Assembly: GCF_018334155.1 (NCBI RefSeq)
Contig: NZ_JAGXTP010000002.1
Coordinates: 186,001 to 250,000, forward strand
Length of the DNA: 64,000 nucleotides
Reading direction: 5' to 3'
DNA from: Devosia litorisediminis
GTDB taxonomy: Bacteria; Pseudomonadota; Alphaproteobacteria; Rhizobiales; Devosiaceae
Shown: piece by piece, positions 1-64,000 of the stretch
Numbering within the stretch: position 1 is the first letter of the stretch
Layout: each line of letters opens with the position of its first letter
The notes under the pieces: generated by a model
The model's database searches: none
The model's input: only the letters and a program-made list of their open reading frames with translations
Told to the model about the DNA's origin: nothing
Translations under genes and position numbers: made by a program

Positions 1-1412
1 CTGATCTCTGCATCATCGGTGCAGGCGCGCTTGGCATATCTCTGGCGATCGATGCGCGGGCGCGCAACCTCAGCGTCGTGCTGGTGCAAAGACCAGGCGA
101 TGAGCCCGGCAATGCGGCGCGGGACGAGGCTGTCAGGGCAGCCTTTATGGCCAGTGCCGCGCGCGCTCACGCCATGCGTACCGCATCCGCGCTGGGACTC
201 AAGGACACCGATCCCAAACCCAGCTTTCGCGCCATCGGCGAGCGCGCCAGCGCCATAGCTGACGCTGTTGCGCCCCAGACCGCGCCCGACCGTCTGGCCG
301 CGCTGGGCGTTATCCTGCGCGATGAGCCCGCGGCGTTTTCTGATCGGCAGACCTTGCGGGTGGGCACCACGCTGGTTCGTGCTGGCCAGTTTGTGCTGGC
401 CACCGGCAGCCACCCAACTACGCCGGATCTGCCCGGACACGACAAGGTCCAGAGTTTCAACCCCGACACCATTCTGGCCAATATGCGCAAGCTGAGCCAT
501 CTGGTGGTCATCGGTGGCGATGCCACGGCGCTCGAACTGGCCCAGGCCTATCGCCGTCTCGGCTCGGATGTGACCGTCGTGCCCCATGGCCCCTTGCTGG
601 AAGGCTTTGATCCCGAGCCTGTCGCGATTTTGCTGCGCAGCCTGCGTCAGGAGGGTGTGGCTATCCTCGATGGCGCCAGCGTCACCGCTATTCTGCCCCG
701 CAGTCAGGGCACCGGCATTGCCATTGCCCATGCCGATGGCAGCCTCGACACGCTCGATGTTTCCCACATTCTGTTGGCCTTCGGGCGCGTACCGGATCTC
801 GGTCCCGAATTGCTGGAGCAGGCCCGTCTCAAACGCGATCCTGCGCGTCCCGATTTCCTGCAGCTTTCCCCTCAAGGCCAGACATCCAATGGCCGGGTCA
901 CCGCCATCGGTGGCGCGGCTGGCATATATGATGCTCAGAGCGCCCTGCGACAGGCCGCTATCGTCCTGCAGCGGGCCACCGGCGCAGCCGCTGGCCGCAT
1001 CAATCCGCTGCTGGTGCCGCACAGCGTCAATACGAGCCCCGCCATTGCCCAGATCGGCCTGGTCGAGACAGCCAATGGCCTGCGACCCGGTCAAATGGTG
1101 TTGCGCGCAAATGCCAGCGAAACCACGGCAGCCCGCGCTAGTGCTGATCTGCCGGGCAATACCAAGCTGATCACCACAAGCGATGGCACTATCCTGGGCG
1201 CTGCCATGATTGGCGCGCATAGCAGCGAAACTATCGCCATGCTCGCACTGGCGCTCGAGCGCGGCATGGGCGCGGCAGACCTGGCTGGCCTGCTGCTGCC
1301 ACCAGCCAGCCCCGCCGCTCAACTGGTTGATCTGGGGCGCCAGTTCATCGCTCAGCATCGCCCCTCCGACTGGGCCCGACGCCGGGCAGCCCTGCGGCGT
1401 TTGCTCCCCTGA
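1..1412 (+). CDS. Pyridine nucleotide-disulfide oxidoreductase-like flavoprotein lacking redox cysteines (5' partial)
   Basis: The reading frame is open from the window edge, so the N-terminus is missing. The first visible residues contain the dinucleotide-binding motif GAGALG. A second Rossmann motif (VVIGGDATALELA) suits NAD(P)H, then ATG-like FAD contacts (LATGS, ILLAFGRVPDL) and a C-terminal dimerisation domain follow. This is the fold of lipoamide dehydrogenase and mercuric reductase. The CxxxxC active-site disulfide normally found soon after the first motif is absent, as is the C-terminal His-Glu pair, so disulfide chemistry is unlikely. It may be a flavoprotein with another role or a degenerate paralogue. 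It ends 47 bases before the kinase gene, and co-transcription is possible. Family placement is firm; function is unknown. Confidence 0.8.
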   Translation, partial: DLCIIGAGALGISLAIDARARNLSVVLVQRPGDEPGNAARDEAVRAAFMASAARAHAMRTASALGLKDTDPKPSFRAIGERASAIADAVAPQTAPDRLAALGVILRDEPAAFSDRQTLRVGTTLVRAGQFVLATGSHPTTPDLPGHDKVQSFNPDTILANMRKLSHLVVIGGDATALELAQAYRRLGSDVTVVPHGPLLEGFDPEPVAILLRSLRQEGVAILDGASVTAILPRSQGTGIAIAHADGSLDTLDVSHILLAFGRVPDLGPELLEQARLKRDPARPDFLQLSPQGQTSNGRVTAIGGAAGIYDAQSALRQAAIVLQRATGAAAGRINPLLVPHSVNTSPAIAQIGLVETANGLRPGQMVLRANASETTAARASADLPGNTKLITTSDGTILGAAMIGAHSSETIAMLALALERGMGAADLAGLLLPPASPAAQLVDLGRQFIAQHRPSDWARRRAALRRLLP

Positions 1413-1459
1413 AATGCGCAGCCACGGGGCTTACGCACTGCTCAGCTTCGCCTATAGTA

Positions 1460-2896
1460 TTGCCGATGACAGCCAGAAGCAGCGCTTTGCCCAGCCGGTT
1501 TGCCGGCCTCTCGATCAAACTCATCGCCACTATCAGCGCGGTGATACTTCTGGTCGAGGTCGTGGTCTATCTGCCCTCGCTCGCCACCTACCGTGCCAAC
1601 TGGCTCGATGACCGCCTGCGCGTGGGTGTTGTCGGGGCCCGGGTGCTCGATGCCGTGCCCGATGTCATGGCCCTGCCGCGCAACCTGACCGACAGGCTGC
1701 TGACCTCGGCAGGTGCCTATGCCATTGTCTATCGCCGCGAGGGCCAGAGCCAGCTGATCGAGCTGGCCAATCCGGTAACCCCCGAAACCGTTGTTACCGC
1801 CGATATGCGCCAGCGCGATCTGCCCACCCTGATCATGGGTGCGCTCGACACCATGCTGGCCGGCCCCGGTCGCACGCTGCGCATTGTCGGTCCCGGCGAC
1901 CTCGACCAGACCATGGTCGAGCTGTTGATGCCCGAGCGTCCCCTGCGTCAGGAGATGTTCGACTATTCCCGCCAAGTGGTCATTCTCTCGCTGGTACTGG
2001 CCATCCTGACAGCCATGGCGCTCTATCTGCTGGCCAGCTACCTGTTCATCCACCCGGTCCGGCGGCTGACCGAAAACATGCTTGCCTTCCGCCAGGCGCC
2101 CGAAAATGGCAGCCTGATCATCACCCCATCGGCACGACGCGACGAGATCGGCATTGCCGAGCGCGAGCTCGCCGCCATGGAGCAGGACATTTTCACCCTG
2201 CTGCGCCAGCGGCGACATCTGGCCGATCTGGGGCTGGCGGTCGCCAAGATCAACCACGATCTGCGCAATACGCTGACCTCGGCCCAATTGCTCTCCGATC
2301 AGGTGGCCACGCTCGACGATCCAAAGGTGCAGCGTCTGGCGCCGCGTCTGGTCACCACGCTGGACCGCGCCATCGGTTTTGCCCAGTCCGTGCTCGATTA
2401 TGGCCGTGAGACATCGGTCCCGCCCGTGCTTGCGCCCACCCCGATCAGACCCCTGGTGGACGAGGCGGCCTTTGACGCCCGGCTCTCGGGGCACCCTGCC
2501 ATTACCTTTTCCAATGCCATCCCCGACACCCTGGTGCTCAGTGTCGATAGCGGCCAGTTGGGCCGGGTGCTGCTCAACCTGCTCAAGAACGCTCGTGAAG
2601 CGCTCGAGGCGGCCGGTGCCAAGGTGAGCGACCCCACGGTCACTCTGTCGCAGGTCACCGGTGATCAGGGCATCACCTTGTCGGTGGCCGATAACGGCCC
2701 CGGCTTGCCGCCGCGGGCGCGCGACAATCTGTTTGTGGCCTTTGAGGGCTCCGCGCGCGCCGGTGGCACGGGGCTCGGGCTGGCCATTGCCCGCGAAATC
2801 GCCGAGGCCCATGGCGGCCATCTCAGCTTTGTTGACCAGCCCGTTGGGACCCGCTTTGATCTGTTCCTGCCGCGCAGTTTGCTGGTGAAAAACTAG
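1460..2896 (+). CDS. Membrane sensor histidine kinase (HAMP, HisKA, HATPase_c)
   Basis: A 478-residue sensor kinase. One membrane helix lies near residues 18-40 and a second near 171-197; between them is a periplasmic sensor region of about 130 residues. A HAMP-like linker follows (about 198-250). The phosphoacceptor His is about residue 266 in KINHDLRNTLTSAQ. The ATP-binding domain shows an N box (LLNLLKNAREAL), a G1 box (VADNGPGLP) and a G2 box (GGTGLGLAIA). The frame can start at TTG 1460 or ATG 1466; neither has a strong ribosome site. No response regulator is adjacent, so the partner is elsewhere. The sensor region matches nothing I recognise, so the signal is unknown. Confidence 0.88.
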   Translation: MPMTARSSALPSRFAGLSIKLIATISAVILLVEVVVYLPSLATYRANWLDDRLRVGVVGARVLDAVPDVMALPRNLTDRLLTSAGAYAIVYRREGQSQLIELANPVTPETVVTADMRQRDLPTLIMGALDTMLAGPGRTLRIVGPGDLDQTMVELLMPERPLRQEMFDYSRQVVILSLVLAILTAMALYLLASYLFIHPVRRLTENMLAFRQAPENGSLIITPSARRDEIGIAERELAAMEQDIFTLLRQRRHLADLGLAVAKINHDLRNTLTSAQLLSDQVATLDDPKVQRLAPRLVTTLDRAIGFAQSVLDYGRETSVPPVLAPTPIRPLVDEAAFDARLSGHPAITFSNAIPDTLVLSVDSGQLGRVLLNLLKNAREALEAAGAKVSDPTVTLSQVTGDQGITLSVADNGPGLPPRARDNLFVAFEGSARAGGTGLGLAIAREIAEAHGGHLSFVDQPVGTRFDLFLPRSLLVKN

Positions 2897-3018
2897 CGCG
2901 CAGAGAAAAACTGTCATCTGCGCTTGCCAAGCTCCAAACGCCCCTGTATGGGTTGCGCCGCTTCAGGCAGACAGGCGTTCTCGCCGTTTCCTGAAACCGC
3001 CGTGACAAACGGCCGTGC

Positions 3019-3095
3019 GCGCCCTTAGCTCAGCTGGATAGAGCACCAGACTACGAATCTGGGGGTCAGGAGTTCGAATCTCTTAGGGCGCGCCA
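3019..3095 (+). tRNA. tRNA-Arg (anticodon ACG)
   Basis: A 77-nt cloverleaf. Acceptor strands 3019-3025 (GCGCCCT) and 3085-3091 (AGGGCGC) pair perfectly, followed by discriminator G and an encoded CCA at 3093-3095. The anticodon stem CCAGA/TCTGG encloses loop CTACGAA, giving anticodon ACG at 3053-3055. The T loop TTCGAAT is canonical. The gene is intact and its 3' end is the left edge of the genomic island. Confidence 0.96.
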
Positions 3096-4760
3096 CTTCT
3101 GTACAAAACTGTGAACACCATTTGCAGAAAAAGTTCCTTCGATAATCGAGCGGTGCAGGTTGTGTGTGCTGCCGATGATCAAGATCCTTTTGTCGCCCAC
3201 AATAACCCGTCCCACCACAGTGCGAAGGTAGTTGCGCCGCAAAGCGGGATCGCCGTAGCTGAGCTTGTCCTTTAGGGTTCGGGAGAAGGCTGCGACCTTC
3301 TCAGAGTGTATTTGGCCCAGTGGCGCGGCCTTTGCGAGGATACGTTTGATCGTTGAATCCAGCTTGGTTTTTTGAGTGCGCAGGTTTTGGATCCGAGCTG
3401 AAAGCCCCTCGTCAATACCAAGGCCTCCCGTTTCAGCGAGCTGATATAGGTTGTTGATTGCCGCCTCGACCTTTGAGCGCTCTGACCTTAGGTCGTTGAG
3501 ACGAGTGTCGACATTGCCTGCGAACTCCGTGCGTCGAGCAATTAATTTTTGGAGCAGCCGGTCAATGCGATCAGGCGGCAATATTCGGTTTAGCACAGCT
3601 TCGAGGATTATACTGTCGAGGTAGGGCATCGCTACGCGGTTTCCCTTGCAGACGCTCGTGCCTTTCTGAGCACGATTGGCGCATGCATAGTAGGTGTAAA
3701 CTTTGCCGCTCTTGGAGGTCCCCGTGGACATGGTCATTCCGCCACCACAGTGCTCGCAAGTGGCTAGTCCAGTGAGTAAAACGGGGCCCGTGACCACACG
3801 GGGAGGCGTAACCCTCGGATTATGGTCCGAAAGCTTCTGCTGGGCCGCCTCAAACTGAGTTTGCTTAATGATTGGTGGCACTGCGAACTCAATGATTTCA
3901 TCCTTTGGATGCTTGCCACCGCGGGCAGAATTGCGGATAGAGTATCGCCCCCGCCCGGTGTAAATTGGATTTGTCAGAAGCTTGTGGGTCGGACCCACGC
4001 TGAACTTACTGCCCTTTCTGGTCTGATATCCGTGACGGTTGAGCCAGGCTGCAACCGCAGTCACGCCTAGCGGTGGTGTTCCTGTTGTGACATCGCCGTT
4101 AAGGTAGAGGTCAAAGATTAGACGGACGGTGTCCGCTTCCACTTCATCGATTGCCAGCACTTTCTTGATCTTGGCGCCTCGCTGCTCGGCAGCAACAGCT
4201 TTGTAGCCGAGCGGTGGAGGTGAGCCGTTCCAGAAACCTTGCTGCGCATTCTCGCGCATCGCCCGAGTGACGTTTTTTGCGTTCTCAACGGAGACGTGCT
4301 GGTCGAACAATGCCAGCATCTGTCGAACTAGCTGTTGCGTTGGATCCGAGCCGGAAGGCTGGGTGGCGGAAACCAGATCGACGCCAACTTCAAGCATGCG
4401 CTTTGCGGCAGTCTCCATCCCGATCAAGTCGCGGTATAATCGGCTATAGGAGTGCACAATGATGGCGTCGAAGGGGCGTTCTGAACTGCATGCAAGGTCG
4501 AGCATGCGCGTGAGCTCTGTCCGGGTCGGGTTCGTCCCTGATGCGCCTGCATCGACAAACACGCTAACAATTTCCCAGTTGCGCGATTTACAAAACGCTT
4601 CGATTTGATGCTGCTGGCTGGGAAGTGAAACTTCCCCATCCGCCTGTCGAACGGTGCTGACGCGAAGATAAGCCGCGACTCGCATCGGCTTGGAAGAGGT
4701 CAATTCAGCCTGGAGGGCCGTTCCGAGGTTCGATAGATCCATCGCCGCTTGCTCACTCAA
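3066..4760 (-). CDS. Large serine recombinase / integrase
   Basis: A 564-residue serine recombinase that catalyses site-specific integration and excision. The resolvase domain begins with YLRVST (the nucleophilic Ser, about residue 36), with further conserved Arg and Asp positions through about residue 180. A recombinase domain follows (PPPLGYKAV onward), then a zinc ribbon (CEHCGGG ... CANRAQKGTSVC) and a coiled-coil-like C-terminal stretch typical of large serine integrases. Start codon TTG 4760 or ATG 4742 cannot be separated. The stop lies inside tRNA-Arg on the opposite strand, so the last nine or so residues come from antisense tRNA sequence. Excision at the 23-bp repeat would swap this C-terminus. 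It is the best candidate for the island's own integrase. Confidence 0.9.
   Translation of the reverse strand: MSEQAAMDLSNLGTALQAELTSSKPMRVAAYLRVSTVRQADGEVSLPSQQHQIEAFCKSRNWEIVSVFVDAGASGTNPTRTELTRMLDLACSSERPFDAIIVHSYSRLYRDLIGMETAAKRMLEVGVDLVSATQPSGSDPTQQLVRQMLALFDQHVSVENAKNVTRAMRENAQQGFWNGSPPPLGYKAVAAEQRGAKIKKVLAIDEVEADTVRLIFDLYLNGDVTTGTPPLGVTAVAAWLNRHGYQTRKGSKFSVGPTHKLLTNPIYTGRGRYSIRNSARGGKHPKDEIIEFAVPPIIKQTQFEAAQQKLSDHNPRVTPPRVVTGPVLLTGLATCEHCGGGMTMSTGTSKSGKVYTYYACANRAQKGTSVCKGNRVAMPYLDSIILEAVLNRILPPDRIDRLLQKLIARRTEFAGNVDTRLNDLRSERSKVEAAINNLYQLAETGGLGIDEGLSARIQNLRTQKTKLDSTIKRILAKAAPLGQIHSEKVAAFSRTLKDKLSYGDPALRRNYLRTVVGRVIVGDKRILIIGSTHNLHRSIIEGTFSANGVHSFVQKWRALRDSNS
3087..3109 (+). repeat. 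Left attachment-site repeat (attL core) at the tRNA-Arg 3' end
   Basis: Fifteen bases (GGCGCGCCACTTCTG), one variable base, then ACAAAAC. The same 23-bp pattern recurs at 57514-57536 with the variable base changed from T to A. It covers the last nine bases of tRNA-Arg plus 14 downstream bases. A repeat overlapping a tRNA 3' end, with recombinase genes just inside both copies, is the classic signature of site-specific island integration. Confidence 0.8.
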
Positions 4761-5025
4761 CTCGTTGTACCGTCAGTACCCTCACTCACCTTGATGAAAA
4801 CGCAAACCGCTGGTTTTCTGCCTCCACAGGTACGAGCATTTCTATACTTAACGCCTCCAGCGTGACGGGTTTGCCGCTTCAGATACGGGGATGGCCTTGC
4901 GATTGGGGTGAACGTCGTCATTCAACTGACGGCTTTGCGAAAGTCTCAGCGTCACATTTTTCCATACCTTTTAGATCACCCGAAGTCCGTCCACCTCTTC
5001 CTTTCTCAAATGCCGCTGTGCTGGT

Positions 5026-5052
5026 TCACGACCCGCTAATGCTGGGTCGTGA
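5026..5052. repeat. Inverted repeat, 9-bp perfect stem
   Basis: TCACGACCC (5026-5034) and GGGTCGTGA (5044-5052) pair perfectly around a 9-nt loop. No T tract follows on either strand, so a simple intrinsic terminator is unlikely. Confidence 0.7.
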
Positions 5053-5111
5053 GGGGACATGTGGCACCGCTGCGCTGCGCGCGCATTGGAGAATGGAGCC
5101 TTGAGGTGGCC

Positions 5112-5204
5112 TTGACCCCGCAGCAGGCCACTTACGCCTGCGGCGTTGCTCCAGCTCCGATGGAGCTGGTGGGGGTGATTGTTTGTGGCCTGCTGCGGCG
5201 TCAA
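5112..5204. repeat. Long stem-loop: 20-bp outer arms with nested hairpin
   Basis: The outer arms, 5112-5131 and 5185-5204, are reverse complements over 20 bases with one mismatch. Inside them CCAGCTCC (5151-5158) and GGAGCTGG (5162-5169) form a perfect hairpin with a 3-nt loop. Folded as one unit this is a strong 93-nt structure that could act as RNA or as single-stranded DNA. Confidence 0.7.
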
Positions 5205-5368
5205 CCTCGGGCTCGAGCGTCTGAATGAGATTCCAGATTGTCCCATTGAGCCTGACCCCATCTTCTTTGCTCCCTTTCTTGCTGTCCCAAGAAAAAGGAC
5301 GCCCTTTGGCGGCCACTTGGCGTCTGGTAACCCCGAGACCGCTTGGTCGAGCGGAGTTACCTGTCGCC

Positions 5369-5402
5369 GGCAAGACCGGGCCTCGATGGGGCCGGTCTTG
5401 CC
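5369..5402. terminator. Strong hairpin downstream of the CoiA-like gene
   Basis: GGCAAGACCGG (5369-5379) and CCGGTCTTGCC (5392-5402) give an 11-bp perfect GC-rich stem starting 10 bases beyond the stop of the minus-strand gene. The position suits a terminator or a 3'-end stabilising hairpin, but no clear U tract follows on the minus strand. Confidence 0.5.
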
Positions 5403-5412
5403 TCTCTTGTGA

Positions 5413-6852
5413 CTAGCGGCGCGCTGAGATGCGCAGGTTTGGCGCAAACTTTGGCGGCTTGGCCAAAAGGCGGAAGCCAAGCCAGGGGAAGATCACGCTG
5501 AGCATGCCGGCATTGTAGCGCAGGTAGGGTTTGACCTTGTCGGGGCTGGTCAGCAGCGTGTTGAGGCGGGCCGCATTCCCCGGGGTGAGGGCCTGCTGCA
5601 CGCATGGGAAGGTCTGGTGGACCTGCACCACCAGGGGCGACCAGTGCAACGCGCTCTGCGCGCCCAGTAGCGTGGTCAGTCGCCGTTGCAGCTTGGGCGC
5701 GATCATCGCTCGGTTTTCGGGGCGGGCCTTGCTGTAGTGCTCCGAGGCGCTGAGGAACGCCATCACGGCGTCCAGTTGCAGGGACTTGGCGCTGGCGGGC
5801 TCCATGCCGCTGATACTATTGGAGATGCGGCGCCACTCTGCCGAGACCAGCCGCAGGTCCAGGTTCTTGGTGGCGACGTCGCGCAGCATGCGCAGCTCAG
5901 GTCCGAACGCGTCCTCGGCCTTGTTGGACAAGGCTTGCTGATAGCGCTGGACCCCTTCGGCCTTGCGGCGCTGCGGATCCATCAGGATGACGTCGATGCC
6001 GACGAGATTCTTGTCCCAGGTGTTGTGGATAGCTAGCTGGCTAGCCAGGCGCGGCAATAGCTGCAGTTCCTGCAGCTGGAACTGGTACTGCCCCTTTGAA
6101 GCGGCGATGGAAGCGTCATCGATCGCAAAGATCCGCCCTCCTGTGGTCAGGTGCAGGTCGCAAAAGGCCTGGCGGCTCAAGCGCGAGAGGTCCGCGGCGT
6201 CGGTGAGCCAGACATGGTGGCACGCATTGGCGCGATAGAAATCGTTGCGATCCTGGATCGTGCTGATCGGCAGGGTCGCCAGTTGCAGATCGAAGGTGAT
6301 CCGCTTGCCATCGAGGACCGCGCTGACATCTGGCACCCGATAGGTGCCATCTTCAGCAGTGATGCGCTTTTCGATCTGCACATCGCTGAAGCGCGGATCT
6401 GAGCGCAGGCAAGCTGCCAGTGCGAGCTTGAGAGCGTGGTGGTTAATCCCTTCCTGCTGGCCAGCAAACTGCACCGCGCCCACATCGTGGACGCCGCCCT
6501 TGGTGCGCAGCGAGCACGCTGGAGCGCTCTCGATGAAGGCGTGTTTGAAATAGGCGCCGCGACCATCAGCGGGCACTGTGGCAGATGCCGGGTGCTTTGG
6601 CAGCGAGAGGGGCTCCCCGCACTCAATGCAGACAAAGCGCGGCGCCGCCGTTTCCTTGGAAGATGTCACCTCATCGCGAAGGATTGCCAGCCCAGAAACG
6701 GTCAGGGGATCAAGCACACTCTGGGTGGTGCGCAGCTGCTTGCCAGCGGGCAGGCTGGTGTCGATTACCTGTGTGATGCTGCGGCTGCTGCTGTAGCCAG
6801 CATTGTGGATGTGAGTGTTGTTGGTGGTGGCGTTGATATTGGTGTTGGTCAT
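5413..6852 (-). CDS. CoiA-like / DUF6035-type putative nuclease
   Basis: A 479-residue protein. Residues 75-78 (CIEC) with His about 104 (FKHAF) form a CoiA-like N-terminal zinc-binding pattern. A restriction-endonuclease-like core follows: His about 138, PDV about 174-176, and FDLQLA about 187-192, matching the PD-(D/E)xK layout with Gln in the last motif. The remaining ~280 residues are helical and not recognised. CoiA-like proteins process DNA in competence; homologues on mobile elements have no settled role. Start ATG 6852 has AAGGAA about 7 bases upstream. The gene lies 50 bases downstream of the AAA+ ATPase on the same strand, so the two are likely one operon. Family call is moderate; activity is inferred. 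Confidence 0.6.
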   Translation of the reverse strand: MTNTNINATTNNTHIHNAGYSSSRSITQVIDTSLPAGKQLRTTQSVLDPLTVSGLAILRDEVTSSKETAAPRFVCIECGEPLSLPKHPASATVPADGRGAYFKHAFIESAPACSLRTKGGVHDVGAVQFAGQQEGINHHALKLALAACLRSDPRFSDVQIEKRITAEDGTYRVPDVSAVLDGKRITFDLQLATLPISTIQDRNDFYRANACHHVWLTDAADLSRLSRQAFCDLHLTTGGRIFAIDDASIAASKGQYQFQLQELQLLPRLASQLAIHNTWDKNLVGIDVILMDPQRRKAEGVQRYQQALSNKAEDAFGPELRMLRDVATKNLDLRLVSAEWRRISNSISGMEPASAKSLQLDAVMAFLSASEHYSKARPENRAMIAPKLQRRLTTLLGAQSALHWSPLVVQVHQTFPCVQQALTPGNAARLNTLLTSPDKVKPYLRYNAGMLSVIFPWLGFRLLAKPPKFAPNLRISARR

Positions 6853-6902
6853 GATTCAGTTCCTTGTTGTTGGATTGGGTGGGCTGTTCAGAAAAAGAGA
6901 GT

Positions 6903-8009
6903 TCAGTTGAGGATGGGGCGCGCCGAGGCGGCCTCAGCCGCGTCGAGGGCCTTGTTGAGCTTGCGTAGACTGGTGATCCGGCCTGAGCGCACCGCCTTGG
7001 CCAGGGGCGCGACCAGTTCTGGCTCCAGGCCGCGGCGCTCGATTTCACCGGCAGCGATCTTGGCGATGTCGCCGGCGGTGAGCTTGGGCAGCCGGATCAC
7101 CTGGCAGCGATCGAGGAACGGCTTGGAGAGCCGGTTCAAATCGTTGACCAGAATGATCCAGTTGATGAACCGCATGTCCAAAGTGGCCTGGGTGTAGTGG
7201 TCCAGATGCGCTTTGGCGGTGGTGGCTTCGAGCAGTCCCACCAGGCTTTCGCTGGGTTTGGGATGGGCGTTGCGGCCATGGTTTTGCAGCTTGTCGAGCT
7301 CGTCGAGCGCCACAAAGGGATTGGCGATCCGTGAAGCAGACATGGCCTGCATGATCTCGCTGGGCCGCGAATGCGACCAACTGGAATCCTGCCCCAAAAT
7401 TGGGGTCAGCGTGTTCATGGTGGCGCAGTCCAGATAGATCAGTGGCAAGCCGCTGGCATTGCCCAACTCATGCACAAAGCGGGTCTTGCCTGCCCCGGGC
7501 TCAGACTCGATCACGATCGGGCGGAAATGCAGCCATCGCGCGCCCTGCCTGATCTTGAGCTGCGCATTGACGCGCATGGCCTCAATGGCTGGGGCAAAGT
7601 TGGGCGACTTGGCAAAGAGGGCTGCCGCCATCTCATCGACGGCATGCGGCGTGGATGGCCCAGCCAGCAGCTTTGTCTCGGACAGGCCCACCAGCAGGTT
7701 CTGGACAGCATGGCTGTCGTCCCGGCTCGTGCGCGGCGCTGCTCGTGATCCTTGGTCTTTCTCGGACACAAGCTTGATGGTCGTGGTGTCCCACCCCTCC
7801 AGCGCGATGCAGCGCGGTTTTTGGAACTGGGTGCGATCGATCATTTCCAGGAACGCCAGGCTTTGCTCGGGCCAGGGTCCAAAACGGTCCTCGTCCTCCA
7901 GGCGATCGAATGGATTTTTTGCGGTATTCAACATTTTCTCGGAATCCAGGGCGAGCGGGGCTGTGGCACGTTCAGTGCGCAAGCCGGCTCGATGAGCGGA
8001 ATCGATCAC
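6903..8009 (-). CDS. AAA+ ATPase (Lon/MoxR-like core)
   Basis: About 368 residues from GTG 8009; ATG at residue 26 is an alternative start. Walker A is EPGAGKTR (about 170-177), Walker B FVALDELDK (231-239), sensor 1 is near VNDLN (288-292), and an arginine finger lies in FLDRC (R301). A C-terminal helical lid follows. The N-terminal ~150 residues carry no recognised domain and no protease domain follows, so it is not a full Lon. AAA+ proteins remodel partners at the cost of ATP. Here the obvious partner is the CoiA-like nuclease encoded just downstream. A two-gene accessory system is plausible but unproven. Confidence 0.7.
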   Translation of the reverse strand: MIDSAHRAGLRTERATAPLALDSEKMLNTAKNPFDRLEDEDRFGPWPEQSLAFLEMIDRTQFQKPRCIALEGWDTTTIKLVSEKDQGSRAAPRTSRDDSHAVQNLLVGLSETKLLAGPSTPHAVDEMAAALFAKSPNFAPAIEAMRVNAQLKIRQGARWLHFRPIVIESEPGAGKTRFVHELGNASGLPLIYLDCATMNTLTPILGQDSSWSHSRPSEIMQAMSASRIANPFVALDELDKLQNHGRNAHPKPSESLVGLLEATTAKAHLDHYTQATLDMRFINWIILVNDLNRLSKPFLDRCQVIRLPKLTAGDIAKIAAGEIERRGLEPELVAPLAKAVRSGRITSLRKLNKALDAAEAASARPILN

Positions 8010-8080
8010 GCAGGGGCCCAGGCTCGAGCCATCAGCTCGAGATCAAGGTCCAGGCGTTGATCGAGGCGGGTGGGGGAGCG

Positions 8081-8206
8081 CTAAAGCGCGCGGCCTACCA
8101 GGCAGGCGTCGCGAAACGCAGCGACGCCGGGCCACCCAAAGGATCCAGAAATGTCAGGGAAGGTGTTGCGGCGAATCCGATCGCGCGCGTAGATGAAATC
8201 AGCCAT
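8081..8206 (-). CDS. Small 41-residue ORF with good ribosome site
   Basis: ATG at 8206, stop at 8081-8083, 41 codons. AGGAG sits 7 bases upstream of the ATG on the minus strand (8214-8218), close to ideal spacing. It lies 71 bases upstream of the ATPase gene and on the same strand, so it could be the first gene, or a leader peptide, of the nuclease/ATPase operon. The peptide is basic in its first half (RDRIRRN) and matches nothing I recognise. The ribosome site supports translation; a function cannot be given. Confidence 0.4.
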   Translation of the reverse strand: MADFIYARDRIRRNTFPDISGSFGWPGVAAFRDACLVGRAL

Positions 8207-8717
8207 GTGGCTTCTCCTGTTACTGCAGGTGCGGCTACCTGGTCAGGCCGTCAGTCCGGTTGCACCCGGGCTGTCGGCCGCCTTGCTAGGCAGCCACGGA
8301 TTCCGGGATGGAATCCTGAGACGACAGTGCCTTAACCCAACCAGCTCGTCATCACGGTTCGTTAATAATGGTTAACAGGATGCTGAATCCGACCGGAATG
8401 AAGCTTCGGAGAATTTCGAAAATGGCGGGTGATCAAGCAGAGCGGTGATACCAGGGGCACTCACTCAAAGCAAAGCAGACGTTTCAGGTGTGCTGCTTCG
8501 TCGAGTTGCAAAAAATGAGAGTGTAGCAGACGTCAGCTATGCGCCCCGTTTTGGACATTCGAGCCCTAGATCCTAAGCCCTAGAAGCAGCCGTTCAGCAT
8601 TTCAACGAAAGGATTTTGCTTTTCCGCTCGGGCCGTAGGACAAATCTATCAAGATGGCAGAGAGGTACTAAATGCTAACCCGCCGCCATCCGAACCCTCC
8701 GCGTTGCGAGGAGAAGT
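8207..8717. other. Intergenic region, no gene recognised
   Basis: About 500 bases upstream of the small ORF/ATPase operon. No convincing coding frame on either strand. It probably carries the promoter of the minus-strand operon; AT-rich sequence around 8360-8380 (GTTAATAATGGTTAAC) is a candidate regulatory site. Confidence 0.4.
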
Positions 8718-8999
8718 ATAATCGATAGATTTAGAGATATTTCGCCAGCTGAGAAGTCAATTCAGCTCATCGGGCTTGAAATCATCGTCGGATTGCAGCC
8801 CGTATTTCTCAATGGCCTCGGAATTCGTAGCTTTCCACTGGGCTTGGCCTTTTTCGCAATTAACCTGATCATTTGTGTGGACGGTTTTAGGACTGGTCGC
8901 CTCCGCGGCTTCTGGGCCACCTGGGCAATCGTTTCGGTTGCGGGCCTAGTTGCCCTAGGCATGGCCACCCCGTTAGATGCCCTACTAATTCTCTGGTAA
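8718..8999 (+). CDS. Putative small two-helix membrane protein, start uncertain
   Basis: The frame is open from 8679 to a TAA at 8997-8999 and encodes two hydrophobic segments (near LGLAFFAINLIICV and ATWAIVSVAGLVALG). A good ribosome site, GAGGAG at 8708-8713, lies just upstream, but no ATG/GTG/TTG follows at normal spacing in this frame; the codons there are ATA (8718) and ATC (8721). The first canonical start is TTG 8793, which would give 68 residues. It may be a gene with a non-canonical start or one whose start codon has mutated. Not recognised. Confidence 0.35.
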   Translation: MIDRFRDISPAEKSIQLIGLEIIVGLQPVFLNGLGIRSFPLGLAFFAINLIICVDGFRTGRLRGFWATWAIVSVAGLVALGMATPLDALLILW

Positions 9000-9140
9000 T
9001 GGTGCCAACCGTGCCTTGGCAATTTCTGCCCTGAAATCCCGAAGGTTAAACGCCGGCTTTGCCGGTCCAGTGCCCAAAACCGGACAGTCCCCTTCCCACC
9101 CCGTTGTTGCCATTTCCGCCACGTGAGCGGACAGACCGCA

Positions 9141-9204
9141 TTTAGGAAATCCCACCGGCCACTTGGATGGCGGGAATGGGGCGCATTGCTGACCGACCGC
9201 TGCC
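9141..9204 (+). repeat. Dispersed 64-bp intergenic repeat, copy 1
   Basis: The core 9164-9204 matches 20554-20594 at 39 of 41 positions; weaker similarity at the same spacing extends left to 9141. An inverted, more diverged copy is at 61980-62020 outside the island. Confidence 0.75.
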
Positions 9205-9209
9205 GGGTC

Positions 9210-9411
9210 GAGGCTGTGTGAAAACTCGGCCCGGGAAATTGCCGGCGGAAAACCATTCCTCGCGGCATTCGAAGACACGGTTTTCGCGCGTCGAAATGCC
9301 AACTGAATCTGCCCGACGGCCCTTTCGACCCCCTAGAAACCCGCGCCACGCGATGTTCCGTAGAATTTCGTTCTATCGACTTTTGGCTGCGCCGTGTTTT
9401 CACACAGTCTC
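9210..9411. mobile_element. MITE-like element, about 202 bp
   Basis: Terminal inverted repeats GAGGCTGTGTGAAAAC (9210-9225) and the reverse complement of GAGACTGTGTGAAAAC (9396-9411) match at 15 of 16 positions. Ends of this type resemble those of some IS5-related elements. The interior has no transposase. It starts six bases after the 64-bp repeat core. No clear target duplication was seen. Confidence 0.55.
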
Positions 9412-9621
9412 GGCTCCGTTCCGGCCGTTCACCGCTAATCGGGGTATTCCCGATAGTTGCCATTCGCAACAAGGCCATTCCGCTTTCCGCCCAGCCATCC
9501 ATTGGGGTTTAAGGGCTCTACCAAGCGACAGAGCAGTCACGAACCTGCCGCTCCTACGCTTTGTCGAAGCTCTGATCAAACGGCAGAGTGTCTGCGCGGC
9601 CCGGAGGTCGCGCATGTTTGG

Positions 9622-10497
9622 CTACTTGAATGCAAAACCGAGCTGCTCAAGATATCCGCGCAGTTTGTCCCGGTTTTTGAGCGCTGAAGCGTTGGCAACG
9701 CGTTCGCTTGATTTTATGGACCAATCAACCAAAGGCATGCCCTGTTCCTGCTGAAAGGTGCGCATGACGGCGTTATAGCTGGCGACGTTTTCGGCGGTTT
9801 GAGATCCATCAAATGTTTCGGTGTGATGCACGGCGCGTTGAGCCAAGCGCGGCTTCACCGAGGCAGGACGCTCTGGATCTTCGCGGCCAACCGTCAGGCC
9901 GAAGATTGCGAACATGCCGGGTGGCAACCCAAGCTCCGCTGATACTTCGAGCGGATTGCTGCGCATGGAGCCAATGTAGCACGTTCCATAGCCGAGCGAC
10001 TCCAGGGTCACCACAGCGTTCTGGGCAGCAAGGGTTACATCCACCGATCCGGTCAAAAATAGCTCGAGATATTCAAGGCCGTCGGCGCTGTGTGCCTCGA
10101 TCTCGGTTATGCGGCGCAGCCGTGCAAGATCAACAACCCAGACCATGAGCAGCGGAGCGGCGTAAATGTGCTTCTGGTTGTTGCACAGGTCGGCCAGACG
10201 CGCCTTTCGCGCCGGGTCGGTCACCGTGATGACGCTCCAAAGCTGAAGATTGGACGATGAGGGAGCAGATTGTGCCGCTGCTATGGCACACGAAACAGCC
10301 TCAGCTTCGACGGCATCGGGCAGGTAGGATCGCACCGTACGGTGGTTGAGCATTGTCTCGATTGCCGGATGACCTGAGCGGGGCGCAACGCCGCCATTCT
10401 CTCTATAGCGCTGTGTCATCAGAGCCGTGATGCGCTCCTGATCGACCATGTTCCTGGCTGCGTCGTCCTTGGCTGCGTCAAAGTTGGCTTCAGGCAC
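9622..10497 (-). CDS. Nitroreductase-family NAD(P)H:FMN oxidoreductase
   Basis: 291 residues with the FMN-binding nitroreductase fold, closest in style to NfsA/NfrA. Seen in the protein: RTVRSYLPD at the N-terminal flavin site, SAPSSSNLQLW, an AAQNAVVTLESLGYGTCYIG core, and FGLTVGREDPERPASVKPRL near the C-terminus. Such enzymes reduce nitro groups, quinones or free flavin. The GTG start at 10497 has GGAGG about seven bases upstream, which is why it is preferred over the nearby out-of-frame ATG. It is transcribed divergently from the catabolic operon across a ~330-bp control region and may belong to it functionally. The substrate is not deducible. Confidence 0.85.
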   Translation of the reverse strand: MPEANFDAAKDDAARNMVDQERITALMTQRYRENGGVAPRSGHPAIETMLNHRTVRSYLPDAVEAEAVSCAIAAAQSAPSSSNLQLWSVITVTDPARKARLADLCNNQKHIYAAPLLMVWVVDLARLRRITEIEAHSADGLEYLELFLTGSVDVTLAAQNAVVTLESLGYGTCYIGSMRSNPLEVSAELGLPPGMFAIFGLTVGREDPERPASVKPRLAQRAVHHTETFDGSQTAENVASYNAVMRTFQQEQGMPLVDWSIKSSERVANASALKNRDKLRGYLEQLGFAFK

Positions 10498-10698
10498 ATT
10501 GCCCTCCTCAGATTGGTCCGTCTGGTTGCATTCTCGAAAATCGTCAGTGTGTCGGCGGCGCTTTGGTCAGTATATATTTCTGCACGATTTCGCTGGCTTT
10601 TCGTGGCAATCGTACTGATCGTCGCCTCATGACGGCGTCACAAACTCTGGTATTACAAGCTATTACCGAATCTCGCATCGCCCTTTTAGCGCCAAATC

Positions 10699-10780
10699 GC
10701 AAATTTTGAAATGTCGTTGCATTTTGTTCGTATCCCTCTATAATGCCCTCTAGAGGAAATAGTCAAAGTCAAAATTTGGC
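10699..10780. promoter_or_regulatory. Inverted repeat flanking the catabolic promoter (candidate operator)
   Basis: GCAAATTTTGA (10699-10709) and TCAAAATTTGGC (10769-10780) form an inverted repeat with one extra base. They flank a sigma70-like promoter, and a perfect 10-bp palindrome CCTCTAGAGG lies at 10747-10756 beside the expected transcription start. This could be the binding site of the IclR regulator encoded within the cluster. Confidence 0.45.
10717..10744 (+). promoter_or_regulatory. Sigma70-type promoter of the catabolic operon
   Basis: TTGCAT (10717-10722), a 16-base spacer, then a consensus TATAAT (10739-10744). It lies about 100 bases upstream of the first catabolic gene and points toward it. 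Confidence 0.6.
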
Positions 10781-10845
10781 ACCCAGACATCCATCGATGA
10801 TTTTTGTGCATGAGCAGTATTGCTATGTGATTGGAGAATATTGTC

Positions 10846-11565
10846 TTGACGAAACAGTTCGTAGTCATAAGTGCGCATGTTGGTGATTTTGTTTGGCGTT
10901 GTGGCGGGGCAATCGCTCTCCACACGCAGAACGGGTATCGCGGCACCATTGTCTGTCTTAGCTATGGAGAAATGGGGGAATCCGCCCGGCTGTTTGCCGA
11001 CCCCGAGATGACCGCCGCGAAAGCCCGTGCCATCCGCCGCCAGGAAGCGCAGGCTGCAGCAGAAGCGCTTGGCGCCGATATCGTGTTTCTGGACGGCACT
11101 GATTATATGCTGCGCGTGACCGAGCAGATGCTGATGACCACCGCAGAGATCCTGCGTCAGACTCAGCCAGAATTTATCCTGACACACCCTGCAGCCGATC
11201 CTTCCAATCTGGATCACGTCACAGCGCACAACTTTGCGCTGGAGGCCCGGATGGTCGCACAGGCGCATGGGCGGCCGGGTGGCCCGGTTATCGGCGCGCC
11301 GCAGGTCTATTCCTTTGAGCCCCACCAGTCCGAGTTGTGCGGCTTCAAGCCTGACACTCTGCTGGAGATCACGAGCGTTTGGGAAACCAAGCGCAAAGCG
11401 ATGGAATGTCTGGCAGGCCAGAAGTCGCTTTGGGACTATTATGAAAATGTGGGCCTTCAGCGTGGAGCGGTCGCGCGTCGCCGCCAGAAACAGGTCGCAG
11501 GCAGTCGCGTCTACGCAGAAGCGTTCCAGAAGATATTTCCCTCTGCCGTCGAGTTCCTTGGTTAG
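10846..11565 (+). CDS. PIG-L/LmbE-family protein, possible GalB-like hydratase
   Basis: About 239 residues of the PIG-L (LmbE) fold. Members are zinc-dependent deacetylases, but one branch (GalB) is the 4-oxalomesaconate hydratase of gallate and protocatechuate catabolism. The usual AHPDD metal motif reads AHVGD here, so one ligand position is changed; a later His-rich motif (HPAADPSNLDHVTAH) is kept. The RraA-type aldolase, FAH hydrolase and decarboxylase-like genes nearby make a hydratase in ring-cleavage product metabolism more likely than sugar deacetylation. TTG 10846 is chosen because GGAGA lies 8 bases upstream; TTG 10831 is the alternative. First gene of the operon. Confidence 0.65.
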   Translation: MTKQFVVISAHVGDFVWRCGGAIALHTQNGYRGTIVCLSYGEMGESARLFADPEMTAAKARAIRRQEAQAAAEALGADIVFLDGTDYMLRVTEQMLMTTAEILRQTQPEFILTHPAADPSNLDHVTAHNFALEARMVAQAHGRPGGPVIGAPQVYSFEPHQSELCGFKPDTLLEITSVWETKRKAMECLAGQKSLWDYYENVGLQRGAVARRRQKQVAGSRVYAEAFQKIFPSAVEFLG

Positions 11566-11608
11566 CGCATAAGGCATTTGCGCTCTTTGGCAGGAAGGGA
11601 ATTTGGCG

Positions 11609-12454
11609 GTGACGGTATCAACCCTACTCGGTGACTATCCAATCACGCACGCATTCAAAGCGGCGGCGGCCACGTCGGACGTCGCGTTCGATTTTTTGCC
11701 CGGCAAACCCGTGACCTATTTCCGCAGGTTCTTCCAGAAACTCGATATCGACATCGCCGAAGTGCCGATCATGACGTTTCTGATTGCCCGTGAGCGCGGG
11801 GTGCCTGTTGCACTGCTGCCTGCTATCGTCTTGGGCGGCAGCCAGCACGAATATCTGTTTCGCAACGCCACCAGCGATTTGGGATCGCCTGCTGATCTTG
11901 CGGGAAGGCGCATTGGCGTCCGCTCCTACAGCGTCACGACCGTCGCCTGGCTACGCGACATTTTGCAACGCGAACACGGCGTTGACCCCAGCACGATTAC
12001 CTGGGTGACCTTCGAGCCGCCGCATCTGCCAATTCTGAAGGATCTGCCAAATGTGGTCGCGGCTCCGGCCGGCATCTCATGCGACGAGATGCTTGCCGTA
12101 GGCCAGTTGGATGCTGCCGTTCTGCGCGCTGTCCCGACTGGGCGCAACTTCGTGCATGTCATTGAGGACCCGGTTGCGGCCGGTGATGCTTGGTGCAAGC
12201 GCGAGGCCGGTCTTCAAATCAATCATATGGTTGCCGTTCCACGGGCCTTTGCGAGCGCCAACCCTGAAGCCGTATCGGCATTCATGGCAGGGCTTCGCGC
12301 CAGCGCAAGACGCGCGGGAAAAGAGAACCTCATCGGTCTGGATTCGATCCGGCACAGTCTCGAACTGTCCATCCAATGCGCGGTTCGACAGGGGCTGATC
12401 CACAGCGAACCCCAGATCGATCAGTTGTTCGCACAAAGTTCATTCGGGCCCTGA
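11609..12454 (+). CDS. Periplasmic-binding-fold protein, 4,5-dihydroxyphthalate decarboxylase-like
   Basis: About 281 residues with no signal peptide, so cytoplasmic. The fold is that of type 2 periplasmic binding proteins (AEVPIMTFLIARERG, then DLAGRRIGVRSYSVTTVAWLR in part). Cytoplasmic members without a leader include 4,5-dihydroxyphthalate decarboxylase, which releases CO2 from a substituted phthalate to give protocatechuate. Neighbouring genes suit aromatic or polycarboxylate breakdown. GTG 11609 is preferred because AGGAAGGGA ends eight bases before it; TTG 11603 is too close to that site. An alternative is a binding protein of an ABC importer, but no ABC genes are present. Confidence 0.6.
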   Translation: MTVSTLLGDYPITHAFKAAAATSDVAFDFLPGKPVTYFRRFFQKLDIDIAEVPIMTFLIARERGVPVALLPAIVLGGSQHEYLFRNATSDLGSPADLAGRRIGVRSYSVTTVAWLRDILQREHGVDPSTITWVTFEPPHLPILKDLPNVVAAPAGISCDEMLAVGQLDAAVLRAVPTGRNFVHVIEDPVAAGDAWCKREAGLQINHMVAVPRAFASANPEAVSAFMAGLRASARRAGKENLIGLDSIRHSLELSIQCAVRQGLIHSEPQIDQLFAQSSFGP

Positions 12455-12502
12455 GAGCCTGATTTGGAAGACATCAATGTCACAACAAGGGAGAGAGAGA
12501 GA

Positions 12503-13462
12503 ATGAAAACGCTCATCAAAATACTGGCTCTGACCACAGCCACGCTTGTCGCTGGAACTTCGGTTCATGCGCAGGAATGGCGCCCGAACCAGCCCGTGCG
12601 CATGGTTGTGGCGTTCGCTGCTGGTGGACCAGTCGATCTGGTCGCACGCGAGTTCGCTCCACGGCTTGAAGAATATCTTGGTCAGCCGGTGCTGGTCGAA
12701 AATATGGGGGGTGCTGGCGGCCTGATCGCAGCCAAGAATGTAGGCGCCGCCGACGCTGATGGTCAAACCATCTTCTTTGCTGCGGCTGGCAACGTGGTCA
12801 TTCGTCCTTTGGTCGACAAAGACAGTCAGGTCATAGAAGATCTGCGCTCGGTCGCCTTGGTTTCCAAAAGCCCACACGCGATGGTGGTCAACGCAGACCT
12901 GCCAGTTCAGAACGTTGACGAACTGATCGCCCTGGCCAAGGAACGGCCCGGCGAACTCAACTTCGGATCTGCCGGAACAGGGGCAGCCGCGCATCTTGGC
13001 TTTGAAATGTTCAAGATGGCAACCGGTGTTGAGATCGAGCATATTCCTTATAGCGGCGTCGCTCCCTCGCTTGTCGATCTGGCCGCGGGTGCAATCGACA
13101 TGTCGTTAAGCTCGATACCCTCACTGGCCTCGATGCTTGATGCAGGTCTCATCCGCATCATCGGGTTGACTGACGAAGGCCCGGGCAATGAAGACATTCC
13201 ATTGATCTCCGACACAGTGCCCGATTTCGGCTACTCCACCTGGTACGGCGCCATGGTCCCCGTCGACACCAGTGATGAGGTTGTTCAGGTGCTCAATGAC
13301 GCGTTCGCGTTCGCATCGGCCGATGAAGACCTCCGCAAGCGGATGGCTCTGCAGGGCCTCAAGATCGGCCACAGTTCAGCGGCCGAAATGGACACGTTCT
13401 TCCAGGCAGAGCTCGTCCGTTGGGGTGCTGTCATCGACGCGGCAGACATCACTGCCGAGTAG
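12503..13462 (+). CDS. tctC: Tripartite tricarboxylate transporter substrate-binding protein (TctC/Bug family)
   Basis: About 319 residues. A cleavable signal peptide starts at Met 12503 (MKTLIKILALTTATL, cleavage near VHAQE), preceded by AAGGGAGAGAG. The upstream TTG at 12464 would bury the leader and is rejected. The mature protein has the Bug fold: RPNQPVRMVVAFAAGG, PVLVENMGGAGG and later AGTGAAAHLGFEMFK. It captures a carboxylated substrate in the periplasm and hands it to TctA/TctB, encoded 4 kb downstream at 17709-19672. An intrinsic terminator follows 46 bases after the stop. Confidence 0.9.
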   Translation: MKTLIKILALTTATLVAGTSVHAQEWRPNQPVRMVVAFAAGGPVDLVAREFAPRLEEYLGQPVLVENMGGAGGLIAAKNVGAADADGQTIFFAAAGNVVIRPLVDKDSQVIEDLRSVALVSKSPHAMVVNADLPVQNVDELIALAKERPGELNFGSAGTGAAAHLGFEMFKMATGVEIEHIPYSGVAPSLVDLAAGAIDMSLSSIPSLASMLDAGLIRIIGLTDEGPGNEDIPLISDTVPDFGYSTWYGAMVPVDTSDEVVQVLNDAFAFASADEDLRKRMALQGLKIGHSSAAEMDTFFQAELVRWGAVIDAADITAE

Positions 13463-13508
13463 CGCTCCCGGAAAGGGGCCATCGTAAACGGCCTATTGAT
13501 CTGAACTT

Positions 13509-13543
13509 GACTGTCACCTTCCAAGGGGGTGGCAGTCTTTTTT
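13509..13543 (+). terminator. Intrinsic terminator after tctC
   Basis: GACTGTCACC (13509-13518) pairs with GGTGGCAGTC (13528-13537), with one G-T wobble, around a 9-nt loop; six T residues follow directly. This ends the 10.8-13.5 kb transcription unit. Confidence 0.85.
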
Positions 13544-13573
13544 GTCGCCAAGCAAAATGTCAGGCCACACTGG

Positions 13574-14953
13574 CTATGATGAGGGGACCAATACCTTGCC
13601 GCGCCGCACGACGCTGATGCAGGCGCCAATGGCAGCAAACACGGCGGCCAGAACCAGAGGCAATGTCGGTCCCCCACCGACAACCCTGGACATTGCCAGT
13701 GTCGCCAATGCTGTTCCCAGTGCCTGGCCGACAAGGCGTGCTGTTGCCAGGGCGCCTGCAGCTGCGCCTGAACGCGCTTTGGGCGCCGAACCCAAAATTG
13801 TGCGATTGTTTGGCGACTGAAACAGCGCAAATCCGAAGCCGCAGATCGCCAGAGGCCAAGCCATCCCCCAAAGAGTGCTCGTTGAGGGATAAACCACCAG
13901 AATGAGCAAACCCATCGCAAGCATGCCAAGGCCAAGAAATCCCAATATGCCCGCGGGCAGCCGATCCGCGAGAGTGCCGGCGATGGGTGCGGTGCAGGCC
14001 AGTGCCAACGGCCACGCTCCAAAGATCAGGCCCGCCTCCAGTACTGAAAAGCCCAGACTGCTCTGCAGATAAAAGGGGAGGGACACGTAAGTGGCCATTT
14101 GGGCGCTAAACGCGCATAACGAGGCCAGCACCGACAAGGAGAACACAGGAATTCGGATCAGATCCAGCGGCAAAAGTGGGGCCGGCTTGTCCCAAAGGCG
14201 GATAACCAGCGCGATGCCCGCCGCAATGCCGATCAGGAAAAGGGCACCGGTCAGCGCAACATTCCAAAAATGACCTATGGTACTGAAACCCAATAACAGG
14301 CTACCAAACATGGTCGCGCTGAGGGCGGCGCTGACGAAGTCGAACGGCTTGGCCTGGACGTTGGTTTCGGGCAGCGTGAACAGGCCCACCGTCGCCGAAA
14401 TAAGACCTGTTATCAGGCTGACGCCAAACACCCAGCGCCATGACCCGAATGCAAGCAATACCCCGGCAATGCTGGGGCCTATGCTGGATGCAATGGCGAC
14501 GGCCATGGCAGTCAAACCAATGGCCCGTCCCAGCCTGCTGCTGGGCATGATGTATCGCACCAGAGCCAGATTGATGCTGAGAATACAGGCAGCCCCAAAG
14601 CCCTGGATGGTGCGGGCGAGAATGAGTAGCTCAAAATTGGGCGATAGCGCAGCCAGCCCGGCCATGATCGCGAAGACGAGAAGCCCAATCAAGTAGATGC
14701 GACGGTGCCCGACAATGTCGCCCATAGCCGCAATTGGAAGCAGGCTCGTCACCACCGCGAGTTGGTAGACGTTCACGGCCCAAACTGATGTCGACGCCGT
14801 TATGCCGAACTCGCTGGACAGTGTGGGCAAGGCGACATTGACCGATACGCCATCCATCGCGGCACTGCTGGCGGCAAGCAGAATTGTGGCAAAAGCCAGT
14901 GCCCTGCGCGGCATGGGCATGCCGTCAGCTGCGCCTTGGATCGTTCCGGTCAT
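13574..14953 (-). CDS. MFS transporter, DHA2-like drug/solute exporter
   Basis: 459 residues with many membrane helices. The first helix carries NVALPTLSSEFG, a hallmark of the EmrB/QacA (DHA2) group, then GDIVGHRRIYLIG resembling the MFS loop 2-3 motif, and ARTIQGFGAACILS. This group uses proton antiport to export hydrophobic or anionic compounds. Located convergent with tctC and between the two halves of the catabolic cluster, it may export a toxic intermediate or protect against the substrate. Substrate unknown. Confidence 0.88.
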   Translation of the reverse strand: MTGTIQGAADGMPMPRRALAFATILLAASSAAMDGVSVNVALPTLSSEFGITASTSVWAVNVYQLAVVTSLLPIAAMGDIVGHRRIYLIGLLVFAIMAGLAALSPNFELLILARTIQGFGAACILSINLALVRYIMPSSRLGRAIGLTAMAVAIASSIGPSIAGVLLAFGSWRWVFGVSLITGLISATVGLFTLPETNVQAKPFDFVSAALSATMFGSLLLGFSTIGHFWNVALTGALFLIGIAAGIALVIRLWDKPAPLLPLDLIRIPVFSLSVLASLCAFSAQMATYVSLPFYLQSSLGFSVLEAGLIFGAWPLALACTAPIAGTLADRLPAGILGFLGLGMLAMGLLILVVYPSTSTLWGMAWPLAICGFGFALFQSPNNRTILGSAPKARSGAAAGALATARLVGQALGTALATLAMSRVVGGGPTLPLVLAAVFAAIGACISVVRRGKVLVPSS

Positions 14954-15084
14954 CGAAAAGTCTCGTTGTTAAATGCACTCGCGGCGGATCTGCACGAGAC
15001 AGAGCTGTCGGCAGGGATCAACTTTGGTGGCGAATGCACGGGGACCTGTGAGCGTCGACTTCGCCGACCGCAGACTTGCCAGAT

Positions 15085-15840
15085 TTACTCCACACGGACT
15101 GGTAGATCGGGGTCTTGGTCGAGAATGTCGGGGCCAAAAAAAGTGGGATCACCGCCCAGATCGAGCGTTAATCGCGCGCTCGCGAACCGTAGCGCCTGGA
15201 GATAGGATTCAACTGCTTCCGCACCAAAACGGTTCGGAGGCCCCGTAACGGCCAGGGCGCCGAATAATTTGCGCTCGCCCGAAAAAATCGGCACAGACAC
15301 GCTGGCAACCTGGGGGTCTCGCTCACCGAAGGTATGATGAAAACCATTTGAACGGACTTGGTCGTACAACTCGCCTTCCTCGCCTGAGTAGGCGAGGATA
15401 ACGTGTCCCGGAGCGCCTTGATTCAGGGGGAGAAGGCTCCCGACGCGGACGTGATGGCGAATGGATTGTTCAGAATCATGACGGAACAGGCAGACGCGGC
15501 TATCGCCTTCACGGACATACAGCGCAGCACTCTCGCCCGTCGCTTGAGCAAGCCGTTCCAAAATGGGCTCGACAGCACGCCCCAGACTGAAGGTCGACTG
15601 ATAGTACGTCCCGAGCCGCACCAGCGCTGGTCCCAGGCGCCAGGCACCATCATCAGTCCGCACGAGAAAATGATCGAGTGCCAGGGTTCGGGCAAGCCGT
15701 AGGACCGTTGCTTTGTCGAGTTCGGTTCTACGCGTTAGCTCTGCCAGACTGAGCACTCTGTCTTTCTCTTCAAAGCATAGCAAAATGGACAGTGCGCGTT
15801 CCACTGCCGCGACCCCTTCAGTTCGTTTTGCCATAGTCAT
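15085..15840 (-). CDS. IclR-family transcriptional regulator
   Basis: 251 residues. The N-terminal winged helix (residues about 8-70: VERALSILLCFEEKDR, LAELTRRTELDKATVLRL) is followed by the IclR effector domain (about 80-245) with GAPGHVILAYSG and SVPIFSGERKLFGALAVTG. IclR proteins bind small carboxylates or aromatics and commonly control catabolic operons beside them. It is divergent from the 2-hydroxyacid dehydrogenase gene across a 133-base gap, so that gap and the 10.7-kb promoter are candidate targets. Activator or repressor cannot be told from sequence. Confidence 0.9.
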   Translation of the reverse strand: MTMAKRTEGVAAVERALSILLCFEEKDRVLSLAELTRRTELDKATVLRLARTLALDHFLVRTDDGAWRLGPALVRLGTYYQSTFSLGRAVEPILERLAQATGESAALYVREGDSRVCLFRHDSEQSIRHHVRVGSLLPLNQGAPGHVILAYSGEEGELYDQVRSNGFHHTFGERDPQVASVSVPIFSGERKLFGALAVTGPPNRFGAEAVESYLQALRFASARLTLDLGGDPTFFGPDILDQDPDLPVRVE

Positions 15841-15973
15841 GCTCCATAGGTTGGTGGTTATAATAAAACGTCATTTCACTCTATGCAATCTCTGAAGAGT
15901 ATGATTTTCTTTGAACCAGACCAAAGACGCCGATCAAGTGCGTTAGAAAATCAGATTGAGGCCGGAGGCGACT

Positions 15974-16975
15974 GTGGCTCGCAAGAGCGTATTGGTAACA
16001 GGACTTGCGATTGATGAGGCGGCAGAATCGCGGCTGATTAGTGAGGGCGTAGACATCATCTACGCCGGTTCCGCGCTCGCAAGCGCTGAATTGGCCGCAT
16101 TGGCGGCACAGCACCAGGTCCATGGCATAATCGTCAGACAAGGGGTGATCGATGAGCGCGTCATTGCGGCATCTGAACGCCTTGCCGTGCTGTCTCGTCA
16201 TGGTACCGGCGTGGATCTGATTGACCTTTCGGCAGCGACCCGTCGCGGCATTCCAGTGCTGCGCGCTGCTGGTGCAAATGCAAAGTCTGTTGCCGAACAC
16301 ACAATTGGCTTCATCTTTGGCCTCGTAAAGAACTTCAAGCCATTGGATCAAGCAGTTCGCGATGGGCAATGGCCCAAGCCAGGCTACGTCGGTCGCGACA
16401 TCGCTGGTCTCGACCTCGGTATAGTTGGCTTTGGTGCGGTCGGGCAATTGGTGGCGCAATCAGCAACAGCTTTGGGCATGAGTGTTCGGGTGTATGACCC
16501 ACGGGCTCAAGTCCCCGAAAATATCATCCACGCGCCAAGCCTTGAAGCCTTGCTGGCCCAAAGCGACGTTGTCAGCCTGCATTGCCCACTGACTCAAGAG
16601 AGCTGGCATATGCTTGACGCATCAGCGCTCGCGTTGATGCGCAAGGACGCGTTTTTGGTCAACACAGCGCGCGGCGGGCTCGTCGATGAGCGCGCGCTAG
16701 TGGAGGCGTTACGCTCTGGTCAGCTTGCTGGGGCCGCGCTCGATAGTTTTGAAGTTGAGCCACCGGCCCCTGACAACGCTCTGTGGGACCTGCCAAATAT
16801 CATTCTGACACCTCATATTGCCGGCGCAGGCCAGAGTGGCATGAAAGCGGTAGGGCTGAGCTGCGTCGGCAATCTTCTTGATGCACTTAAAGGCCGACCG
16901 CTGCGTCGGGCGTGCCTTGCCAACCCAGATGTCGCGCACTTGGTGCCGGCATCCTCAGGGATCAAATTCGAATAG
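15974..16975 (+). CDS. D-isomer-specific 2-hydroxyacid dehydrogenase
   Basis: About 333 residues of the 3-phosphoglycerate dehydrogenase-like superfamily. The NAD motif GIVGFGAVGQ lies mid-protein. The catalytic Arg is in NTARGGLVDE, the Glu in DSFEVEPP and the His in LTPHIAGAG. It interconverts a 2-hydroxy acid and a 2-oxo acid with NAD(P)H. GTG 15974 is preferred because GGAGG ends seven bases before it; TTG 15956 is the other choice. It opens the second catabolic transcription unit (to FAH hydrolase). In this context it probably oxidises a hydroxy acid imported by the Tct system, but the substrate is inferred. Confidence 0.88.
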   Translation: MARKSVLVTGLAIDEAAESRLISEGVDIIYAGSALASAELAALAAQHQVHGIIVRQGVIDERVIAASERLAVLSRHGTGVDLIDLSAATRRGIPVLRAAGANAKSVAEHTIGFIFGLVKNFKPLDQAVRDGQWPKPGYVGRDIAGLDLGIVGFGAVGQLVAQSATALGMSVRVYDPRAQVPENIIHAPSLEALLAQSDVVSLHCPLTQESWHMLDASALALMRKDAFLVNTARGGLVDERALVEALRSGQLAGAALDSFEVEPPAPDNALWDLPNIILTPHIAGAGQSGMKAVGLSCVGNLLDALKGRPLRRACLANPDVAHLVPASSGIKFE

Positions 16976-16991
16976 TGATGGAGAGTTCCCC

Positions 16992-17678
16992 GTGATTGGA
17001 TTTAGAATCTTGCCAAGGTTGCGCAAGGTGGACCAGCGTTGGATTGATGCATTTTCCGGTCTTCCGGTGGCCACTGTCAGTGATGCCATGAGCCGCATGT
17101 TTGCTGGCGGCTGCGGACTGCGGCCGCTCCACAAGTCAGGGCAACTCTGCGGTGCTGCGCTAACCGTGCGAACGCGACCTGGCGACAATCTGGTACTGCA
17201 CAAGGCGCTCGACATGGCCGAACCAGGCGACGTGATCGTCGTTGATGGTGGCGGCGATGTGACCAACGCGCTGATCGGCGAGCTCATGATTGCGCACGCC
17301 AAGAAGCGCGGGGTTGTCGGGATCGTAATTCACGGTGCAGTGCGCGACAGCCAGGCGATCGCCGAGGATACGTTTCCAGTCTTTGCTCAAGGCATAACCC
17401 ATCGTGGCCCCTACAAAGATGGTCCTGGCGAAATCAACGTTCCGGTCAGCATTGGCGGCATGGTGGTCTCGCCAGGAGATCTCGTTGTTGGCGACGCGGA
17501 TGGCGTCGTATCGGTTTCCGTTGATGATGTCGAAGCAATCCATCTCGCGACCAGCGCGAAGTATCAGGCTGAGCTAGCACAAATGGAACGCATTCAAGCT
17601 GGTCAGAACGACCGATCATGGGTGGACGTTGCTCTGCGCGAGCGCGGTTGCAGCATTGAAAGCGACACCGGTCGTTGA
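16992..17678 (+). CDS. RraA-type aldolase (HMG/CHA aldolase family)
   Basis: 228 residues from GTG 16992, chosen because GGAGAG lies six bases upstream. The fold is that of RraA/MenG-like proteins. Class II pyruvate aldolases in this family, such as LigK and GalC, cleave 4-carboxy-4-hydroxy-2-oxoadipate to pyruvate and oxaloacetate. Seen: a glycine-rich VDGGGDVTNALIGELM segment and GIVIHGAVRDSQAI, which contains the Arg-Asp pair used for substrate and metal. Regulators of RNase E share the fold, but the neighbours favour an aldolase. It sits 16 bases after the dehydrogenase. Confidence 0.82.
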   Translation: MIGFRILPRLRKVDQRWIDAFSGLPVATVSDAMSRMFAGGCGLRPLHKSGQLCGAALTVRTRPGDNLVLHKALDMAEPGDVIVVDGGGDVTNALIGELMIAHAKKRGVVGIVIHGAVRDSQAIAEDTFPVFAQGITHRGPYKDGPGEINVPVSIGGMVVSPGDLVVGDADGVVSVSVDDVEAIHLATSAKYQAELAQMERIQAGQNDRSWVDVALRERGCSIESDTGR

Positions 17679-17708
17679 CACACACAAGAGACGATTTGGG
17701 AGGTCTTC

Positions 17709-18158
17709 GTGGCTAGATTGGACAGCAGGGATGCATTGGCTGGCGCCCTAATTACCGGCACCGGCGCGTTCTTCGCGATCTACGCGGTGAGCAATTATCA
17801 GCTGGGCACCATCCAGCGTATGGGAACTGGAATGTTCCCGCTAGGTGTCGGCCTCGTTCTGGCCATCCTGGGTTTGCTGGTGATGATTCCGGCATTCTTT
17901 CGGTCAGGGCATTTGCCGGCCGTTGATGTTCGTGCGCCCTTGGCTGTGTTGCTCAGCATTGCCGTTTTTGCGCTGCTCGTGTCGCCGTTTGGACTGGTGC
18001 CAGCCATCTTTGGCGTGACCATCGTTTCATCCTTTGGGGAAAAGAAGGTCAATCTCAAGAGTCTGATACCGCTCTGCATATGCCTCAGCGGTCTCGCCTA
18101 CGTCGTCTTCAGACTTGCACTCAATCTTCCGATGAACATGTTTGCGTGGCCCTTCTAA
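17709..18158 (+). CDS. tctB: Tripartite tricarboxylate transporter small membrane subunit TctB
   Basis: 149 residues with four predicted membrane helices, the normal size and topology for TctB. Early residues GTGAFFAIYAVSNYQLG and GTGMFPLGVGLVL match the family's first two helices. It overlaps the TctA start by one base (TAATG), so the pair is translationally coupled. It pairs with TctA in the inner membrane and works with the TctC binding protein encoded upstream. Confidence 0.88.
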   Translation: MARLDSRDALAGALITGTGAFFAIYAVSNYQLGTIQRMGTGMFPLGVGLVLAILGLLVMIPAFFRSGHLPAVDVRAPLAVLLSIAVFALLVSPFGLVPAIFGVTIVSSFGEKKVNLKSLIPLCICLSGLAYVVFRLALNLPMNMFAWPF

Positions 18159-19672
18159 TGGATATCTTCGCCAATCTCGCCATCGGGCTGCAGACTGCAT
18201 TTACCCTCACCAACCTGCTCTACTGCTTTGTTGGTGTCTTTTTGGGGACCCTGATTGGCGTCATCCCCGGGATTGGGGCGCTCGCTGCCATCTCGATGCT
18301 GTTTCCAATCAGTTTTCACCTCGAGCCAACCACCGCACTCATATTGCTTGCTGGCATCTGGTACGGCACCTCATTTGGGGGCAGCACGGCCGCCATATTG
18401 CTCAATATTCCCGGCACACCATCTAGCGCGGTGACGTGTCTGGATGGATATCCAATGGCGCGCCAGGGGCGCAGTGGTGTTGCCCTCGTCATGACGGCAA
18501 TAGCCTCGTTCATTGGCGGCACGGTCGGCATCGCACTGCTGATGATTTTCTCGCCGACGATTGCCAACTATGCATTGCAGTTTGGCTCTACGGAGTATTT
18601 TTCTCTGATGCTGCTGGGGCTCGTTGCGGCATCGACCATCTCAGATGGCTCGGCCGCCAAGGGGCTGGCGATGGTGGTGTTGGGCATTGCTTTCGGGACG
18701 GTGGGTACCGATGTCTACAGTGGGGTGCCCCGTTTTACGTTCGAGGCCTTGTCCCTGATGGACGGCATTAGCCTGGTGGCATTGGCCATGGGTCTGTTCG
18801 GCGTTGCCGAAGTCATGCAAACCGTCGGCAACGTTGATACGTCCAGTGTGAACAGCAAGAGCATCACTTTCCGCTCGATGGTCCCGACCAAAGATGACAT
18901 CAAGCGCTCGATCATGCCGATATTCCGTGGAACAGGCGTCGGCTCGTTCTTTGGCACGCTGCCGGGCACGGGGCCATCAATCGCATCCTTTCTATCCTAT
19001 GCGCTCGAAAAGCGAGTTTCTCGCGATCCCTCACGTTTCGGCAAAGGTGCGATTGAAGGTATCGCGGCGCCTGAAGCGGCTAACAATGCTGCCGATATGA
19101 CGGCCTTCATTCCCACCCTTGCACTGGGTGTTCCAGGCAGTGCGACCATGGCCATCATGATCGGCGCACTGATGATTCACGGCATAACGCCTGGCCCGTC
19201 ATTGATGATCGATCACCCGGATATCTTCTGGGGTTTGATCATGAGTTTTTGGATCGGAAACCTGCTTCTAATTCTGCTAAATATCCCGATGGTCGGCCTG
19301 TGGGTTAGGCTGCTCCTGGTGCCTTACAGGTTGTTGTTTCCAGCCGTGCTGATGTTCATCTGCATCGGCACCTATTCCATCAACAACAGTGCGGCGGATG
19401 TTCATATGGTGCTGTTCTTCGGGGCACTTGGCTTTGCCATGCGGTATTTTTCATTGCCTGCGGCACCATTGCTGCTTGGCTTCGTGCTCGGACCACTCAT
19501 GGAAGAGCACTTCCGGCGCGCCATGCTGCTGTCACGCGGCGACTTCCTGACATTCATCGAGCGTCCTATCAGTGGTGTTGTAATGGGCATCACCGCATTG
19601 ATGCTGCTTTGGGCAATATGGGCGAGTGTCTCCGCGCGCAGCAGAGTAACCGCCGATGAGCGTATCAAATAA
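18158..19672 (+). CDS. tctA: Tripartite tricarboxylate transporter large membrane subunit TctA
   Basis: 504 residues with about 11-12 helices. The family signatures GIGALAAISMLFPISF and TSFGGSTAAILLNIPGTP are present, as is a second similar motif in the centre (GSFFGTLPGTGPSIASF). It is the sodium- or proton-driven permease of the Tct system. The start ATG 18158 overlaps the tctB stop. Together with tctC (12503) this makes a complete three-part importer for a di- or tricarboxylate, or an aromatic acid such as a phthalate. Confidence 0.93.
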   Translation: MDIFANLAIGLQTAFTLTNLLYCFVGVFLGTLIGVIPGIGALAAISMLFPISFHLEPTTALILLAGIWYGTSFGGSTAAILLNIPGTPSSAVTCLDGYPMARQGRSGVALVMTAIASFIGGTVGIALLMIFSPTIANYALQFGSTEYFSLMLLGLVAASTISDGSAAKGLAMVVLGIAFGTVGTDVYSGVPRFTFEALSLMDGISLVALAMGLFGVAEVMQTVGNVDTSSVNSKSITFRSMVPTKDDIKRSIMPIFRGTGVGSFFGTLPGTGPSIASFLSYALEKRVSRDPSRFGKGAIEGIAAPEAANNAADMTAFIPTLALGVPGSATMAIMIGALMIHGITPGPSLMIDHPDIFWGLIMSFWIGNLLLILLNIPMVGLWVRLLLVPYRLLFPAVLMFICIGTYSINNSAADVHMVLFFGALGFAMRYFSLPAAPLLLGFVLGPLMEEHFRRAMLLSRGDFLTFIERPISGVVMGITALMLLWAIWASVSARSRVTADERIK

Positions 19673-19711
19673 ATGAACGGGGCCGCGAGCCACATCAGAA
19701 TGGAGATTTCC

Positions 19712-20413
19712 ATGTCGACAGAAGCACGAGATAACTTCGTCATTGCGCCGCAGAAAACGCCCAGCCTGCCAATAGTCGGTTCCTCACAGCGATTTCCGAT
19801 AAACCGCATCTTCTGCATCGGACGCAATTATGCAGCCCATGCCGTGGAAATGGGACACGATCCATCCAAAGAACCACCTTTCTTCTTTTTCAAGCATGCA
19901 GGTGCGGTCAGTCCGTCGGGGGAGTTCCCCTACCCGTCAGAAACCACCGACGTCCACTATGAGGCCGAACTGGTTGTAGCGCTGCACAAGGGCGGCGCGA
20001 ACATTGCGCCGGAGGCCGCCTTGGACCACATTTGGGGATATGGCGTGGGCATAGACATGACGCGCCGCGACTTGCAGGCTGTCGCCAAAGAGCAGGGTAG
20101 GCCGTGGGAAGTCGCCAAAAGCTTCGATAACTCCGCTCCCTGCAGCGCCCTCATCCCCGTGACGGCAATTGGCCATCCCCAGCGCGGTCGGATCTCGTTG
20201 GCGGTGAACGGAGAGATTAAGCAGGATGGCAATTTGGATCAGATGATCTGGAAAACTCCTGACATCATTGCCATTCTGTCTCAGTACTTCGAGCTTTTTC
20301 CTGGAGACATGATCATGACCGGGACGCCTTCTGGTGTTGGGCCCGTTCAACGCGGTGACACGATGATCGCAGAAATTGAAGGTTTGGGTGCGCTCACGGT
20401 AGCGGTGAAGTAG
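19712..20413 (+). CDS. Fumarylacetoacetate hydrolase (FAH) family protein
   Basis: About 233 residues of the FAH fold. Seen: IFCIGRNYAAHAVEMG, FFFFKHAGAVSPSGE, the metal-binding DVHYEAELVV, GYGVGIDMTRRDLQ and MTGTPSGVGPVQRGD. Members hydrolyse C-C bonds of 2,4-dioxo acids, isomerise ring-cleavage products, or decarboxylate oxaloacetate. ATG 19712 has GGAG six bases upstream; ATG 19673, right after the tctA stop, is the alternative. Last gene of the catabolic unit. With an RraA aldolase yielding oxaloacetate and pyruvate, an oxaloacetate-processing role would be coherent but is not proven. Confidence 0.86.
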   Translation: MSTEARDNFVIAPQKTPSLPIVGSSQRFPINRIFCIGRNYAAHAVEMGHDPSKEPPFFFFKHAGAVSPSGEFPYPSETTDVHYEAELVVALHKGGANIAPEAALDHIWGYGVGIDMTRRDLQAVAKEQGRPWEVAKSFDNSAPCSALIPVTAIGHPQRGRISLAVNGEIKQDGNLDQMIWKTPDIIAILSQYFELFPGDMIMTGTPSGVGPVQRGDTMIAEIEGLGALTVAVK

Positions 20414-20530
20414 CTTTCTTCAACGAACAATCCCACCAATGTCTGCTTGTTCTGCAAATTGCTCTAAAAGCAGACCCGCGGTAAGCCACCCCATTTGAGC
20501 CGTCTGACACGCCCTTCGGGGACGGCAGCT

Positions 20531-20594
20531 TTTGAGAAATCGCCAACGGACAATGGATGGCGGGAATGGGGCGCGTTGCTGACCGGCCGCTGCC
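20531..20594 (+). repeat. Dispersed 64-bp intergenic repeat, copy 2
   Basis: The 41-base core 20554-20594 differs from 9164-9204 at two positions only. Copies 1 and 2 lie in direct orientation and bracket the catabolic module. Confidence 0.75.
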
Positions 20595-20949
20595 AACCCC
20601 ATTTTGGTCGTTCGCCCGCTGTTCGAAACAACGCTGAACCGGTCGGTGTGCCCAGAGCAGTGAACGGTCCCTCTCAGAGATTGTCGCGCTGAAGGTTAAC
20701 AGAAGACCATGGGATGCTTCCATTAGGGGCATGGCCAGGTTCCCATGATGCACTGTCGCTTCCTAATGAGTTTGGCGGGAACAATCCCGATGGTGTTCGA
20801 CATCACACGGGGCATGCTTCGCGGTCGGGTCGACGGCAAGAAGGTGCAAGCAGCCAGTCCGTCCTCGCCGCGCCGTCGTCCAAAGTCCTCGCAGTAAATA
20901 ATCTCCGCGATCATCTCGCCGACAGCAAACGTCTGGAGCGGCGCTTTTC

Positions 20950-20965
20950 TGATTTGATTCCGACC
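20950..20965 (+). promoter_or_regulatory. 16-bp motif upstream of the relaxase gene
   Basis: TGATTTGATTCCGACC, identical to 24031-24046. Each copy ends 55-57 bases before the start codon of a transfer-module gene, suggesting a shared promoter or regulator site. Confidence 0.5.
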
Positions 20966-21020
20966 AAAATGTCTTCTGAGCCGATAACTGGGAAGCCTCC
21001 TTTTGCAAGCGAGGCCAACA

Positions 21021-23660
21021 GTGACGGCAACAATCCAACTCAAGGCGCCTCCGGTCGCCTATTTCCGCCAAGCGCGGGTCTATTACGATACCGGCTTCCA
21101 GGATGCCGAGTGGTACGCACCAAGCGGCTCATTCGGGATAGAAGACGGCGCACCAGTCGACTTCGCACTGCTCGAGCGGCTCTATGCCGCCATGGCTCCG
21201 GACGGCACCTCGCTACTCTCCAATAAGGGCGGGCGCGTCCTCGATCGGCAATCGGCTTATGATCTGACTTTCTCCGTTCCAAAGTCTTTTTCCCTGATCT
21301 ATGCGATGGCCAATGACGGGGAGCGCAAGGAGCTACTCAACATTCTGTTGGCGGCGGCGCGCAAGAGCCTTTCGGCCGTTGAGAAAGTCGCTGGATGGGC
21401 TAGGCGGGGCAAGGGTGGCACGGCGCTCGAACCCATTAGTTTTACGGCTGCTTTGTTTATTCACGACGAAGCGCGCCCCTCCGTCCATAACGATGGCAGT
21501 ATATTCGGCGATCCGGACCTGCATATCCACTGCATCATTCTCAATATTGCTAAGCGCGCGGACGGAAGCATCGGCGCAATCCAAAGTGTTCTACTGCGCA
21601 ACGCCAAAATGCTGGCGGGGGCCGTGTTCCATGCAGCATTAGCAGCCGGTCTTCTCGGCATGCGGCTCAGCGTCGACAGGGTTGGCCGGAACGGCATCTT
21701 CGAAGTCGCTAGTATTCCTGACAGGGTCATCCGCTTCTTCTCAGGGCGTCGGCAAGAAATTGAACGCCGCCTAGAGGCTGTGGGCGTAACAAGCGCCCAG
21801 AGTCCTGCCCTGGCGGCAAAGGAAACTGCAAAATCCCGACATAAGAAGATTACCACTACGCTAGCTGAGCGTTTGGCAATGTGGGCGGCTGCCGGTGTTC
21901 GAAACGGTTTTGATTTCAAGGGGCTACTTGCCGCGGCCCGCCAGGCCTTTGAGCCCATTTGTCACGAGGAAGGTGAGGCGATTTATCGGTTCCGCCTCGA
22001 TACCCTTCCTGTGGAGCTGACTGAAAACGAGGCGGTGCTCAATCATATGGAGGTGATCCGCGCCCTCAATGCCGCCCTGGTTGGCACAGGATTGCCGCCA
22101 GAGCGCGCTATCAAGGCATTTTCCGATCTCATGAAAAGTGGCCAGCTCATGAGCCTCGGTACCGACGCCATGGGTTTTCCGCTACTCACGACCCCGGAGA
22201 TGATTGAAACCGAAATTGCGGTCGTCTCGCTGAGCGAGCATTTGAAAGATGGCGAGACCTTTGCGCTCGATCCAAGCATTGTTGCCGACCTGTGCGCGCA
22301 ACACGCACTTAGTGCCGAACAGACCCGCGCCGCGCTCCAGGTCACTCGCGGCGGTCGTGTGGCGATCGTCGAGGGGGCACCTGGCGCGGGAAAATCTACC
22401 GCCCAACGCCCGATCGTTGCAAGCTACGAGGCCGCAGGCTTTCGGGTTATCGGCGCCGCCACGGCCTGGAAGATCGCGAGCGCCCTCGGCAAAGACCTCT
22501 GCATCGAGTCCCGGGCGACAGCGGACTGGTTGGCTCTACTGGAGCACGGCAAGGTGACCTTCGACGACAAGACTGTGCTCATCATCGATGAAGCGGGTCT
22601 CATCGGCGCAAGGGACATGCTGAGGTTGCTGGAAGTGGCAAACGCATCGGGCGCAAAGCTGATTCTGGTCGGCGACCGCAACCAGATCCAGCCCATTGCC
22701 GCTGGTCCCGGACTTGGACTGGTGGCGCGATCGGTCGAGGTCAGTCGTATCGAGACCATTGTTCGCCAGCGCGAAGCCTGGCTCAGGCAGGTCGTGCTCG
22801 ATCTTGGGAAAGGCGATGCGCTTAAGGCGTTGACCGAACTGCTTCGGCGCAAGCACGTGCATTTTGGCACAGATCTTCCAAGTGCCGTTGACGCTCTAGT
22901 GGAAAAACGGCGCGAGCTGACCGACGCCGGGGAAGCGCCGCTACTCATCGCCCGCACCAATGACCAATTGCGCTTGATTTCCCAAGCAGTGCGGAAAGAC
23001 CGCCGCGTCAGGGGCGAGCTTTCGGAGGCTGAGGTAACATTCATCGGTCGCTTGCCGAATGGCGAAATCGCACCCATTTCTCTGTCGCCGGGCGATGGTA
23101 TTCGCTTTCTGGCGAAGAACAAGCAGCTCGGTACCATCAATGGCAGTGTCGGCACAGTGCTCGACGTCGTTCCTGGCGCCACACTGCTTGAAACACGGAT
23201 CACGGCGCAGGTGGATGGCCTTCGCGTCAGCTTCGCGGTCACGGATGTGTCTGATGAGCATGGGAATGCCCAGATCGGCTGGGACTACGGCTGGAGCGCA
23301 TTCGGCTCGCAGGGAGTGACCGTTGAGCATGCGCTCGTGCTTGCCGACGCAAACTTTGACCGCCATCTCTCCTATGTGGCGGCGAGCAGGGCCCGAGCCC
23401 GGACGCACCTCTTCGTTGATGGGGCCAGTGTTGATGCCATCGAGACCGACTTGTCGGCCCTTGGACCTTTGTCCAACGAAGCGGAGCGTCTAGTCAAGCT
23501 CAGTCGCCGCATGGCCCGCAAGAATACCAAGCGGTCGACCCTAGATCTCCTGTCGAGATCGGATTGGGATCGTTGGCGCAACGCTCCTGCAGCAGACGCC
23601 AACCAAAGCCCTGACGCTCATGTCAATCGCTTCGTCGAGTCGGAGTTCGATCATGTCTAG
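21021..23660 (+). CDS. MobF-family conjugative relaxase with helicase domain
   Basis: About 879 residues. The N-terminal TrwC/TraA relaxase domain has candidate catalytic tyrosines at about 21-22 (VYYDTG) and metal-binding histidines at about 148, 168 and 170 (DLHIHC). A RecD-like helicase follows: Walker A EGAPGAGKST near residue 453, Walker B VLIIDEAGLIG, GDRNQIQPIAAGPG, and a late AASRARARTHLF motif. It would nick the transfer origin, stay bound to the 5' end and unwind the strand. GTG 21021 has GCGAGG six bases upstream; TTG 21003 is the other option. No coupling protein or type IV secretion genes are visible. Confidence 0.9.
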   Translation: MTATIQLKAPPVAYFRQARVYYDTGFQDAEWYAPSGSFGIEDGAPVDFALLERLYAAMAPDGTSLLSNKGGRVLDRQSAYDLTFSVPKSFSLIYAMANDGERKELLNILLAAARKSLSAVEKVAGWARRGKGGTALEPISFTAALFIHDEARPSVHNDGSIFGDPDLHIHCIILNIAKRADGSIGAIQSVLLRNAKMLAGAVFHAALAAGLLGMRLSVDRVGRNGIFEVASIPDRVIRFFSGRRQEIERRLEAVGVTSAQSPALAAKETAKSRHKKITTTLAERLAMWAAAGVRNGFDFKGLLAAARQAFEPICHEEGEAIYRFRLDTLPVELTENEAVLNHMEVIRALNAALVGTGLPPERAIKAFSDLMKSGQLMSLGTDAMGFPLLTTPEMIETEIAVVSLSEHLKDGETFALDPSIVADLCAQHALSAEQTRAALQVTRGGRVAIVEGAPGAGKSTAQRPIVASYEAAGFRVIGAATAWKIASALGKDLCIESRATADWLALLEHGKVTFDDKTVLIIDEAGLIGARDMLRLLEVANASGAKLILVGDRNQIQPIAAGPGLGLVARSVEVSRIETIVRQREAWLRQVVLDLGKGDALKALTELLRRKHVHFGTDLPSAVDALVEKRRELTDAGEAPLLIARTNDQLRLISQAVRKDRRVRGELSEAEVTFIGRLPNGEIAPISLSPGDGIRFLAKNKQLGTINGSVGTVLDVVPGATLLETRITAQVDGLRVSFAVTDVSDEHGNAQIGWDYGWSAFGSQGVTVEHALVLADANFDRHLSYVAASRARARTHLFVDGASVDAIETDLSALGPLSNEAERLVKLSRRMARKNTKRSTLDLLSRSDWDRWRNAPAADANQSPDAHVNRFVESEFDHV

Positions 23661-23859
23661 GCGGCAGGACGGAATGACGCGCGCTGCCTCGCGTTCGACC
23701 TCTCATGGCAGAGCCATTGCCGAAGTTGAGCTCATCAATGACCTTCTGGAGGACCCGACGGTGTCCGATGAGGAGCTTGCGGCGCTCGAATTGCTTGTTG
23801 GCTGGGACTGGCTCAACCAGCTTATCCAAAGCTGTGAAGGCAGCGAGCCAGACGTTTAG
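23653..23859 (+). CDS. Small acidic protein downstream of the relaxase
   Basis: 68 residues. ATG 23653 overlaps the relaxase stop by eight bases with GGAG upstream, implying coupled translation. The N-terminus is basic (SRRQDGMTRAASRS) and the rest is acidic and helical (LLEDPTVSDEELAALELL). Not recognised. Its position suggests an accessory protein for the relaxase. Confidence 0.55.
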   Translation: MSRRQDGMTRAASRSTSHGRAIAEVELINDLLEDPTVSDEELAALELLVGWDWLNQLIQSCEGSEPDV

Positions 23860-24030
23860 TTTTTATCCTCCTGCGCAACGCCAGATGGAACACACTGTCA
23901 CGAGTTGGTTAGAAAAACAGGCGTGAGCGGGGATCTGGATAGCGATCCTATCGTTGACCAATCCATTACCCAGTTGTGCTGCACTGCTGGGGCCCATCGA
24001 TCCAGATTTTCAACACTCCACCTGAATTTG

Positions 24031-24046
24031 TGATTTGATTCCGACC
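24031..24046 (+). promoter_or_regulatory. 16-bp motif upstream of the ParA-like gene
   Basis: Same TGATTTGATTCCGACC as at 20950-20965. Just upstream, ATCTGGAT (23933-23940) and ATCGATCCAGAT (23996-24007) form an interrupted inverted repeat, which might be an operator or part of a transfer or partition site. Confidence 0.45.
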
Positions 24047-24103
24047 TGTCAGCGGTATGCCCATGCTCCACTGTCGCTGTTCAAAGCAGAAAGGAACATC
24101 GAC

Positions 24104-24910
24104 ATGCTGCACACCAACAACACAATCAGCCTCGAAGATACCGTCAACGTCTATGGCAATGGCAAAGGGGGCGTGGGCAAGACCTCCGATTGTCAGACGG
24201 GTATCGAATACGCCATCCAGCGTGGACTGGTGCCTGCCATTGCCCAGGTAGATGAACAGGGCCGCCTGGAAGCGCTCAACGCCTCCCATGTCCTCACCAT
24301 TACCATCGACCCGAAGGCCGCGCGAGAAAACCCCAATCTTGAACTTCAGCGGTTTGGCCCGCTGTCCGACCTGATGGTCGACACGCCCAAGGGTAGGCCC
24401 ATCTTCATCGACCTCGGCGCAAACGAGGACCAGCGCTTCGCCTACTGGTCTCGTCAGGCTGAGGTATCTGAAGATATTGCGGAAAGTGGGCGGCAGGTTG
24501 TGCTTCACATCGTCTACACCAGCGAGCAGGAGGCGATCGAAAAGGCGGGGACCACGGCCCGCGATCTCATGCGCTCGCTGCCTGTGGCCAAACTGTGCCT
24601 TGTAGAAAATCAACGCTTCGGGCGCATCAGTGACCTAGTGGCAGGAAGTGCTGCGCACGATGCGTATCAGCAGCATATCCAAACGCTTTTGCCCAACGCT
24701 CACCTCATCCGGATGCCCCGCATCAGGGGCAATTCCTATGCGCGTTTTGAGCAGGCGCGCATTCCTTTCTCTCGTGTCGCGCAGATGCGCACTGCGGAGG
24801 TCATGGATATCACCGGCCTCGGGCGCGCCGATGCCCGGATCGTGCGGGGCGATGTCAGCGAATGGCTTGAACAGATGTTCCTGCAACTCGACCAGCTTTT
24901 CGGTGCTTAG
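24104..24910 (+). CDS. ParA/MinD-like P-loop ATPase
   Basis: 268 residues. Deviant Walker A GKGGVGKT is at about 20-27, which defines the ParA/MinD superfamily, and an IFIDLGANEDQRF segment is the probable switch region. Such ATPases partition plasmids or position transfer complexes. Here it follows a relaxase, so a StbB- or TraL-like accessory role in mobilisation or maintenance fits. No ParB partner is evident. ATG 24104 has AAAGGA upstream; ATG 24035 would add 23 unlikely residues. It is followed after one base by the next gene. Confidence 0.78.
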   Translation: MLHTNNTISLEDTVNVYGNGKGGVGKTSDCQTGIEYAIQRGLVPAIAQVDEQGRLEALNASHVLTITIDPKAARENPNLELQRFGPLSDLMVDTPKGRPIFIDLGANEDQRFAYWSRQAEVSEDIAESGRQVVLHIVYTSEQEAIEKAGTTARDLMRSLPVAKLCLVENQRFGRISDLVAGSAAHDAYQQHIQTLLPNAHLIRMPRIRGNSYARFEQARIPFSRVAQMRTAEVMDITGLGRADARIVRGDVSEWLEQMFLQLDQLFGA

Positions 24911-24911
24911 G

Positions 24912-25241
24912 ATGATGGCGAGTACTCAGCGACAAGCCTTGGTTCGCGCGCGCCGCAAGGGCGATGAGGAGCGGCGACGAAAAGCTCAGATACTGGCGCG
25001 TGAAATTCTTCGGCGTGGAAAGCTCACCCCGGAGATCACTCACCAGTTGAGAGGATCAACGCCGGACATGAAGCACTTAATTGAGCTGTTGGCGCACCCT
25101 TTAGCCGCATTTCTCATCGCCCTACCGCCCAAACTGCGTCCTGCAACTCTCGCCGTCCTGGTCAGCCTGGTCGCTGTTCCAGTCGCGATCACTGGACTTA
25201 TCATCGCTGATATTGTCGGTGCCATTGGGTGGCCAAATTGA
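24912..25241 (+). CDS. Small protein with basic N-terminus and membrane segment(s)
   Basis: 109 residues from ATG 24912 (or 24915). The first half is strongly basic (RARRKGDEERRRKAQ) and the second carries hydrophobic stretches (LAAFLIALPP, LAVLVSLVAVPVAITGLII). It lies one base after the ParA-like gene and overlaps the next by 13 bases, so the three form one unit. Not recognised; probably an inner-membrane accessory protein of the transfer module. Confidence 0.6.
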   Translation: MMASTQRQALVRARRKGDEERRRKAQILAREILRRGKLTPEITHQLRGSTPDMKHLIELLAHPLAAFLIALPPKLRPATLAVLVSLVAVPVAITGLIIADIVGAIGWPN

Positions 25242-25549
25242 AGCGCCGTTGGCAGATACTGGCGGTTGCCCTGGCTGTTTGGTGGGCCGGGTACCTGGCG
25301 TTTGACCTGGTACCGCCAATCTTGGTTGATGGGGGCCGCATATACCTCATCAACACCGGTTTCATAAGCGAAGCCGTCCCCCGATGCTTGGCAACGGAGG
25401 ACTGGCTAGGCTGCTTTGGCCTTCTGTTGGTCCGTCTCAATTCAACAGAGGTCTATTGCCGCGCAATGATAGTGCTGCTCACCGTGGCTGCCGTTTGGCA
25501 TCTGCATGTCCGACTAGAACGGCGGTCCATCGAAATGGAGGTGCTTTAA
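25229..25549 (+). CDS. Small two-helix membrane protein
   Basis: 106 residues from GTG 25229, overlapping the previous gene. Hydrophobic segments near residues 9-27 (WQILAVALAVWWAGYLAF) and 78-92 (MIVLLTVAAVWHLHV) flank a loop with cysteines (PRCLATEDWLGC, VYC). Not recognised. Co-transcribed with the ParA-like ATPase. It could anchor the complex in the membrane. Confidence 0.6.
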   Translation: MAKLKRRWQILAVALAVWWAGYLAFDLVPPILVDGGRIYLINTGFISEAVPRCLATEDWLGCFGLLLVRLNSTEVYCRAMIVLLTVAAVWHLHVRLERRSIEMEVL

Positions 25550-25575
25550 TTACCGCCGCCTCAGGTCTGTGACCC

Positions 25576-27294
25576 TCAGACATCAAACCCTGCCTCAAGC
25601 TTGCTGATCAGATATTGCGCCGCTGCTTGCCCCCTCTGCTTTGCCTCAGCAGTTTCAGCATCGGAAAGCCAACGCGCATTTACGTCAATATCGATCTTGT
25701 GGTGGGGCAGGGGCGTTGCCGTTAAGAAACGCAAGAGCTGATGCGTGGCCTCTGACACGGCGATGTGGTCCGCGAAGCAATGCGGGCTTGTGGGCATTCC
25801 AAGATGAAGAGAACGCGCACTCTGTTTTTCCAGCGCAAGTTGACAGACGCATTGCGCAACGCTGTCGTCCAACCACATCTGGCTATCGCCTCCGAAGCGC
25901 TCGTGTTGCGTCGGGTCGAACCACATTCCACCGCCTTCGATTGCCCCGAAGAGCCGAAGATTGTCGGGCTCGTTCAATTTGCCCATTGGCCCCAATCCTG
26001 CGCGCGCGGCTAGTGCGATAAGCAGCTCCGTGATGGGTGAGGCTTCGGTTGCGGCTACGACACCTTTCGATCCAAGGAACTCGGCAGCCGACGCGCAGAT
26101 ATCGTCAGAAAGTGCTATGTGGCGAAATCCATAGTTGTCGACCCGCGCCGAGAGTAGGCTGCTCTGCCACCAGTTTGATGCCCTCACCTGAGTCATGGCT
26201 GCCCGCAAGAAAGCGAAGGCTTGCAGGTACCGTGCGGGACCACTTGAAACCGTTGGATCAGGATATTCCGTCGCATCAAACGCGTTCAACAACAGAGCTG
26301 CTTGCCAGTATGAAATTCGTGCCCTTTGTCCACGGGCGATTTCTCCAACGGCTGCGGCACATTCGTAAAAATTATGCAGTCCGCTTGTCCAACGCGCGAT
26401 GTGGCCAAGATCGGGGACCCCGAAATAAGCTACCGGCAGCAGGTCACTGAGCGACGGCCTCGAACCGTTGGCGCCGATGAAATCCATAATGTCGGATCGC
26501 TCATACGCCTCGTCGTCGTCTGTTTTGCTAAGCCTGATCAGCGCACTTTGCTGGGTCTGCGCAATCCCCTCGACCAAAAGGCCGGCCCTGAGAACGGTCA
26601 GCCAATATGTTATGGCTGCCTCCGTCGTATCATCGGCAAAGCTGAAGTCGCGATAGACCTCCATAACCTGTCTTATTGGCTTGATGCCCGGCGGAAGGAA
26701 TTTGCTGTAGATCGATACGTGGTTACCTGCACTAAATGTCGTCAGAAGCTTGTCGTAAAGTGCGTTTGGAGCCTCGCGTCCCGCCAGTCCGGAAGGCCAC
26801 CAGTCCTCAATTACTTTGTTGCCGCTACGGTGGAAGGCTTGGTCTGCGCCCGAAAGCGGTTCGCCCGCCAGAAGGTGCCCGAGATGGTGGAGCGCTTGGG
26901 CGATCATGAACTGGCGGGCATCAGCCACGCGGTTGAGGCGATCGGTCAGACGTGGTCTTCCTCGTCCCCGACCAGCTACACGTTGCCTGTCGATGAGATG
27001 GTGGAACAGCACTGGGTGGCCTTTCTCAAGACCACGTTTTTCATGAACGGTAAGATATCTTTCGACCTCACGACGAGCCATTTCAACCGGTTTAATGGGC
27101 GAGCCTATGGCCGCCAGTCCGAGGCAATCCTCGAGTGCCTTCTCATCACAATCGCCTTCCGGCATCACGATCGACAGACGCAATCCGAGCAAAACTTCAA
27201 TGGTGGGACTTGGCGCGTTCTCCCATGAAGCCACCAAATCGGAATAACGTGTCGGTCTGTAAGCGGCGTCACTGGTTGGTCTTGAACGAACCAT
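25576..27294 (-). CDS. Uncharacterised 572-residue protein
   Basis: I recognise no domain. It is soluble, with no signal peptide or clear membrane helix, and mixed helical sequence with many Trp, His and Ala residues. A basic RGRGRPRLTDRLNR patch lies about residues 110-125. It is convergent with the transfer-module genes and starts two bases after the stop of the 145-residue gene, so the pair is an operon. Long, intact and on a mobile element, it is a cargo or transfer-linked protein of unknown role. Confidence 0.6.
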   Translation of the reverse strand: MVRSRPTSDAAYRPTRYSDLVASWENAPSPTIEVLLGLRLSIVMPEGDCDEKALEDCLGLAAIGSPIKPVEMARREVERYLTVHEKRGLEKGHPVLFHHLIDRQRVAGRGRGRPRLTDRLNRVADARQFMIAQALHHLGHLLAGEPLSGADQAFHRSGNKVIEDWWPSGLAGREAPNALYDKLLTTFSAGNHVSIYSKFLPPGIKPIRQVMEVYRDFSFADDTTEAAITYWLTVLRAGLLVEGIAQTQQSALIRLSKTDDDEAYERSDIMDFIGANGSRPSLSDLLPVAYFGVPDLGHIARWTSGLHNFYECAAAVGEIARGQRARISYWQAALLLNAFDATEYPDPTVSSGPARYLQAFAFLRAAMTQVRASNWWQSSLLSARVDNYGFRHIALSDDICASAAEFLGSKGVVAATEASPITELLIALAARAGLGPMGKLNEPDNLRLFGAIEGGGMWFDPTQHERFGGDSQMWLDDSVAQCVCQLALEKQSARSLHLGMPTSPHCFADHIAVSEATHQLLRFLTATPLPHHKIDIDVNARWLSDAETAEAKQRGQAAAQYLISKLEAGFDV

Positions 27295-27296
27295 TT

Positions 27297-27734
27297 TTAG
27301 TCTTCCTCGATGTATCTTCGGTGTAAAGTGCGGCCCATCTGCTCGCGCAACTTTGACGGTCGCGAAGTGGTATTAGGATTTTCTTCGGTTGACGGGGCGA
27401 CTGCCTGCACAGGGGGCAAGGGTGAGCGACGGCCTGTGCCCTGATGTTCTGGTTTGGAAACAGTTGGAGACGTGGGCGCGATATTGCTGTCTCTTTGCCG
27501 ACGTGCCCGGGAGTACGCACTTCGCAGGTGATCGGAAGATAAGGGCCGATCGTTGTCCCGCCGCCAGTCTACGAGCGCGCACGAGATAGAAGGCCATGTG
27601 ATCCCCGATGACCGAAGGGTTGATAGGTCGCCCAGATTTTTGGCGACAAGGCGATCTAAAGGGATTTTACCGAACGGCATGATGGCCGACTTGTTCAGCT
27701 TGCGCAGCAGCGCTACCAGCCGCCTCTGGTCCAT
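27297..27734 (-). CDS. Uncharacterised 145-residue protein, possible HTH-like N-terminus
   Basis: The N-terminal half contains a GITWPSISCALVDWRRDN segment followed by LRSAYSRARRQ. This kind of pattern (repeated Trp and a basic Ser-Arg helix) is seen in small accessory proteins of conjugative plasmids. The C-terminal half is Pro/Ser/Thr-rich and probably disordered. It precedes the 572-residue gene in the same operon. A DNA-binding role is an inference; no family is claimed. Confidence 0.5.
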   Translation of the reverse strand: MDQRRLVALLRKLNKSAIMPFGKIPLDRLVAKNLGDLSTLRSSGITWPSISCALVDWRRDNDRPLSSDHLRSAYSRARRQRDSNIAPTSPTVSKPEHQGTGRRSPLPPVQAVAPSTEENPNTTSRPSKLREQMGRTLHRRYIEED

Positions 27735-28158
27735 ATTACGTCGAGCCCCCTGACACCCCGTCAGCGCTTCACCACTACCCCTCGAATTGCCTCGATTTGC
27801 TTCACAGAATTACTCAAATTGTTTCTTTCACACCTGTGCACCGATGGTGCAGATGTAAAGCCGACGAGAAGGGCGTCGACAGTCTTTCGCAACCCCTTGA
27901 GAACGACGATGCCCGTAGCGAAGGCAGAAGATCGATCCGTCTCCAAGGCAAAGGCTGGAAAGGCGCTAAGCGGCTGATAATCGTTGTTCCTTTCTCAAAC
28001 CGCCGACCAAAGACTTCCGAAGTCGGCGCGGGCAGGCGCATCGATGGGCAGGCCGGCGACGGTCATTCCGCGGGATAAGAGCTCTGGATAGACGAGCCAT
28101 GGCGCCATGGAGCCGCGCCAGCGGCCTTGCTCTCGGGCGAGGCGAACGGCCGGAGGCT
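27735..28158. other. Intergenic region, no confident gene
   Basis: A 61-codon minus-strand frame (27761-27946, TTG start) is the only candidate and has no clear ribosome site. The region borders the IS5-type remnant and is probably scar sequence plus the promoter of the 27.7-kb operon. Confidence 0.35.
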
Positions 28159-28560
28159 CTAGGTAGCGGACTCATAAAAGCGCATCCAGAGGCGTGAACA
28201 GGCGATGAGGACGGCTGCGAGGAAGTTGCGCGCTGACTTTTCGTATCGGGTTGCGATTTTTCGGAAGTGTTTGAGATTGTTGAAGAACCGCTCGACGAGT
28301 TTTCGCTGTCTTTAGATGGCCGGGTCGATACTGCGCTGCTGTTTGCGATCCCGCTGGGTGGAGATATGGCCTCGTCCGCCTCTTTGCTGGATCATCTCAA
28401 GGATAATACGGGCATCATAGCCGCGATCCGCGACAGCGTGTGTTTGGAGGAGCAAAAAACCGTAGAGCGCACTTAGGCCGCATTGCGCATCGCGCCGGCC
28501 GGACACAGACACTGAAATCGGCAACAGGCGCTGGCCATCATGGTCGAGAAAAGAGATTGT
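28159..28560 (-). pseudogene. IS5-family (IS427-like) transposase remnant with in-frame stop
   Basis: The minus strand encodes the C-terminal half of a DDE transposase: HAVADRGYDARIILEMI, then RDRKQQRS, then RKLVERFFNNLKHFRKIATR and ARNFLAAVLIACSRLWMRF. A TAA at 28312-28314 interrupts the frame where relatives have Tyr, and the same frame continues downstream to the natural stop at 28159-28161. The N-terminal half is missing, replaced by sequence running into the acyltransferase gene. The 5' limit is approximate. Confidence 0.75.
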
Positions 28561-28708
28561 CTCCTCGTCCAATGTACCGACGATCTCATTCGCTTGAGAG
28601 ACAAGTTGGTGGTTAGTCTCTGTTTCTACACCTAGGGGCATCTTCCGCCCTTGACGCAAAATCTTACGCCAATCAAGGTCGGCCTCGGTCTTAAAAGGGA
28701 TAGCACGC

Positions 28709-29779
28709 GTGTCCATCGAAAGCTCGCCACAGCCGCCGTTCAATCAGGCCCTGCATCTCGTCCGCGGCCTATGCGCGCTTGGGGTCGCTGCATATCATTA
28801 CCTGAGCTGGGAGCACGACATTACGGTCGAAAGTGCTGGGGCGTTTCTCGTCTACGTCTTCTTCATTCTATCGGCTCTGACGATGATGATAGTTTACGCT
28901 AGAGACTTCTCCAAAGGCATCCACTTCGACCGCATAGCTGACTTCTATCGCCGGCGGGCCGCGCGCATCTTGCCCTTGCTGCTATTCGTCGCGATTATTG
29001 CGCCTTCGTATAGCATTCTGCTTTCTGGTGGCGAGTTGACCGCAGAGATTCTGGCGCATGCGTACCTGACGAGCTCAACGCTGATGGGCCTGCAAATGCC
29101 GGGATTGATGTCAGGTGTGGTTGCGGCATGGTCTCTTGGCATAGAGGCAGTCTTTTATCTGGTCTTTCCAATCTTAGCGCTGCTGGCCTGCCACGTGCGC
29201 CTCCGCACAATATTGATCGCCACTGCGCTGCTAATAACTGCCCAACAGTCAGCGATCCTGCTTATTCGGAATGAGACGAACCCGGAATTCTGGTTCCGTT
29301 ATGCAAACCCGCTAGTATTCTCGCCATTTTTTGCGATCGGGGTTGTAATATATTTTCGACCATTGCAAGTGCGGGCCGCAAACTTTTGGTTTTCAATAGC
29401 GGCGTTGTTTTTGGTGGCCGGGTTCTCTTTGATTTCTCCGATGGATGTGTACCGAGATCCGGTCGCATATCTTTTTTTAACAGCTCTAGCGGGTGCTGCC
29501 GTCCTGACGGCCTACTCCGCGAGGGTGCCGGCATGGGCAACAAAGGCAAGCGCATTCTTGGGCGATATTAGTTATGCGCTCTACCTAACGCATTGGTTCG
29601 CCTACAAAGGCAGTAGCTGGTTTGCATCGAAGGTGGGGGTGGAGGTCGCGCAGCCTTTTCTATTTGTCCTATTCGCAGTGGGTATGGCCCATCTTCTGTT
29701 CCGTTTCCTAGAGATCCCCGCCCGTGACTGGTTGCGGGGCAATCGTCGGCCATTTACTGAGTCGGCTGCTGCTGAGTAG
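28709..29779 (+). CDS. Membrane acyltransferase 3 family (OafA/WecH-type O-acetyltransferase)
   Basis: 356 residues with about ten membrane helices. The family motifs are present: RGLCALGVAAYHY near residue 19 with the catalytic His, a basic FYRRRAARILP loop, and WSLGIEAVFYLVFP with the conserved Glu. There is no extracellular SGNH domain. These enzymes O-acetylate sugars of LPS, capsule or peptidoglycan using acetyl-CoA. GTG 28709 has AAAGGGA eight bases upstream. It lies between two IS remnants, so it may have been moved relative to the main glycan operon. Confidence 0.85.
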   Translation: MSIESSPQPPFNQALHLVRGLCALGVAAYHYLSWEHDITVESAGAFLVYVFFILSALTMMIVYARDFSKGIHFDRIADFYRRRAARILPLLLFVAIIAPSYSILLSGGELTAEILAHAYLTSSTLMGLQMPGLMSGVVAAWSLGIEAVFYLVFPILALLACHVRLRTILIATALLITAQQSAILLIRNETNPEFWFRYANPLVFSPFFAIGVVIYFRPLQVRAANFWFSIAALFLVAGFSLISPMDVYRDPVAYLFLTALAGAAVLTAYSARVPAWATKASAFLGDISYALYLTHWFAYKGSSWFASKVGVEVAQPFLFVLFAVGMAHLLFRFLEIPARDWLRGNRRPFTESAAAE

Positions 29780-30041
29780 TGGTCATGCCAAGCTCCACTT
29801 AGGTGTTTGATCCGTCTGACTTTCATGCAACTCAGACGATATGGTGCATTCCCTTGCGACCTCGCTGCAATCCCATTGTTATCCTCAGAAGATAGTCGAA
29901 CCCGGATTTGATGACAGCCAGAAGATTTCGCTGGCCGGTCGTTCGCGGTGATATACGAGGGCGTCACAGTTTTTTGCTGTGAAATCCTCCGTCAGCCGGC
30001 GTTTACACACGGCGTCGAAGCACACTTGGCTCAGAGCACAG

Positions 30042-31028
<987 letters not shown>

Positions 31029-31278
31029 CAGCGCCACCCATTGCAGTGTAGGAAAAGCAGGAGCAGCCAAAAGGGACCGCCTCGACAAATTGTGTGTCAG
31101 GTGGACTCAGATAATTCTGCACCAGAGCGCGGCCTCAGGACCGGAGAAGGTAATCTCATACCGGTCGACGTTGTGCTCACCCAGCGTTAATTGCGGAACC
31201 GCATCCGCCGTTGAAGATAACGGAGGCGGTTCGTGTGAATGCCATAGTCGAGCCTGAAAGGGGCTCTAAGCAGCCCTC
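31029..31278. other. Leader of the lipoprotein gene
   Basis: About 250 bases with no gene. It includes the duplicated CAG of the IS3 insertion and probably the promoter for the 31.3-34.9 kb O-acetylation unit. Confidence 0.3.
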
Positions 31279-32367
31279 ATGATAAGCGCCCACAAGTTCA
31301 TAGGGCTGGCGGTTTTCGCTCTCATGAGTGTCGGCCTAACAGGCTGTCGATATGAGACTGTGGAGATCAAAGTCCAGCCTCCCAAGTTGTCGGGAGCCAT
31401 GCTGGCCGCAGCTCAAAGCGCTGCCGACCCCAGCAGCTCGGTGCTGGAGGAGATCGTCAAACGGAGAGTTAGCCTTTTTCCTCCGGTCACGCCGCCGGAC
31501 CTTCACTTGATCATTGCTGACGGTGTGCTCGAGAGCTATTCCACTAAAGCCAACTACCATGTCGAAACCCCGCGCTGCAAAGGTGAGGCTTTGGACTTCG
31601 AGATCGCAGCGGCAGTGAACTTCGGCCTACGTGGCTACACCTTCGATTCCGATAAATGTGTTCGTCACGAAGTAGGTGATTATGACACGGCCTACTATTC
31701 TGTCGCCGTTGACCATCTGCAAAACCTGTTGGCCTTCGCTATACCTGGTCATGCCCGAATCGAGATTTACGATCTCGACTCCCTCGAAATCCTAGGGAGC
31801 ATTGCCGGCTATAGCGCGACTACTTTAGACTTTCACAAGGGCCGTCTCTTCTTCGGCGGCTATCCAGAAGGCGGAGCGTGGGACCAAGCTTCAATATTCT
31901 CCGCTGATCCTGGTCGGTTCGAGGTTGTTGACGAGTTCTTTCAACGGGAGTTGGCTGACGTTCGCGGCATCGCCTTCTTTAATGGCTTGGTTGCAGTTTC
32001 TGACAGCTATCGCAATCGTGTGATCCTCGCTGAGGATGAGATCTTCGAACCCCAGATCATCTATGAGGGCTTAAACTATCCCAACGGTGTGTCGTTTGAT
32101 CATGAAGGCAATCTGCTGATTGCTGACGAACATAATGGTCTAATCCACCGTGTGAGCTTGGACGGTGATATTGTGTGGAGTTCTCCACCTTTTCAGTTGA
32201 TCTCGCCTGGAAGCGTCGTTGAAGTTGCGGAGGGCTGCTACAGCGGCCACTATTTGGTCGCAGACGCGGACGGCAACCGCATAATTCTCGTCGATCCCGT
32301 GAGTTGGGAGATCAAATTCGAAGTGACCGGGACGCGGTCAGTCCTCAAGGCTGTACCAATCTACTAG
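31279..32367 (+). CDS. Lipoprotein with NHL/SMP-30-like beta-propeller
   Basis: 362 residues. A lipoprotein signal ends in the lipobox LTGC (Cys about residue 23), so the protein is membrane-anchored outside the cytoplasm. The rest looks like a beta-propeller: repeated strands such as LAFAIPGHARIEIYDLDS, GLNYPNGVSFDHEGNLLIAD and GHYLVADADGNRIILVDP, as in NHL or gluconolactonase-like repeats. It precedes the MBOAT and SGNH genes, so a role in surface glycan acetylation or binding is a fair guess. No catalytic claim is made. Confidence 0.65.
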   Translation: MISAHKFIGLAVFALMSVGLTGCRYETVEIKVQPPKLSGAMLAAAQSAADPSSSVLEEIVKRRVSLFPPVTPPDLHLIIADGVLESYSTKANYHVETPRCKGEALDFEIAAAVNFGLRGYTFDSDKCVRHEVGDYDTAYYSVAVDHLQNLLAFAIPGHARIEIYDLDSLEILGSIAGYSATTLDFHKGRLFFGGYPEGGAWDQASIFSADPGRFEVVDEFFQRELADVRGIAFFNGLVAVSDSYRNRVILAEDEIFEPQIIYEGLNYPNGVSFDHEGNLLIADEHNGLIHRVSLDGDIVWSSPPFQLISPGSVVEVAEGCYSGHYLVADADGNRIILVDPVSWEIKFEVTGTRSVLKAVPIY

Positions 32368-32419
32368 CAATTCTGCCGGCATAGCGGCTATCCGCTTGTT
32401 TTAGAGGCATGCGATTGCT

Positions 32420-33847
32420 ATGAGCGGCAACGATCCGCTCGGGGCCGACATGCTTTTTTACGATCTACCGTTCTACGTGCTTTTTGCGCTTGTCCTGCCG
32501 CTCAACTTTGCGCTGCGCGGAAAAGCGCGGATCACGATGCTTCTAGCGGCCAGCTACATCTTCTACGGTTGGTGGGACTGGCGCTTTCTCTCGCTGCTCA
32601 TAATATCGACCGCCGTGGATTACATCGTTGGCATCATGATGGAACGCGCAGACGAGCAGCGAAGACGAAAAGCGCTCCTTGCGATCAGCATGCTCGCCAA
32701 TTTGGGCATGCTTGGTTTCTTCAAGTATTTCAACTTTTTCACCGACACCTTCGTCGCGGCCTTCAGCATACCTGACAGCCAGCGCTTCTTCGTGGACGTC
32801 GTCCTGCCGCCGGGAATATCGTTCTATACCTTCCAAACGATGTCCTACACGATTGACATTTATCGACGCAGGGTAAACGCTGAGCGCAGTATCCTGACCT
32901 TTGCTACGTTCGTTTCCTTCTTCCCACAGTTGGTTGCCGGCCCCATTGAGCGCCCAGGAAAGCTCATACCCCAATTGCATCGTGAGCCGAAATTTCATTG
33001 GGCCAACGTCTACTATGGCTCGCGCCTTTTCATTCTCGGCCTATTCAAAAAACTGGTCATTGCGGACAACCTGGCAAAGATTTCCGACGCTGCCTTCGCT
33101 GACCCAAGTGGACAAACCTCGGTAGGACTGGCGATCGCCGCCTATTGTTTCGCTATACAGATTTATTGCGACTTCTCAGGCTATACCGACATGGCGCGAG
33201 GTGTCGCCAAGATGATAGGCGTCAATCTAAGCCTGAACTTTAATCTTCCCTATTGGTCCCGAACCTTAAATGAGTTCTGGCGACGCTGGCACATGACCCT
33301 GTCGTACTGGCTTAGAGACTACGTCTACATTCCGCTTGGTGGATCGCGCCAAGGCCTATGGATGCACTGCCGCAATCTGCTCATAACTTTTACCTTGAGC
33401 GGCTTGTGGCACGGCGCCTCATGGACGTTTGTCCTTTGGGGCGTCCTTCACGGCAGCTACATAATCGGCGAGCTCTTGGTTGGGCGACTAACGAGATGGC
33501 GCCCGCCCCCTGCTATCCAGATTTTCCTGACTTTCCACGTCGTGGTGGCACTTTGGATTCTGTTCCGGGCGCAGACGATGGCTGCAGCCAGCGCTTTCTA
33601 CACAACGCTCCTTTCGCCTTCTTCATGGTATTGGACTTCAGCGGACCAAAGCAATGCTCTTTTGCTCTTGCTTTATGCATCGCCGTTGGTGCTGTTCCAG
33701 CTTTGGCAGTTTAGAGCGGACAGCTTGGTTCCTGACCTACGATGGAACAATCGGATCGTGCACGGCCTGGCGATGGGCACGTCCGCATTCTTCGCAATAG
33801 CCTGGGGAGCGACCGGTGGTGGCCAGTTCATTTACTTCCAGTTCTAA
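32420..33847 (+). CDS. MBOAT-family O-acyltransferase (AlgI-like)
   Basis: 475 residues, multi-pass. The MBOAT signature is clear: PPGISFYTFQTMSYTID, VAGPIERPGKLIPQ, the core FWRRWHMTLSYWLRDYVYIP and the invariant His region LSGLWHGASWTFVLWG. It moves acyl groups across the inner membrane for transfer to an exopolysaccharide. ATG 32450 (MLFYDLPFY) resembles the usual start of relatives and may be the true one; 32420 is the longest. Its 3' end overlaps the SGNH gene by 32 bases, the usual pairing for this system. Confidence 0.93.
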   Translation: MSGNDPLGADMLFYDLPFYVLFALVLPLNFALRGKARITMLLAASYIFYGWWDWRFLSLLIISTAVDYIVGIMMERADEQRRRKALLAISMLANLGMLGFFKYFNFFTDTFVAAFSIPDSQRFFVDVVLPPGISFYTFQTMSYTIDIYRRRVNAERSILTFATFVSFFPQLVAGPIERPGKLIPQLHREPKFHWANVYYGSRLFILGLFKKLVIADNLAKISDAAFADPSGQTSVGLAIAAYCFAIQIYCDFSGYTDMARGVAKMIGVNLSLNFNLPYWSRTLNEFWRRWHMTLSYWLRDYVYIPLGGSRQGLWMHCRNLLITFTLSGLWHGASWTFVLWGVLHGSYIIGELLVGRLTRWRPPPAIQIFLTFHVVVALWILFRAQTMAAASAFYTTLLSPSSWYWTSADQSNALLLLLYASPLVLFQLWQFRADSLVPDLRWNNRIVHGLAMGTSAFFAIAWGATGGGQFIYFQF

Positions 33848-34889
33848 GCGTCGAGGCTCGAAATGGGCGTTCCTCACCGCATTTCTTGCGTTCGCGGGCT
33901 TGAATGCGGCACTGCTGGCCGCCGCCCCATACTTTGACAGCAATTATCTCCTTATGGAGGACATCAACTCCGGTGAGTGGCTGCCTGGTGCAGAAATCTT
34001 GATCTTGGGCGATAGTCGCAGCCATCAAGGCGTTGTGCCACCGATCCTGAGCGCCGAGCTTAAACAATACGGGTTGCAAGCCGCAGCGATAAATCTGGCC
34101 CGCCCCGGCCAACAATTGCCGTTCATGCATTACTTTTCAAACCGTGTTCTGGAACAGGCTGAAGTCAAGCCTCAGGCGGTACTGCTGAACATCTCGTTCT
34201 ATCTGCTCGGCGGCCAGCAATGGATGAAGGATATCTATACTGCCTACTACCGGCCCACCTTCGCCGAGGCAGCCTTAGCTTGTAGCACGCAGCTACTCAA
34301 CTGTATGGAAGCCGCCGAGTGGTTCATGGGCACTCGATTGCCAGCAGTCACCTTTCGTTCTCGCATAAACACCCTGATCAATAAGAGCGTGACTGACCTT
34401 CCAGGGGTCGGGGACGAAATTTTGGGCATTCAGGAACAGCGGGAAGCGATGCGCTTCTCCGTGGCGCAAGGCTACATGACTAGAGGCAATGACCATATTT
34501 CGCGTGACGACGTCCCAATGCCCCACGGATATTCAACAGGGATTGAGAACGGCTACTCCGTCTATCTGAACTACTTTGACCGGATGGTTCAGTCTTTGAC
34601 CAGCAGAGGCATCAAGGTCTTTGTCTATCAGTTTCCTTGGCCGGAGCAGCGGAAGGACGATCCAAGTTTTCAAGAGGTTCTGGCCTACTATGATAAATTG
34701 CTGGAAGCTCATGGCGGGAGCGATGTGCACTTCCTGCCCACCTATCGCTTTTGGCCGACAGAATATTTTGTCGATCCGTTACACCTGAACGAGTTCGGCG
34801 CCCAGCGGCTTTCTCGGGAGCTCGCTACCGAATTGGCTCACCACCCAGATTTCCAGGAGTTGTTCAGTCCGAAGGTCGCTTCCAACTGA
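33816..34889 (+). CDS. SGNH/AlgJ-like O-acetyltransferase partner of MBOAT
   Basis: 357 residues from GTG 33816, with GGGGAG six bases upstream. One N-terminal membrane anchor (about 17-39) is followed by a periplasmic SGNH-hydrolase-like domain. The nucleophile block is GDSRSHQG (about 65-72), and the Asp-His block is FVDPLHLNEFG near the C-terminus. In alginate-type systems the AlgJ/AlgX partner receives acetyl from the MBOAT protein and acetylates the polymer. The overlap with the MBOAT gene supports this pairing here. Confidence 0.82.
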   Translation: MVASSFTSSSKRRGSKWAFLTAFLAFAGLNAALLAAAPYFDSNYLLMEDINSGEWLPGAEILILGDSRSHQGVVPPILSAELKQYGLQAAAINLARPGQQLPFMHYFSNRVLEQAEVKPQAVLLNISFYLLGGQQWMKDIYTAYYRPTFAEAALACSTQLLNCMEAAEWFMGTRLPAVTFRSRINTLINKSVTDLPGVGDEILGIQEQREAMRFSVAQGYMTRGNDHISRDDVPMPHGYSTGIENGYSVYLNYFDRMVQSLTSRGIKVFVYQFPWPEQRKDDPSFQEVLAYYDKLLEAHGGSDVHFLPTYRFWPTEYFVDPLHLNEFGAQRLSRELATELAHHPDFQELFSPKVASN

Positions 34890-35192
34890 AAGCAACGCCG
34901 CCAAGGCTCAGAACTCTCGGCCATTTATTTTGAGCTGACCATCGTAATGCGCGCCAAAAATCGCTGGCGAAACAGGGCGGCAGTATCTTCTCCATCATCG
35001 AGGCAGCTACATCCCGACTGGAAGAAGAATGCAGATTGATCAAAATGCAGATTGATCAAAGTGGGTGCCCGCGGCCCACATTGAAATTCTCGGCAGGAGC
35101 GCCTATGGACGCTGTCGATTCAAGTAACCTCCGAAGTTGCGTCGGACGTCATGATCAGGCTATTCTCCAAAATGATAGCTGTCGGCAGCGCT
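34890..35192. other. Convergent intergenic region with a tandem repeat
   Basis: No gene recognised. It lies between the 3' ends of the SGNH gene and the minus-strand polymerase-like gene, and contains a perfect 16-bp tandem duplication (35029-35060). Confidence 0.5.
35029..35060 (+). repeat. 16-bp perfect tandem duplication
   Basis: ATGCAGATTGATCAAA occurs twice head to tail (35029-35044, 35045-35060). Probably a slippage product; each unit includes TGATCA. Confidence 0.9.
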
Positions 35193-36257
35193 TCACTGAG
35201 CAGAAGCAGCAAGCCGCAACATCACGGGCTTGACGTTCCCAGATGCGAACAACAGGAACGGGATAACACCCAGCATAAGCACGGAATATCCGAACAAGCC
35301 TCCAACCATTGCCAACACAAGGGACAGATGGACGAGGTTTAGCTCAGGCGAAGATGTTCGCAACATTTGAACCGGCCGCCAGCCGTAGTAGCGAGCGACA
35401 AACGCTGCCACAACAACTCCCAACCACCAGTATGGAAGGGCTGCTCCCAGCACCCCCCCAGTGGCGGGAATGTCATCTTGCTCGACCAGGTCTCCCAGCC
35501 CAATTGATTTGGCAATGTCCCCGCCCGCTCCATGTCCTAGCATCCGAACAACGGCAGATTCATCGCCACCATAGTACACTAGGTTCTTCCCAAGCCCTAT
35601 CAGAGCATAGCTAACGAACAACGCTAGCACTATGACAATCGAGATGGCAGCAAGCGGAGTATCTTTAAGCAGTCGGTTGTCCATCATGTAGGCAATCGAA
35701 ACAACCCCTGCCGAAAGCGCCATTGCAGCCAGCAATGTGCCAGAACTCACCCCTGCCAAAAGACACCCAATTAGAACGCAGGTGGCGTGGCTAGATTTCC
35801 ATTTCCGACACTTGAACCAGTTCGCCCCCGCAAAAATTATGAACAGGTAGCCACAAAAGGCCAGGAGCAGTCGGCCGTTCATTAGCGTGGCCAAAGCGAA
35901 TATGCAGAAAACTACCGCATCGCGCCGCCACACGTGCCCCTGCGAGCCCCAGACATCGATATCGATTCGGTTGACGAGCGTACTCATGACGTACAGCACA
36001 AGGACACAAACATAGCTAAACGCTAGGTCTGGCGTCACTCCCAGGAACTCGGCCGCCGCGAAGACAGGATAGTAGAGCACGTAGCGAAGCCCATGTGGGT
36101 GTCCGCTGAGTAACGCCCCGAGAGGGTTGTGCCCAACAATCTGCCACATGTGCCACGCTTGGGAGTTCAGGGTGAACGTTTTCCACCCGGCCAATACCGT
36201 GAGCGATAGCGCTAGGGTGGCGAAGAAGGCCACAAGGCTGAATCGTTCGGTCTTCAT
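35193..36257 (-). CDS. Polytopic membrane protein, possible EpsG/Wzy-type polymerase
   Basis: About 354 residues from ATG 36257; frames from 36290 or 36314 would add short hydrophilic tails. Some ten hydrophobic helices are visible, with a central periplasmic loop (HPHGLRYVLYYPVF) and FCIFALATLMNGRLLLAF, which resembles the EpsG family. Wzy and EpsG proteins polymerise repeat units of surface polysaccharides. It is the only polymerase candidate near a flippase and initiating transferase, which supports the call. It is on the opposite strand, so it is separately expressed. Confidence 0.6.
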   Translation of the reverse strand: MKTERFSLVAFFATLALSLTVLAGWKTFTLNSQAWHMWQIVGHNPLGALLSGHPHGLRYVLYYPVFAAAEFLGVTPDLAFSYVCVLVLYVMSTLVNRIDIDVWGSQGHVWRRDAVVFCIFALATLMNGRLLLAFCGYLFIIFAGANWFKCRKWKSSHATCVLIGCLLAGVSSGTLLAAMALSAGVVSIAYMMDNRLLKDTPLAAISIVIVLALFVSYALIGLGKNLVYYGGDESAVVRMLGHGAGGDIAKSIGLGDLVEQDDIPATGGVLGAALPYWWLGVVVAAFVARYYGWRPVQMLRTSSPELNLVHLSLVLAMVGGLFGYSVLMLGVIPFLLFASGNVKPVMLRLAASAQ

Positions 36258-36314
36258 GGTGCCACTCAAGCTTGGTTGTGCGGCCCTCATACCGCCTGTC
36301 CGAGCGCGATGCAA

Positions 36315-36740
36315 TCAAGTCTGTGAGGTGGCGGTGCCGCTGATCATGCGCTGTGACGATCTAGTGGCACCGCATCGTGACACTTGCTCGAACCGGATTG
36401 ATCTGTGTTAAGACGCATGTGCCTGGGGTTCATTTCGTATATGTAGAGGCTGACAGATGCGGCTACCTGTCAACGCCTGGCTGCCAGCCGGGTGGTGCGA
36501 AAAGGTTAGCACTTCAAATAACTGGATGACTCTAGCCCGAAGTGGTCCGACTTAATAGGGTATGACCCACTATGCACGGGGTCGGAATGTCATATGCAAT
36601 CGCTTGTTGAGGACGTCGTAGTGGCCCATGAGGGACACACGCCCCTATTCCGGACTGCGTTCCCAGCTTTCCCTATTGACCAAAGTCGCTTACCGTGAGA
36701 GGCGACCACATCGATTGTCCAATCCGGTGATCCGACCCTC
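36315..36740. other. Divergent promoter region of the glycan operon
   Basis: About 425 bases between the minus-strand polymerase-like gene and the plus-strand dehydratase. No gene recognised. It should carry the promoter(s) of the operon that runs to 52.3 kb; no consensus promoter was obvious. Confidence 0.4.
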
Positions 36741-38645
36741 ATGATACGCGAACTCGCGGCCCGCATCCTCAGCATATCCCGCCGATGGAAACGCGTCGTC
36801 CTCGTCACCTCTGACGTCCTGTTACTTGTTCTGGCGGCGTGGGCCAGCCTAGCGATCCGGCTCGACACCTTTCGTCTGCCCGGAACAATGGACAATTGGT
36901 TCGCGATCCTGTCCGCTCCTGTGGTGGCGATCCCTATCTTTGTAGGCATGGGTCTGTATCGCCCAGTCGTGCGTTATCTCCCCGAAAGGGCCATGTGGAC
37001 GACCTTTCAGGCGACCGCACTGGCGGTGATGGCTTGGGTTCTCGTAGCATTTATGGCGCAGCTGATGTGGCGCGGTTCGCTTCCACGATCTGTTCCGATC
37101 ATCTTCTTTGCGCTTACTTGTGTCCTGCTGATAGGCAGCCGGTTTCTTGCCAAGTGGTTGATATCACATCTTGGTCGAGACGTACTTGTGCACCGTCCTT
37201 CAGTCGTCATTTACGGCGCAGGCTCCGCGGGAACGCTGTTGGCCCTGTCATTGAAAAGCACGCACGATGTTGTCGCTTTCGTTGACGACGATCCGACCTT
37301 GCATCGACGTGAAGTCGCTAACGTTCGGGTGCATCCCCCCAGCGCCCTGCCGGCACTACTGGCAAACTACGCTGTTCAGCAGATCATATTGTCAATGCCA
37401 TCCATTTCGGCGGGCCGTCGCAAGGCCGTCGTTTCGGACGTGTCTCGTCACGGAGTGAAGGTCCAGTCACTGCCCGGCATTTCCGACTTCGTGACGGGAA
37501 AATACCTTGTCAGCCAGGTGCGAGAGATTGAAATTGATGACCTTCTAGGCCGTTCTACGGTGCCGCCCGACCTTGACCTCATTCGCCAGATGGTCGCCGG
37601 AAAAACCATCATGGTAACTGGTGCCGGCGGCTCGATTGGTTCAGAGCTTTGCAGGAAGATTTCGCAGTGGCGGCCGCAACGCTTGGTCTTGTTCGAGGCC
37701 AATGAGTTTGCGCTTTACAAGATTGACCGTGAGCTGGCCGGGAATGGCGATGCGGCTGTCGTGCCGGTGCTTGGCTCTGTCACTGATGAAGCGCTGGTTC
37801 GTCGTACGATGGGACATTACGCTGTGGACGCGGTCTTCCATGCGGCCGCACACAAGCATGTTCCGCTGGTCGAGGCCAATGCACTTGAGGGTATCGAGAA
37901 CAACGTTTTCGGCACCAAGACAGTGGTAGACGCGGCGTTTGCTGTAGGGGTGAAAAACTTCGTACTCATTTCGACCGACAAGGCCGTTCGCCCGACCAAC
38001 GTGATGGGCGCCACCAAGCGCTGGGCCGAGCTCATTGTGCGCGAGAAGGCCGTTGAAGCCGCGGCGGCGAATACCGGGCAGAAGTTCTGCGCAGTGCGAT
38101 TTGGCAATGTCTTGGGGTCGAACGGTTCCGTTGTGCCCTTGTTTAAGGATCAGATCGCTCACGGGGGGCCCATCACGCTGACCGATCCAGCCATGACGCG
38201 GTATTTCATGTCTATCAAGGAGGCCGCTGAACTGATCGTTCAGGCCGGTGCGCTCTCGAAAGGGGGCGACGTGTTCCTGCTCGACATGGGTGAACCTATG
38301 CTGATTTCAGAGCTGGCAGAGAACATGGTCAGATTGGCTGGATTGTCCGTCAGGAGCGTCGACAATCCACATGGTGACATCGAGATCGTGGCAGTTGGCA
38401 AGCGGCCCGGGGAGAAGCTCTATGAGGAGCTGTTCTACGATGATGCGGCGGCGGAGCGAACCAGACACCCCAAGATCCTCCGGGCTGCCGCGGCTTCGGA
38501 CGATCTGCAAATGCAGCAAAAGCTTGACGTGTTGCGCTCGGCTCTGCACGAAGCGGACGAGTCACTGGCACGCAGTCTTCTGTTTGGCTTAGTCGTAGAG
38601 GCGGATGTCAGCGTCGCCGGATGCCCAGACAAGGCGTCTGCATGA
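36741..38645 (+). CDS. Membrane-bound nucleotide-sugar 4,6-dehydratase (PglF/WbpM/CapD type)
   Basis: 634 residues, the full length of the long CapD family. Four N-terminal membrane helices (to about residue 130) are followed by a Rossmann-like linker (VIYGAGSAGTLLAL) and the catalytic SDR domain with VTGAGGSIGSELCRKI near residue 290. The active site is in LISTDKAVRPTNVMGATKR, where Met replaces Tyr in the usual YxxxK, as is normal for this family. It converts UDP-GlcNAc to the 4-keto-6-deoxy sugar. Here it is the likely first step toward UDP-2,4-diacetamido-trideoxyglucose and the nonulosonic acid. Confidence 0.93.
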   Translation: MIRELAARILSISRRWKRVVLVTSDVLLLVLAAWASLAIRLDTFRLPGTMDNWFAILSAPVVAIPIFVGMGLYRPVVRYLPERAMWTTFQATALAVMAWVLVAFMAQLMWRGSLPRSVPIIFFALTCVLLIGSRFLAKWLISHLGRDVLVHRPSVVIYGAGSAGTLLALSLKSTHDVVAFVDDDPTLHRREVANVRVHPPSALPALLANYAVQQIILSMPSISAGRRKAVVSDVSRHGVKVQSLPGISDFVTGKYLVSQVREIEIDDLLGRSTVPPDLDLIRQMVAGKTIMVTGAGGSIGSELCRKISQWRPQRLVLFEANEFALYKIDRELAGNGDAAVVPVLGSVTDEALVRRTMGHYAVDAVFHAAAHKHVPLVEANALEGIENNVFGTKTVVDAAFAVGVKNFVLISTDKAVRPTNVMGATKRWAELIVREKAVEAAAANTGQKFCAVRFGNVLGSNGSVVPLFKDQIAHGGPITLTDPAMTRYFMSIKEAAELIVQAGALSKGGDVFLLDMGEPMLISELAENMVRLAGLSVRSVDNPHGDIEIVAVGKRPGEKLYEELFYDDAAAERTRHPKILRAAAASDDLQMQQKLDVLRSALHEADESLARSLLFGLVVEADVSVAGCPDKASA

Positions 38646-38710
38646 TAGTGTGCCAGAGCAGCCCTGCGATGGAGGGGGCCCTCCTCGTTGAGGAAGTGGA
38701 AGACGTCGAT

Positions 38711-39544
38711 ATGCGATTAATTTTCATCACCAATGTACCCGAACTGGCCGCATACGTGTCCGACCGAGGGGTTGAGCGGGTGATGGTCGATCTCGAATTG
38801 CTCGGCAAGGTCGAAAGGCAGGGGCACCTGTCTACCGTAATCAGCCGCCACACATTTGATGATGTGGCACGGATTCGTAGGGCTATTCCCGACAAGAATC
38901 TGATGGTGCGCCTCAACCCGCTGAACCCAGGTAGCCGTGACGAAGTTGATCGTGCGATCGGTCTCGGGGGAGATGTTCTGATGCTTCCTATGTTCCGAAC
39001 GGCACAGGAGGTTGAGCAGTTCTGCGCCCTTGTTGACGGCAGGGTACGGATCTGCCTGCTTCTTGAAACCGCCGAGGCAGCCGCCAATGTCGCCAGTATC
39101 GTGCGCGTCCAGGGTGTGCAAGAGGTCCACATCGGCCTCAACGACCTACATTTGGATCTAGGACGCACGTTCATGTTTGAACCTCTCGCGGATGGCATGG
39201 TCGACCGCCTTGCAGGTTCTATCATCGACGCTGGCCTTGCCTTGGGCATTGGTGGTCTGGCGCGGGTCGGCGAAGGGCTCCTGCCAGCCGAAATGCTCGT
39301 CGCCGAACACGTGCGCCTCGGATCAACGGGGGCAATTCTGTCGCGCACGTTCCACCGCAACAGACTTACGGTTCATGACCTCGAAACCGAGATGGATTTC
39401 GCGGACGAAGTGGCCAAGCTGCAAGACGCGTATCGCGCATTCGGTCAGTCCTCGCCAGACGAGCTGCTGGCCATCCATCACGAAGTGGCCCTGCGCATAG
39501 CAGGTATCGTGCGCGACAAAGCGGTGGGTGGCCGGGCGTCGTGA
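38711..39544 (+). CDS. HpcH/HpaI aldolase / citrate-lyase-beta-like protein
   Basis: 277 residues from ATG 38711, where the conserved start MRLIFITNVPELAAY begins; a longer frame from ATG 38642 overlaps the previous stop but adds atypical sequence. TIM-barrel motifs: VMVDLELLGKVERQGH, ICLLLETAEAA, EVHIGLNDLHLDLG and AEHVRLGSTGAI. The family binds pyruvate or oxaloacetate with a divalent metal and makes or breaks C-C bonds. Copies recur in surface-glycan clusters, but their role there is not established as far as I know. It might supply a 3-carbon unit or a rare sugar acid. Confidence 0.8.
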   Translation: MRLIFITNVPELAAYVSDRGVERVMVDLELLGKVERQGHLSTVISRHTFDDVARIRRAIPDKNLMVRLNPLNPGSRDEVDRAIGLGGDVLMLPMFRTAQEVEQFCALVDGRVRICLLLETAEAAANVASIVRVQGVQEVHIGLNDLHLDLGRTFMFEPLADGMVDRLAGSIIDAGLALGIGGLARVGEGLLPAEMLVAEHVRLGSTGAILSRTFHRNRLTVHDLETEMDFADEVAKLQDAYRAFGQSSPDELLAIHHEVALRIAGIVRDKAVGGRAS

Positions 39545-41013
39545 AGAGCCTCGTCTCTGCAAGCGTGGTGCTAAGCCTGACGCTGCTCTTGGGGCGGTTG
39601 TCTGGTTTCGTACGCGAGATTCAATTGGGTGCCACATTTGGCCTGTCTCGCGACGGCGACTTGGCGATTGTCATGCTGACCACCCCGGACTTGCTCGTCA
39701 ATCTCTTGTTGGCCGGCGGACTTAGCGCAGCGCTTGTTCCCGAATTCGCCCGTCTCGATGCATACGGAAGGGCGCGTGTCTTAGGGGTAACAAGCGTTCT
39801 GGTGCTTGCCCTCTTCGGGACGATCGGGATCGTGCTCGCGTTCTTTCCCACGTTGCTGCTTTTGGCGTTTGCTCCTGGCTATGCCGGCACACCGTCGAGT
39901 GCCTACGCGCTGCCTTATGCCATAGCGGCTATGGCCATTCCGTTGGCGGGGCTCACTGGCGTCACTTCGGCACTTCTCAATTCGCAGCACCGTTTTTTTG
40001 TTGCCGGCACCGGGACGCTGGTCTTCAACTTGACAATCATCCTGGTGCTGTTCTTGTGGCCTTCCGACAAACAGTCCCTGCTTGTTCTGGCCGGTGGATT
40101 GGCCCTTGCCGCCTTGCTGCGCTACTTTAGCCAGGCGGTCGCGGCCCTACCGCATATGAACTGGGCTGGTGTCCCTGATCGTAGCACCGATTACCGCCGA
40201 CTGGTATTTCGCTTCATCCAGGCTCTTGGCGCTGCCACAATTGTTCTGTTTGTCCCAGTCATTCTAAGGGCCCTCATCTCGCTGAATGGCGAAGGCAATA
40301 TTGCTGCCTTCAACTTCGCTACCAAGCTGGTGGAGCTCCCCCTCGGCATAGCCATCACGACGATCAGCACCGTGGCTTTCCCGGCGTTGAGCAGGGCCTT
40401 CGGCGCCAACAACGGAGCCGAGCAATTGCGCATTTATGAGAGCGGCATACAGCGGGCGCTGCTTCTGGCACTCTGTATTACAATTCCGGGTATCTGGTTC
40501 TCCTACCCGCTGGTTGAACTGATTTTTGGCCGGGGACGCATCGGTCCCTCCGAACTGTCCCTAATCAGCGACTTGGCTCGCATGGGCTTCCTGACCTTGC
40601 CATTGATCGCGGTCAGTTCAATGGGCACGACTCTCCTTAATGCAAGGGGGCAAACTGGCTTGCTGCTCAAGGTGACCCTCGCCAGTGTGTGTGTCGTTCC
40701 GCTGGCCGCGTTGCCAGGCATATGGAACGCGGACGCGCGCTTTGTCATGGCGGCACTGCCGGTTTTCCACCTCGTGCAAGCGATTGCCCTGGTGCTGGCA
40801 ACGCAGCAGCCGGTCTTTGCCGGCTGGTATGGGGCCTGGAGAGGCCTCTTCCGCCCGGCGCTCGCCGCTGCCACTGCGACCACTGTTTGTGCCATGCTTG
40901 CCAGCGTTGCCGGAACGGATTCTGCCATTGTCGGCGCGAGCCTAGCCTTGGCCGCGATGCTCGCGGCCGTGGTTGCCTCCCACGGCAATCCACTGCGAAC
41001 GAGGACCCCATAG
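39541..41013 (+). CDS. MurJ/MviN-family lipid-linked sugar flippase (Wzx function)
   Basis: 490 residues, about 14 helices, of the MOP superfamily. The N-terminus LLLGRLSGFVREIQLGATFG matches MurJ rather than classical Wzx. LLAGGLSAALVPEF and LNSQHRFFVAG are further family blocks. In a glycan operon a MurJ paralogue most likely flips the undecaprenyl-linked repeat unit; a chromosomal MurJ for peptidoglycan is expected elsewhere. GTG 39541 overlaps the preceding stop by four bases, showing translational coupling. Confidence 0.88.
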   Translation: MKSLVSASVVLSLTLLLGRLSGFVREIQLGATFGLSRDGDLAIVMLTTPDLLVNLLLAGGLSAALVPEFARLDAYGRARVLGVTSVLVLALFGTIGIVLAFFPTLLLLAFAPGYAGTPSSAYALPYAIAAMAIPLAGLTGVTSALLNSQHRFFVAGTGTLVFNLTIILVLFLWPSDKQSLLVLAGGLALAALLRYFSQAVAALPHMNWAGVPDRSTDYRRLVFRFIQALGAATIVLFVPVILRALISLNGEGNIAAFNFATKLVELPLGIAITTISTVAFPALSRAFGANNGAEQLRIYESGIQRALLLALCITIPGIWFSYPLVELIFGRGRIGPSELSLISDLARMGFLTLPLIAVSSMGTTLLNARGQTGLLLKVTLASVCVVPLAALPGIWNADARFVMAALPVFHLVQAIALVLATQQPVFAGWYGAWRGLFRPALAAATATTVCAMLASVAGTDSAIVGASLALAAMLAAVVASHGNPLRTRTP

Positions 41014-41020
41014 GGCTGTC

Positions 41021-41578
41021 ATGCTGAAACGAGGCTTCGATATACTGAGCGCTGCGTCTTTCCTGATCGTCAGTTCACCAGTCTGGTTGGTAATTGCCAT
41101 TCTGATCAAGGCCCACGATGGCGGACCGGTCTTTTACCGGCAGATCCGGACTGGCTTGGGCGGTCGTACATTCGGCATCCTGAAGTTCCGGTCCATGGTG
41201 CAGAATGCAGACAAGATGGGCGACTACTCGACCGCAGACAACGATTCTCGCATCACACCAATTGGAAGATTCATACGCCGCACCAGCCTTGATGAACTGC
41301 CCCAGCTTTTCAATGTTCTGCGTGGCGACATGAGTGTCGTGGGACCCCGTCCCGATGTGCCTCAGCAGCGCTCTCTTTATAGCGCTGAAGAGTTTGACAA
41401 GCGCAATCGCATTCGTCCTGGTATCACAGGCATGGCCCAGGCGACCATGCGATCCGCCGCGACACCCGAAGAACGAAAGCGCCTCGATTTGGAATATGTT
41501 GATCAGGCAAGCCTTCTCCTCGACATGAAAATACTTGCGCTGACGGTCCGTCAGGTTTTGACAAAAGGTGGCAATTAG
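41021..41578 (+). CDS. Initiating sugar-phosphate transferase, small PglC-like type
   Basis: 185 residues from ATG 41021. The single-domain monotopic phosphoglycosyl transferase fold shows one N-terminal re-entrant helix, then KFRSMVQNAD, the catalytic Asp-Glu in TSLDELPQLFNVLRGDMS and VGPRPDVP. The short PglC form often uses UDP-diacetamido-trideoxyglucose (diNAcBac). The PglF-, PglE- and PglD-like enzymes encoded nearby could make exactly that donor, so the glycan may begin with it. The operon position between the flippase and asparagine synthase genes supports the role. Confidence 0.92.
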   Translation: MLKRGFDILSAASFLIVSSPVWLVIAILIKAHDGGPVFYRQIRTGLGGRTFGILKFRSMVQNADKMGDYSTADNDSRITPIGRFIRRTSLDELPQLFNVLRGDMSVVGPRPDVPQQRSLYSAEEFDKRNRIRPGITGMAQATMRSAATPEERKRLDLEYVDQASLLLDMKILALTVRQVLTKGGN

Positions 41579-41580
41579 CG

Positions 41581-43341
41581 ATGTGCGGCATATTCGGCTA
41601 TTTTGACCGGCAGGGACGGGGGCTGTCCGAGCGGACCCTTGCGGCCATGGCCAGTGCCATTCGGCATCGCGGTCCCGACGAGCAAGGCGTCTTCGCCGAA
41701 CCGGGCATTGCATTGGGCAACCAGCGCCTGTCGATCATTGATGTTGACGGGGGGAGCCAGCCATTTGTCTCCGACGACGGCAATATCGTCGTCGTTCAGA
41801 ATGGCGAGATATTCAACCACGTCGAACTGGCCGCAGAACTAAAAGGCTCGCGATTTGCCTGCCGGACCCACTCGGATACCGAAGTGCTGCTGCGCCTCTA
41901 TGAACGTGACGGTATCGATTTCGTGCAGCGCCTCAACGGCATGTTCGCGATCGCTATATTCGACCGTCGCACGCAGAGCGTCTATCTCATCCGGGACCGC
42001 ATTGGCGTAAAGCCGCTCTACATTTTCGACGATGGCGACCGAGCGGTGTTTGCCTCAGAAATCAAGGCCATCCTTGCCGCCACCGGCAGCCTGCAGATGG
42101 ACGAGGAGGCGCTGCATCACTTCCTAACCTACAACTACGTGCCGCGCCCATTCACCATGTTCAGTGGGGTCCGCCATGTGTTGCCCGGCCACTGGCTAAA
42201 GATTGACCGGACCGGGACCCAACTGCGCCGTTGGTGGGACTTGGCGTCGGTCGAACCGGTAGACCAGAGCGAGGCGGCCTGGATCGAAGAGATCAATGCA
42301 ACGCTGGAGGATGCGGTGCGCATAAGGCTGCGCGCTGATGTGCCCTTTGGTGCCTTCCTCTCAGGCGGCGTGGATTCATCTACGGTCGTCGGCCTAATGT
42401 CCCGACACATGGCCAGCCCGGTGAAGACTTTCTCCATCGGATTCGACGATCCACGCTACGACGAGACCGCTTTTGCTCAGGAAGCGGCAGACATGTTTGG
42501 CACCGAGCATTCGTCGCAAAGGGTCTCACCCAACATGCTCGATCTCTGGCCTATGGCGACCTATCACTGCGACCAACCTCATGGCGATGTGTCTTTCCTG
42601 CCAACTTTCAAAGTCTCAGAAATGGCCGCCAAGCACGTCAAGATGGTGCTCACCGGAGACGGCGGTGACGAATTATTTGCCGGATACGATAAGTATAAGG
42701 ACTTCTTTACGCCTGCCGTCGACGAGCTCGATGAGGCCGCATTTCGCACCGCCTACTATCGTAACATCAGCCTCTTCCAGGATGAGCAGAAGGCACGGCT
42801 CCTTGGAAATGCCCGCACGCAAAGGCCGAACTCCTTTGCTCTTGTATCCGAGCTCTTTGATCGCGTCCCGCACTGGGATCGCATCAATCGGGCGCTCTAT
42901 ATCGACATGGAACTGCTGCTCTCTGGCAACAACCTTGTCAAACCTGATCGCATGGGTATGGCGGTTTCGCTTGAGGCGCGCACGCCCTTCCTGGATTATC
43001 GGATGATGGAACTGGCCTTCCGGATGCCGGGTAACATGAAGCTGCGCGACGGTGTGACAAAATATATCCTGAAGAAGGCCGTATCCCCGATGATCGGGCA
43101 AAACCTTGCCTATCGCAAGAAGCAGATGTTCACAGTGCCGGTCGGTGGCTGGTTCCGTAGCGAGTTGCGCGAATATTGCCGGCAAATGCTGGGTGAGCAA
43201 TCCTTCGGGCGCCGCACCGGTCTGTTCACAGATGAAGTTTCAGCACTGCTGGAGAACCATATCCAAGGGTCGCAGAACAACACGCGCGAAATCCGCGCAC
43301 TGATCGCCATCGAGCACTGGGCTAAGGCATTTAGCGCATGA
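41581..43341 (+). CDS. Asparagine synthase-like glutamine amidotransferase
   Basis: 586 residues. The N-terminal glutaminase domain has the nucleophile Cys2 (MCGIFGYF), RHRGPDEQG and a full ATP-pyrophosphatase synthetase domain with FLSGGVDSSTVVG and LTGDGGDELFAGY. True AsnB makes asparagine. Homologues in polysaccharide clusters amidate sugar acids on the glycan. Position between an initiating transferase and a glycosyltransferase favours the latter, for example making a uronamide. It starts three bases after the previous stop and overlaps the next start by four. Confidence 0.88.
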   Translation: MCGIFGYFDRQGRGLSERTLAAMASAIRHRGPDEQGVFAEPGIALGNQRLSIIDVDGGSQPFVSDDGNIVVVQNGEIFNHVELAAELKGSRFACRTHSDTEVLLRLYERDGIDFVQRLNGMFAIAIFDRRTQSVYLIRDRIGVKPLYIFDDGDRAVFASEIKAILAATGSLQMDEEALHHFLTYNYVPRPFTMFSGVRHVLPGHWLKIDRTGTQLRRWWDLASVEPVDQSEAAWIEEINATLEDAVRIRLRADVPFGAFLSGGVDSSTVVGLMSRHMASPVKTFSIGFDDPRYDETAFAQEAADMFGTEHSSQRVSPNMLDLWPMATYHCDQPHGDVSFLPTFKVSEMAAKHVKMVLTGDGGDELFAGYDKYKDFFTPAVDELDEAAFRTAYYRNISLFQDEQKARLLGNARTQRPNSFALVSELFDRVPHWDRINRALYIDMELLLSGNNLVKPDRMGMAVSLEARTPFLDYRMMELAFRMPGNMKLRDGVTKYILKKAVSPMIGQNLAYRKKQMFTVPVGGWFRSELREYCRQMLGEQSFGRRTGLFTDEVSALLENHIQGSQNNTREIRALIAIEHWAKAFSA

Positions 43342-44582
43342 GAAAGCTGCCAGAGGGCCAGATTGATGTGCTGTTCGCGTCCTATGGTGGCGGGCATGTA
43401 GCTGCGCTGCGCCCGGTAGCGCAGGCTCTTGCACGCGAAGGCATTTCAGTGGGCTTCCTCGGCCTCAGCCTGGCCCAAGTCGATCTCGAAAGCCATGGCC
43501 TGGACTATTTTGGATTTGCCGAACTCGAAGGGGCAAATAGCGACGACGTTCAGGCATGGGGCCGCGAACTGGCGGGGCCGAATGTGCCCGGATCACCCGT
43601 AGCATACCATGAGAGTGTCGCCTATCACGGACTCAATTTTCGCGATCACGTCACCTTGTGGGGCGAGACACATGCTCGGGAACACTATGCTAAACATGGG
43701 CGGCAAGGATTTCTTCCGGTGCAGACCATGGAGGCGCTGCTTAGACAGCTCCAGCCGAGGTTGGTAGTCGCCACCAGTTCTCCCCGCGCCGAAAAGGCTC
43801 TGTTCATCTCGGCGCGCAAATTGGGAATTCCGAGGGTTTGCTTGGTCGATCTCTTCCCCATTCAGGAGGTCGAGTGGATCGCAAAACCCGGTTACGCCGA
43901 CATTCTTTGTGTGCTGAATGATCAAGTCCGTGACTACGTGATCAGAAATGGGGGTGCGCCAGATAGCGTGACTGTGACTGGCAATCCTGCGTTTGACGCG
44001 GTGAATAGTCAGCACTCCATAGTTCTAGCCAAGGAAATTCGGCAGACGAGGGGCATTGCTGCGCAGAGCAAGGTCATACTTTGGGCTTCAAACATTGAGC
44101 CTGAAAAGCATCGCGTTACTGGTGCTGTCGGCGATCCACAATTGCCTAGGCGGATCGAACGAACTTTGCGCAAGATGCTATCGTTTCATCCGGATTGGCA
44201 CCTCGTTGTCAGGTACCATCCCAGTGAATTTGTCGAATTTGAGCCTGCGCGTAACGTCCATCTCAGCTCGCGCGACGAAAATTTGCACGCACTGATACAT
44301 TCGTCGGACTTAGTGGTGGTTCTTACCTCCACAGTCGGGTTGGAAGCACATTTGGCTGGAAAGTCGGTGATCTGTGTAGACATGTCCGTTTTCACAGCTG
44401 ACACCCCACTTTCAAAAATGGGGATCGGGACCGGTGTCACATGTTTGGAGCAGCTCGAACCCTTGGTTGAGCAGCTTCTAGCGAAAGAGGATTTACCCGC
44501 AGATGCCAAACATGGCATTCCAAACGCCTGTGCGACCGTTTCCGGTATCATTCTAACTCACTTAGGCAAAATGCCATCATGA
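43338..44582 (+). CDS. GT-B-fold glycosyltransferase (putative)
   Basis: 414 residues. Glycine-rich N-terminus (FASYGGGHVAALRPVAQALA) of the GT-B type, then a central CLVDLFPIQEVEW and a nucleotide-binding half with VTGNPAFDAV, HPDWHLVVRYHPSEF and SDLVVVLTSTVGLEAHLAGK. The layout resembles UDP-GlcNAc 2-epimerase and CDP-glycerol or sialyltransferase-like GT-B enzymes. As the only obvious glycosyltransferase in the operon, it is a good candidate for adding the nonulosonic acid, but donor specificity cannot be read. ATGA overlap with the asparagine synthase gene. Confidence 0.65.
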   Translation: MRKLPEGQIDVLFASYGGGHVAALRPVAQALAREGISVGFLGLSLAQVDLESHGLDYFGFAELEGANSDDVQAWGRELAGPNVPGSPVAYHESVAYHGLNFRDHVTLWGETHAREHYAKHGRQGFLPVQTMEALLRQLQPRLVVATSSPRAEKALFISARKLGIPRVCLVDLFPIQEVEWIAKPGYADILCVLNDQVRDYVIRNGGAPDSVTVTGNPAFDAVNSQHSIVLAKEIRQTRGIAAQSKVILWASNIEPEKHRVTGAVGDPQLPRRIERTLRKMLSFHPDWHLVVRYHPSEFVEFEPARNVHLSSRDENLHALIHSSDLVVVLTSTVGLEAHLAGKSVICVDMSVFTADTPLSKMGIGTGVTCLEQLEPLVEQLLAKEDLPADAKHGIPNACATVSGIILTHLGKMPS

Positions 44583-44731
44583 CAGTAGAATTTTTCCAGG
44601 CATTGGTGCTAAGGGGCACAGGTGCATCGTCTGAGTTACCAGGGCGATACGAATCGCAGTCGACGACGCAAACGCGCGCTCGGTCGGTGGATCCCTAGGC
44701 CAGATTTCGTCCCAAGCGAGGAACCTAAATT

Positions 44732-45886
44732 ATGCATGACGTGGCAACGAAATACGGCCTGCCTTCGGTAGTGAAATTCTGCAGAAAGTGCACGGTGTCT
44801 AACCAGCGCCCGCGCATCACCTTCGATGAGAATGGTGTTTGCTCAGCGTGCAACTATGCTGAATATAAACGAACACAGATCGACTGGGATCAGCGAGAGC
44901 AAGAATTGCTCGCGACATGCGAGAAGTACCGCAAGAAAAACGGTGAGTATGACGTTATTGTGCCATGCAGCGGTGGTAAGGATGGCAGTTTCGTAGCTCA
45001 CCAGCTCAAGTACAAATATGGTATGAATCCATTGACTGTGACTTGGGCACCGTTGCTCGCCACCGAAATCGGTCGCAAGAACCTGGATGCATTTATTCGG
45101 TCGGGTTTCGATAACATATTGGGTACCCCAAATGGCCGCGTCACGCGCCGACTGACCGAGTTGGCCTTCAAGCATCTGGGCGACCCGTTCCAGCCGTTCA
45201 TCTATGGTCAGACAAACTTTCCCATGCACATGGCCATCAAGCACAATGTCTCTCTGATCATGTACGGGGAGAACGGTGAAGTTGAATATGGCGGAGACAT
45301 GAAGAACGCGTTCCGGCCTGACCGGGACATACAAGACCATGACAAGCACTATTTCTCGGGTCTCCCGCCCGAGTTTTGGGCCGAGCACGGTGTCAGCCTG
45401 GCCGATCTTCGGCCTTTCATGGTACCGCGCTACGAAGATATTCTGCGTAATGAGACATCCATTCAGTTCTTTGGTTACTACAAATTTTGGGATCCACAAG
45501 AAAATTTCTACTATTGTCAGGAGCACGCTGGGTTCACTCCAAATACCGAGCGGTCTGAGGGCACCTATTCCAAATATGCCAGTCTCGATGATCGGATCGA
45601 CGGCTTTCATTACTATCTCGCCTATATAAAGTTCGGCATTGGCCGCACAACGTCCGATACAGCTCATGAAATTCGGGACAACAAGATCAACCGGGAGGAG
45701 GGAATTGCGTTGGTTCGCCGCTACGATGGCGAGTTTCCAAGGAAATACCTCTTTGAGTTCCTCGAGTACTGTTCAATCACAGAGGAAGATTTCAACGCGG
45801 TCATCGATTCTTGGCGCGCGGACCACATTTGGACAAAGCAAGGGAACGGTTGGCAGTTGCGGCATCCCATCTGGGCCGAGAACTGA
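44732..45886 (+). CDS. N-acetyl sugar amidotransferase (WbpG/PseA family)
   Basis: 384 residues. A zinc-like cysteine cluster at the N-terminus (FCRKCTVSNQRP, CSACNYAEY) precedes a PP-loop ATPase motif (VPCSGGKDGSFVA) near residue 80. WbpG and PseA turn an N-acetyl group into acetamidino, using ammonia from a HisH/HisF-type pair. Both partners follow directly, so the trio is complete. GAGGAA lies upstream of ATG 44732. The 149-base gap before it is the longest inside the operon and could hold an internal promoter. Confidence 0.9.
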   Translation: MHDVATKYGLPSVVKFCRKCTVSNQRPRITFDENGVCSACNYAEYKRTQIDWDQREQELLATCEKYRKKNGEYDVIVPCSGGKDGSFVAHQLKYKYGMNPLTVTWAPLLATEIGRKNLDAFIRSGFDNILGTPNGRVTRRLTELAFKHLGDPFQPFIYGQTNFPMHMAIKHNVSLIMYGENGEVEYGGDMKNAFRPDRDIQDHDKHYFSGLPPEFWAEHGVSLADLRPFMVPRYEDILRNETSIQFFGYYKFWDPQENFYYCQEHAGFTPNTERSEGTYSKYASLDDRIDGFHYYLAYIKFGIGRTTSDTAHEIRDNKINREEGIALVRRYDGEFPRKYLFEFLEYCSITEEDFNAVIDSWRADHIWTKQGNGWQLRHPIWAEN

Positions 45887-45897
45887 ACCAATAATCG

Positions 45898-46659
45898 ATG
45901 AGCAATCTGCGTATCATCCCTAGACTGGACATCAAGGGACAAAACCTAATTAAGAGTGTTCAATTGGAAGGTCTCCGTGTCATCGGCGACCCGCAAGAGT
46001 ATGCCATTCGCTATTATCACGCCGGCGCGGACGAGCTAATCTATATGGATATTGTTGCCAGCCTATATGGCCGAAACAATTTGTCGGACATCATCTCGCG
46101 TGCCGCGGATCAGGTCTTCATTCCGATCACGGTCGGCGGAGGCATTCGGTCTGTAGATGACGTGCGGCACATCTTGCGATCGGGCGCCGACAAAGTTGCC
46201 ATCAACACGGCGGCTATTGCCCGGCCCGAGCTGATATCCGAAGTGGCCCGACGCTTCGGGTCACAGGCCATGGTTCTGTCAATCGAGGCAAAACAGATCG
46301 CTCCTGGCAAGTGGGAAGCCTATACGGACAATGGCCGGGAGCGCACTGGGCTCGACGTGATCGAATGGGCCAAGCGTGGCGCCGAAATGGGCGCCGGCGA
46401 ACTGATGGTCACCGCCGTAGATCGCGAGGGCACGCGCAAGGGGTTTGACATCGACCTGATTCAGCAAGTCCGCTCCGCCGTTAGCATACCCGTCATTGCG
46501 AGCGGCGGCATGGGTACAATCGGACATTTTCTGGAAGCGGCCCAAGAAGGCGGGGCAGATGGCGTTGCCATGGCCGATGTTCTCCACTACGGGCGCATGT
46601 CCTTGGCGGATATTCGGGCTGCAGCGCTCGACGCCAAACTCGAGGTGCGCGACATATGA
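45898..46659 (+). CDS. HisF-like cyclase subunit (WbpI-type amidotransferase partner)
   Basis: 253 residues, TIM barrel of the HisF family: IPRLDIKGQNLIKSVQLEG, VIGDPQEYAIRYYHAGADEL, ITVGGGIRSVDDVR and IASGGMGTIGHFLEAA. In this context it is not the histidine enzyme but the channel partner that delivers ammonia from the HisH-like glutaminase to the WbpG/PseA enzyme. It overlaps the HisH-like gene by four bases (ATGA). Confidence 0.88.
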   Translation: MSNLRIIPRLDIKGQNLIKSVQLEGLRVIGDPQEYAIRYYHAGADELIYMDIVASLYGRNNLSDIISRAADQVFIPITVGGGIRSVDDVRHILRSGADKVAINTAAIARPELISEVARRFGSQAMVLSIEAKQIAPGKWEAYTDNGRERTGLDVIEWAKRGAEMGAGELMVTAVDREGTRKGFDIDLIQQVRSAVSIPVIASGGMGTIGHFLEAAQEGGADGVAMADVLHYGRMSLADIRAAALDAKLEVRDI

Positions 46660-47312
46660 TTACTTCCAAGAAGGTGACGTTGCTCGACTATGGCATGTGC
46701 AACATGCTCAATGTTGCGCGCGCTTTCGAATATGCCGGTGCTGAACTGACCGTGACCGAAGATCCGCGCGATGCCCTGTCCGCTGAGCGGCTAGTGGTGC
46801 CAGGCGTTGGCGCCTTTTCGGACAGCATGAAGGAAGTGCGGACACGTGGGCATGACGACGCCATCCGACGCTTCGTCGAGACGGGCCGCCCCATGCTGGG
46901 CATTTGCGTCGGCATGCAGATCCTTTTCGAAGGCAGCGACGAATTCGGCCCAGCGGCTGGCTTGGGCATCATCGACGGCTGGATCAGGGCTGTGCCCTCT
47001 CGAAGCCTTGAGGGTCAGGCCCAGCGCGTGCCACATATCGGCTGGAACCAGCTCGTGCAGCCACGTGAGACCAATCGCAGCTGGCAAGACACGATGCTGA
47101 AGAGCACTGAGCCGGGCAGAGCTGCGGTCTATTTCGTTCATTCCTTCGCCGCCGTGCCCGCTAACCCTGCGGACCGCCTTGCCGACTTCATTTATGGTGG
47201 TCACCAACTCAGTGCCGCTATCAAGCGCGACAACCTGACGGCCACCCAATTCCACCCAGAACGCAGTGGCGCCTTGGGCATTGAAATGCTACGGCGGTTT
47301 ATGGACTCCTGA
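46656..47312 (+). CDS. HisH-like glutaminase subunit
   Basis: 218 residues, class I glutamine amidotransferase. The nucleophile is in MLGICVGMQILFEGSDE and the His-Glu pair in TQFHPERSG, so the triad is complete. Other HisH blocks are seen (LLDYGMCNMLNVARAFEY, VPGVGAFSDSM). It releases ammonia for sugar acetamidino formation with the HisF-like and WbpG-like proteins. Confidence 0.9.
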   Translation: MITSKKVTLLDYGMCNMLNVARAFEYAGAELTVTEDPRDALSAERLVVPGVGAFSDSMKEVRTRGHDDAIRRFVETGRPMLGICVGMQILFEGSDEFGPAAGLGIIDGWIRAVPSRSLEGQAQRVPHIGWNQLVQPRETNRSWQDTMLKSTEPGRAAVYFVHSFAAVPANPADRLADFIYGGHQLSAAIKRDNLTATQFHPERSGALGIEMLRRFMDS

Positions 47313-47316
47313 AGGC

Positions 47317-48015
47317 ATGTCGACGCTGGCTATCATACCCGCGAGGGGCGGTTCCAAGAGATTGCCAGGCAAGAACGTCAGGCCCTTTGCCGGCACTCCC
47401 CTGATCGCCTGGTCGATTCGGTTTGCGCAGGCTTATCCGGGGTTTGACCGAGTCGCAGTTTCCACGGACTCAAACGAAATTGCCGCGGTGAGTGCTGCCG
47501 CTGGGACCGAAGTCACGCGCCTGCGTCCGGTTCATCTTGCGACTGATACCGCGGCGACCATATCGGTCGTTCTTGATGTGCTGACGCACGAGGCCTCCGA
47601 AGGTCGTCGCTACGACACGGTTGCGCTGCTTCAGCCGACATCGCCCATGCGTCTGACCAGACGTTGGGACGAGGCCTTTGCGCTGCTCGAAGACCCAGAC
47701 TTGGATGCTGTGATCGGCGTCTCTCCGGTGCGTACGCACCCATTTCACACCTTCACATTTGGCTCGGGTGCACTCGCACCGCTTCACGATCGTGAGACTC
47801 TGAAGCAGCGCAGCCAGGACCTGCCCACGGTCGTGGCGGTAGCTGGCAATCTTTACTTAGCGCGCACATCCGTGCTGAAGAGCCACCAGACGTTCTTCCC
47901 GGAGAGAACCGCCGGAGTTCTCTGCGACGAGCCGTTCGAGACGATCGACATCGACGATGAACTGGATTGGATTGTCGCCGAAACCATCGCCAACAGATAT
48001 GGAATTGAACCATGA
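47317..48015 (+). CDS. CMP-nonulosonate cytidylyltransferase (NeuA/LegF type)
   Basis: 232 residues from ATG 47317, five bases after the HisH-like stop; a longer frame lacks a ribosome site. The nucleotide-binding signature IIPARGGSKRLPGKNVRPFAG and VAVSTDSNEIAAV, LLQPTSPMR and the late FETIDIDDELDW are typical of CMP-sialic acid synthetases. It activates the nine-carbon sugar with CTP. ATGA overlap with the NeuB-like gene. Confidence 0.92.
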   Translation: MSTLAIIPARGGSKRLPGKNVRPFAGTPLIAWSIRFAQAYPGFDRVAVSTDSNEIAAVSAAAGTEVTRLRPVHLATDTAATISVVLDVLTHEASEGRRYDTVALLQPTSPMRLTRRWDEAFALLEDPDLDAVIGVSPVRTHPFHTFTFGSGALAPLHDRETLKQRSQDLPTVVAVAGNLYLARTSVLKSHQTFFPERTAGVLCDEPFETIDIDDELDWIVAETIANRYGIEP

Positions 48016-49043
48016 GCACATTCATCATTGCCGAAGCCGGGGTCAATCACAATGGTGACGCAGCACTGGCGCGGCGGCTGGTCGAAGTGGCGGCGGAAAG
48101 TGGGGCGGATGCGGTCAAGTTCCAGACCTTTTCAGCCGATAAGCTGACGGCCAAGGGGGCCGCCAAAGCAGAGTACCAGAAGCGTGCTACGGGTGACGGC
48201 GACCAGTATGATATGCTTAAGGCGCTTGAGATGTCCGAGACCCTACACAAGGAGTTGGCGGCACTGTCGAGCGAGTTGGGCATTGAGTTTATGTCGACCG
48301 CCTTTGATGAGGAATCGCTCGATCTCTTGGTTGCCTTGGGAATTAGACGCATCAAGGTGCCCTCTGGCGAGGTTACCAACCATCACTTCTTGCGGTACAT
48401 GGCACGCAAGAACTTGCCGCTCATTGTCTCGACCGGTATGGCCGACCTAGCCGAAGTCGAGGAAGCGATAGCGGTCATCGCAGCAGAGCGGGAGGCTCGG
48501 GGCTTGTCTGGCGCCTTAGAGGACATGGTCTCCGTGCTGCACTGCACCTCGAATTATCCGGCTGCCGTTGAAGACGTGAATCTTAACGCCATGCTCACCA
48601 TGGGTAAAGCCACCGGGATGCCTGTGGGCTACTCCGATCATACATTGGGTATTGCTGTATCGACTGCGGCGGTTGCCATGGGCGCATGCGTCATAGAAAA
48701 GCACTTTACTCTCGACAAGAACATGCCCGGACCTGATCATGCCGCCTCGCTTGATCCCGAAGAGCTCAAAGCCATGGTTGACGCGATAAGAGCCGTGGAA
48801 GGAGCCCTGGGCGACGGCGTCAAGGCGCCGACTGCCTCCGAGGTTCCGGTACGTGCACTGGTCCGGCGGAGCGTTACCACGGTTCGTCCGGTCGCTGCTG
48901 GCATAGTGATCGAGCCATCGGACCTGACCCTGATGCGTCCCGGGACAGGCATACCGCCCAAGGACTTCCAGTCCGTTGTCGGCCGCAAGGCGGCCCATGA
49001 CATCGCGGCCGGCAAGACGCTGGACTGGGCCGACCTGCAATGA
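48012..49043 (+). CDS. Nonulosonic acid synthase (NeuB/LegI type)
   Basis: 343 residues. The NeuB TIM barrel shows FIIAEAGVNHNGDAALARRL, AVKFQTFSADKL, VPSGEVTNHHFL, STGMADLAEVE and SDHTLGIAVSTAAVAMGA followed by IEKHFTLDKNMPGPDHAAS. A C-terminal antifreeze-like SAF domain (about 285-343) ends the protein. It condenses a six-carbon sugar with phosphoenolpyruvate to the nine-carbon acid. The neighbours make legionaminic acid the most likely product. Confidence 0.94.
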   Translation: MSTFIIAEAGVNHNGDAALARRLVEVAAESGADAVKFQTFSADKLTAKGAAKAEYQKRATGDGDQYDMLKALEMSETLHKELAALSSELGIEFMSTAFDEESLDLLVALGIRRIKVPSGEVTNHHFLRYMARKNLPLIVSTGMADLAEVEEAIAVIAAEREARGLSGALEDMVSVLHCTSNYPAAVEDVNLNAMLTMGKATGMPVGYSDHTLGIAVSTAAVAMGACVIEKHFTLDKNMPGPDHAASLDPEELKAMVDAIRAVEGALGDGVKAPTASEVPVRALVRRSVTTVRPVAAGIVIEPSDLTLMRPGTGIPPKDFQSVVGRKAAHDIAAGKTLDWADLQ

Positions 49044-50179
49044 GCGAGCGACGCAAGGTCGTATACGTGACGGGTACGCGGGCAGATTTCGGCCTGATGC
49101 AGTCGACCCTGAAGGCCATACATGCCAGCTCAGTTCTGGAACTGGGGATTGTGGTGACCGGCATGCATCTGGACGAGCGCTACGGGGATACCGCCAAGGA
49201 GATCGAGGATGCCGGCCTGCCTGTCGTAGCGCGAGTGCCGGTGAGTCATGTCCAGTCGCAGGGCGCCGACACGGCTCGCAACATCGCCACCATGCTCAGT
49301 GGCTTCGTCAATGCCTTCGCGGAAATAGTCCCGGATCTCGTTCTGATTTTGGGCGACCGAGGGGAAATGTTGGCCGCGGCAATTGCTGGCGGCCACATGT
49401 CGATACCGGTCGTCCACGTGCATGGGGGTGAACGCTCCGGCACCATAGACGAACCGGTACGCCATGCGATCTCCAAGCTCTCGCATATCCATCTCGTTGC
49501 GACGGAAGAGAGCGCCGAGCGGCTCGTCAAGATGGGCGAGACGCCAGAGACCGTGCATATCATCGGTGCGCCTGGTCTCGACGGGCTGACCGAGTTGGCC
49601 TCCTACGAAAAGAAGGCGCTGTTTGCAGAACTCGGACTCGAGCAAGGCAAACAAACAGCCCTCTTGCTCTATCACCCCGTATTGCAGGAGGCCGATGAGG
49701 CCGGCGAACAGGTTGATGCAGTAATCCGATCCCTGCTTGCCGAGAACTTTGCGGTGCTCGCACTCAAGCCAAACTCGGATGCCGGTAGCGCAAAGGTTCT
49801 TGGGGCCTTGGAGCGCCGGTCTGGACAAGGTGATATTCTACTTCTGACCCACCTTCGGCGCGACCAGTTCGTATCGCTCCTCAAGCATGTGGACGTTCTA
49901 ATCGGCAATTCGAGCAGCGGTATCATCGAGGCAGCCTCTTTTGGCACCCCGGTAGTCAATATCGGCTCGCGCCAGCACCTGCGCCAACGAAACCGCAATG
50001 TGATCGACGTCGCCGCCGAAGAAAGCGCAATTGCTCGTGGCCTTGCCTTGGCACAGCAGATGGGGCGCCTGCATCCCGGCAACATTTACGGTGATGGCAA
50101 CGCCGGTGGTCGACTCGTGTCCATCCTAGAATCGCTCGACCTCTCGGGCCAGCTTATGAACAAGTTCAATGCCTACTGA
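49040..50179 (+). CDS. Hydrolysing UDP-sugar 2-epimerase (NeuC/LegG type)
   Basis: 379 residues. The NeuC family begins here with VYVTGTRADFGLMQSTL and shows GMHLDERYGDT, ILGDRGEMLAAAI, HVHGGERSGTIDEPVRHAI and GNSSSGIIEAASFGTPVVNIG. It removes UDP and epimerises C2 to give the free 2-epimer that NeuB uses. With a 4,6-dehydratase and aminotransferase in the operon, UDP-2,4-diacetamido-2,4,6-trideoxyglucose is the probable substrate. Confidence 0.93.
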   Translation: MSERRKVVYVTGTRADFGLMQSTLKAIHASSVLELGIVVTGMHLDERYGDTAKEIEDAGLPVVARVPVSHVQSQGADTARNIATMLSGFVNAFAEIVPDLVLILGDRGEMLAAAIAGGHMSIPVVHVHGGERSGTIDEPVRHAISKLSHIHLVATEESAERLVKMGETPETVHIIGAPGLDGLTELASYEKKALFAELGLEQGKQTALLLYHPVLQEADEAGEQVDAVIRSLLAENFAVLALKPNSDAGSAKVLGALERRSGQGDILLLTHLRRDQFVSLLKHVDVLIGNSSSGIIEAASFGTPVVNIGSRQHLRQRNRNVIDVAAEESAIARGLALAQQMGRLHPGNIYGDGNAGGRLVSILESLDLSGQLMNKFNAY

Positions 50180-50792
50180 CAGCCTGCAATTGATCGGTGC
50201 GGGTGGACATGCAGCCGTCGTGGCCGATGCTGCTATGCTCTCCGGGGAGGGGAGGCTGGTCGTTTTCTCCCAAGATCGCTACCAGGCGGGACATGACGTG
50301 CTGGGTTGTGTGGTCCAGCTTCTCGACGAGGGCATTGTGCTTGGCCGGATTCATGTGGCTATCGGCAACAATGCAGTTCGGTCGCGACTCCAGCGGCAGT
50401 TCTCCGGCAGAGGCGCAGTCTCGACGACGATAATTCACCCTCAGGCGATCATTGCGGCCACATCGGCTGCCGGGGCGGGGAGCTTTGTGGCGGCGGGTGC
50501 CATCCTTGCGCCGCGGAGCCGCATTGGAGAGGGGAGCATCGTCAACCACCGCGCCATCGTGGACCATGATGTTTCTGTGGGTGAATTCAGTCACATTGCG
50601 CCAGGATCCGTTCTGGGCGGGGGTGTAAAGGTCGGAAGTGGCGTCCTTGTGGGGGCGGGCGCCACGGTAATGCCTAATGTCACGATCGGAAATGGAGCCA
50701 CGATTGGTGCTGGCGCGGTGGTGCTGGCCGATGTATCGGCTGGGGCAACAGTGGTCGGCGTGCCAGGCCGCGAGATAAGAAAGAATGCCTGA
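50169..50792 (+). CDS. NeuD/PglD-like sugar N-acetyltransferase
   Basis: 207 residues. The N-terminal PglD-type domain (LIGAGGHAAVVADAAML) binds the UDP-sugar, and the rest is a left-handed beta-helix of hexapeptide repeats (VNHRAIVDHDVSVGEFSH, LVGAGATVMPNVTIGNGAT). The catalytic His is likely in HRAIVDHD. It would acetylate the 4-amino group made by the aminotransferase. Overlaps the NeuC-like gene by 11 bases and the next by one. Confidence 0.9.
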   Translation: MPTDSLQLIGAGGHAAVVADAAMLSGEGRLVVFSQDRYQAGHDVLGCVVQLLDEGIVLGRIHVAIGNNAVRSRLQRQFSGRGAVSTTIIHPQAIIAATSAAGAGSFVAAGAILAPRSRIGEGSIVNHRAIVDHDVSVGEFSHIAPGSVLGGGVKVGSGVLVGAGATVMPNVTIGNGATIGAGAVVLADVSAGATVVGVPGREIRKNA

Positions 50793-52264
50793 TGGAAATC
50801 TTGGAATTGAGCATCCTGCGTCACGCTACTCTGCGTGAGGCTCTCGCGCAGCTCGATCGTACTGCGCAGGGGGTCATCCTGCTCAATGACGAGTCCGGTC
50901 GCTTCGAACGGACCATCACCGATGGCGATCTTCGCCGAATGATGCTGCAGGGGGCCAGCCTTGACGACCAGCTAGCAGAACTGGCGCACGCCGAATCGGT
51001 TACCTTGGCCCCTGGGTTCACGCGCCGCCAGGCCCTCGAAAAGATGCAGAAGCACGGCATCAATCAGGTGCCTGTAGTCGACGCATCTGGGCGCGCCGTG
51101 GACCTAGTACTTCGGGCCGAGATCGACGAACAGATACTGCTCTCTACGCCTCATATGGGAAGCGCCGAACTCGATTTTGTCGGTGAGGCGTTCCGAACCA
51201 ACTGGATTGCCCCACTCGGTCCCAACGTCGACGCCTTCGAGGGTGAAATGGCCGACGCGGTGGGCGCTAGCCATGCAGTAGCTTTGAGCTCAGGCACAGC
51301 CGCCATACACATTGCGCTGATCCTGCTCGGCGTTGGCCACGGCGACGCCGTGTTTTGCTCGTCGCTGACTTTTGCCGCAAGCGTCAACCCCATTGTCTAT
51401 CAGGGTGCAGAACCAGTCTTGATTGATTCCGAACCCGACAGCTGGAACATGTCGCCTGTCGCGCTTGAGCGGGCGCTGGCGGCTGCAACTCGGGCCAATC
51501 GCCTGCCGAAGGCCGTGATCATCGTCTCTCTTTATGGCCAGAGTGCCGACATGGACCCGCTGTTGGAGCTGTGCGACCATTATGGTGTGCCAGTTATCGA
51601 GGACGCCGCTGAGTCACTTGGCGCCACCTATAAAGGCAAGTCTTCGGGCACCTTTGGCAAGCTGGGCATCTATTCTTTCAACGGGAACAAGATTATCACG
51701 ACGTCCGGCGGCGGCTTGCTGGTAACCGAAGACAAGGCACTTGCGGACCGTGCCCGATTCCTGGCTACCCAGGCGCGTGACCCAGCGCCGCACTACGAGC
51801 ATACGGTCATCGGGTACAACTACCGCATGAGCAATATCCTTGCCGGCGTTGGTCGTGGTCAGCTCCGTGTACTGGGCGAACGGGTTGCCGCCCGCCGGGC
51901 CGTATTTGATCTTTACAAATCGGAGCTCAGCGACCTCGGCTGGCTTGAATGGATGCCGGAGCCAGAGTGGAGTGTTTCGACCCACTGGCTCTCAGTCTGC
52001 ACAATAGCCAAGGATTGTGCACGTATCAGCAATTCGGATGTCATCGCTGCCCTTGCCGCAGACCTGATCGAGGCGCGCCCGGTTTGGAAGCCCATGCATA
52101 TGCAGCCAGTTTTTTCGGCTTGCGATTATTATGAGCATGGCAACGCGTCGGTTTCTGACGACCTTTTCGCACGGGGGATATGCCTGCCCTCTGGTTCAAA
52201 CATGACCGAGGGCCAAGTTCTGCGAGTTATCGAGCGTCTTCGCGCGTACTCTAGGCTGTGTTGA
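50792..52264 (+). CDS. CBS-domain pair fused to DegT/LegC-type aminotransferase
   Basis: 490 residues, about 110 longer than a typical sugar aminotransferase. Residues 1-117 form two CBS motifs (GVILLNDESGRFERTITDGDLRRM is the first in part; HGINQVPVVDASG the second). Residues 120-490 are a PLP aminotransferase of the DegT/DnrJ family with ALSSGTAAIHIALI, EDAAESLGATYKGK and the Schiff-base Lys about 300 (FNGNKIITTSGGG). It would aminate C4 of the keto sugar (PglE/LegC step). CBS pairs bind adenine nucleotides; in PtmE-like proteins they are fused to a nucleotidyltransferase instead. Here they may give nucleotide control of the pathway. Confidence 0.88.
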   Translation: MEILELSILRHATLREALAQLDRTAQGVILLNDESGRFERTITDGDLRRMMLQGASLDDQLAELAHAESVTLAPGFTRRQALEKMQKHGINQVPVVDASGRAVDLVLRAEIDEQILLSTPHMGSAELDFVGEAFRTNWIAPLGPNVDAFEGEMADAVGASHAVALSSGTAAIHIALILLGVGHGDAVFCSSLTFAASVNPIVYQGAEPVLIDSEPDSWNMSPVALERALAAATRANRLPKAVIIVSLYGQSADMDPLLELCDHYGVPVIEDAAESLGATYKGKSSGTFGKLGIYSFNGNKIITTSGGGLLVTEDKALADRARFLATQARDPAPHYEHTVIGYNYRMSNILAGVGRGQLRVLGERVAARRAVFDLYKSELSDLGWLEWMPEPEWSVSTHWLSVCTIAKDCARISNSDVIAALAADLIEARPVWKPMHMQPVFSACDYYEHGNASVSDDLFARGICLPSGSNMTEGQVLRVIERLRAYSRLC

Positions 52265-52768
52265 CAAAAGGGATTCCCAAATCGCTGCCTGACTGATCGA
52301 GGCTTCCTTTCAGAGGAGGCAGTTTTGGCTCGGGGCGATCTGACTGATGATGAGTGGGCGCAGGTCAATCAACCCAAGGACTCTCCTCAAAATCGGAGGG
52401 AACTTGGGGCTCAGGTCAGACTCGACGCCAGCGTTTGGCATTTAGACTCTCCGCTTACGATTGTTGTTCGTCTGCTGAACAATCCCGTTCTTTTGGAAGC
52501 CGTTTCAACCCGGCTACTACATGCTGGACGTACCACTTGGGCGGCTCGTCAGTCAGCCGGTCCCAGGGTGCGATCAATCAAGCAAACCAGCGCCTACAGA
52601 CCAATCTACAGACCGTTGGCGACCTTGCGCTACGTGCGGCCGCTGGTCTCGTCAGCCGAACGGCCTCGGCTTCAAGTTCGACTTACTAGTGTCGTGAAGT
52701 CTCTTGTTCCATCATTGGGAACTCGCCGCTTTTCCAGTGTACGCCCACACACGAGAGATGTCGGGTAA
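52253..52768 (+). pseudogene. IS5-type transposase remnant (N-terminal fragment)
   Basis: GGCTGTGTTGACAAAAGGG at about 52255 resembles an IS end. AGGAGG at 52315-52320 and a TTG start at 52325 give MARGDLTDDEWAQV, the usual start of IS427-group transposases. Similarity is lost after about 14 codons, so this is a decayed scrap. It explains the 650-base gap between the aminotransferase and deacetylase genes. Confidence 0.45.
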
Positions 52769-52914
52769 GCATTGTCACGGTTGGGATTTCATGGTAGCGA
52801 AACGCCTGCTCGACATAGCGAGTACCATGGGTCCGGCCTACATGTTCGATGCATGATCATATCTACAGTGTTGCATTTGTGGGCAGCTCTGCAGTGGTTG
52901 CAAAGTGAGTCACG

Positions 52915-53844
52915 ATGTTCAGTTTTGGCTTAATGCTTCACCATTTTCATGGAGGGGCGCATCCACAGGGGCAAGGCACGATTTCTGCCGATGACCTGGC
53001 AGACATTATCGAGTATCTGGGGCCACGCAATGTGTTGGCCCCGGACGACTGGATAGAACGTTCGCTCGCCGGGCGCCTTGAACCGTATCATCGATGCATC
53101 ACACTGGATGACGCCCTTCGCTGCCAGATGGACGTCGCCAAGCCTGTCTTTGACGCCTATAACCTAAAGGCGTTCTTCTTTGTCTATTCCGTGGTTTTCG
53201 AAGGTAAAGTGGAGCGTACGGAACTGTTCAGGCACTACAGGACTGTGCGCTTCCAAGATGTAGAAGAATTCTACGCGGCTTTCTTTCGTATTCTCAATAA
53301 ATCGGAATATGCAAGTGAAGTCCGGGACATGGTCGAAGACTTCGATTCTATCGGGTATCTGTCGAACTACTCATTCTACTCGAGAAGCGACAGGATGTTC
53401 CGATACGTGCGGGACGTTGTACTGGGGCGCGACAGATATTTCAGCGTCATCGATGGAATGATAGAAGCCGACGCCGCCTACGACTCCACCGCTGCTTCAA
53501 GATCACTGTGGTTGAGCCCGCAGGACGTCAGTCTCCTGCATGAGGAAGGCCACGTGATAGGGCTGCACTCGCACACGCATCCCACATCCTTGGCCAGCCT
53601 CAGCGCCGAGGAGCAGCGCAGCGAATATGTGGCCAATATGGAGCACCTGTCAGCCCTGTTGGGGGAAGCGCCTCGGACCATGTCGCATCCGTTGAACAGC
53701 TATAATCTCGACACGCTGAACCTGCTGGCCGACCTTGGCGTCAAGATCGGGTTCCGCGATAATATGATGCTAGGCCCCGATGCGTCGCTGCTGGAACAGC
53801 CTAGAGAAGATCACGCGAACATAATGAGTGCAATTCGTAAATGA
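52915..53844 (+). CDS. Polysaccharide deacetylase-family protein
   Basis: 309 residues with the NodB-type metal motifs: an Asp-Asp pair in CITLDDALRC near residue 63 and HSHTHPT near residue 221. No signal peptide is evident, so it acts in the cytoplasm on a sugar or sugar nucleotide rather than on a finished polymer. It overlaps the formyltransferase gene by four bases (ATGA). This supports a two-step swap: removal of N-acetyl, then N-formylation. Confidence 0.82.
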   Translation: MFSFGLMLHHFHGGAHPQGQGTISADDLADIIEYLGPRNVLAPDDWIERSLAGRLEPYHRCITLDDALRCQMDVAKPVFDAYNLKAFFFVYSVVFEGKVERTELFRHYRTVRFQDVEEFYAAFFRILNKSEYASEVRDMVEDFDSIGYLSNYSFYSRSDRMFRYVRDVVLGRDRYFSVIDGMIEADAAYDSTAASRSLWLSPQDVSLLHEEGHVIGLHSHTHPTSLASLSAEEQRSEYVANMEHLSALLGEAPRTMSHPLNSYNLDTLNLLADLGVKIGFRDNMMLGPDASLLEQPREDHANIMSAIRK

Positions 53845-54635
53845 AGGTCTCGATATTCACGTCGAACAGCGCTCGGCACGTCTCGCTCGCAGAGAAGATC
53901 TCGAGCGTAGCTGATCATGTGTACCTGGTTCAGGAGTGTTCAACAGTCTTTCCGGGGCGGGTGGAGGGTTATTATCGCAAGTCGCCGGTCATGCAGGACT
54001 ATTTCGGCCGCGTCATTGAAGCCGAACAAACAGTGTTCGGTACCCCGCGCTTCCTGCCCGGAAATGTTAGCCAGTTGTCTTTCCTTATGGAGGATATCTC
54101 CTTGGCGAGCCTTGATATGCTAACGCCAGCACTGGATGTTGATGCCATCATCGTCTTCGGTGCCAGTTACATAAGGGGGCCACTGGTCGATCAGTTGATT
54201 GCCCGCCGTGCAATCAACATTCACATGGGGATGTCGCCCTACTATCGCGGCAGTTCATGCAATTTCTGGGCGCTCTATGATGGCAACCCCGATCTCGTCG
54301 GTGCGACGATCCACATGATCAGTCGTGGATTGGACAGTGGGGCGATGCTCTTCCACGTGCGCCCGGCCCAGGTGGCCACCGATCCCTTCCTGCTGGGGAT
54401 GCGGGCGGTCGAGGCAGCACACGACAGCTTGGTGGAACGCTTGTCGAATGGGAGTCTGGCGAGCTACTCCGAAGTCGCCCAAGATCGTACAGCGGAAATC
54501 CGCTATACAAGAAATTCTCAATTTACCGATGAGATTGCCGCGGAGTACCTAGCACGCCAGCTTGACGCCGGATGGGTCGGCGAAGCGATGGCCAAGGCTC
54601 CGCCACGAGACTTTATCAGCCTCTACCAGCAATAG
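53841..54635 (+). CDS. Formyltransferase-family protein (sugar N-formyltransferase candidate)
   Basis: 264 residues with the methionyl-tRNA formyltransferase-like catalytic fold. The catalytic block INIHMGMSPYYRGSSCNFWA carries the Asn-His pair, and GATIHMISRGLDSGAML supplies the conserved Asp. There is no tRNA-binding C-terminal domain, as in sugar N-formyltransferases (VioF, FdtF and similar), which use N10-formyl-tetrahydrofolate. Coupling to the deacetylase gene and to a nonulosonic-acid operon favours a sugar amine as acceptor. Confidence 0.82.
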   Translation: MKVSIFTSNSARHVSLAEKISSVADHVYLVQECSTVFPGRVEGYYRKSPVMQDYFGRVIEAEQTVFGTPRFLPGNVSQLSFLMEDISLASLDMLTPALDVDAIIVFGASYIRGPLVDQLIARRAINIHMGMSPYYRGSSCNFWALYDGNPDLVGATIHMISRGLDSGAMLFHVRPAQVATDPFLLGMRAVEAAHDSLVERLSNGSLASYSEVAQDRTAEIRYTRNSQFTDEIAAEYLARQLDAGWVGEAMAKAPPRDFISLYQQ

Positions 54636-54837
54636 CAGGTGGCTTATCAGCGGCTACCAAGTCATGGGTGTCGATTTTGCACGGATGCTGCGTCTGGTCC
54701 ATGGGGCGCTGACGGGAAACCGTAAGACGCGTAGGCTGTCCCGTCTGACTTTAGGAGGCCGACTGGGTGTTGGCACCGTGGGTTTATGACGGTGTGCGTT
54801 CCTATGTCTGGGCATATGCCCAGTGATAGAAGTTTCC

Positions 54838-54930
54838 AGTTGCTGGAGAAAAGCGCGGGTCGTAGGGGTGGCGCTGGCGCCAGACGTGAACGTCTCGGCG
54901 GTGGCTCGGCGAAATGGGGTCTCGCTGTTG
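54838..54930 (+). pseudogene. IS66-family OrfA remnant
   Basis: About 30 codons read KARVVGVALAPDVNVSAVA then RRNGVS, the N-terminal helix-turn-helix of IS66 accessory proteins. The frame ends where the IS21 end begins, so IS21 probably inserted into an older IS66 element. Confidence 0.55.
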
Positions 54931-54980
54931 ATTTCCGCCGAGAAGTGCCCCGGGTTTTCCATTGAGAAGTGACCCGCCTA

Positions 54981-55793
54981 TCAGTTGTGGTTTGTGTCGG
55001 ATGTTGCGGTCAAGGGGCTGGTTTTCTCTTTCGGTTTTGAGGGTGTGTGCGCCGAGCTGTTCTTGAAACGGTAGCTGTCGTTTCCGGTTTCGAGGATGTG
55101 GCAATGATGGGTGAGCCGATCGAGCAGCGCGGTGGTCATCTTGGCATCACCGAAGACACTGGCCCATTCGCTGAAGCTCAGGTTCGTGGTGATAATGACG
55201 CTGGTGTGCTCGTAGAGCCTGCTGAGCAGGTGGAAGAGCAAGGCGCCGCCCGAGGCGCTGAACGGCAGGTATCCCATCTCATCAAGGATGACGAGGTCGG
55301 CATAGGCGAGCCGACCGGCAATCTGACCGGCTCGCCCCTGCATTCTCTTCTCCTCAAGCGCATTGACCAATTCCACGGTTGAGAAGAAGCGGACGCGCTT
55401 GTGGTGATGCTCGATGGCCTGGACCCCGATGGCTGTGGCGATATGGGTCTTCCCGGTGCCCGGACCGCCGACCAGAACGATATTGTTGGCGTCCTGGAGG
55501 AAGTCGCAGCGATGGAGCTGGCGCACCAAAGCCTCGTTGACATCACTGCTCGAGAAGTCGAAGCCATTGAGGTCGCGATAGGCTGGAAAGCGCGCCACCT
55601 TGAGCTGATAGGCCGTCGAGCGCACTTCCCGCTCTGCCGTCTCGGCCTTGAGCAGCTGAGACAGGATGGGGATGGCAGCCTCGAAGGCAGGTGCTCCCTG
55701 TTCGGTCAGTTCGTCGACCGCCTGAGCCATGCCATGCATCTTGAGGCTCTTGAGCATGATGATGATCGCACCGGCGGCAGGATTATGACGCAT
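54981..55793 (-). CDS. istB: IS21 helper ATPase IstB
   Basis: 270 residues. Walker [17 protein letters not shown] near residue 110, Walker [17 protein letters not shown] and [19 protein letters not shown] are characteristic. IstB assembles on DNA and activates the IstA transposase. Intact, but its partner is truncated. Its start overlaps the istA end by 11 bases as in functional elements. Confidence 0.92.
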
Positions 55794-56406
55794 GGCGGGC
55801 CTCCGAGGCTGTGCGCAGGGCGTCGTAGCGCTCTACATTGGCCTTGGGCTCATTGGTCAGAGCCAGTGCTTGCGGGGCATTGATGGTTGGCGGCGTGATG
55901 GCCTTGCCGTCCACCAGGCGGTGCAGCAGGTTCAACACATGGGTTTTGGTGGGGACGCCCGCCTCAAGCGCCATCTCGACCGCCAGGAGCACGGCATCCT
56001 CATCGTGCTGCAGGACCAGGGCGAGGATCTCGACCATCTCCCTATCACCGCCCGGCTTCTTCAGCAGATGCTGCTGCAGCGTTTTGAATGCCGGAGGCAG
56101 TTCGGCAAAAGGTGTCCCATTGCGCAGCGCACCGGGTTTGCGCTGCACGACAGCCAGATAGTGGCGCCAGTCATAGACGGTCCGGCCCGGCTGATTATGA
56201 GATCGGTCACTGATCCGATGGTGCTCGCAGACGACACCGCCTTGTGCGGCAACCACGATCCGGTCAGGATAAACCCTGAGGCTGACGGGTCGATTGGCAA
56301 AGGAGGCGGGCACGCTGTAGCGATTGCGGTCCAGATGCACCAGGCAGGTGGGCGTGACCCGCTTGGTGTATTCGACAAAGCCGTCGAACGGGCGTGGTGC
56401 CGGCAT
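55783..56406 (-). pseudogene. istA: IS21 transposase IstA, C-terminal fragment
   Basis: 207 codons remain of a protein normally near 500. The fragment begins after the catalytic domain, with VTPTCLVHLDRNRYSVPAS, RVYPDRIVVA and RTVYDWRHYLAV, all C-terminal blocks of IstA. The DDE domain is missing, so no transposase activity is expected. Confidence 0.85.
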
Positions 56407-56465
56407 CAGGGTTGGGGCTAATGCGCTTCAGCGGCCGCAACTTTTGACGTAGGCTGCCGTCCATA

Positions 56466-57431
56466 ATGCGTTGTAGCGGGGCTTGGTACGTGGCTGGCGG
56501 AAGGAAGAAGTTGGTTCAGACTGGCAAGCTGTCTGAGAGAGTACAGTCACTCCTGGAGGCTAGTCTCGCCGAAAATACGCACCGCACTTATGGGAGCGCC
56601 ATTCGGCTTTTTCGCCTCTGGTGCACTAAGAACAGGTTCAACGCATTGCCCGCCACAGCTGAGGTGGTGGCTGAATACATCGCATCGCTCATCGCCGCAG
56701 GCAAACGAGGTTCTTCAGCAAAGATCCACGCCTGCGCCATTGCACATTTGCATAATAGCAACGGGTATTGCACCCCCACGGACAGTTACCTTGTCAGGGC
56801 GGTTCTGCGAGGAGCTATGCGTTTGCGAGGGAGCCTTGTTGATCAGAAGTTGCCGGTAGTGGTTGCCGATTTCAGAATTGTTCTGCAGCACGTTCCAGAC
56901 ACACTGAAAGGGCGTCGCGATCGCGCGATGCTTTCCTTATGTTTTGCAGGAGCGTTACGGCGATCGGAAGTGGCTGCACTCCGTTTTGAGGACATGACGC
57001 TTTCGGAACAGGGCGTGACGATTTGCATAAGGAAGTCGAAGACCGATGTTCAAGGTCGAGGCGCCTATGTTGGCGTGCCCAACGGACGGGCGCTTGAGGT
57101 CGTATCTGCGCTGAGAGATTGGTTGGATGCCGCGAACATTACAAAAGGGGCGGTATTTCGCCCCGTTTACCGTAACAGGGTATTAGCCCGGACGGTTGAA
57201 CCTCTGCTGGTTTCGCGCGTCTTAAAGGCCTACTTAGAAAAGGCCGGTATCGACCCGGCGCGATACGGTGCGCACTCATTGAGAGCAGGCTTCATTACAA
57301 GCGCTGCAGAAGCTGGAGTCAGCTCGGATCGTATCATGGATCATTCGAGACATGTCGATCCAAGGCACGTACGAGAGTACGTGCGACGCGCAAATCTGTT
57401 TCTGGATCATCCTGGTGGTGCGTTCCTCTAG
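56466..57431 (+). CDS. Tyrosine recombinase / integrase
   Basis: 321 residues. An N-terminal SAM-like core-binding domain (about 22-120: NTHRTYGSAIRLFRLWC) precedes the catalytic domain with Arg about 166 (GALRRSEVAALR), Lys about 192 (RKSKTDVQG), His 270 and Arg 273 (HSLRAGF), His about 296 and the nucleophile Tyr about 305. All active-site residues appear present. The stop is 83 bases from the right attachment repeat, the usual place for an island integrase. It may have brought in the right part of the island independently of the serine recombinase. The first 15 residues may not be real. Confidence 0.9.
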   Translation: MRCSGAWYVAGGRKKLVQTGKLSERVQSLLEASLAENTHRTYGSAIRLFRLWCTKNRFNALPATAEVVAEYIASLIAAGKRGSSAKIHACAIAHLHNSNGYCTPTDSYLVRAVLRGAMRLRGSLVDQKLPVVVADFRIVLQHVPDTLKGRRDRAMLSLCFAGALRRSEVAALRFEDMTLSEQGVTICIRKSKTDVQGRGAYVGVPNGRALEVVSALRDWLDAANITKGAVFRPVYRNRVLARTVEPLLVSRVLKAYLEKAGIDPARYGAHSLRAGFITSAAEAGVSSDRIMDHSRHVDPRHVREYVRRANLFLDHPGGAFL

Positions 57432-57513
57432 CGGGTCTGCGTTCTTGAAAGCTAATCGTGGAAATTTACCTCTTGATTTCAATCACATAAGAGTTCGCAG
57501 TTCTATTCTGACT

Positions 57514-57536
57514 GGCGCGCCACTTCTGAACAAAAC
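57514..57536 (+). repeat. Right attachment-site repeat (attR core)
   Basis: Matches 3087-3109 at 22 of 23 positions. It includes nine bases identical to the tRNA-Arg 3' end (GGCGCGCCA). It marks the right island boundary. Confidence 0.8.
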
Positions 57537-57796
57537 AACCGACAGAGTGTGTCCGCGGCGTCGATCTGCTTCCAGATATCGGGCCAGTCATCAATCTTGG
57601 CGCCGTGCTCTGTCATGTCGGGATAAATCCCAAACGCGATTTGTCGGGCAGCGGCGTGGATGTGGACCACGTCTACCGCATTCTTGCCCATAATGTTCTC
57701 AACGGCCTGCAACACAGATCCAGTGTGGGAGGCACCCGGCTCAGGCTTAAGGCTGCAATTGATCACTACGGCTTAGAGAGGCACGGACATCGCCAT
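57537..57796 (-). pseudogene. Truncated flavodoxin-family NAD(P)H-dependent oxidoreductase
   Basis: The minus strand starts at ATG 57796, reads seven codons, meets an in-frame TAA, then continues in frame as VVINCSLKPEPGASHTGSVL, PDMTEHGAKIDDWPDIW and IDAADTL. This is the N-terminal half of an FMN-reductase-like protein. Homology stops within about 15 bases of the right attachment repeat and the expected PxW motif region is absent. So the gene carries both a premature stop and a 3' truncation at the island edge. Confidence 0.7.
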
Positions 57797-58148
57797 GATC
57801 CTTGGAGGCGTGTGAGGATTCAAACACCCGACCGTTGCCGACGTCTTCTGACGACAACGCTCCATGCGCCCTAGCGTTGCGTCGTTGGCGCGAAAGACTG
57901 AACCGACTTCAGAAGCCCCGCACGATAGCGCAAGTCGATATTGTCGGGGTGGCGCCTGGATACCTATCCGCTGGACCCGGAGGTCTGCAGCAATTCGCTA
58001 GGCCGTTGGCGAGTTTTTGCGCCCGCCGACGGTCGGGATGTTCGCCGCCATGGGAGGATTACCTTGCTTCAGCTAAACTGGACGTGACTTGCGTGAACCG
58101 GTTTTGCCGCCTATATCGCCGTCGTCAGACCAAACCGGTCTGACAGAC
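57797..58148. other. Intergenic region upstream of the riboflavin operon
   Basis: No gene recognised. It must hold the promoter that transcribes the FMN riboswitch. Confidence 0.4.
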
Positions 58149-58290
58149 GTTCTCAGGGCGGGGTGCAATTCCCCACCGGCGGTGTTTGCGCTTTGGCGCA
58201 TCAGCCCGCGAGCGCTTGCTTCAGTCGAGGCAAGGTCAGCAGACTCGGTTTGACTCCGAGGCCGACGGTATAGTCCGGATGGTAGAGAAC
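58149..58290 (+). promoter_or_regulatory. FMN riboswitch (RFN element)
   Basis: The outer stem GTTCTC (58149-58154) pairs with GAGAAC (58285-58290). The conserved blocks are in order: CAGGGCGGGGTGCAATTCCC, CACCGGCGGT, AGCCCGCGAGCGC, GGTCAGCAGACTCGGT and CCGACGGTATAGTCCGGATGG. It binds FMN and lowers expression of the downstream rib genes. A small hairpin (CTTTCT/AGAAAG, 58359-58374) lies between it and the preferred ribD start and could take part in control. Confidence 0.96.
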
Positions 58291-58385
58291 ACATGACAGG
58301 CGAACCACGTTTCCGCACTCCGGAGACGGGGAATTGCTGTCATTGCCCTGCGCTGCGTCTTTCTCTTGAGAAAGTGCGGGCTGGC

Positions 58386-59393
58386 ATGCAGACGTCAAAA
58401 ACCCAAGAACACTCAACACTGCCAGCAGAGGCAATCGCCTCGGCGTTTGCTCACGCGCTGGATCTGGCTCAGCAATGGCAAGGGGCGACGGCGCCCAATC
58501 CGCCCGTTGGCTGCGTCCTGCTCGGTGTTGACGGAGAAATATTGGCGGCGGCCGCACATCAGCGAGCGGGCCAGCCTCACGCTGAAGCGCTCGCTATTGC
58601 CCAGAGCCAATCAAATGGCAGCTTCGCCCGCATTCACACCATTATCGTCACCCTAGAGCCCTGCAACCATTCGGGCCGAACACCGCCCTGCGCGGGGGCC
58701 CTCCTGCAAACGCCGGCCCACCATGTCTGGATCGGCGTGCGCGACCCCAATCCACGCGTCGCCTGCGGTGGCGCAGAGCATCTTCAACGCGCAGGGCTGA
58801 CGGTACATGACTTGGCCGAACTTGAGACCGGGACGACCGAAGAACTTCATAGAAGGGCAGCCCGCCTGCTGGCGCCCTTTGTCAAACACACCCAAACCGG
58901 ACTTCCCTGGGTGACGCTCAAGCAGGCGATCAGCCGCGAAGGCGGCATGGTCCCCCCAGCAGGGCAGAAAACATTCACGGGTCCCGCAGCGCTCGATCTC
59001 GCTCATCGCCGACGCAAGCAGGCCGACGCCGTGTTGACGGGATCGGGTACTGTCCTCGCCGATGCACCCGATTTCAGCGTCCGTCGTGTCTCCGATTTCC
59101 AGAACAAGCAGCGTCATCTGGTCATTCTTGACCGTCGTGCTCGCGTCGCGCCCGCCTATATCGCGGCCGCGCAGAGCCGCGGCTTCCTGGTGTCGATCGA
59201 GACCGACATCACCACTGCCCTGACGCGGCTGGGCGCAGCCGGATGTCTGGAGGTCTTGGTCGAGGCCGGGGCCGAGTTGACCCAGTCCATCCTGGCCGGA
59301 GGGCACTGGGATGAACACGTTCTGATCCGGCAGGCCGCAGATCCCGGCGCGAACGATCTGGTCACGATCCGCTACCGCTCCACGACAACCTAA
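58386..59393 (+). CDS. ribD: Bifunctional riboflavin pyrimidine deaminase/reductase RibD
   Basis: 335 residues from ATG 58386; ATG 58293 is only two bases after the riboswitch and is less likely. The deaminase domain has APNPPVGCVLL, zinc motif HAEALA and PCNHSGRTPPC. The reductase domain (from about 150) has WVTLKQAISREGG, TGSGTVLADAPDF and VLVEAGAELTQS. It performs the second and third steps of riboflavin synthesis from the GTP product. First gene of ribD-ribE-ribBA-ribH. Confidence 0.92.
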   Translation: MQTSKTQEHSTLPAEAIASAFAHALDLAQQWQGATAPNPPVGCVLLGVDGEILAAAAHQRAGQPHAEALAIAQSQSNGSFARIHTIIVTLEPCNHSGRTPPCAGALLQTPAHHVWIGVRDPNPRVACGGAEHLQRAGLTVHDLAELETGTTEELHRRAARLLAPFVKHTQTGLPWVTLKQAISREGGMVPPAGQKTFTGPAALDLAHRRRKQADAVLTGSGTVLADAPDFSVRRVSDFQNKQRHLVILDRRARVAPAYIAAAQSRGFLVSIETDITTALTRLGAAGCLEVLVEAGAELTQSILAGGHWDEHVLIRQAADPGANDLVTIRYRSTTT

Positions 59394-59409
59394 AGTTGAG
59401 AGGAAACCG

Positions 59410-60021
59410 ATGTTTTCTGGAATAGTTGAACGATTGGCCCCGGTGATCAGCATCACCCAGCGGGGACAGACCCGCGTGCTGGTGTTGCAGACCGGTTGGG
59501 ATGACCTAGCGCTGGGGGAGAGCGTTGCGGTCAATGGCGTTTGCCTGACCGTCACCGACCTGGCTACGGGGGGCGAGGCGACGTTCTTTGTCAGCCCCGA
59601 AACGACGGCGCGTACCAGCCTTGGCCGGATTGCGGTGGGCGGCAGCGTCAATCTTGAGCGTGCGGTGCGCCTGGAAACCAGGCTGTCGGGTCATCTGGTA
59701 CAAGGTCACGTTGATGGCACTGCTCAACTGATCGCTGCGACCCCTGAGGACGGGGCGTTCAGACTGGAACTGGCACTGCCCGCAGAACTTGGCCGCTACT
59801 GCGTGCAAAAAGGCTCGATTGCATTGGACGGGATCAGTCTGACGCTCAATAGCGTCAGCGCCGCGGCAGACGGCAAAACCATTATCGGCATCACCATTAT
59901 TCCCCATACGTGGAACCACACCAACTTGCACGCCACCGGACCGGGTGACGAAATCAATGTCGAGGTCGATATGATCGCCAAATATGTGGAGCGCCTATGT
60001 CAGCCCTATCCCAAGCCCTGA
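59410..60021 (+). CDS. ribE: Riboflavin synthase alpha subunit
   Basis: 203 residues, two repeated lumazine-binding barrels: MFSGIVERLAPV and LALGESVAVNGVCLTVTDL in the first, GHLVQGHVDGTAQLIA and KGSIALDGISLTLN in the second. It dismutates two 6,7-dimethyl-8-ribityllumazine molecules to riboflavin. GAGAGGAAA precedes the ATG. The last 25 bases overlap ribBA. Confidence 0.95.
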   Translation: MFSGIVERLAPVISITQRGQTRVLVLQTGWDDLALGESVAVNGVCLTVTDLATGGEATFFVSPETTARTSLGRIAVGGSVNLERAVRLETRLSGHLVQGHVDGTAQLIAATPEDGAFRLELALPAELGRYCVQKGSIALDGISLTLNSVSAAADGKTIIGITIIPHTWNHTNLHATGPGDEINVEVDMIAKYVERLCQPYPKP

Positions 60022-61196
60022 GCCAGCTTCGCCAGGGGGGAATGGTGATCCTGGTTGATGACGAAGACCGCGAAAACGAGGGAGATCTGATTGTTGCTGG
60101 GCAATTTGCGACTCCTGAAGCTGTAAACTTCATGGCCACCTATGGGCGGGGCCTGATCTGTCTGGCGCTGAGTGGTCAGCAGGTCGACCGGCTGCAACTG
60201 TCGCCCATGACGAACAGCAATAAGGGCCGCCGGACAACGGCGTTCACGGTTTCGATCGAGGCGCATGCGGGCATAACCACCGGCATATCGGCGCATGATC
60301 GGTCGCGCACGATTTTGGCTGCTGTGAATCCCGAAGCCCGGTCCGGAGACATTGTCTCGCCGGGACACGTCTTTCCGCTGCGCGCGGCAGAGGGTGGCGT
60401 TCTCGTGCGCAACGGTCATACCGAAGGCGGGGTCGACCTGATGCGACTTGCTGGCTTGGAGCCGGCCGCCGCAATTTGCGAGATCATGCGGGATGACGGG
60501 GAGATGGCGCGACGCCCTGATCTGGAGCGCTTTGCCGCCAGACATGGTCTGCCCATACTGACGATTGCCGAACTTGTCGCCCATCGCTACCGGACCGAAC
60601 AACTGGTCGAACAGGTGGCCGTCGCCGATCTGCCATCGTCCCTGTCGGGCGTTGCCGCGCGGGTCTATGCCTTTCGCAGTCTTCTTGATGGAGCGGAGCA
60701 CCTTGCAGTGGTCAACGCACCAATTTCCGGCGTGCCGCTGGTCCGGGTGCACTCCGAATGCCTGACGGGCGATGCTTTGGGATCGCTGCGCTGCGATTGC
60801 GGCCCTCAATTGCAGCAATCGCAGCAAATGATCAGCGGCACCGGCGGTGTGCTGATCTATTTGCGCGGCCAGGAAGGCCGCGGCATTGGCCTAGCCAACA
60901 AGATCCGCGCCTATGCCCTGCAGGACAAGGGCCGCGACACCGTGCAAGCCAATACCGATCTCGGTTTTGCTCCCGATGCCCGCAACTACGCGATCGCCGC
61001 CCAAATCTTGCGGGCACTCGAGATCGACACGATCACGCTGTTGACCAACAATCCGGCCAAGGCCGAGGCGCTAGAGGCCAATGGTATCACCGTTCAGGCG
61101 CAACAGCCCCTGATTATTGCCTCGAACCGATTCAACCTGCGTTATCTCGATACCAAGCGTGAAAAATTCGGTCACGCGCTGACTCATCCTAGCTGA
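59997..61196 (+). CDS. ribBA: DHBP synthase / GTP cyclohydrolase II fusion RibBA
   Basis: 399 residues. The N-terminal DHBP synthase (to about 200) shows VDDEDRENEGDLIVAGQFA and the metal-site HTEGGVDLMRLAG. The GTP cyclohydrolase II half shows VHSECLTGDALGSLRCDCG, QEGRGIGLANKIRAYALQD and later NNPAKAEAL. Both start points of riboflavin synthesis are covered. The zinc cysteines in the second half are intact in SLRCDCG, with the first in SECLTGD. Confidence 0.94.
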   Translation: MSALSQALSQLRQGGMVILVDDEDRENEGDLIVAGQFATPEAVNFMATYGRGLICLALSGQQVDRLQLSPMTNSNKGRRTTAFTVSIEAHAGITTGISAHDRSRTILAAVNPEARSGDIVSPGHVFPLRAAEGGVLVRNGHTEGGVDLMRLAGLEPAAAICEIMRDDGEMARRPDLERFAARHGLPILTIAELVAHRYRTEQLVEQVAVADLPSSLSGVAARVYAFRSLLDGAEHLAVVNAPISGVPLVRVHSECLTGDALGSLRCDCGPQLQQSQQMISGTGGVLIYLRGQEGRGIGLANKIRAYALQDKGRDTVQANTDLGFAPDARNYAIAAQILRALEIDTITLLTNNPAKAEALEANGITVQAQQPLIIASNRFNLRYLDTKREKFGHALTHPS

Positions 61197-61205
61197 AAGT
61201 AACCC

Positions 61206-61682
61206 ATGACCAATATTATTGCTTCCCAAGATAGTCGGATCGCCATCGTGGTGAGCCGTTTCAATCAAGATGTGACCGATGGCCTGCTCTGGGGTGCCAG
61301 GGCCTGCCTGGCCGAACATGGCATCGCGCTGGCCGAGACCGACGTATTGTCGGCGCCCGGCGCCTTTGAAATCCCGCTGATCGCACAAGCCCTGGCCAAG
61401 TCTGGCCAGTTCGACGGCGTGATTTGCCTGGGCTGCGTGATCAAGGGGGACACCGCCCATTTCGAATACATCAGCCAAGCGGCCAGCTCGGGCCTGATGG
61501 CGGCTTCCTTGTCCACCGGTGTGCCGCTGAGCTTTGGCATTCTGACAACCTACACCGATGAACAGGCCGCTGTGCGCAGTCGCGACGACGTTCACAACAA
61601 GGGGCGAGAGGCGGCTCTGGCCTGTCTGGAAGCGATCCACACCCTCGCAGCGATCAACCAGTTCTCTGGTGCGGCCCGATGA
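61206..61682 (+). CDS. ribH: 6,7-dimethyl-8-ribityllumazine synthase
   Basis: 158 residues, typical length. SRFNQDVTDGLLWGA, SAPGAFEIPLIAQAL, GCVIKGDTAHFEYISQAA (His is the proposed catalytic residue) and LSFGILTTYTDEQA mark the family. It condenses the RibD product with DHBP. It starts nine bases after ribBA and ends the riboflavin operon. Confidence 0.94.
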   Translation: MTNIIASQDSRIAIVVSRFNQDVTDGLLWGARACLAEHGIALAETDVLSAPGAFEIPLIAQALAKSGQFDGVICLGCVIKGDTAHFEYISQAASSGLMAASLSTGVPLSFGILTTYTDEQAAVRSRDDVHNKGREAALACLEAIHTLAAINQFSGAAR

Positions 61683-62266
61683 CCGACTAGCCTCATGATC
61701 TGAAGCTCGGCGCGGCCGGTACCATCCCCACGTCGCCAGAACAGGAGCGGAGATCGGACTGCTACATCGACATGCTTTACGCCACCCGTTTAAACGCTCC
61801 GAACTGCCCCCCCACCGTGCCTTATCCGGTAGCCCGAATTCGCCCAATCGCTGCTTCTCATGACAATATGCGAGTGCTTGGTTGTGCGGCGCAGAGAACC
61901 GACCGCGAACGACCGGAATGGGGACGGTTGTACCTTGGGGCGATTTTCTGCTGAACGGCGGCTATCGTCATTCAGGTCCTGACAGCTGCCGGTCCCCAAC
62001 CGGCCCCATTCTTGCCATTGCCCGGATTCCGATAAACGGCTGAGTGGGGGCCGCAAGCGGGCCCGCGGCTTGTGAGAATAATCGATACCGTATCCGCCGT
62101 CTCATTCTCTGGTTCCGCGCCTACCAAGCCAACGGCCTCATGCTGGCGGGAAGTGCATGGTTGGTGCGGTCAGACATTTTGCATTTGTGTTTGAGCGCTA
62201 GGCCCCAAACTTATCCGGTTGTGGGAACTTGACATCACATTTGTCCTAATCAATAGATATGCATCA
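61683..62266. other. Repeat-bearing intergenic region after ribH
   Basis: No gene recognised. It contains an inverted, diverged copy of the 64-bp repeat (61980-62020) and other short sequences of similar style (for example around 61910-61935). It probably contains the promoter of the MFS gene. Confidence 0.4.
61980..62020 (-). repeat. Dispersed intergenic repeat, diverged inverted copy 3
   Basis: The reverse complement aligns with 20554-20594: shared ATGGC, GAATGGGG, GACCGG and GCTG blocks in the same order and spacing. It lies outside the island, so the family belongs to the host lineage or its relatives. Confidence 0.55.
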
Positions 62267-63463
62267 ATGTTGGGGGCTGATGGCGTGTTGTGGGGGACGA
62301 AATTAGACGCGGTGACCCGGCACGGGGCGGCCCAGCTGTTGTTGTGGTCCGCATTTTACTACCAGCTTCCCGCCCTATTGCCCCATATGACAGGCGGTGA
62401 GCTGTCCTTCAGTGGTATCTCAGGTGCTGTCACCGCCGCGATCCTGGTCTGGGCCGTGCTCATCCCCGTGGCAGGGCGGTTGGTCGACCACGGCCATGGA
62501 GTTGTCATGATGCGCCTCGGCGGTGCTCTGGGTGTCGCCCTTCTGGTGCTGATGACCGTCGTGCCCTATGCGAGCGTGCCGCTGGTGATTGTGGCGTTGG
62601 GCGTGCCGATGGCCGCCACCCTCTATGACCCCTGTTTCGCGATCCTGTTGCGCACGACCGGACTGGATGCCAGTCGCGCCATAACCACAGTGACGCTGGT
62701 GGCGGGCCTTGCCACCTTGCTCAGTTTTCCGTTGGTCATGCTGATTGCCGCCGCATGGCCGTGGCAGGGCGTGGTGCTGGTCTTCGCGGCAATTGCAGCC
62801 CTTGGCGTTGCCAGTATCCCCGGCCAAGCCAATGCGCAGGCGTCCGTCCTTTCCGCTCCGGCGTCGCCTGAGAAGCCGCCGCATCGCACCAGATTTGATG
62901 TAGCGCTGATTGCCGTGCCATTCGGGCTGGCCATGTTCACCCATGCGGCGCTGTTATTCCTGCTCCCACTGGCATTGCTGAAAGTCAGCAGTGACAACAG
63001 CTGGGCCCTCTATTTGCCCGCCATTCTGGGCCCTGCCCAGATTGCCGGGCGCTTGTTGTGGCGCCGCCTGGCGCCGCGAAGTCAGCCCAAGAGTGCGGCG
63101 AATGCCATGTTCGCCCTGTTGCTGTTGCCGCCGCTGATCTTGCTGGTGGCGCAATCGCACTGGATGGGGGTCTTGCTGGCGCTGCTAGTGCAAGGTGGGC
63201 TCTATGGCATCCACACCGTCTTGCGCCCGCTCGTTGCCGCTTCAGTGCTGCCGCTGTCCAGTCTGGGTCAGACACTTGGTTCGATAGCGACAATTGGTTT
63301 GCTGATGATGGCCGCCGCGCCCGCGCTTGGGGGCGTCATGATGCAGAATCTGGGCTATCAGGGGCTGATCGCATCGCTGTTGGCAGTCAATCTGGCCGCG
63401 CTCGGTTTTGCGGTTTTCGGGCAGTTTGAATCGCATGGGAGAGCGAGATGGACCCAGTCATAA
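62267..63463 (+). CDS. MFS transporter
   Basis: About 398 residues with 12 predicted helices: AAQLLLWSAFYYQLPALLPHM first, then an MFS loop-like GRLVDHGHGVVMMRLGG, and a second six-helix half from about residue 225. No specific family signature was recognised. ATG 62267 is chosen over TTG 62219 as the latter adds a hydrophilic tail. It overlaps the thiolase gene by 16 bases, so the pair is coupled. A fatty acid or aromatic acid could be moved, but this is a guess. Confidence 0.8.
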   Translation: MLGADGVLWGTKLDAVTRHGAAQLLLWSAFYYQLPALLPHMTGGELSFSGISGAVTAAILVWAVLIPVAGRLVDHGHGVVMMRLGGALGVALLVLMTVVPYASVPLVIVALGVPMAATLYDPCFAILLRTTGLDASRAITTVTLVAGLATLLSFPLVMLIAAAWPWQGVVLVFAAIAALGVASIPGQANAQASVLSAPASPEKPPHRTRFDVALIAVPFGLAMFTHAALLFLLPLALLKVSSDNSWALYLPAILGPAQIAGRLLWRRLAPRSQPKSAANAMFALLLLPPLILLVAQSHWMGVLLALLVQGGLYGIHTVLRPLVAASVLPLSSLGQTLGSIATIGLLMMAAAPALGGVMMQNLGYQGLIASLLAVNLAALGFAVFGQFESHGRARWTQS

Positions 63464-64000
63464 TTGCCGGCGGTGCGATGACGCCGTTCAACCGACGCAA
63501 GGACGGCTCGTCCTGGCGCGACTGGGCCAGACAGGCCTTCGAGGCGGCATTGGCCGACGCCAATCTGGAGCGGTCGGACATTGATGCGCTGGTCGTGGCT
63601 AGCGAGAGCGACTTCTTCACCCTGCAACTGAACCCGGCCAGCGTGCTGGCCGATGATCTGGCGCTGTTTGGCAAGCCGGTGATGCGTGTCGAAGGTGGCG
63701 GTGCGTCGGGTCACCTCGCGGTGCAGGCGGCGGTGATGCAGGTGCTTTCCGGTCAGGCGGCCCGTGTCGCGGTGCTTGGTGTCGAGGCGCTGGCAGCCCA
63801 TCTGCCCGGCACCACCGTGTCCGCTCTCTACGGGCTGTCGTTCGACGCCTGGACGGACGGAATGACTGGCGTCGATTCCACCGCGCTTTATGCCTTGTCC
63901 GCTCTGGCATTTCAGGAGCGAACCGGCGCCAGCGAAAGCGACTTCGCCGCAGTGGCCGTACGCAATCGGGACCATGCGCGCGACAATAAATTTGCGCATC
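63448..64000 (+). CDS. Thiolase-like protein, SCP-x type (3' partial)
   Basis: ATG 63448 with GAGAGCGAG upstream; 184 codons are visible before the window ends. VIIAGGAMTPFNRRKDGS is the usual thiolase start. Residues near 88 (VEGGGASGHLAVQAAVM) match the region where acetyl-CoA acetyltransferases carry the nucleophile Cys, but a Ser/Ala-type sequence is seen, as in SCP-x-like relatives. It probably acts in lipid or acyl-CoA metabolism. Function cannot be fixed from the fragment. Confidence 0.8.
   Translation, partial: MDPVIIAGGAMTPFNRRKDGSSWRDWARQAFEAALADANLERSDIDALVVASESDFFTLQLNPASVLADDLALFGKPVMRVEGGGASGHLAVQAAVMQVLSGQAARVAVLGVEALAAHLPGTTVSALYGLSFDAWTDGMTGVDSTALYALSALAFQERTGASESDFAAVAVRNRDHARDNKFAH

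Follow-up and report, generated by a model that had tools for sequence, protein, structure and literature searches.

A site-specific element at a tRNA-Arg gene of Devosia litorisediminis whose attachment site appears to split its own serine recombinase gene

The element at the tRNA-Arg gene and its surroundings

In the present study, we analysed a window of 64,000 nt from Devosia litorisediminis (NZ_JAGXTP010000002.1, positions 186,001 to 250,000, forward strand). An intact tRNA-Arg(ACG) gene was found on the plus strand at 3019-3095 (ARAGORN and Rfam RF00005), in agreement with the first-pass annotation, and the 23-bp direct repeat with one mismatch that had been reported there was recovered at 3087-3109 and 57514-57536 (22/23). 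No other site in the window comes closer to this 23-mer than 7 mismatches, and none of 20 block-shuffled windows contained a match with fewer than 4. Only 9 bp of the repeat, GGCGCGCCA, belong to the tRNA gene; this core is located at 3087-3095, as the first 9 bp of the repeat, at the left boundary and at 57514-57522 at the right boundary. From the sequence, the other 14 bp may be read as a similarity of two tandem elements at their left ends. Because these 14 of the 23 bases resemble left arms, one from each element, the whole repeat was dropped as the crossover site. The interval is a site-specific element that adjoins tRNA-Arg; its boundaries lie at 3095 and 57522 (3087-57522, 54.4 kb). In a comparison of the Islander type, the tRNA fragment at the far end (57514) is only 9 bp, and a tyrosine recombinase gene is present.

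Recombinases just inside both ends, with a relaxase and insertion sequence (IS) remnants between them, had also been proposed, and all of them were found. A large serine recombinase (LSR) gene lies at the left end (3066-4760) and a tyrosine recombinase gene, conserved in the closest relative (G026), just inside the right boundary (56466-57431, plus strand). The genes for a CoiA-like nuclease/DUF6035 protein (5413-6852, minus strand; Pfam) and a Lon-like AAA ATPase (6903-8009, minus strand) form a module common to G026 (blastn). A cargo region at 11603-20413 encodes a TctC/TctA transporter, an MFS transporter, an IclR regulator, a 2-hydroxyacid dehydrogenase, an RraA-like protein and an FAA hydrolase (Pfam). 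It is followed by a TrwC/MobF-type relaxase-helicase gene (21003-23660, plus strand), an IS transposase remnant (rve_3; 30597-30989, plus strand), cargo genes for surface polysaccharide and nonulosonic-acid-type sugars (36741-54635, plus strand; Pfam and NCBIfam), and an IS21-type remnant consisting of istB and the C-terminal part of istA (54981-56406, minus strand; Pfam IstB_IS21 and Mu-transpos_C_2). In a comparison with integrative and mobilizable elements, which have an integrase and a relaxase of their own but no conjugation apparatus, the relaxase is present and no T4SS family was found among the 50 ORFs run through Pfam, out of 189 ORFs in the window. A defence reading was discarded, as 0 of 10 ORFs had a PADLOC match.

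The flanks had been described as ordinary chromosome, and the repeat as the limit of the whole accessory region; neither description held. The left flank is conserved in G026 up to 3095 (blastn), and to the right only short shared modules occur until synteny returns at window coordinate 102594, outside the window, giving a non-syntenic stretch of about 99.5 kb. The repeat does bound an element at tRNA-Arg, but the accessory region extends further. G026 itself has a 49.5-kb element of the same arrangement, with homologues of the LSR and of the tyrosine recombinase at its ends. In D. litorisediminis, a second element in tandem appears to begin, as a remnant of its left end, in the sequence past 57536: about 14 bp (57523-57536) resemble an LSR left end, the right arm of this second element lies at about 88987-89018, beyond the window, and an imperfect third copy of the boundary is at 89010. 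The probable cargo of the second element on the plus strand (58145-61682) comprises an FMN riboswitch (58145-58294) and riboflavin genes, the Pfam basis for this region excluding the ORF at 61206-61682. The empty site that had been predicted, with the tRNA gene joined to the sequence after 57536, was found in none of 13 relatives compared. Such a junction would be tRNA followed by the second element, not an empty chromosomal site. The DNA after the same tRNA gene differs in 13 of 13 relatives, with a shared stretch of more than 200 bases only in G007 and G013, and the gene that follows 102594 is not close to tRNA-Arg in three relatives: it is far away in G019 and G025, whereas in G061 the two are on different contigs.

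The serine recombinase gene and its detached 3' end

As integrated, the LSR gene (3066-4760, minus strand; start codon uncertain) encodes Resolvase (catalytic), Recombinase and Zn_ribbon_recom (zinc ribbon) domains, all above the Pfam cut-off. The best NCBIfam match was the CcrB equivalog (SCCmec recombinase), with 161.6 bits where at least 900 are required. The homologue P0122 has no catalytic domain; its fold matches those of solved LSRs. The frame runs through the left-boundary arm (3096-3125; GTGTTCACAGT on the minus strand, left-end profile from 17 loci), passes through the core into the tRNA gene and stops at 3066-3068, the final nine codons before the stop (WRALRDSNS) being located in the tRNA. 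This crossing of the core, the notable feature of the locus, is absent from the first-pass annotation. The tRNA-Arg gene contributes the attB half with its 3' end, and the antisense strand of that end now closes the LSR gene. On the far side of the element, the minus strand of 57466-57522 carries the same LSR frame from the core to a stop (WRASQNRTANSYVIEIKR and the stop codon), and the frame is open across the core at both ends. As in SSV-type integrases, the integrase gene is split by its own att site. Right arms end at the same codon and show mostly synonymous changes in the LSR frame only, and it therefore appears, from these sequence comparisons, that the integrated element keeps the native C-terminus in store at its far end, to be rejoined on excision.

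The variation among right arms is of the coding type. In codons 10-19, the entropy is 0.56, 0.41 and 0.91 bits at positions 1, 2 and 3, compared with about 1.8 bits past the stop, and the permutation p for codons 10-18 is 0.005. Counted pairwise among related sequences with the stop codon included, synonymous and non-synonymous single-base differences are 426:136 in the LSR frame, and 209:606 and 110:710 in the two other frames. One possible explanation of the conserved arm is that it is kept as a DNA binding site only, with the open frame due to chance or ancestry; the roughly equal conservation over the three positions in codons 2-9 is as expected of a binding site. However, besides the third-position excess and the frame-specific ratio, Arg codons (AGA, AGG, CGC, CGA) and stops (TAA, TGA, TAG) interchange among arms, and conservation is gone one or two codons past the stop. 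We consider this explanation very improbable.

Distribution of the recombinase and the tail cassettes

Matches to the LSR numbered 26, in 18 of 75 genomes of the genus. In 17 of the 26, the LSR overlaps an intact tRNA gene at the 3' end (16 Arg, 1 Ser), always in frame through TGG (17/17). Among the matches listed from database homologues, 107 of 120 have antisense-tRNA-like tails, and open LSR frames carry tails of various lengths from various tRNAs. The right-arm pattern occurs at 20 places in 17 of the 75 genomes (reversed control, 0), and the stop is the 19th codon in all 20 arms. Eight of these arms share a contig with an LSR match, each on the same strand as the LSR; the other 12 have no LSR match on their own contig, and one such genome (G010) is a single contig. 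Tails could be assigned to only about 9 of the 26 LSR matches. When copies of the core on the LSR strand were examined in 11 stretches, two new kinds of tail were seen (G022, G001), together with the known type in G093; the other eight showed nothing clear (G016, G091, G073, G013 C5, G013 C10, G061, G064 and G080). A scan of G016, G091 and G001 with the tail expression gave no tail, the sole match (in G091) not being tail-like.

Beyond the genus, the pattern was found across the order in 18 of 397 genomes and 10 of 141 genera; the position of the stop is kept at 11 of 17 sites outside the genus and not at the other 6. The exact arm pattern gave 0 matches in viral contigs; 13 plasmid records (3 inspected) and one phage (inspected) had a match, and a scan of genome contigs gave one locus, a Paracoccus LSR ending in tRNA-Ser. 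A protein-database search with a native tail retrieved only the query's own source, P0122, a natural protein with that tail whose source LSR gene has stops upstream.

Integration by the serine recombinase and a possible latch

We consider it likely that the element was integrated by its own LSR, with attP inside the LSR gene and the native tail left at the far end. The 54.4-kb element would insert at the 3' end of tRNA-Arg, attP being close to the LSR gene's 3' end. In its circular, excised form, the element would have this gene continue through the core TGG-CGC-GCC into the native tail and its stop. Crossover in the core on integration would leave this tail at 57466-57522, and the LSR gene would then end in antisense tRNA sequence. 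We infer that a circle forms and that the LSR, not the tyrosine recombinase, recombines the sites. The geometry of the sites may be compared with that of known LSRs. The two arms of the element form a long dyad (centre score 0.511, next 0.349), and the T-loop motif of the tRNA is 6 bp closer to the centre than the motif in the element arms. In published LSRs, the attB motif is displaced towards the centre by about 5 bp relative to attP, according to the text consulted (PMC3783163). Here the best of the shifts tried between tRNA and right arm was +6 (0.511), near that value, with -1 nearly as good (0.468), so that the offset is a candidate one.

An alternative possibility is that the tyrosine recombinase integrates the element via the 9-bp core or the 23-bp repeat, with the LSR as a passenger. 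Integration at tRNA genes is usually the work of tyrosine integrases, as the accessible part of one source states (PMC4383910), the gene adjoins the right boundary in both D. litorisediminis and G026, and in G061 a tyrosine recombinase and an LSR are about 46 kb apart on one contig. However, a tyrosine recombinase was found inside only 3 of the 20 arms, one of them broken (two arms had fewer than 320 bases to search), and elements of this kind do not generally have one. By contrast, 17 of the 26 LSR matches overlap the tRNA, and the long dyad with its 6-bp offset resembles LSR half-sites. We regard integration by the tyrosine recombinase as improbable. With the gene split as described, the consequence of the tail swap can be read in two ways. 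AlphaFold2 predicts the native tail to be ordered as a strand (368-374) and the tRNA-encoded tail, wholly below pLDDT 50, to be disordered. The swap might lower or change LSR activity and thereby latch the integrated state, a matter on which we hold the chances to be balanced; re-excision or a tandem neighbour could reverse this by providing the tail anew. The swap may instead have no regulatory effect, both tails working and the gene and its site being merely kept together, which we think quite possible but somewhat short of an even chance. The recognised LSR domains precede the tail, and the diversity of tails on open LSR frames also fits this. Against it, all 20 arms of the genus conserve the native tail at the protein level, the tail is modelled as ordered, and a comparable swap in phage Mx8 is reported, in the portions of the sources consulted, to make the integrase less active (PMC4701971) or to alter its specificity (PMC6070905).

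Precedents for split integrases exist in Mx8, the rumA ICEs, Dehalococcoides DsiB and the archaeal suicidal integrases; the comparisons below extend as far as the consulted text of each source. In the Dehalococcoides ssrA islands, the gene for DsiB, a CcrB-like LSR, extends over attL at its 3' end and reaches its stop beyond the island, and the authors suggested that full function may require the circle, or a position behind an island that has the needed 3' fragment (PMC3146451). Islands of the DsiB type have a second, small serine recombinase, DsiA, beside it; the neighbour of the LSR gene in D. litorisediminis is an ORF at 4971-5480. The overlap at the 3' end and the tandem islands are shared with D. 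litorisediminis; the target of DsiB is the tmRNA gene instead of tRNA-Arg (ARAGORN found no tmRNA in the window), and the 3' fragment is not described in that text, whereas here it was located, with its stop and coding-type variation. In streptococcal rumA ICEs, the att site is likewise within a serine integrase gene and the excised form has a different C-terminus, but the target is the rumA gene and the named site is attR (PMC4701971). Phage Mx8 also has attP in the integrase gene, which gains a new 3' end on integration; its enzyme is a tyrosine integrase, and 13 residues replace 112 C-terminal ones (PMC6070905, PMC4701971). SSV-type integrases, with the recombination site inside a gene that is split on integration, are tyrosine recombinases inactivated by separation of whole domains (PMC8371274), whereas in the serine recombinase of D. 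litorisediminis the recognised domains stay together and the tail alone is lost. In the integration-dependent immunity of mycobacteriophages, attP also lies within a gene, and integration changes the C-terminus of its product, but the gene is the repressor (PMC8092301). The Paracoccus phage vB_PamS_Pami6 has a serine recombinase with a predicted site in tRNA-Met; it is a single phage, and no gene split is mentioned in the text available (PMC6536676). No tRNA-targeting LSR family with a detached tail was found in the accessible text of the open-licence literature searched.

More broadly, and tentatively, these LSRs may be a tRNA-targeting bacterial family with a detachable C-terminal strand as a directionality latch, re-armed by a second element in front, a proposal to which we give rather less than an even chance. 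The circle would encode the complete enzyme, integration would exchange the strand for the disordered tail read from the tRNA, and a second element in front would give its tail to the LSR behind. Tail cassettes occur in at least 10 genera of the order, and junctions with a tail in front of an LSR were found in G093 (3602034) and G007 (720428), where the LSR sequences behind are now damaged. The arrangement offers a route to both ends of such islands, with a tRNA-tailed LSR marking one end and a 57-bp tail cassette marking the opposite one. Recombinases that read the T-loop region of tRNA genes would also be of interest to builders of integration tools, and the system makes it possible to test directly whether an integrase is switched by integration itself.

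The reading frame that ends in the tRNA and its putative far-end tail

The first-pass annotation had reported a 23-bp direct repeat with one mismatch at 3087 and 57514, and this repeat is real: elsewhere in the window the 23-mer is matched with no fewer than 7 mismatches, and the best match to it in each of 20 block-shuffled windows had at least 4. The recombinases that it placed inside both ends were found as well, a large serine recombinase (LSR) on the left (3066-4760, minus strand) and a tyrosine recombinase on the right, as were the relaxase and IS remnants between the two ends. The left copy lies at the end of tRNA-Arg(ACG) (3019-3095). The LSR frame crosses the 9-bp core (3087-3095) into this tRNA and stops at 3066-3068.

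A search of 75 genus genomes (E up to 1e-60) gave 26 LSR matches from 18 genomes. Among these, 17 overlap the 3' end of an intact tRNA (16 Arg, ACG or CCG, and one Ser), and in all 17 the LSR frame traverses TGG in register; the tRNA-encoded tails, counted from the W of TGG, have 9, 21 or 37 residues (37 with tRNA-Ser). L074 ends in a 52-bp tRNA fragment, L098 has the native tail described below, and L078, L085, L089, L092, L095, L096 and L097 are partial, broken or otherwise placed (L096 was outside the set analysed by the tail-overlap script). Antisense-tRNA-like tails were recognised by a regular expression in 107 of the best 120 of 1450 database homologues. LSR relatives end at tRNA-Arg(CCG) on Sinorhizobium pSymB, at tRNA-Asn on a phage scaffold and at tRNA-Ser in a Paracoccus genome; no intact tRNA was found at the LSR end of the Brevundimonas and Methylosinus plasmid copies. 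On the Brevundimonas plasmid pBH3a, the same-family LSR L193 ends in non-tRNA sequence with a mercury-resistance gene nearby.

At the far end, to the left of the second core copy (57514-57522), the LSR strand reads WRASQNRTANSYVIEIKR and then a stop (right arm 57466-57522, minus strand). A pattern built from such right arms, allowing up to 3 mismatches, matched 20 places in 17 of the 75 genus genomes, and the reversed pattern matched none in the same genomes. The stop is the 19th codon from the core in all 20 arms, and conservation is gone within one or two codons beyond it. Entropy over codons 10-19 is 0.56, 0.41 and 0.91 bits at positions 1, 2 and 3, and about 1.8 past the stop; within-codon permutation gave p values of 0.005 (codons 10-18), 0.006 (11-18) and 0.023 (2-18). 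Synonymous to non-synonymous single-base differences, counted pairwise among related sequences with the stop codon included and thus not independent events, were 426:136 in frame versus 209:606 and 110:710 out of frame. The entropies, the permutation and the synonymous counts point to coding constraint on the putative native tail.

Across the order, the arm pattern matched in 18 of 397 genomes (10 of 141 genera), and the control pattern gave no match. The stop position is kept in 11 of the 17 distinct non-genus sites and is not kept in 6. L189 and L191 (G287:C1:6198857-6198910) are a single palindromic site at which the pattern matched on both strands.

In an AlphaFold2 model of P0122, a protein with a natural native tail (375 aa, without the catalytic domain), residues 368-374 form a strand; mean pLDDT is 61 and 84 in the blocks covering the last 15 residues, and 353-364 fall below 50. 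Foldseek places this model among LSRs. In P0001, the LSR as integrated, residues 547-564 are all below 50 and have no structure. With a single prediction per protein and few native-tailed proteins among 47 sequences, the contrast between an ordered native strand and an unstructured tRNA tail is suggestive only.

Pairing and geometry of the ends

An LSR match is present on the same contig, and on the same strand, for 8 of the 20 genus arms (two in the source genome and one each in G026, G011, G007, G071, G002 C11 and G093). The other 12 lie on contigs without a match at E up to 1e-60, due to loss, to divergence beyond this threshold or to contig breaks. The tabulated LSR-tail pairs (n=8) span about 22-114 kb. 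Inspection of 11 stretches, on the LSR strand only, found the known arm in G093 and another tail type at the far end of the elements in G022 (WRAGEDETGNGYVIAGAI, resembling database protein P0082) and G001 (WRTAPGEDDNYVYSVAL, resembling P0042); nothing clear was seen on that strand in 8 of the 11. A tyrosine recombinase lies inside 3 of the 20 arms, namely our own, that of G026 and, as a broken copy, one in G002 (two arms had less than 320 searchable bases), and in G061 the distance from one to an LSR is about 46 kb. It recurs alongside some of the elements without being a general part of them.

Site profiles were made from 17 left ends and 20 right arms. The arm profiles have a single strong dyad centre (0.511 versus 0.349 for the next). 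Judged by profile score, the tRNA region including the T-loop appears to fit the right arms best when shifted by 6 bp (0.511, with 0.468 for the next shift, -1), and its best centre against the left arms equals the same 6 bp (0.452; next 0.343). In LSRs, the zinc-domain motif of attB is reported to lie 5 bp closer to the centre than that of attP (PMC3783163). The geometry of the T-loop region would explain why several tRNA genes are used by one enzyme family. The core, TGGCGCGCCA, is palindromic, and in G086 (L127, C201:20367-20397) the tail arm, not the LSR end, directly abuts an intact tRNA-Arg, apparently an inverted insertion; both are as expected if either orientation of insertion is possible.

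A proposed tandem array at the tRNA

The first-pass annotation had also taken the flanks as ordinary chromosome and the whole accessory region as defined, and neither was confirmed. Among the relatives compared, G026 is closest (86% identity across the left query); there, left-flank conservation ends at the tRNA end and a long conserved block starts again only at 102594, 38.6 kb beyond the window (G000:C2:186001-250000); before this point only short modules are in common. A third boundary copy lies at 89010. Our reading is that up to 99.5 kb here form a tandem array and that the 54.4-kb interval is its first element. In G026, the first insertion at this tRNA is a 23.6-kb island of a different type (G026:C1, about 1235.7-1259.3 kb), marked by a 52-bp tRNA repeat. 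Behind it lies a 49.5-kb element in which a homologous LSR occupies the left end and a homologous tyrosine recombinase the right. In the 8 kb past the tRNA, 13 relatives have no common match above 200 bases except the pair G007/G013; since the relatives otherwise differ there, the 3' side of this tRNA-Arg is an insertion hotspot.

At 57514, the second element retains only about 14 bp of an LSR-type left end. Where the tail arm of one element meets the LSR end of the next, the LSR behind acquires the native tail, as at 3602034 in G093 (an LSR with two stops) and at 720428 in G007 (by eye, an LSR-like remnant of the C-terminal part). The FMN riboswitch (58145-58294) and riboflavin cluster (58145-61682) of the right flank are on the second element; a similar riboswitch region occurs elsewhere in the source genome (C1:1908707). 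A minus-strand open frame at 57530-57790, like a flavodoxin-type reductase by eye, seems cut at the left end of the second element. Within the first element, 43338-50179 encodes a WbuX-type amidotransferase with HisF- and HisH-like partners, adjoining NeuB and PseF-like genes, and this cargo is a nonulosonic-acid-type surface sugar pathway. A module of a CoiA-like nuclease and a Lon-like AAA ATPase (4984-8317) has 69-73% identity to its G026 counterpart and no match in PADLOC.

Precedents and meaning

The principle has precedents in the phage Mx8 integrase (PMC6070905, PMC4701971), the rumA ICE serine integrases (PMC4701971), DsiB (PMC3146451), archaeal suicidal integrases (PMC8371274) and integration-dependent immunity (PMC8092301). 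A further precedent is Paracoccus phage vB_PamS_Pami6, a serine recombinase phage with a predicted site in tRNA-Met (PMC6536676). To our knowledge, and within the portions of this literature at hand, the new features are a tRNA-targeting LSR family whose detached tail, identified at the far end, shows coding-type conservation, together with the geometry at the T-loop. There is about an even chance that the LSR is regulated by the swap of its tail.
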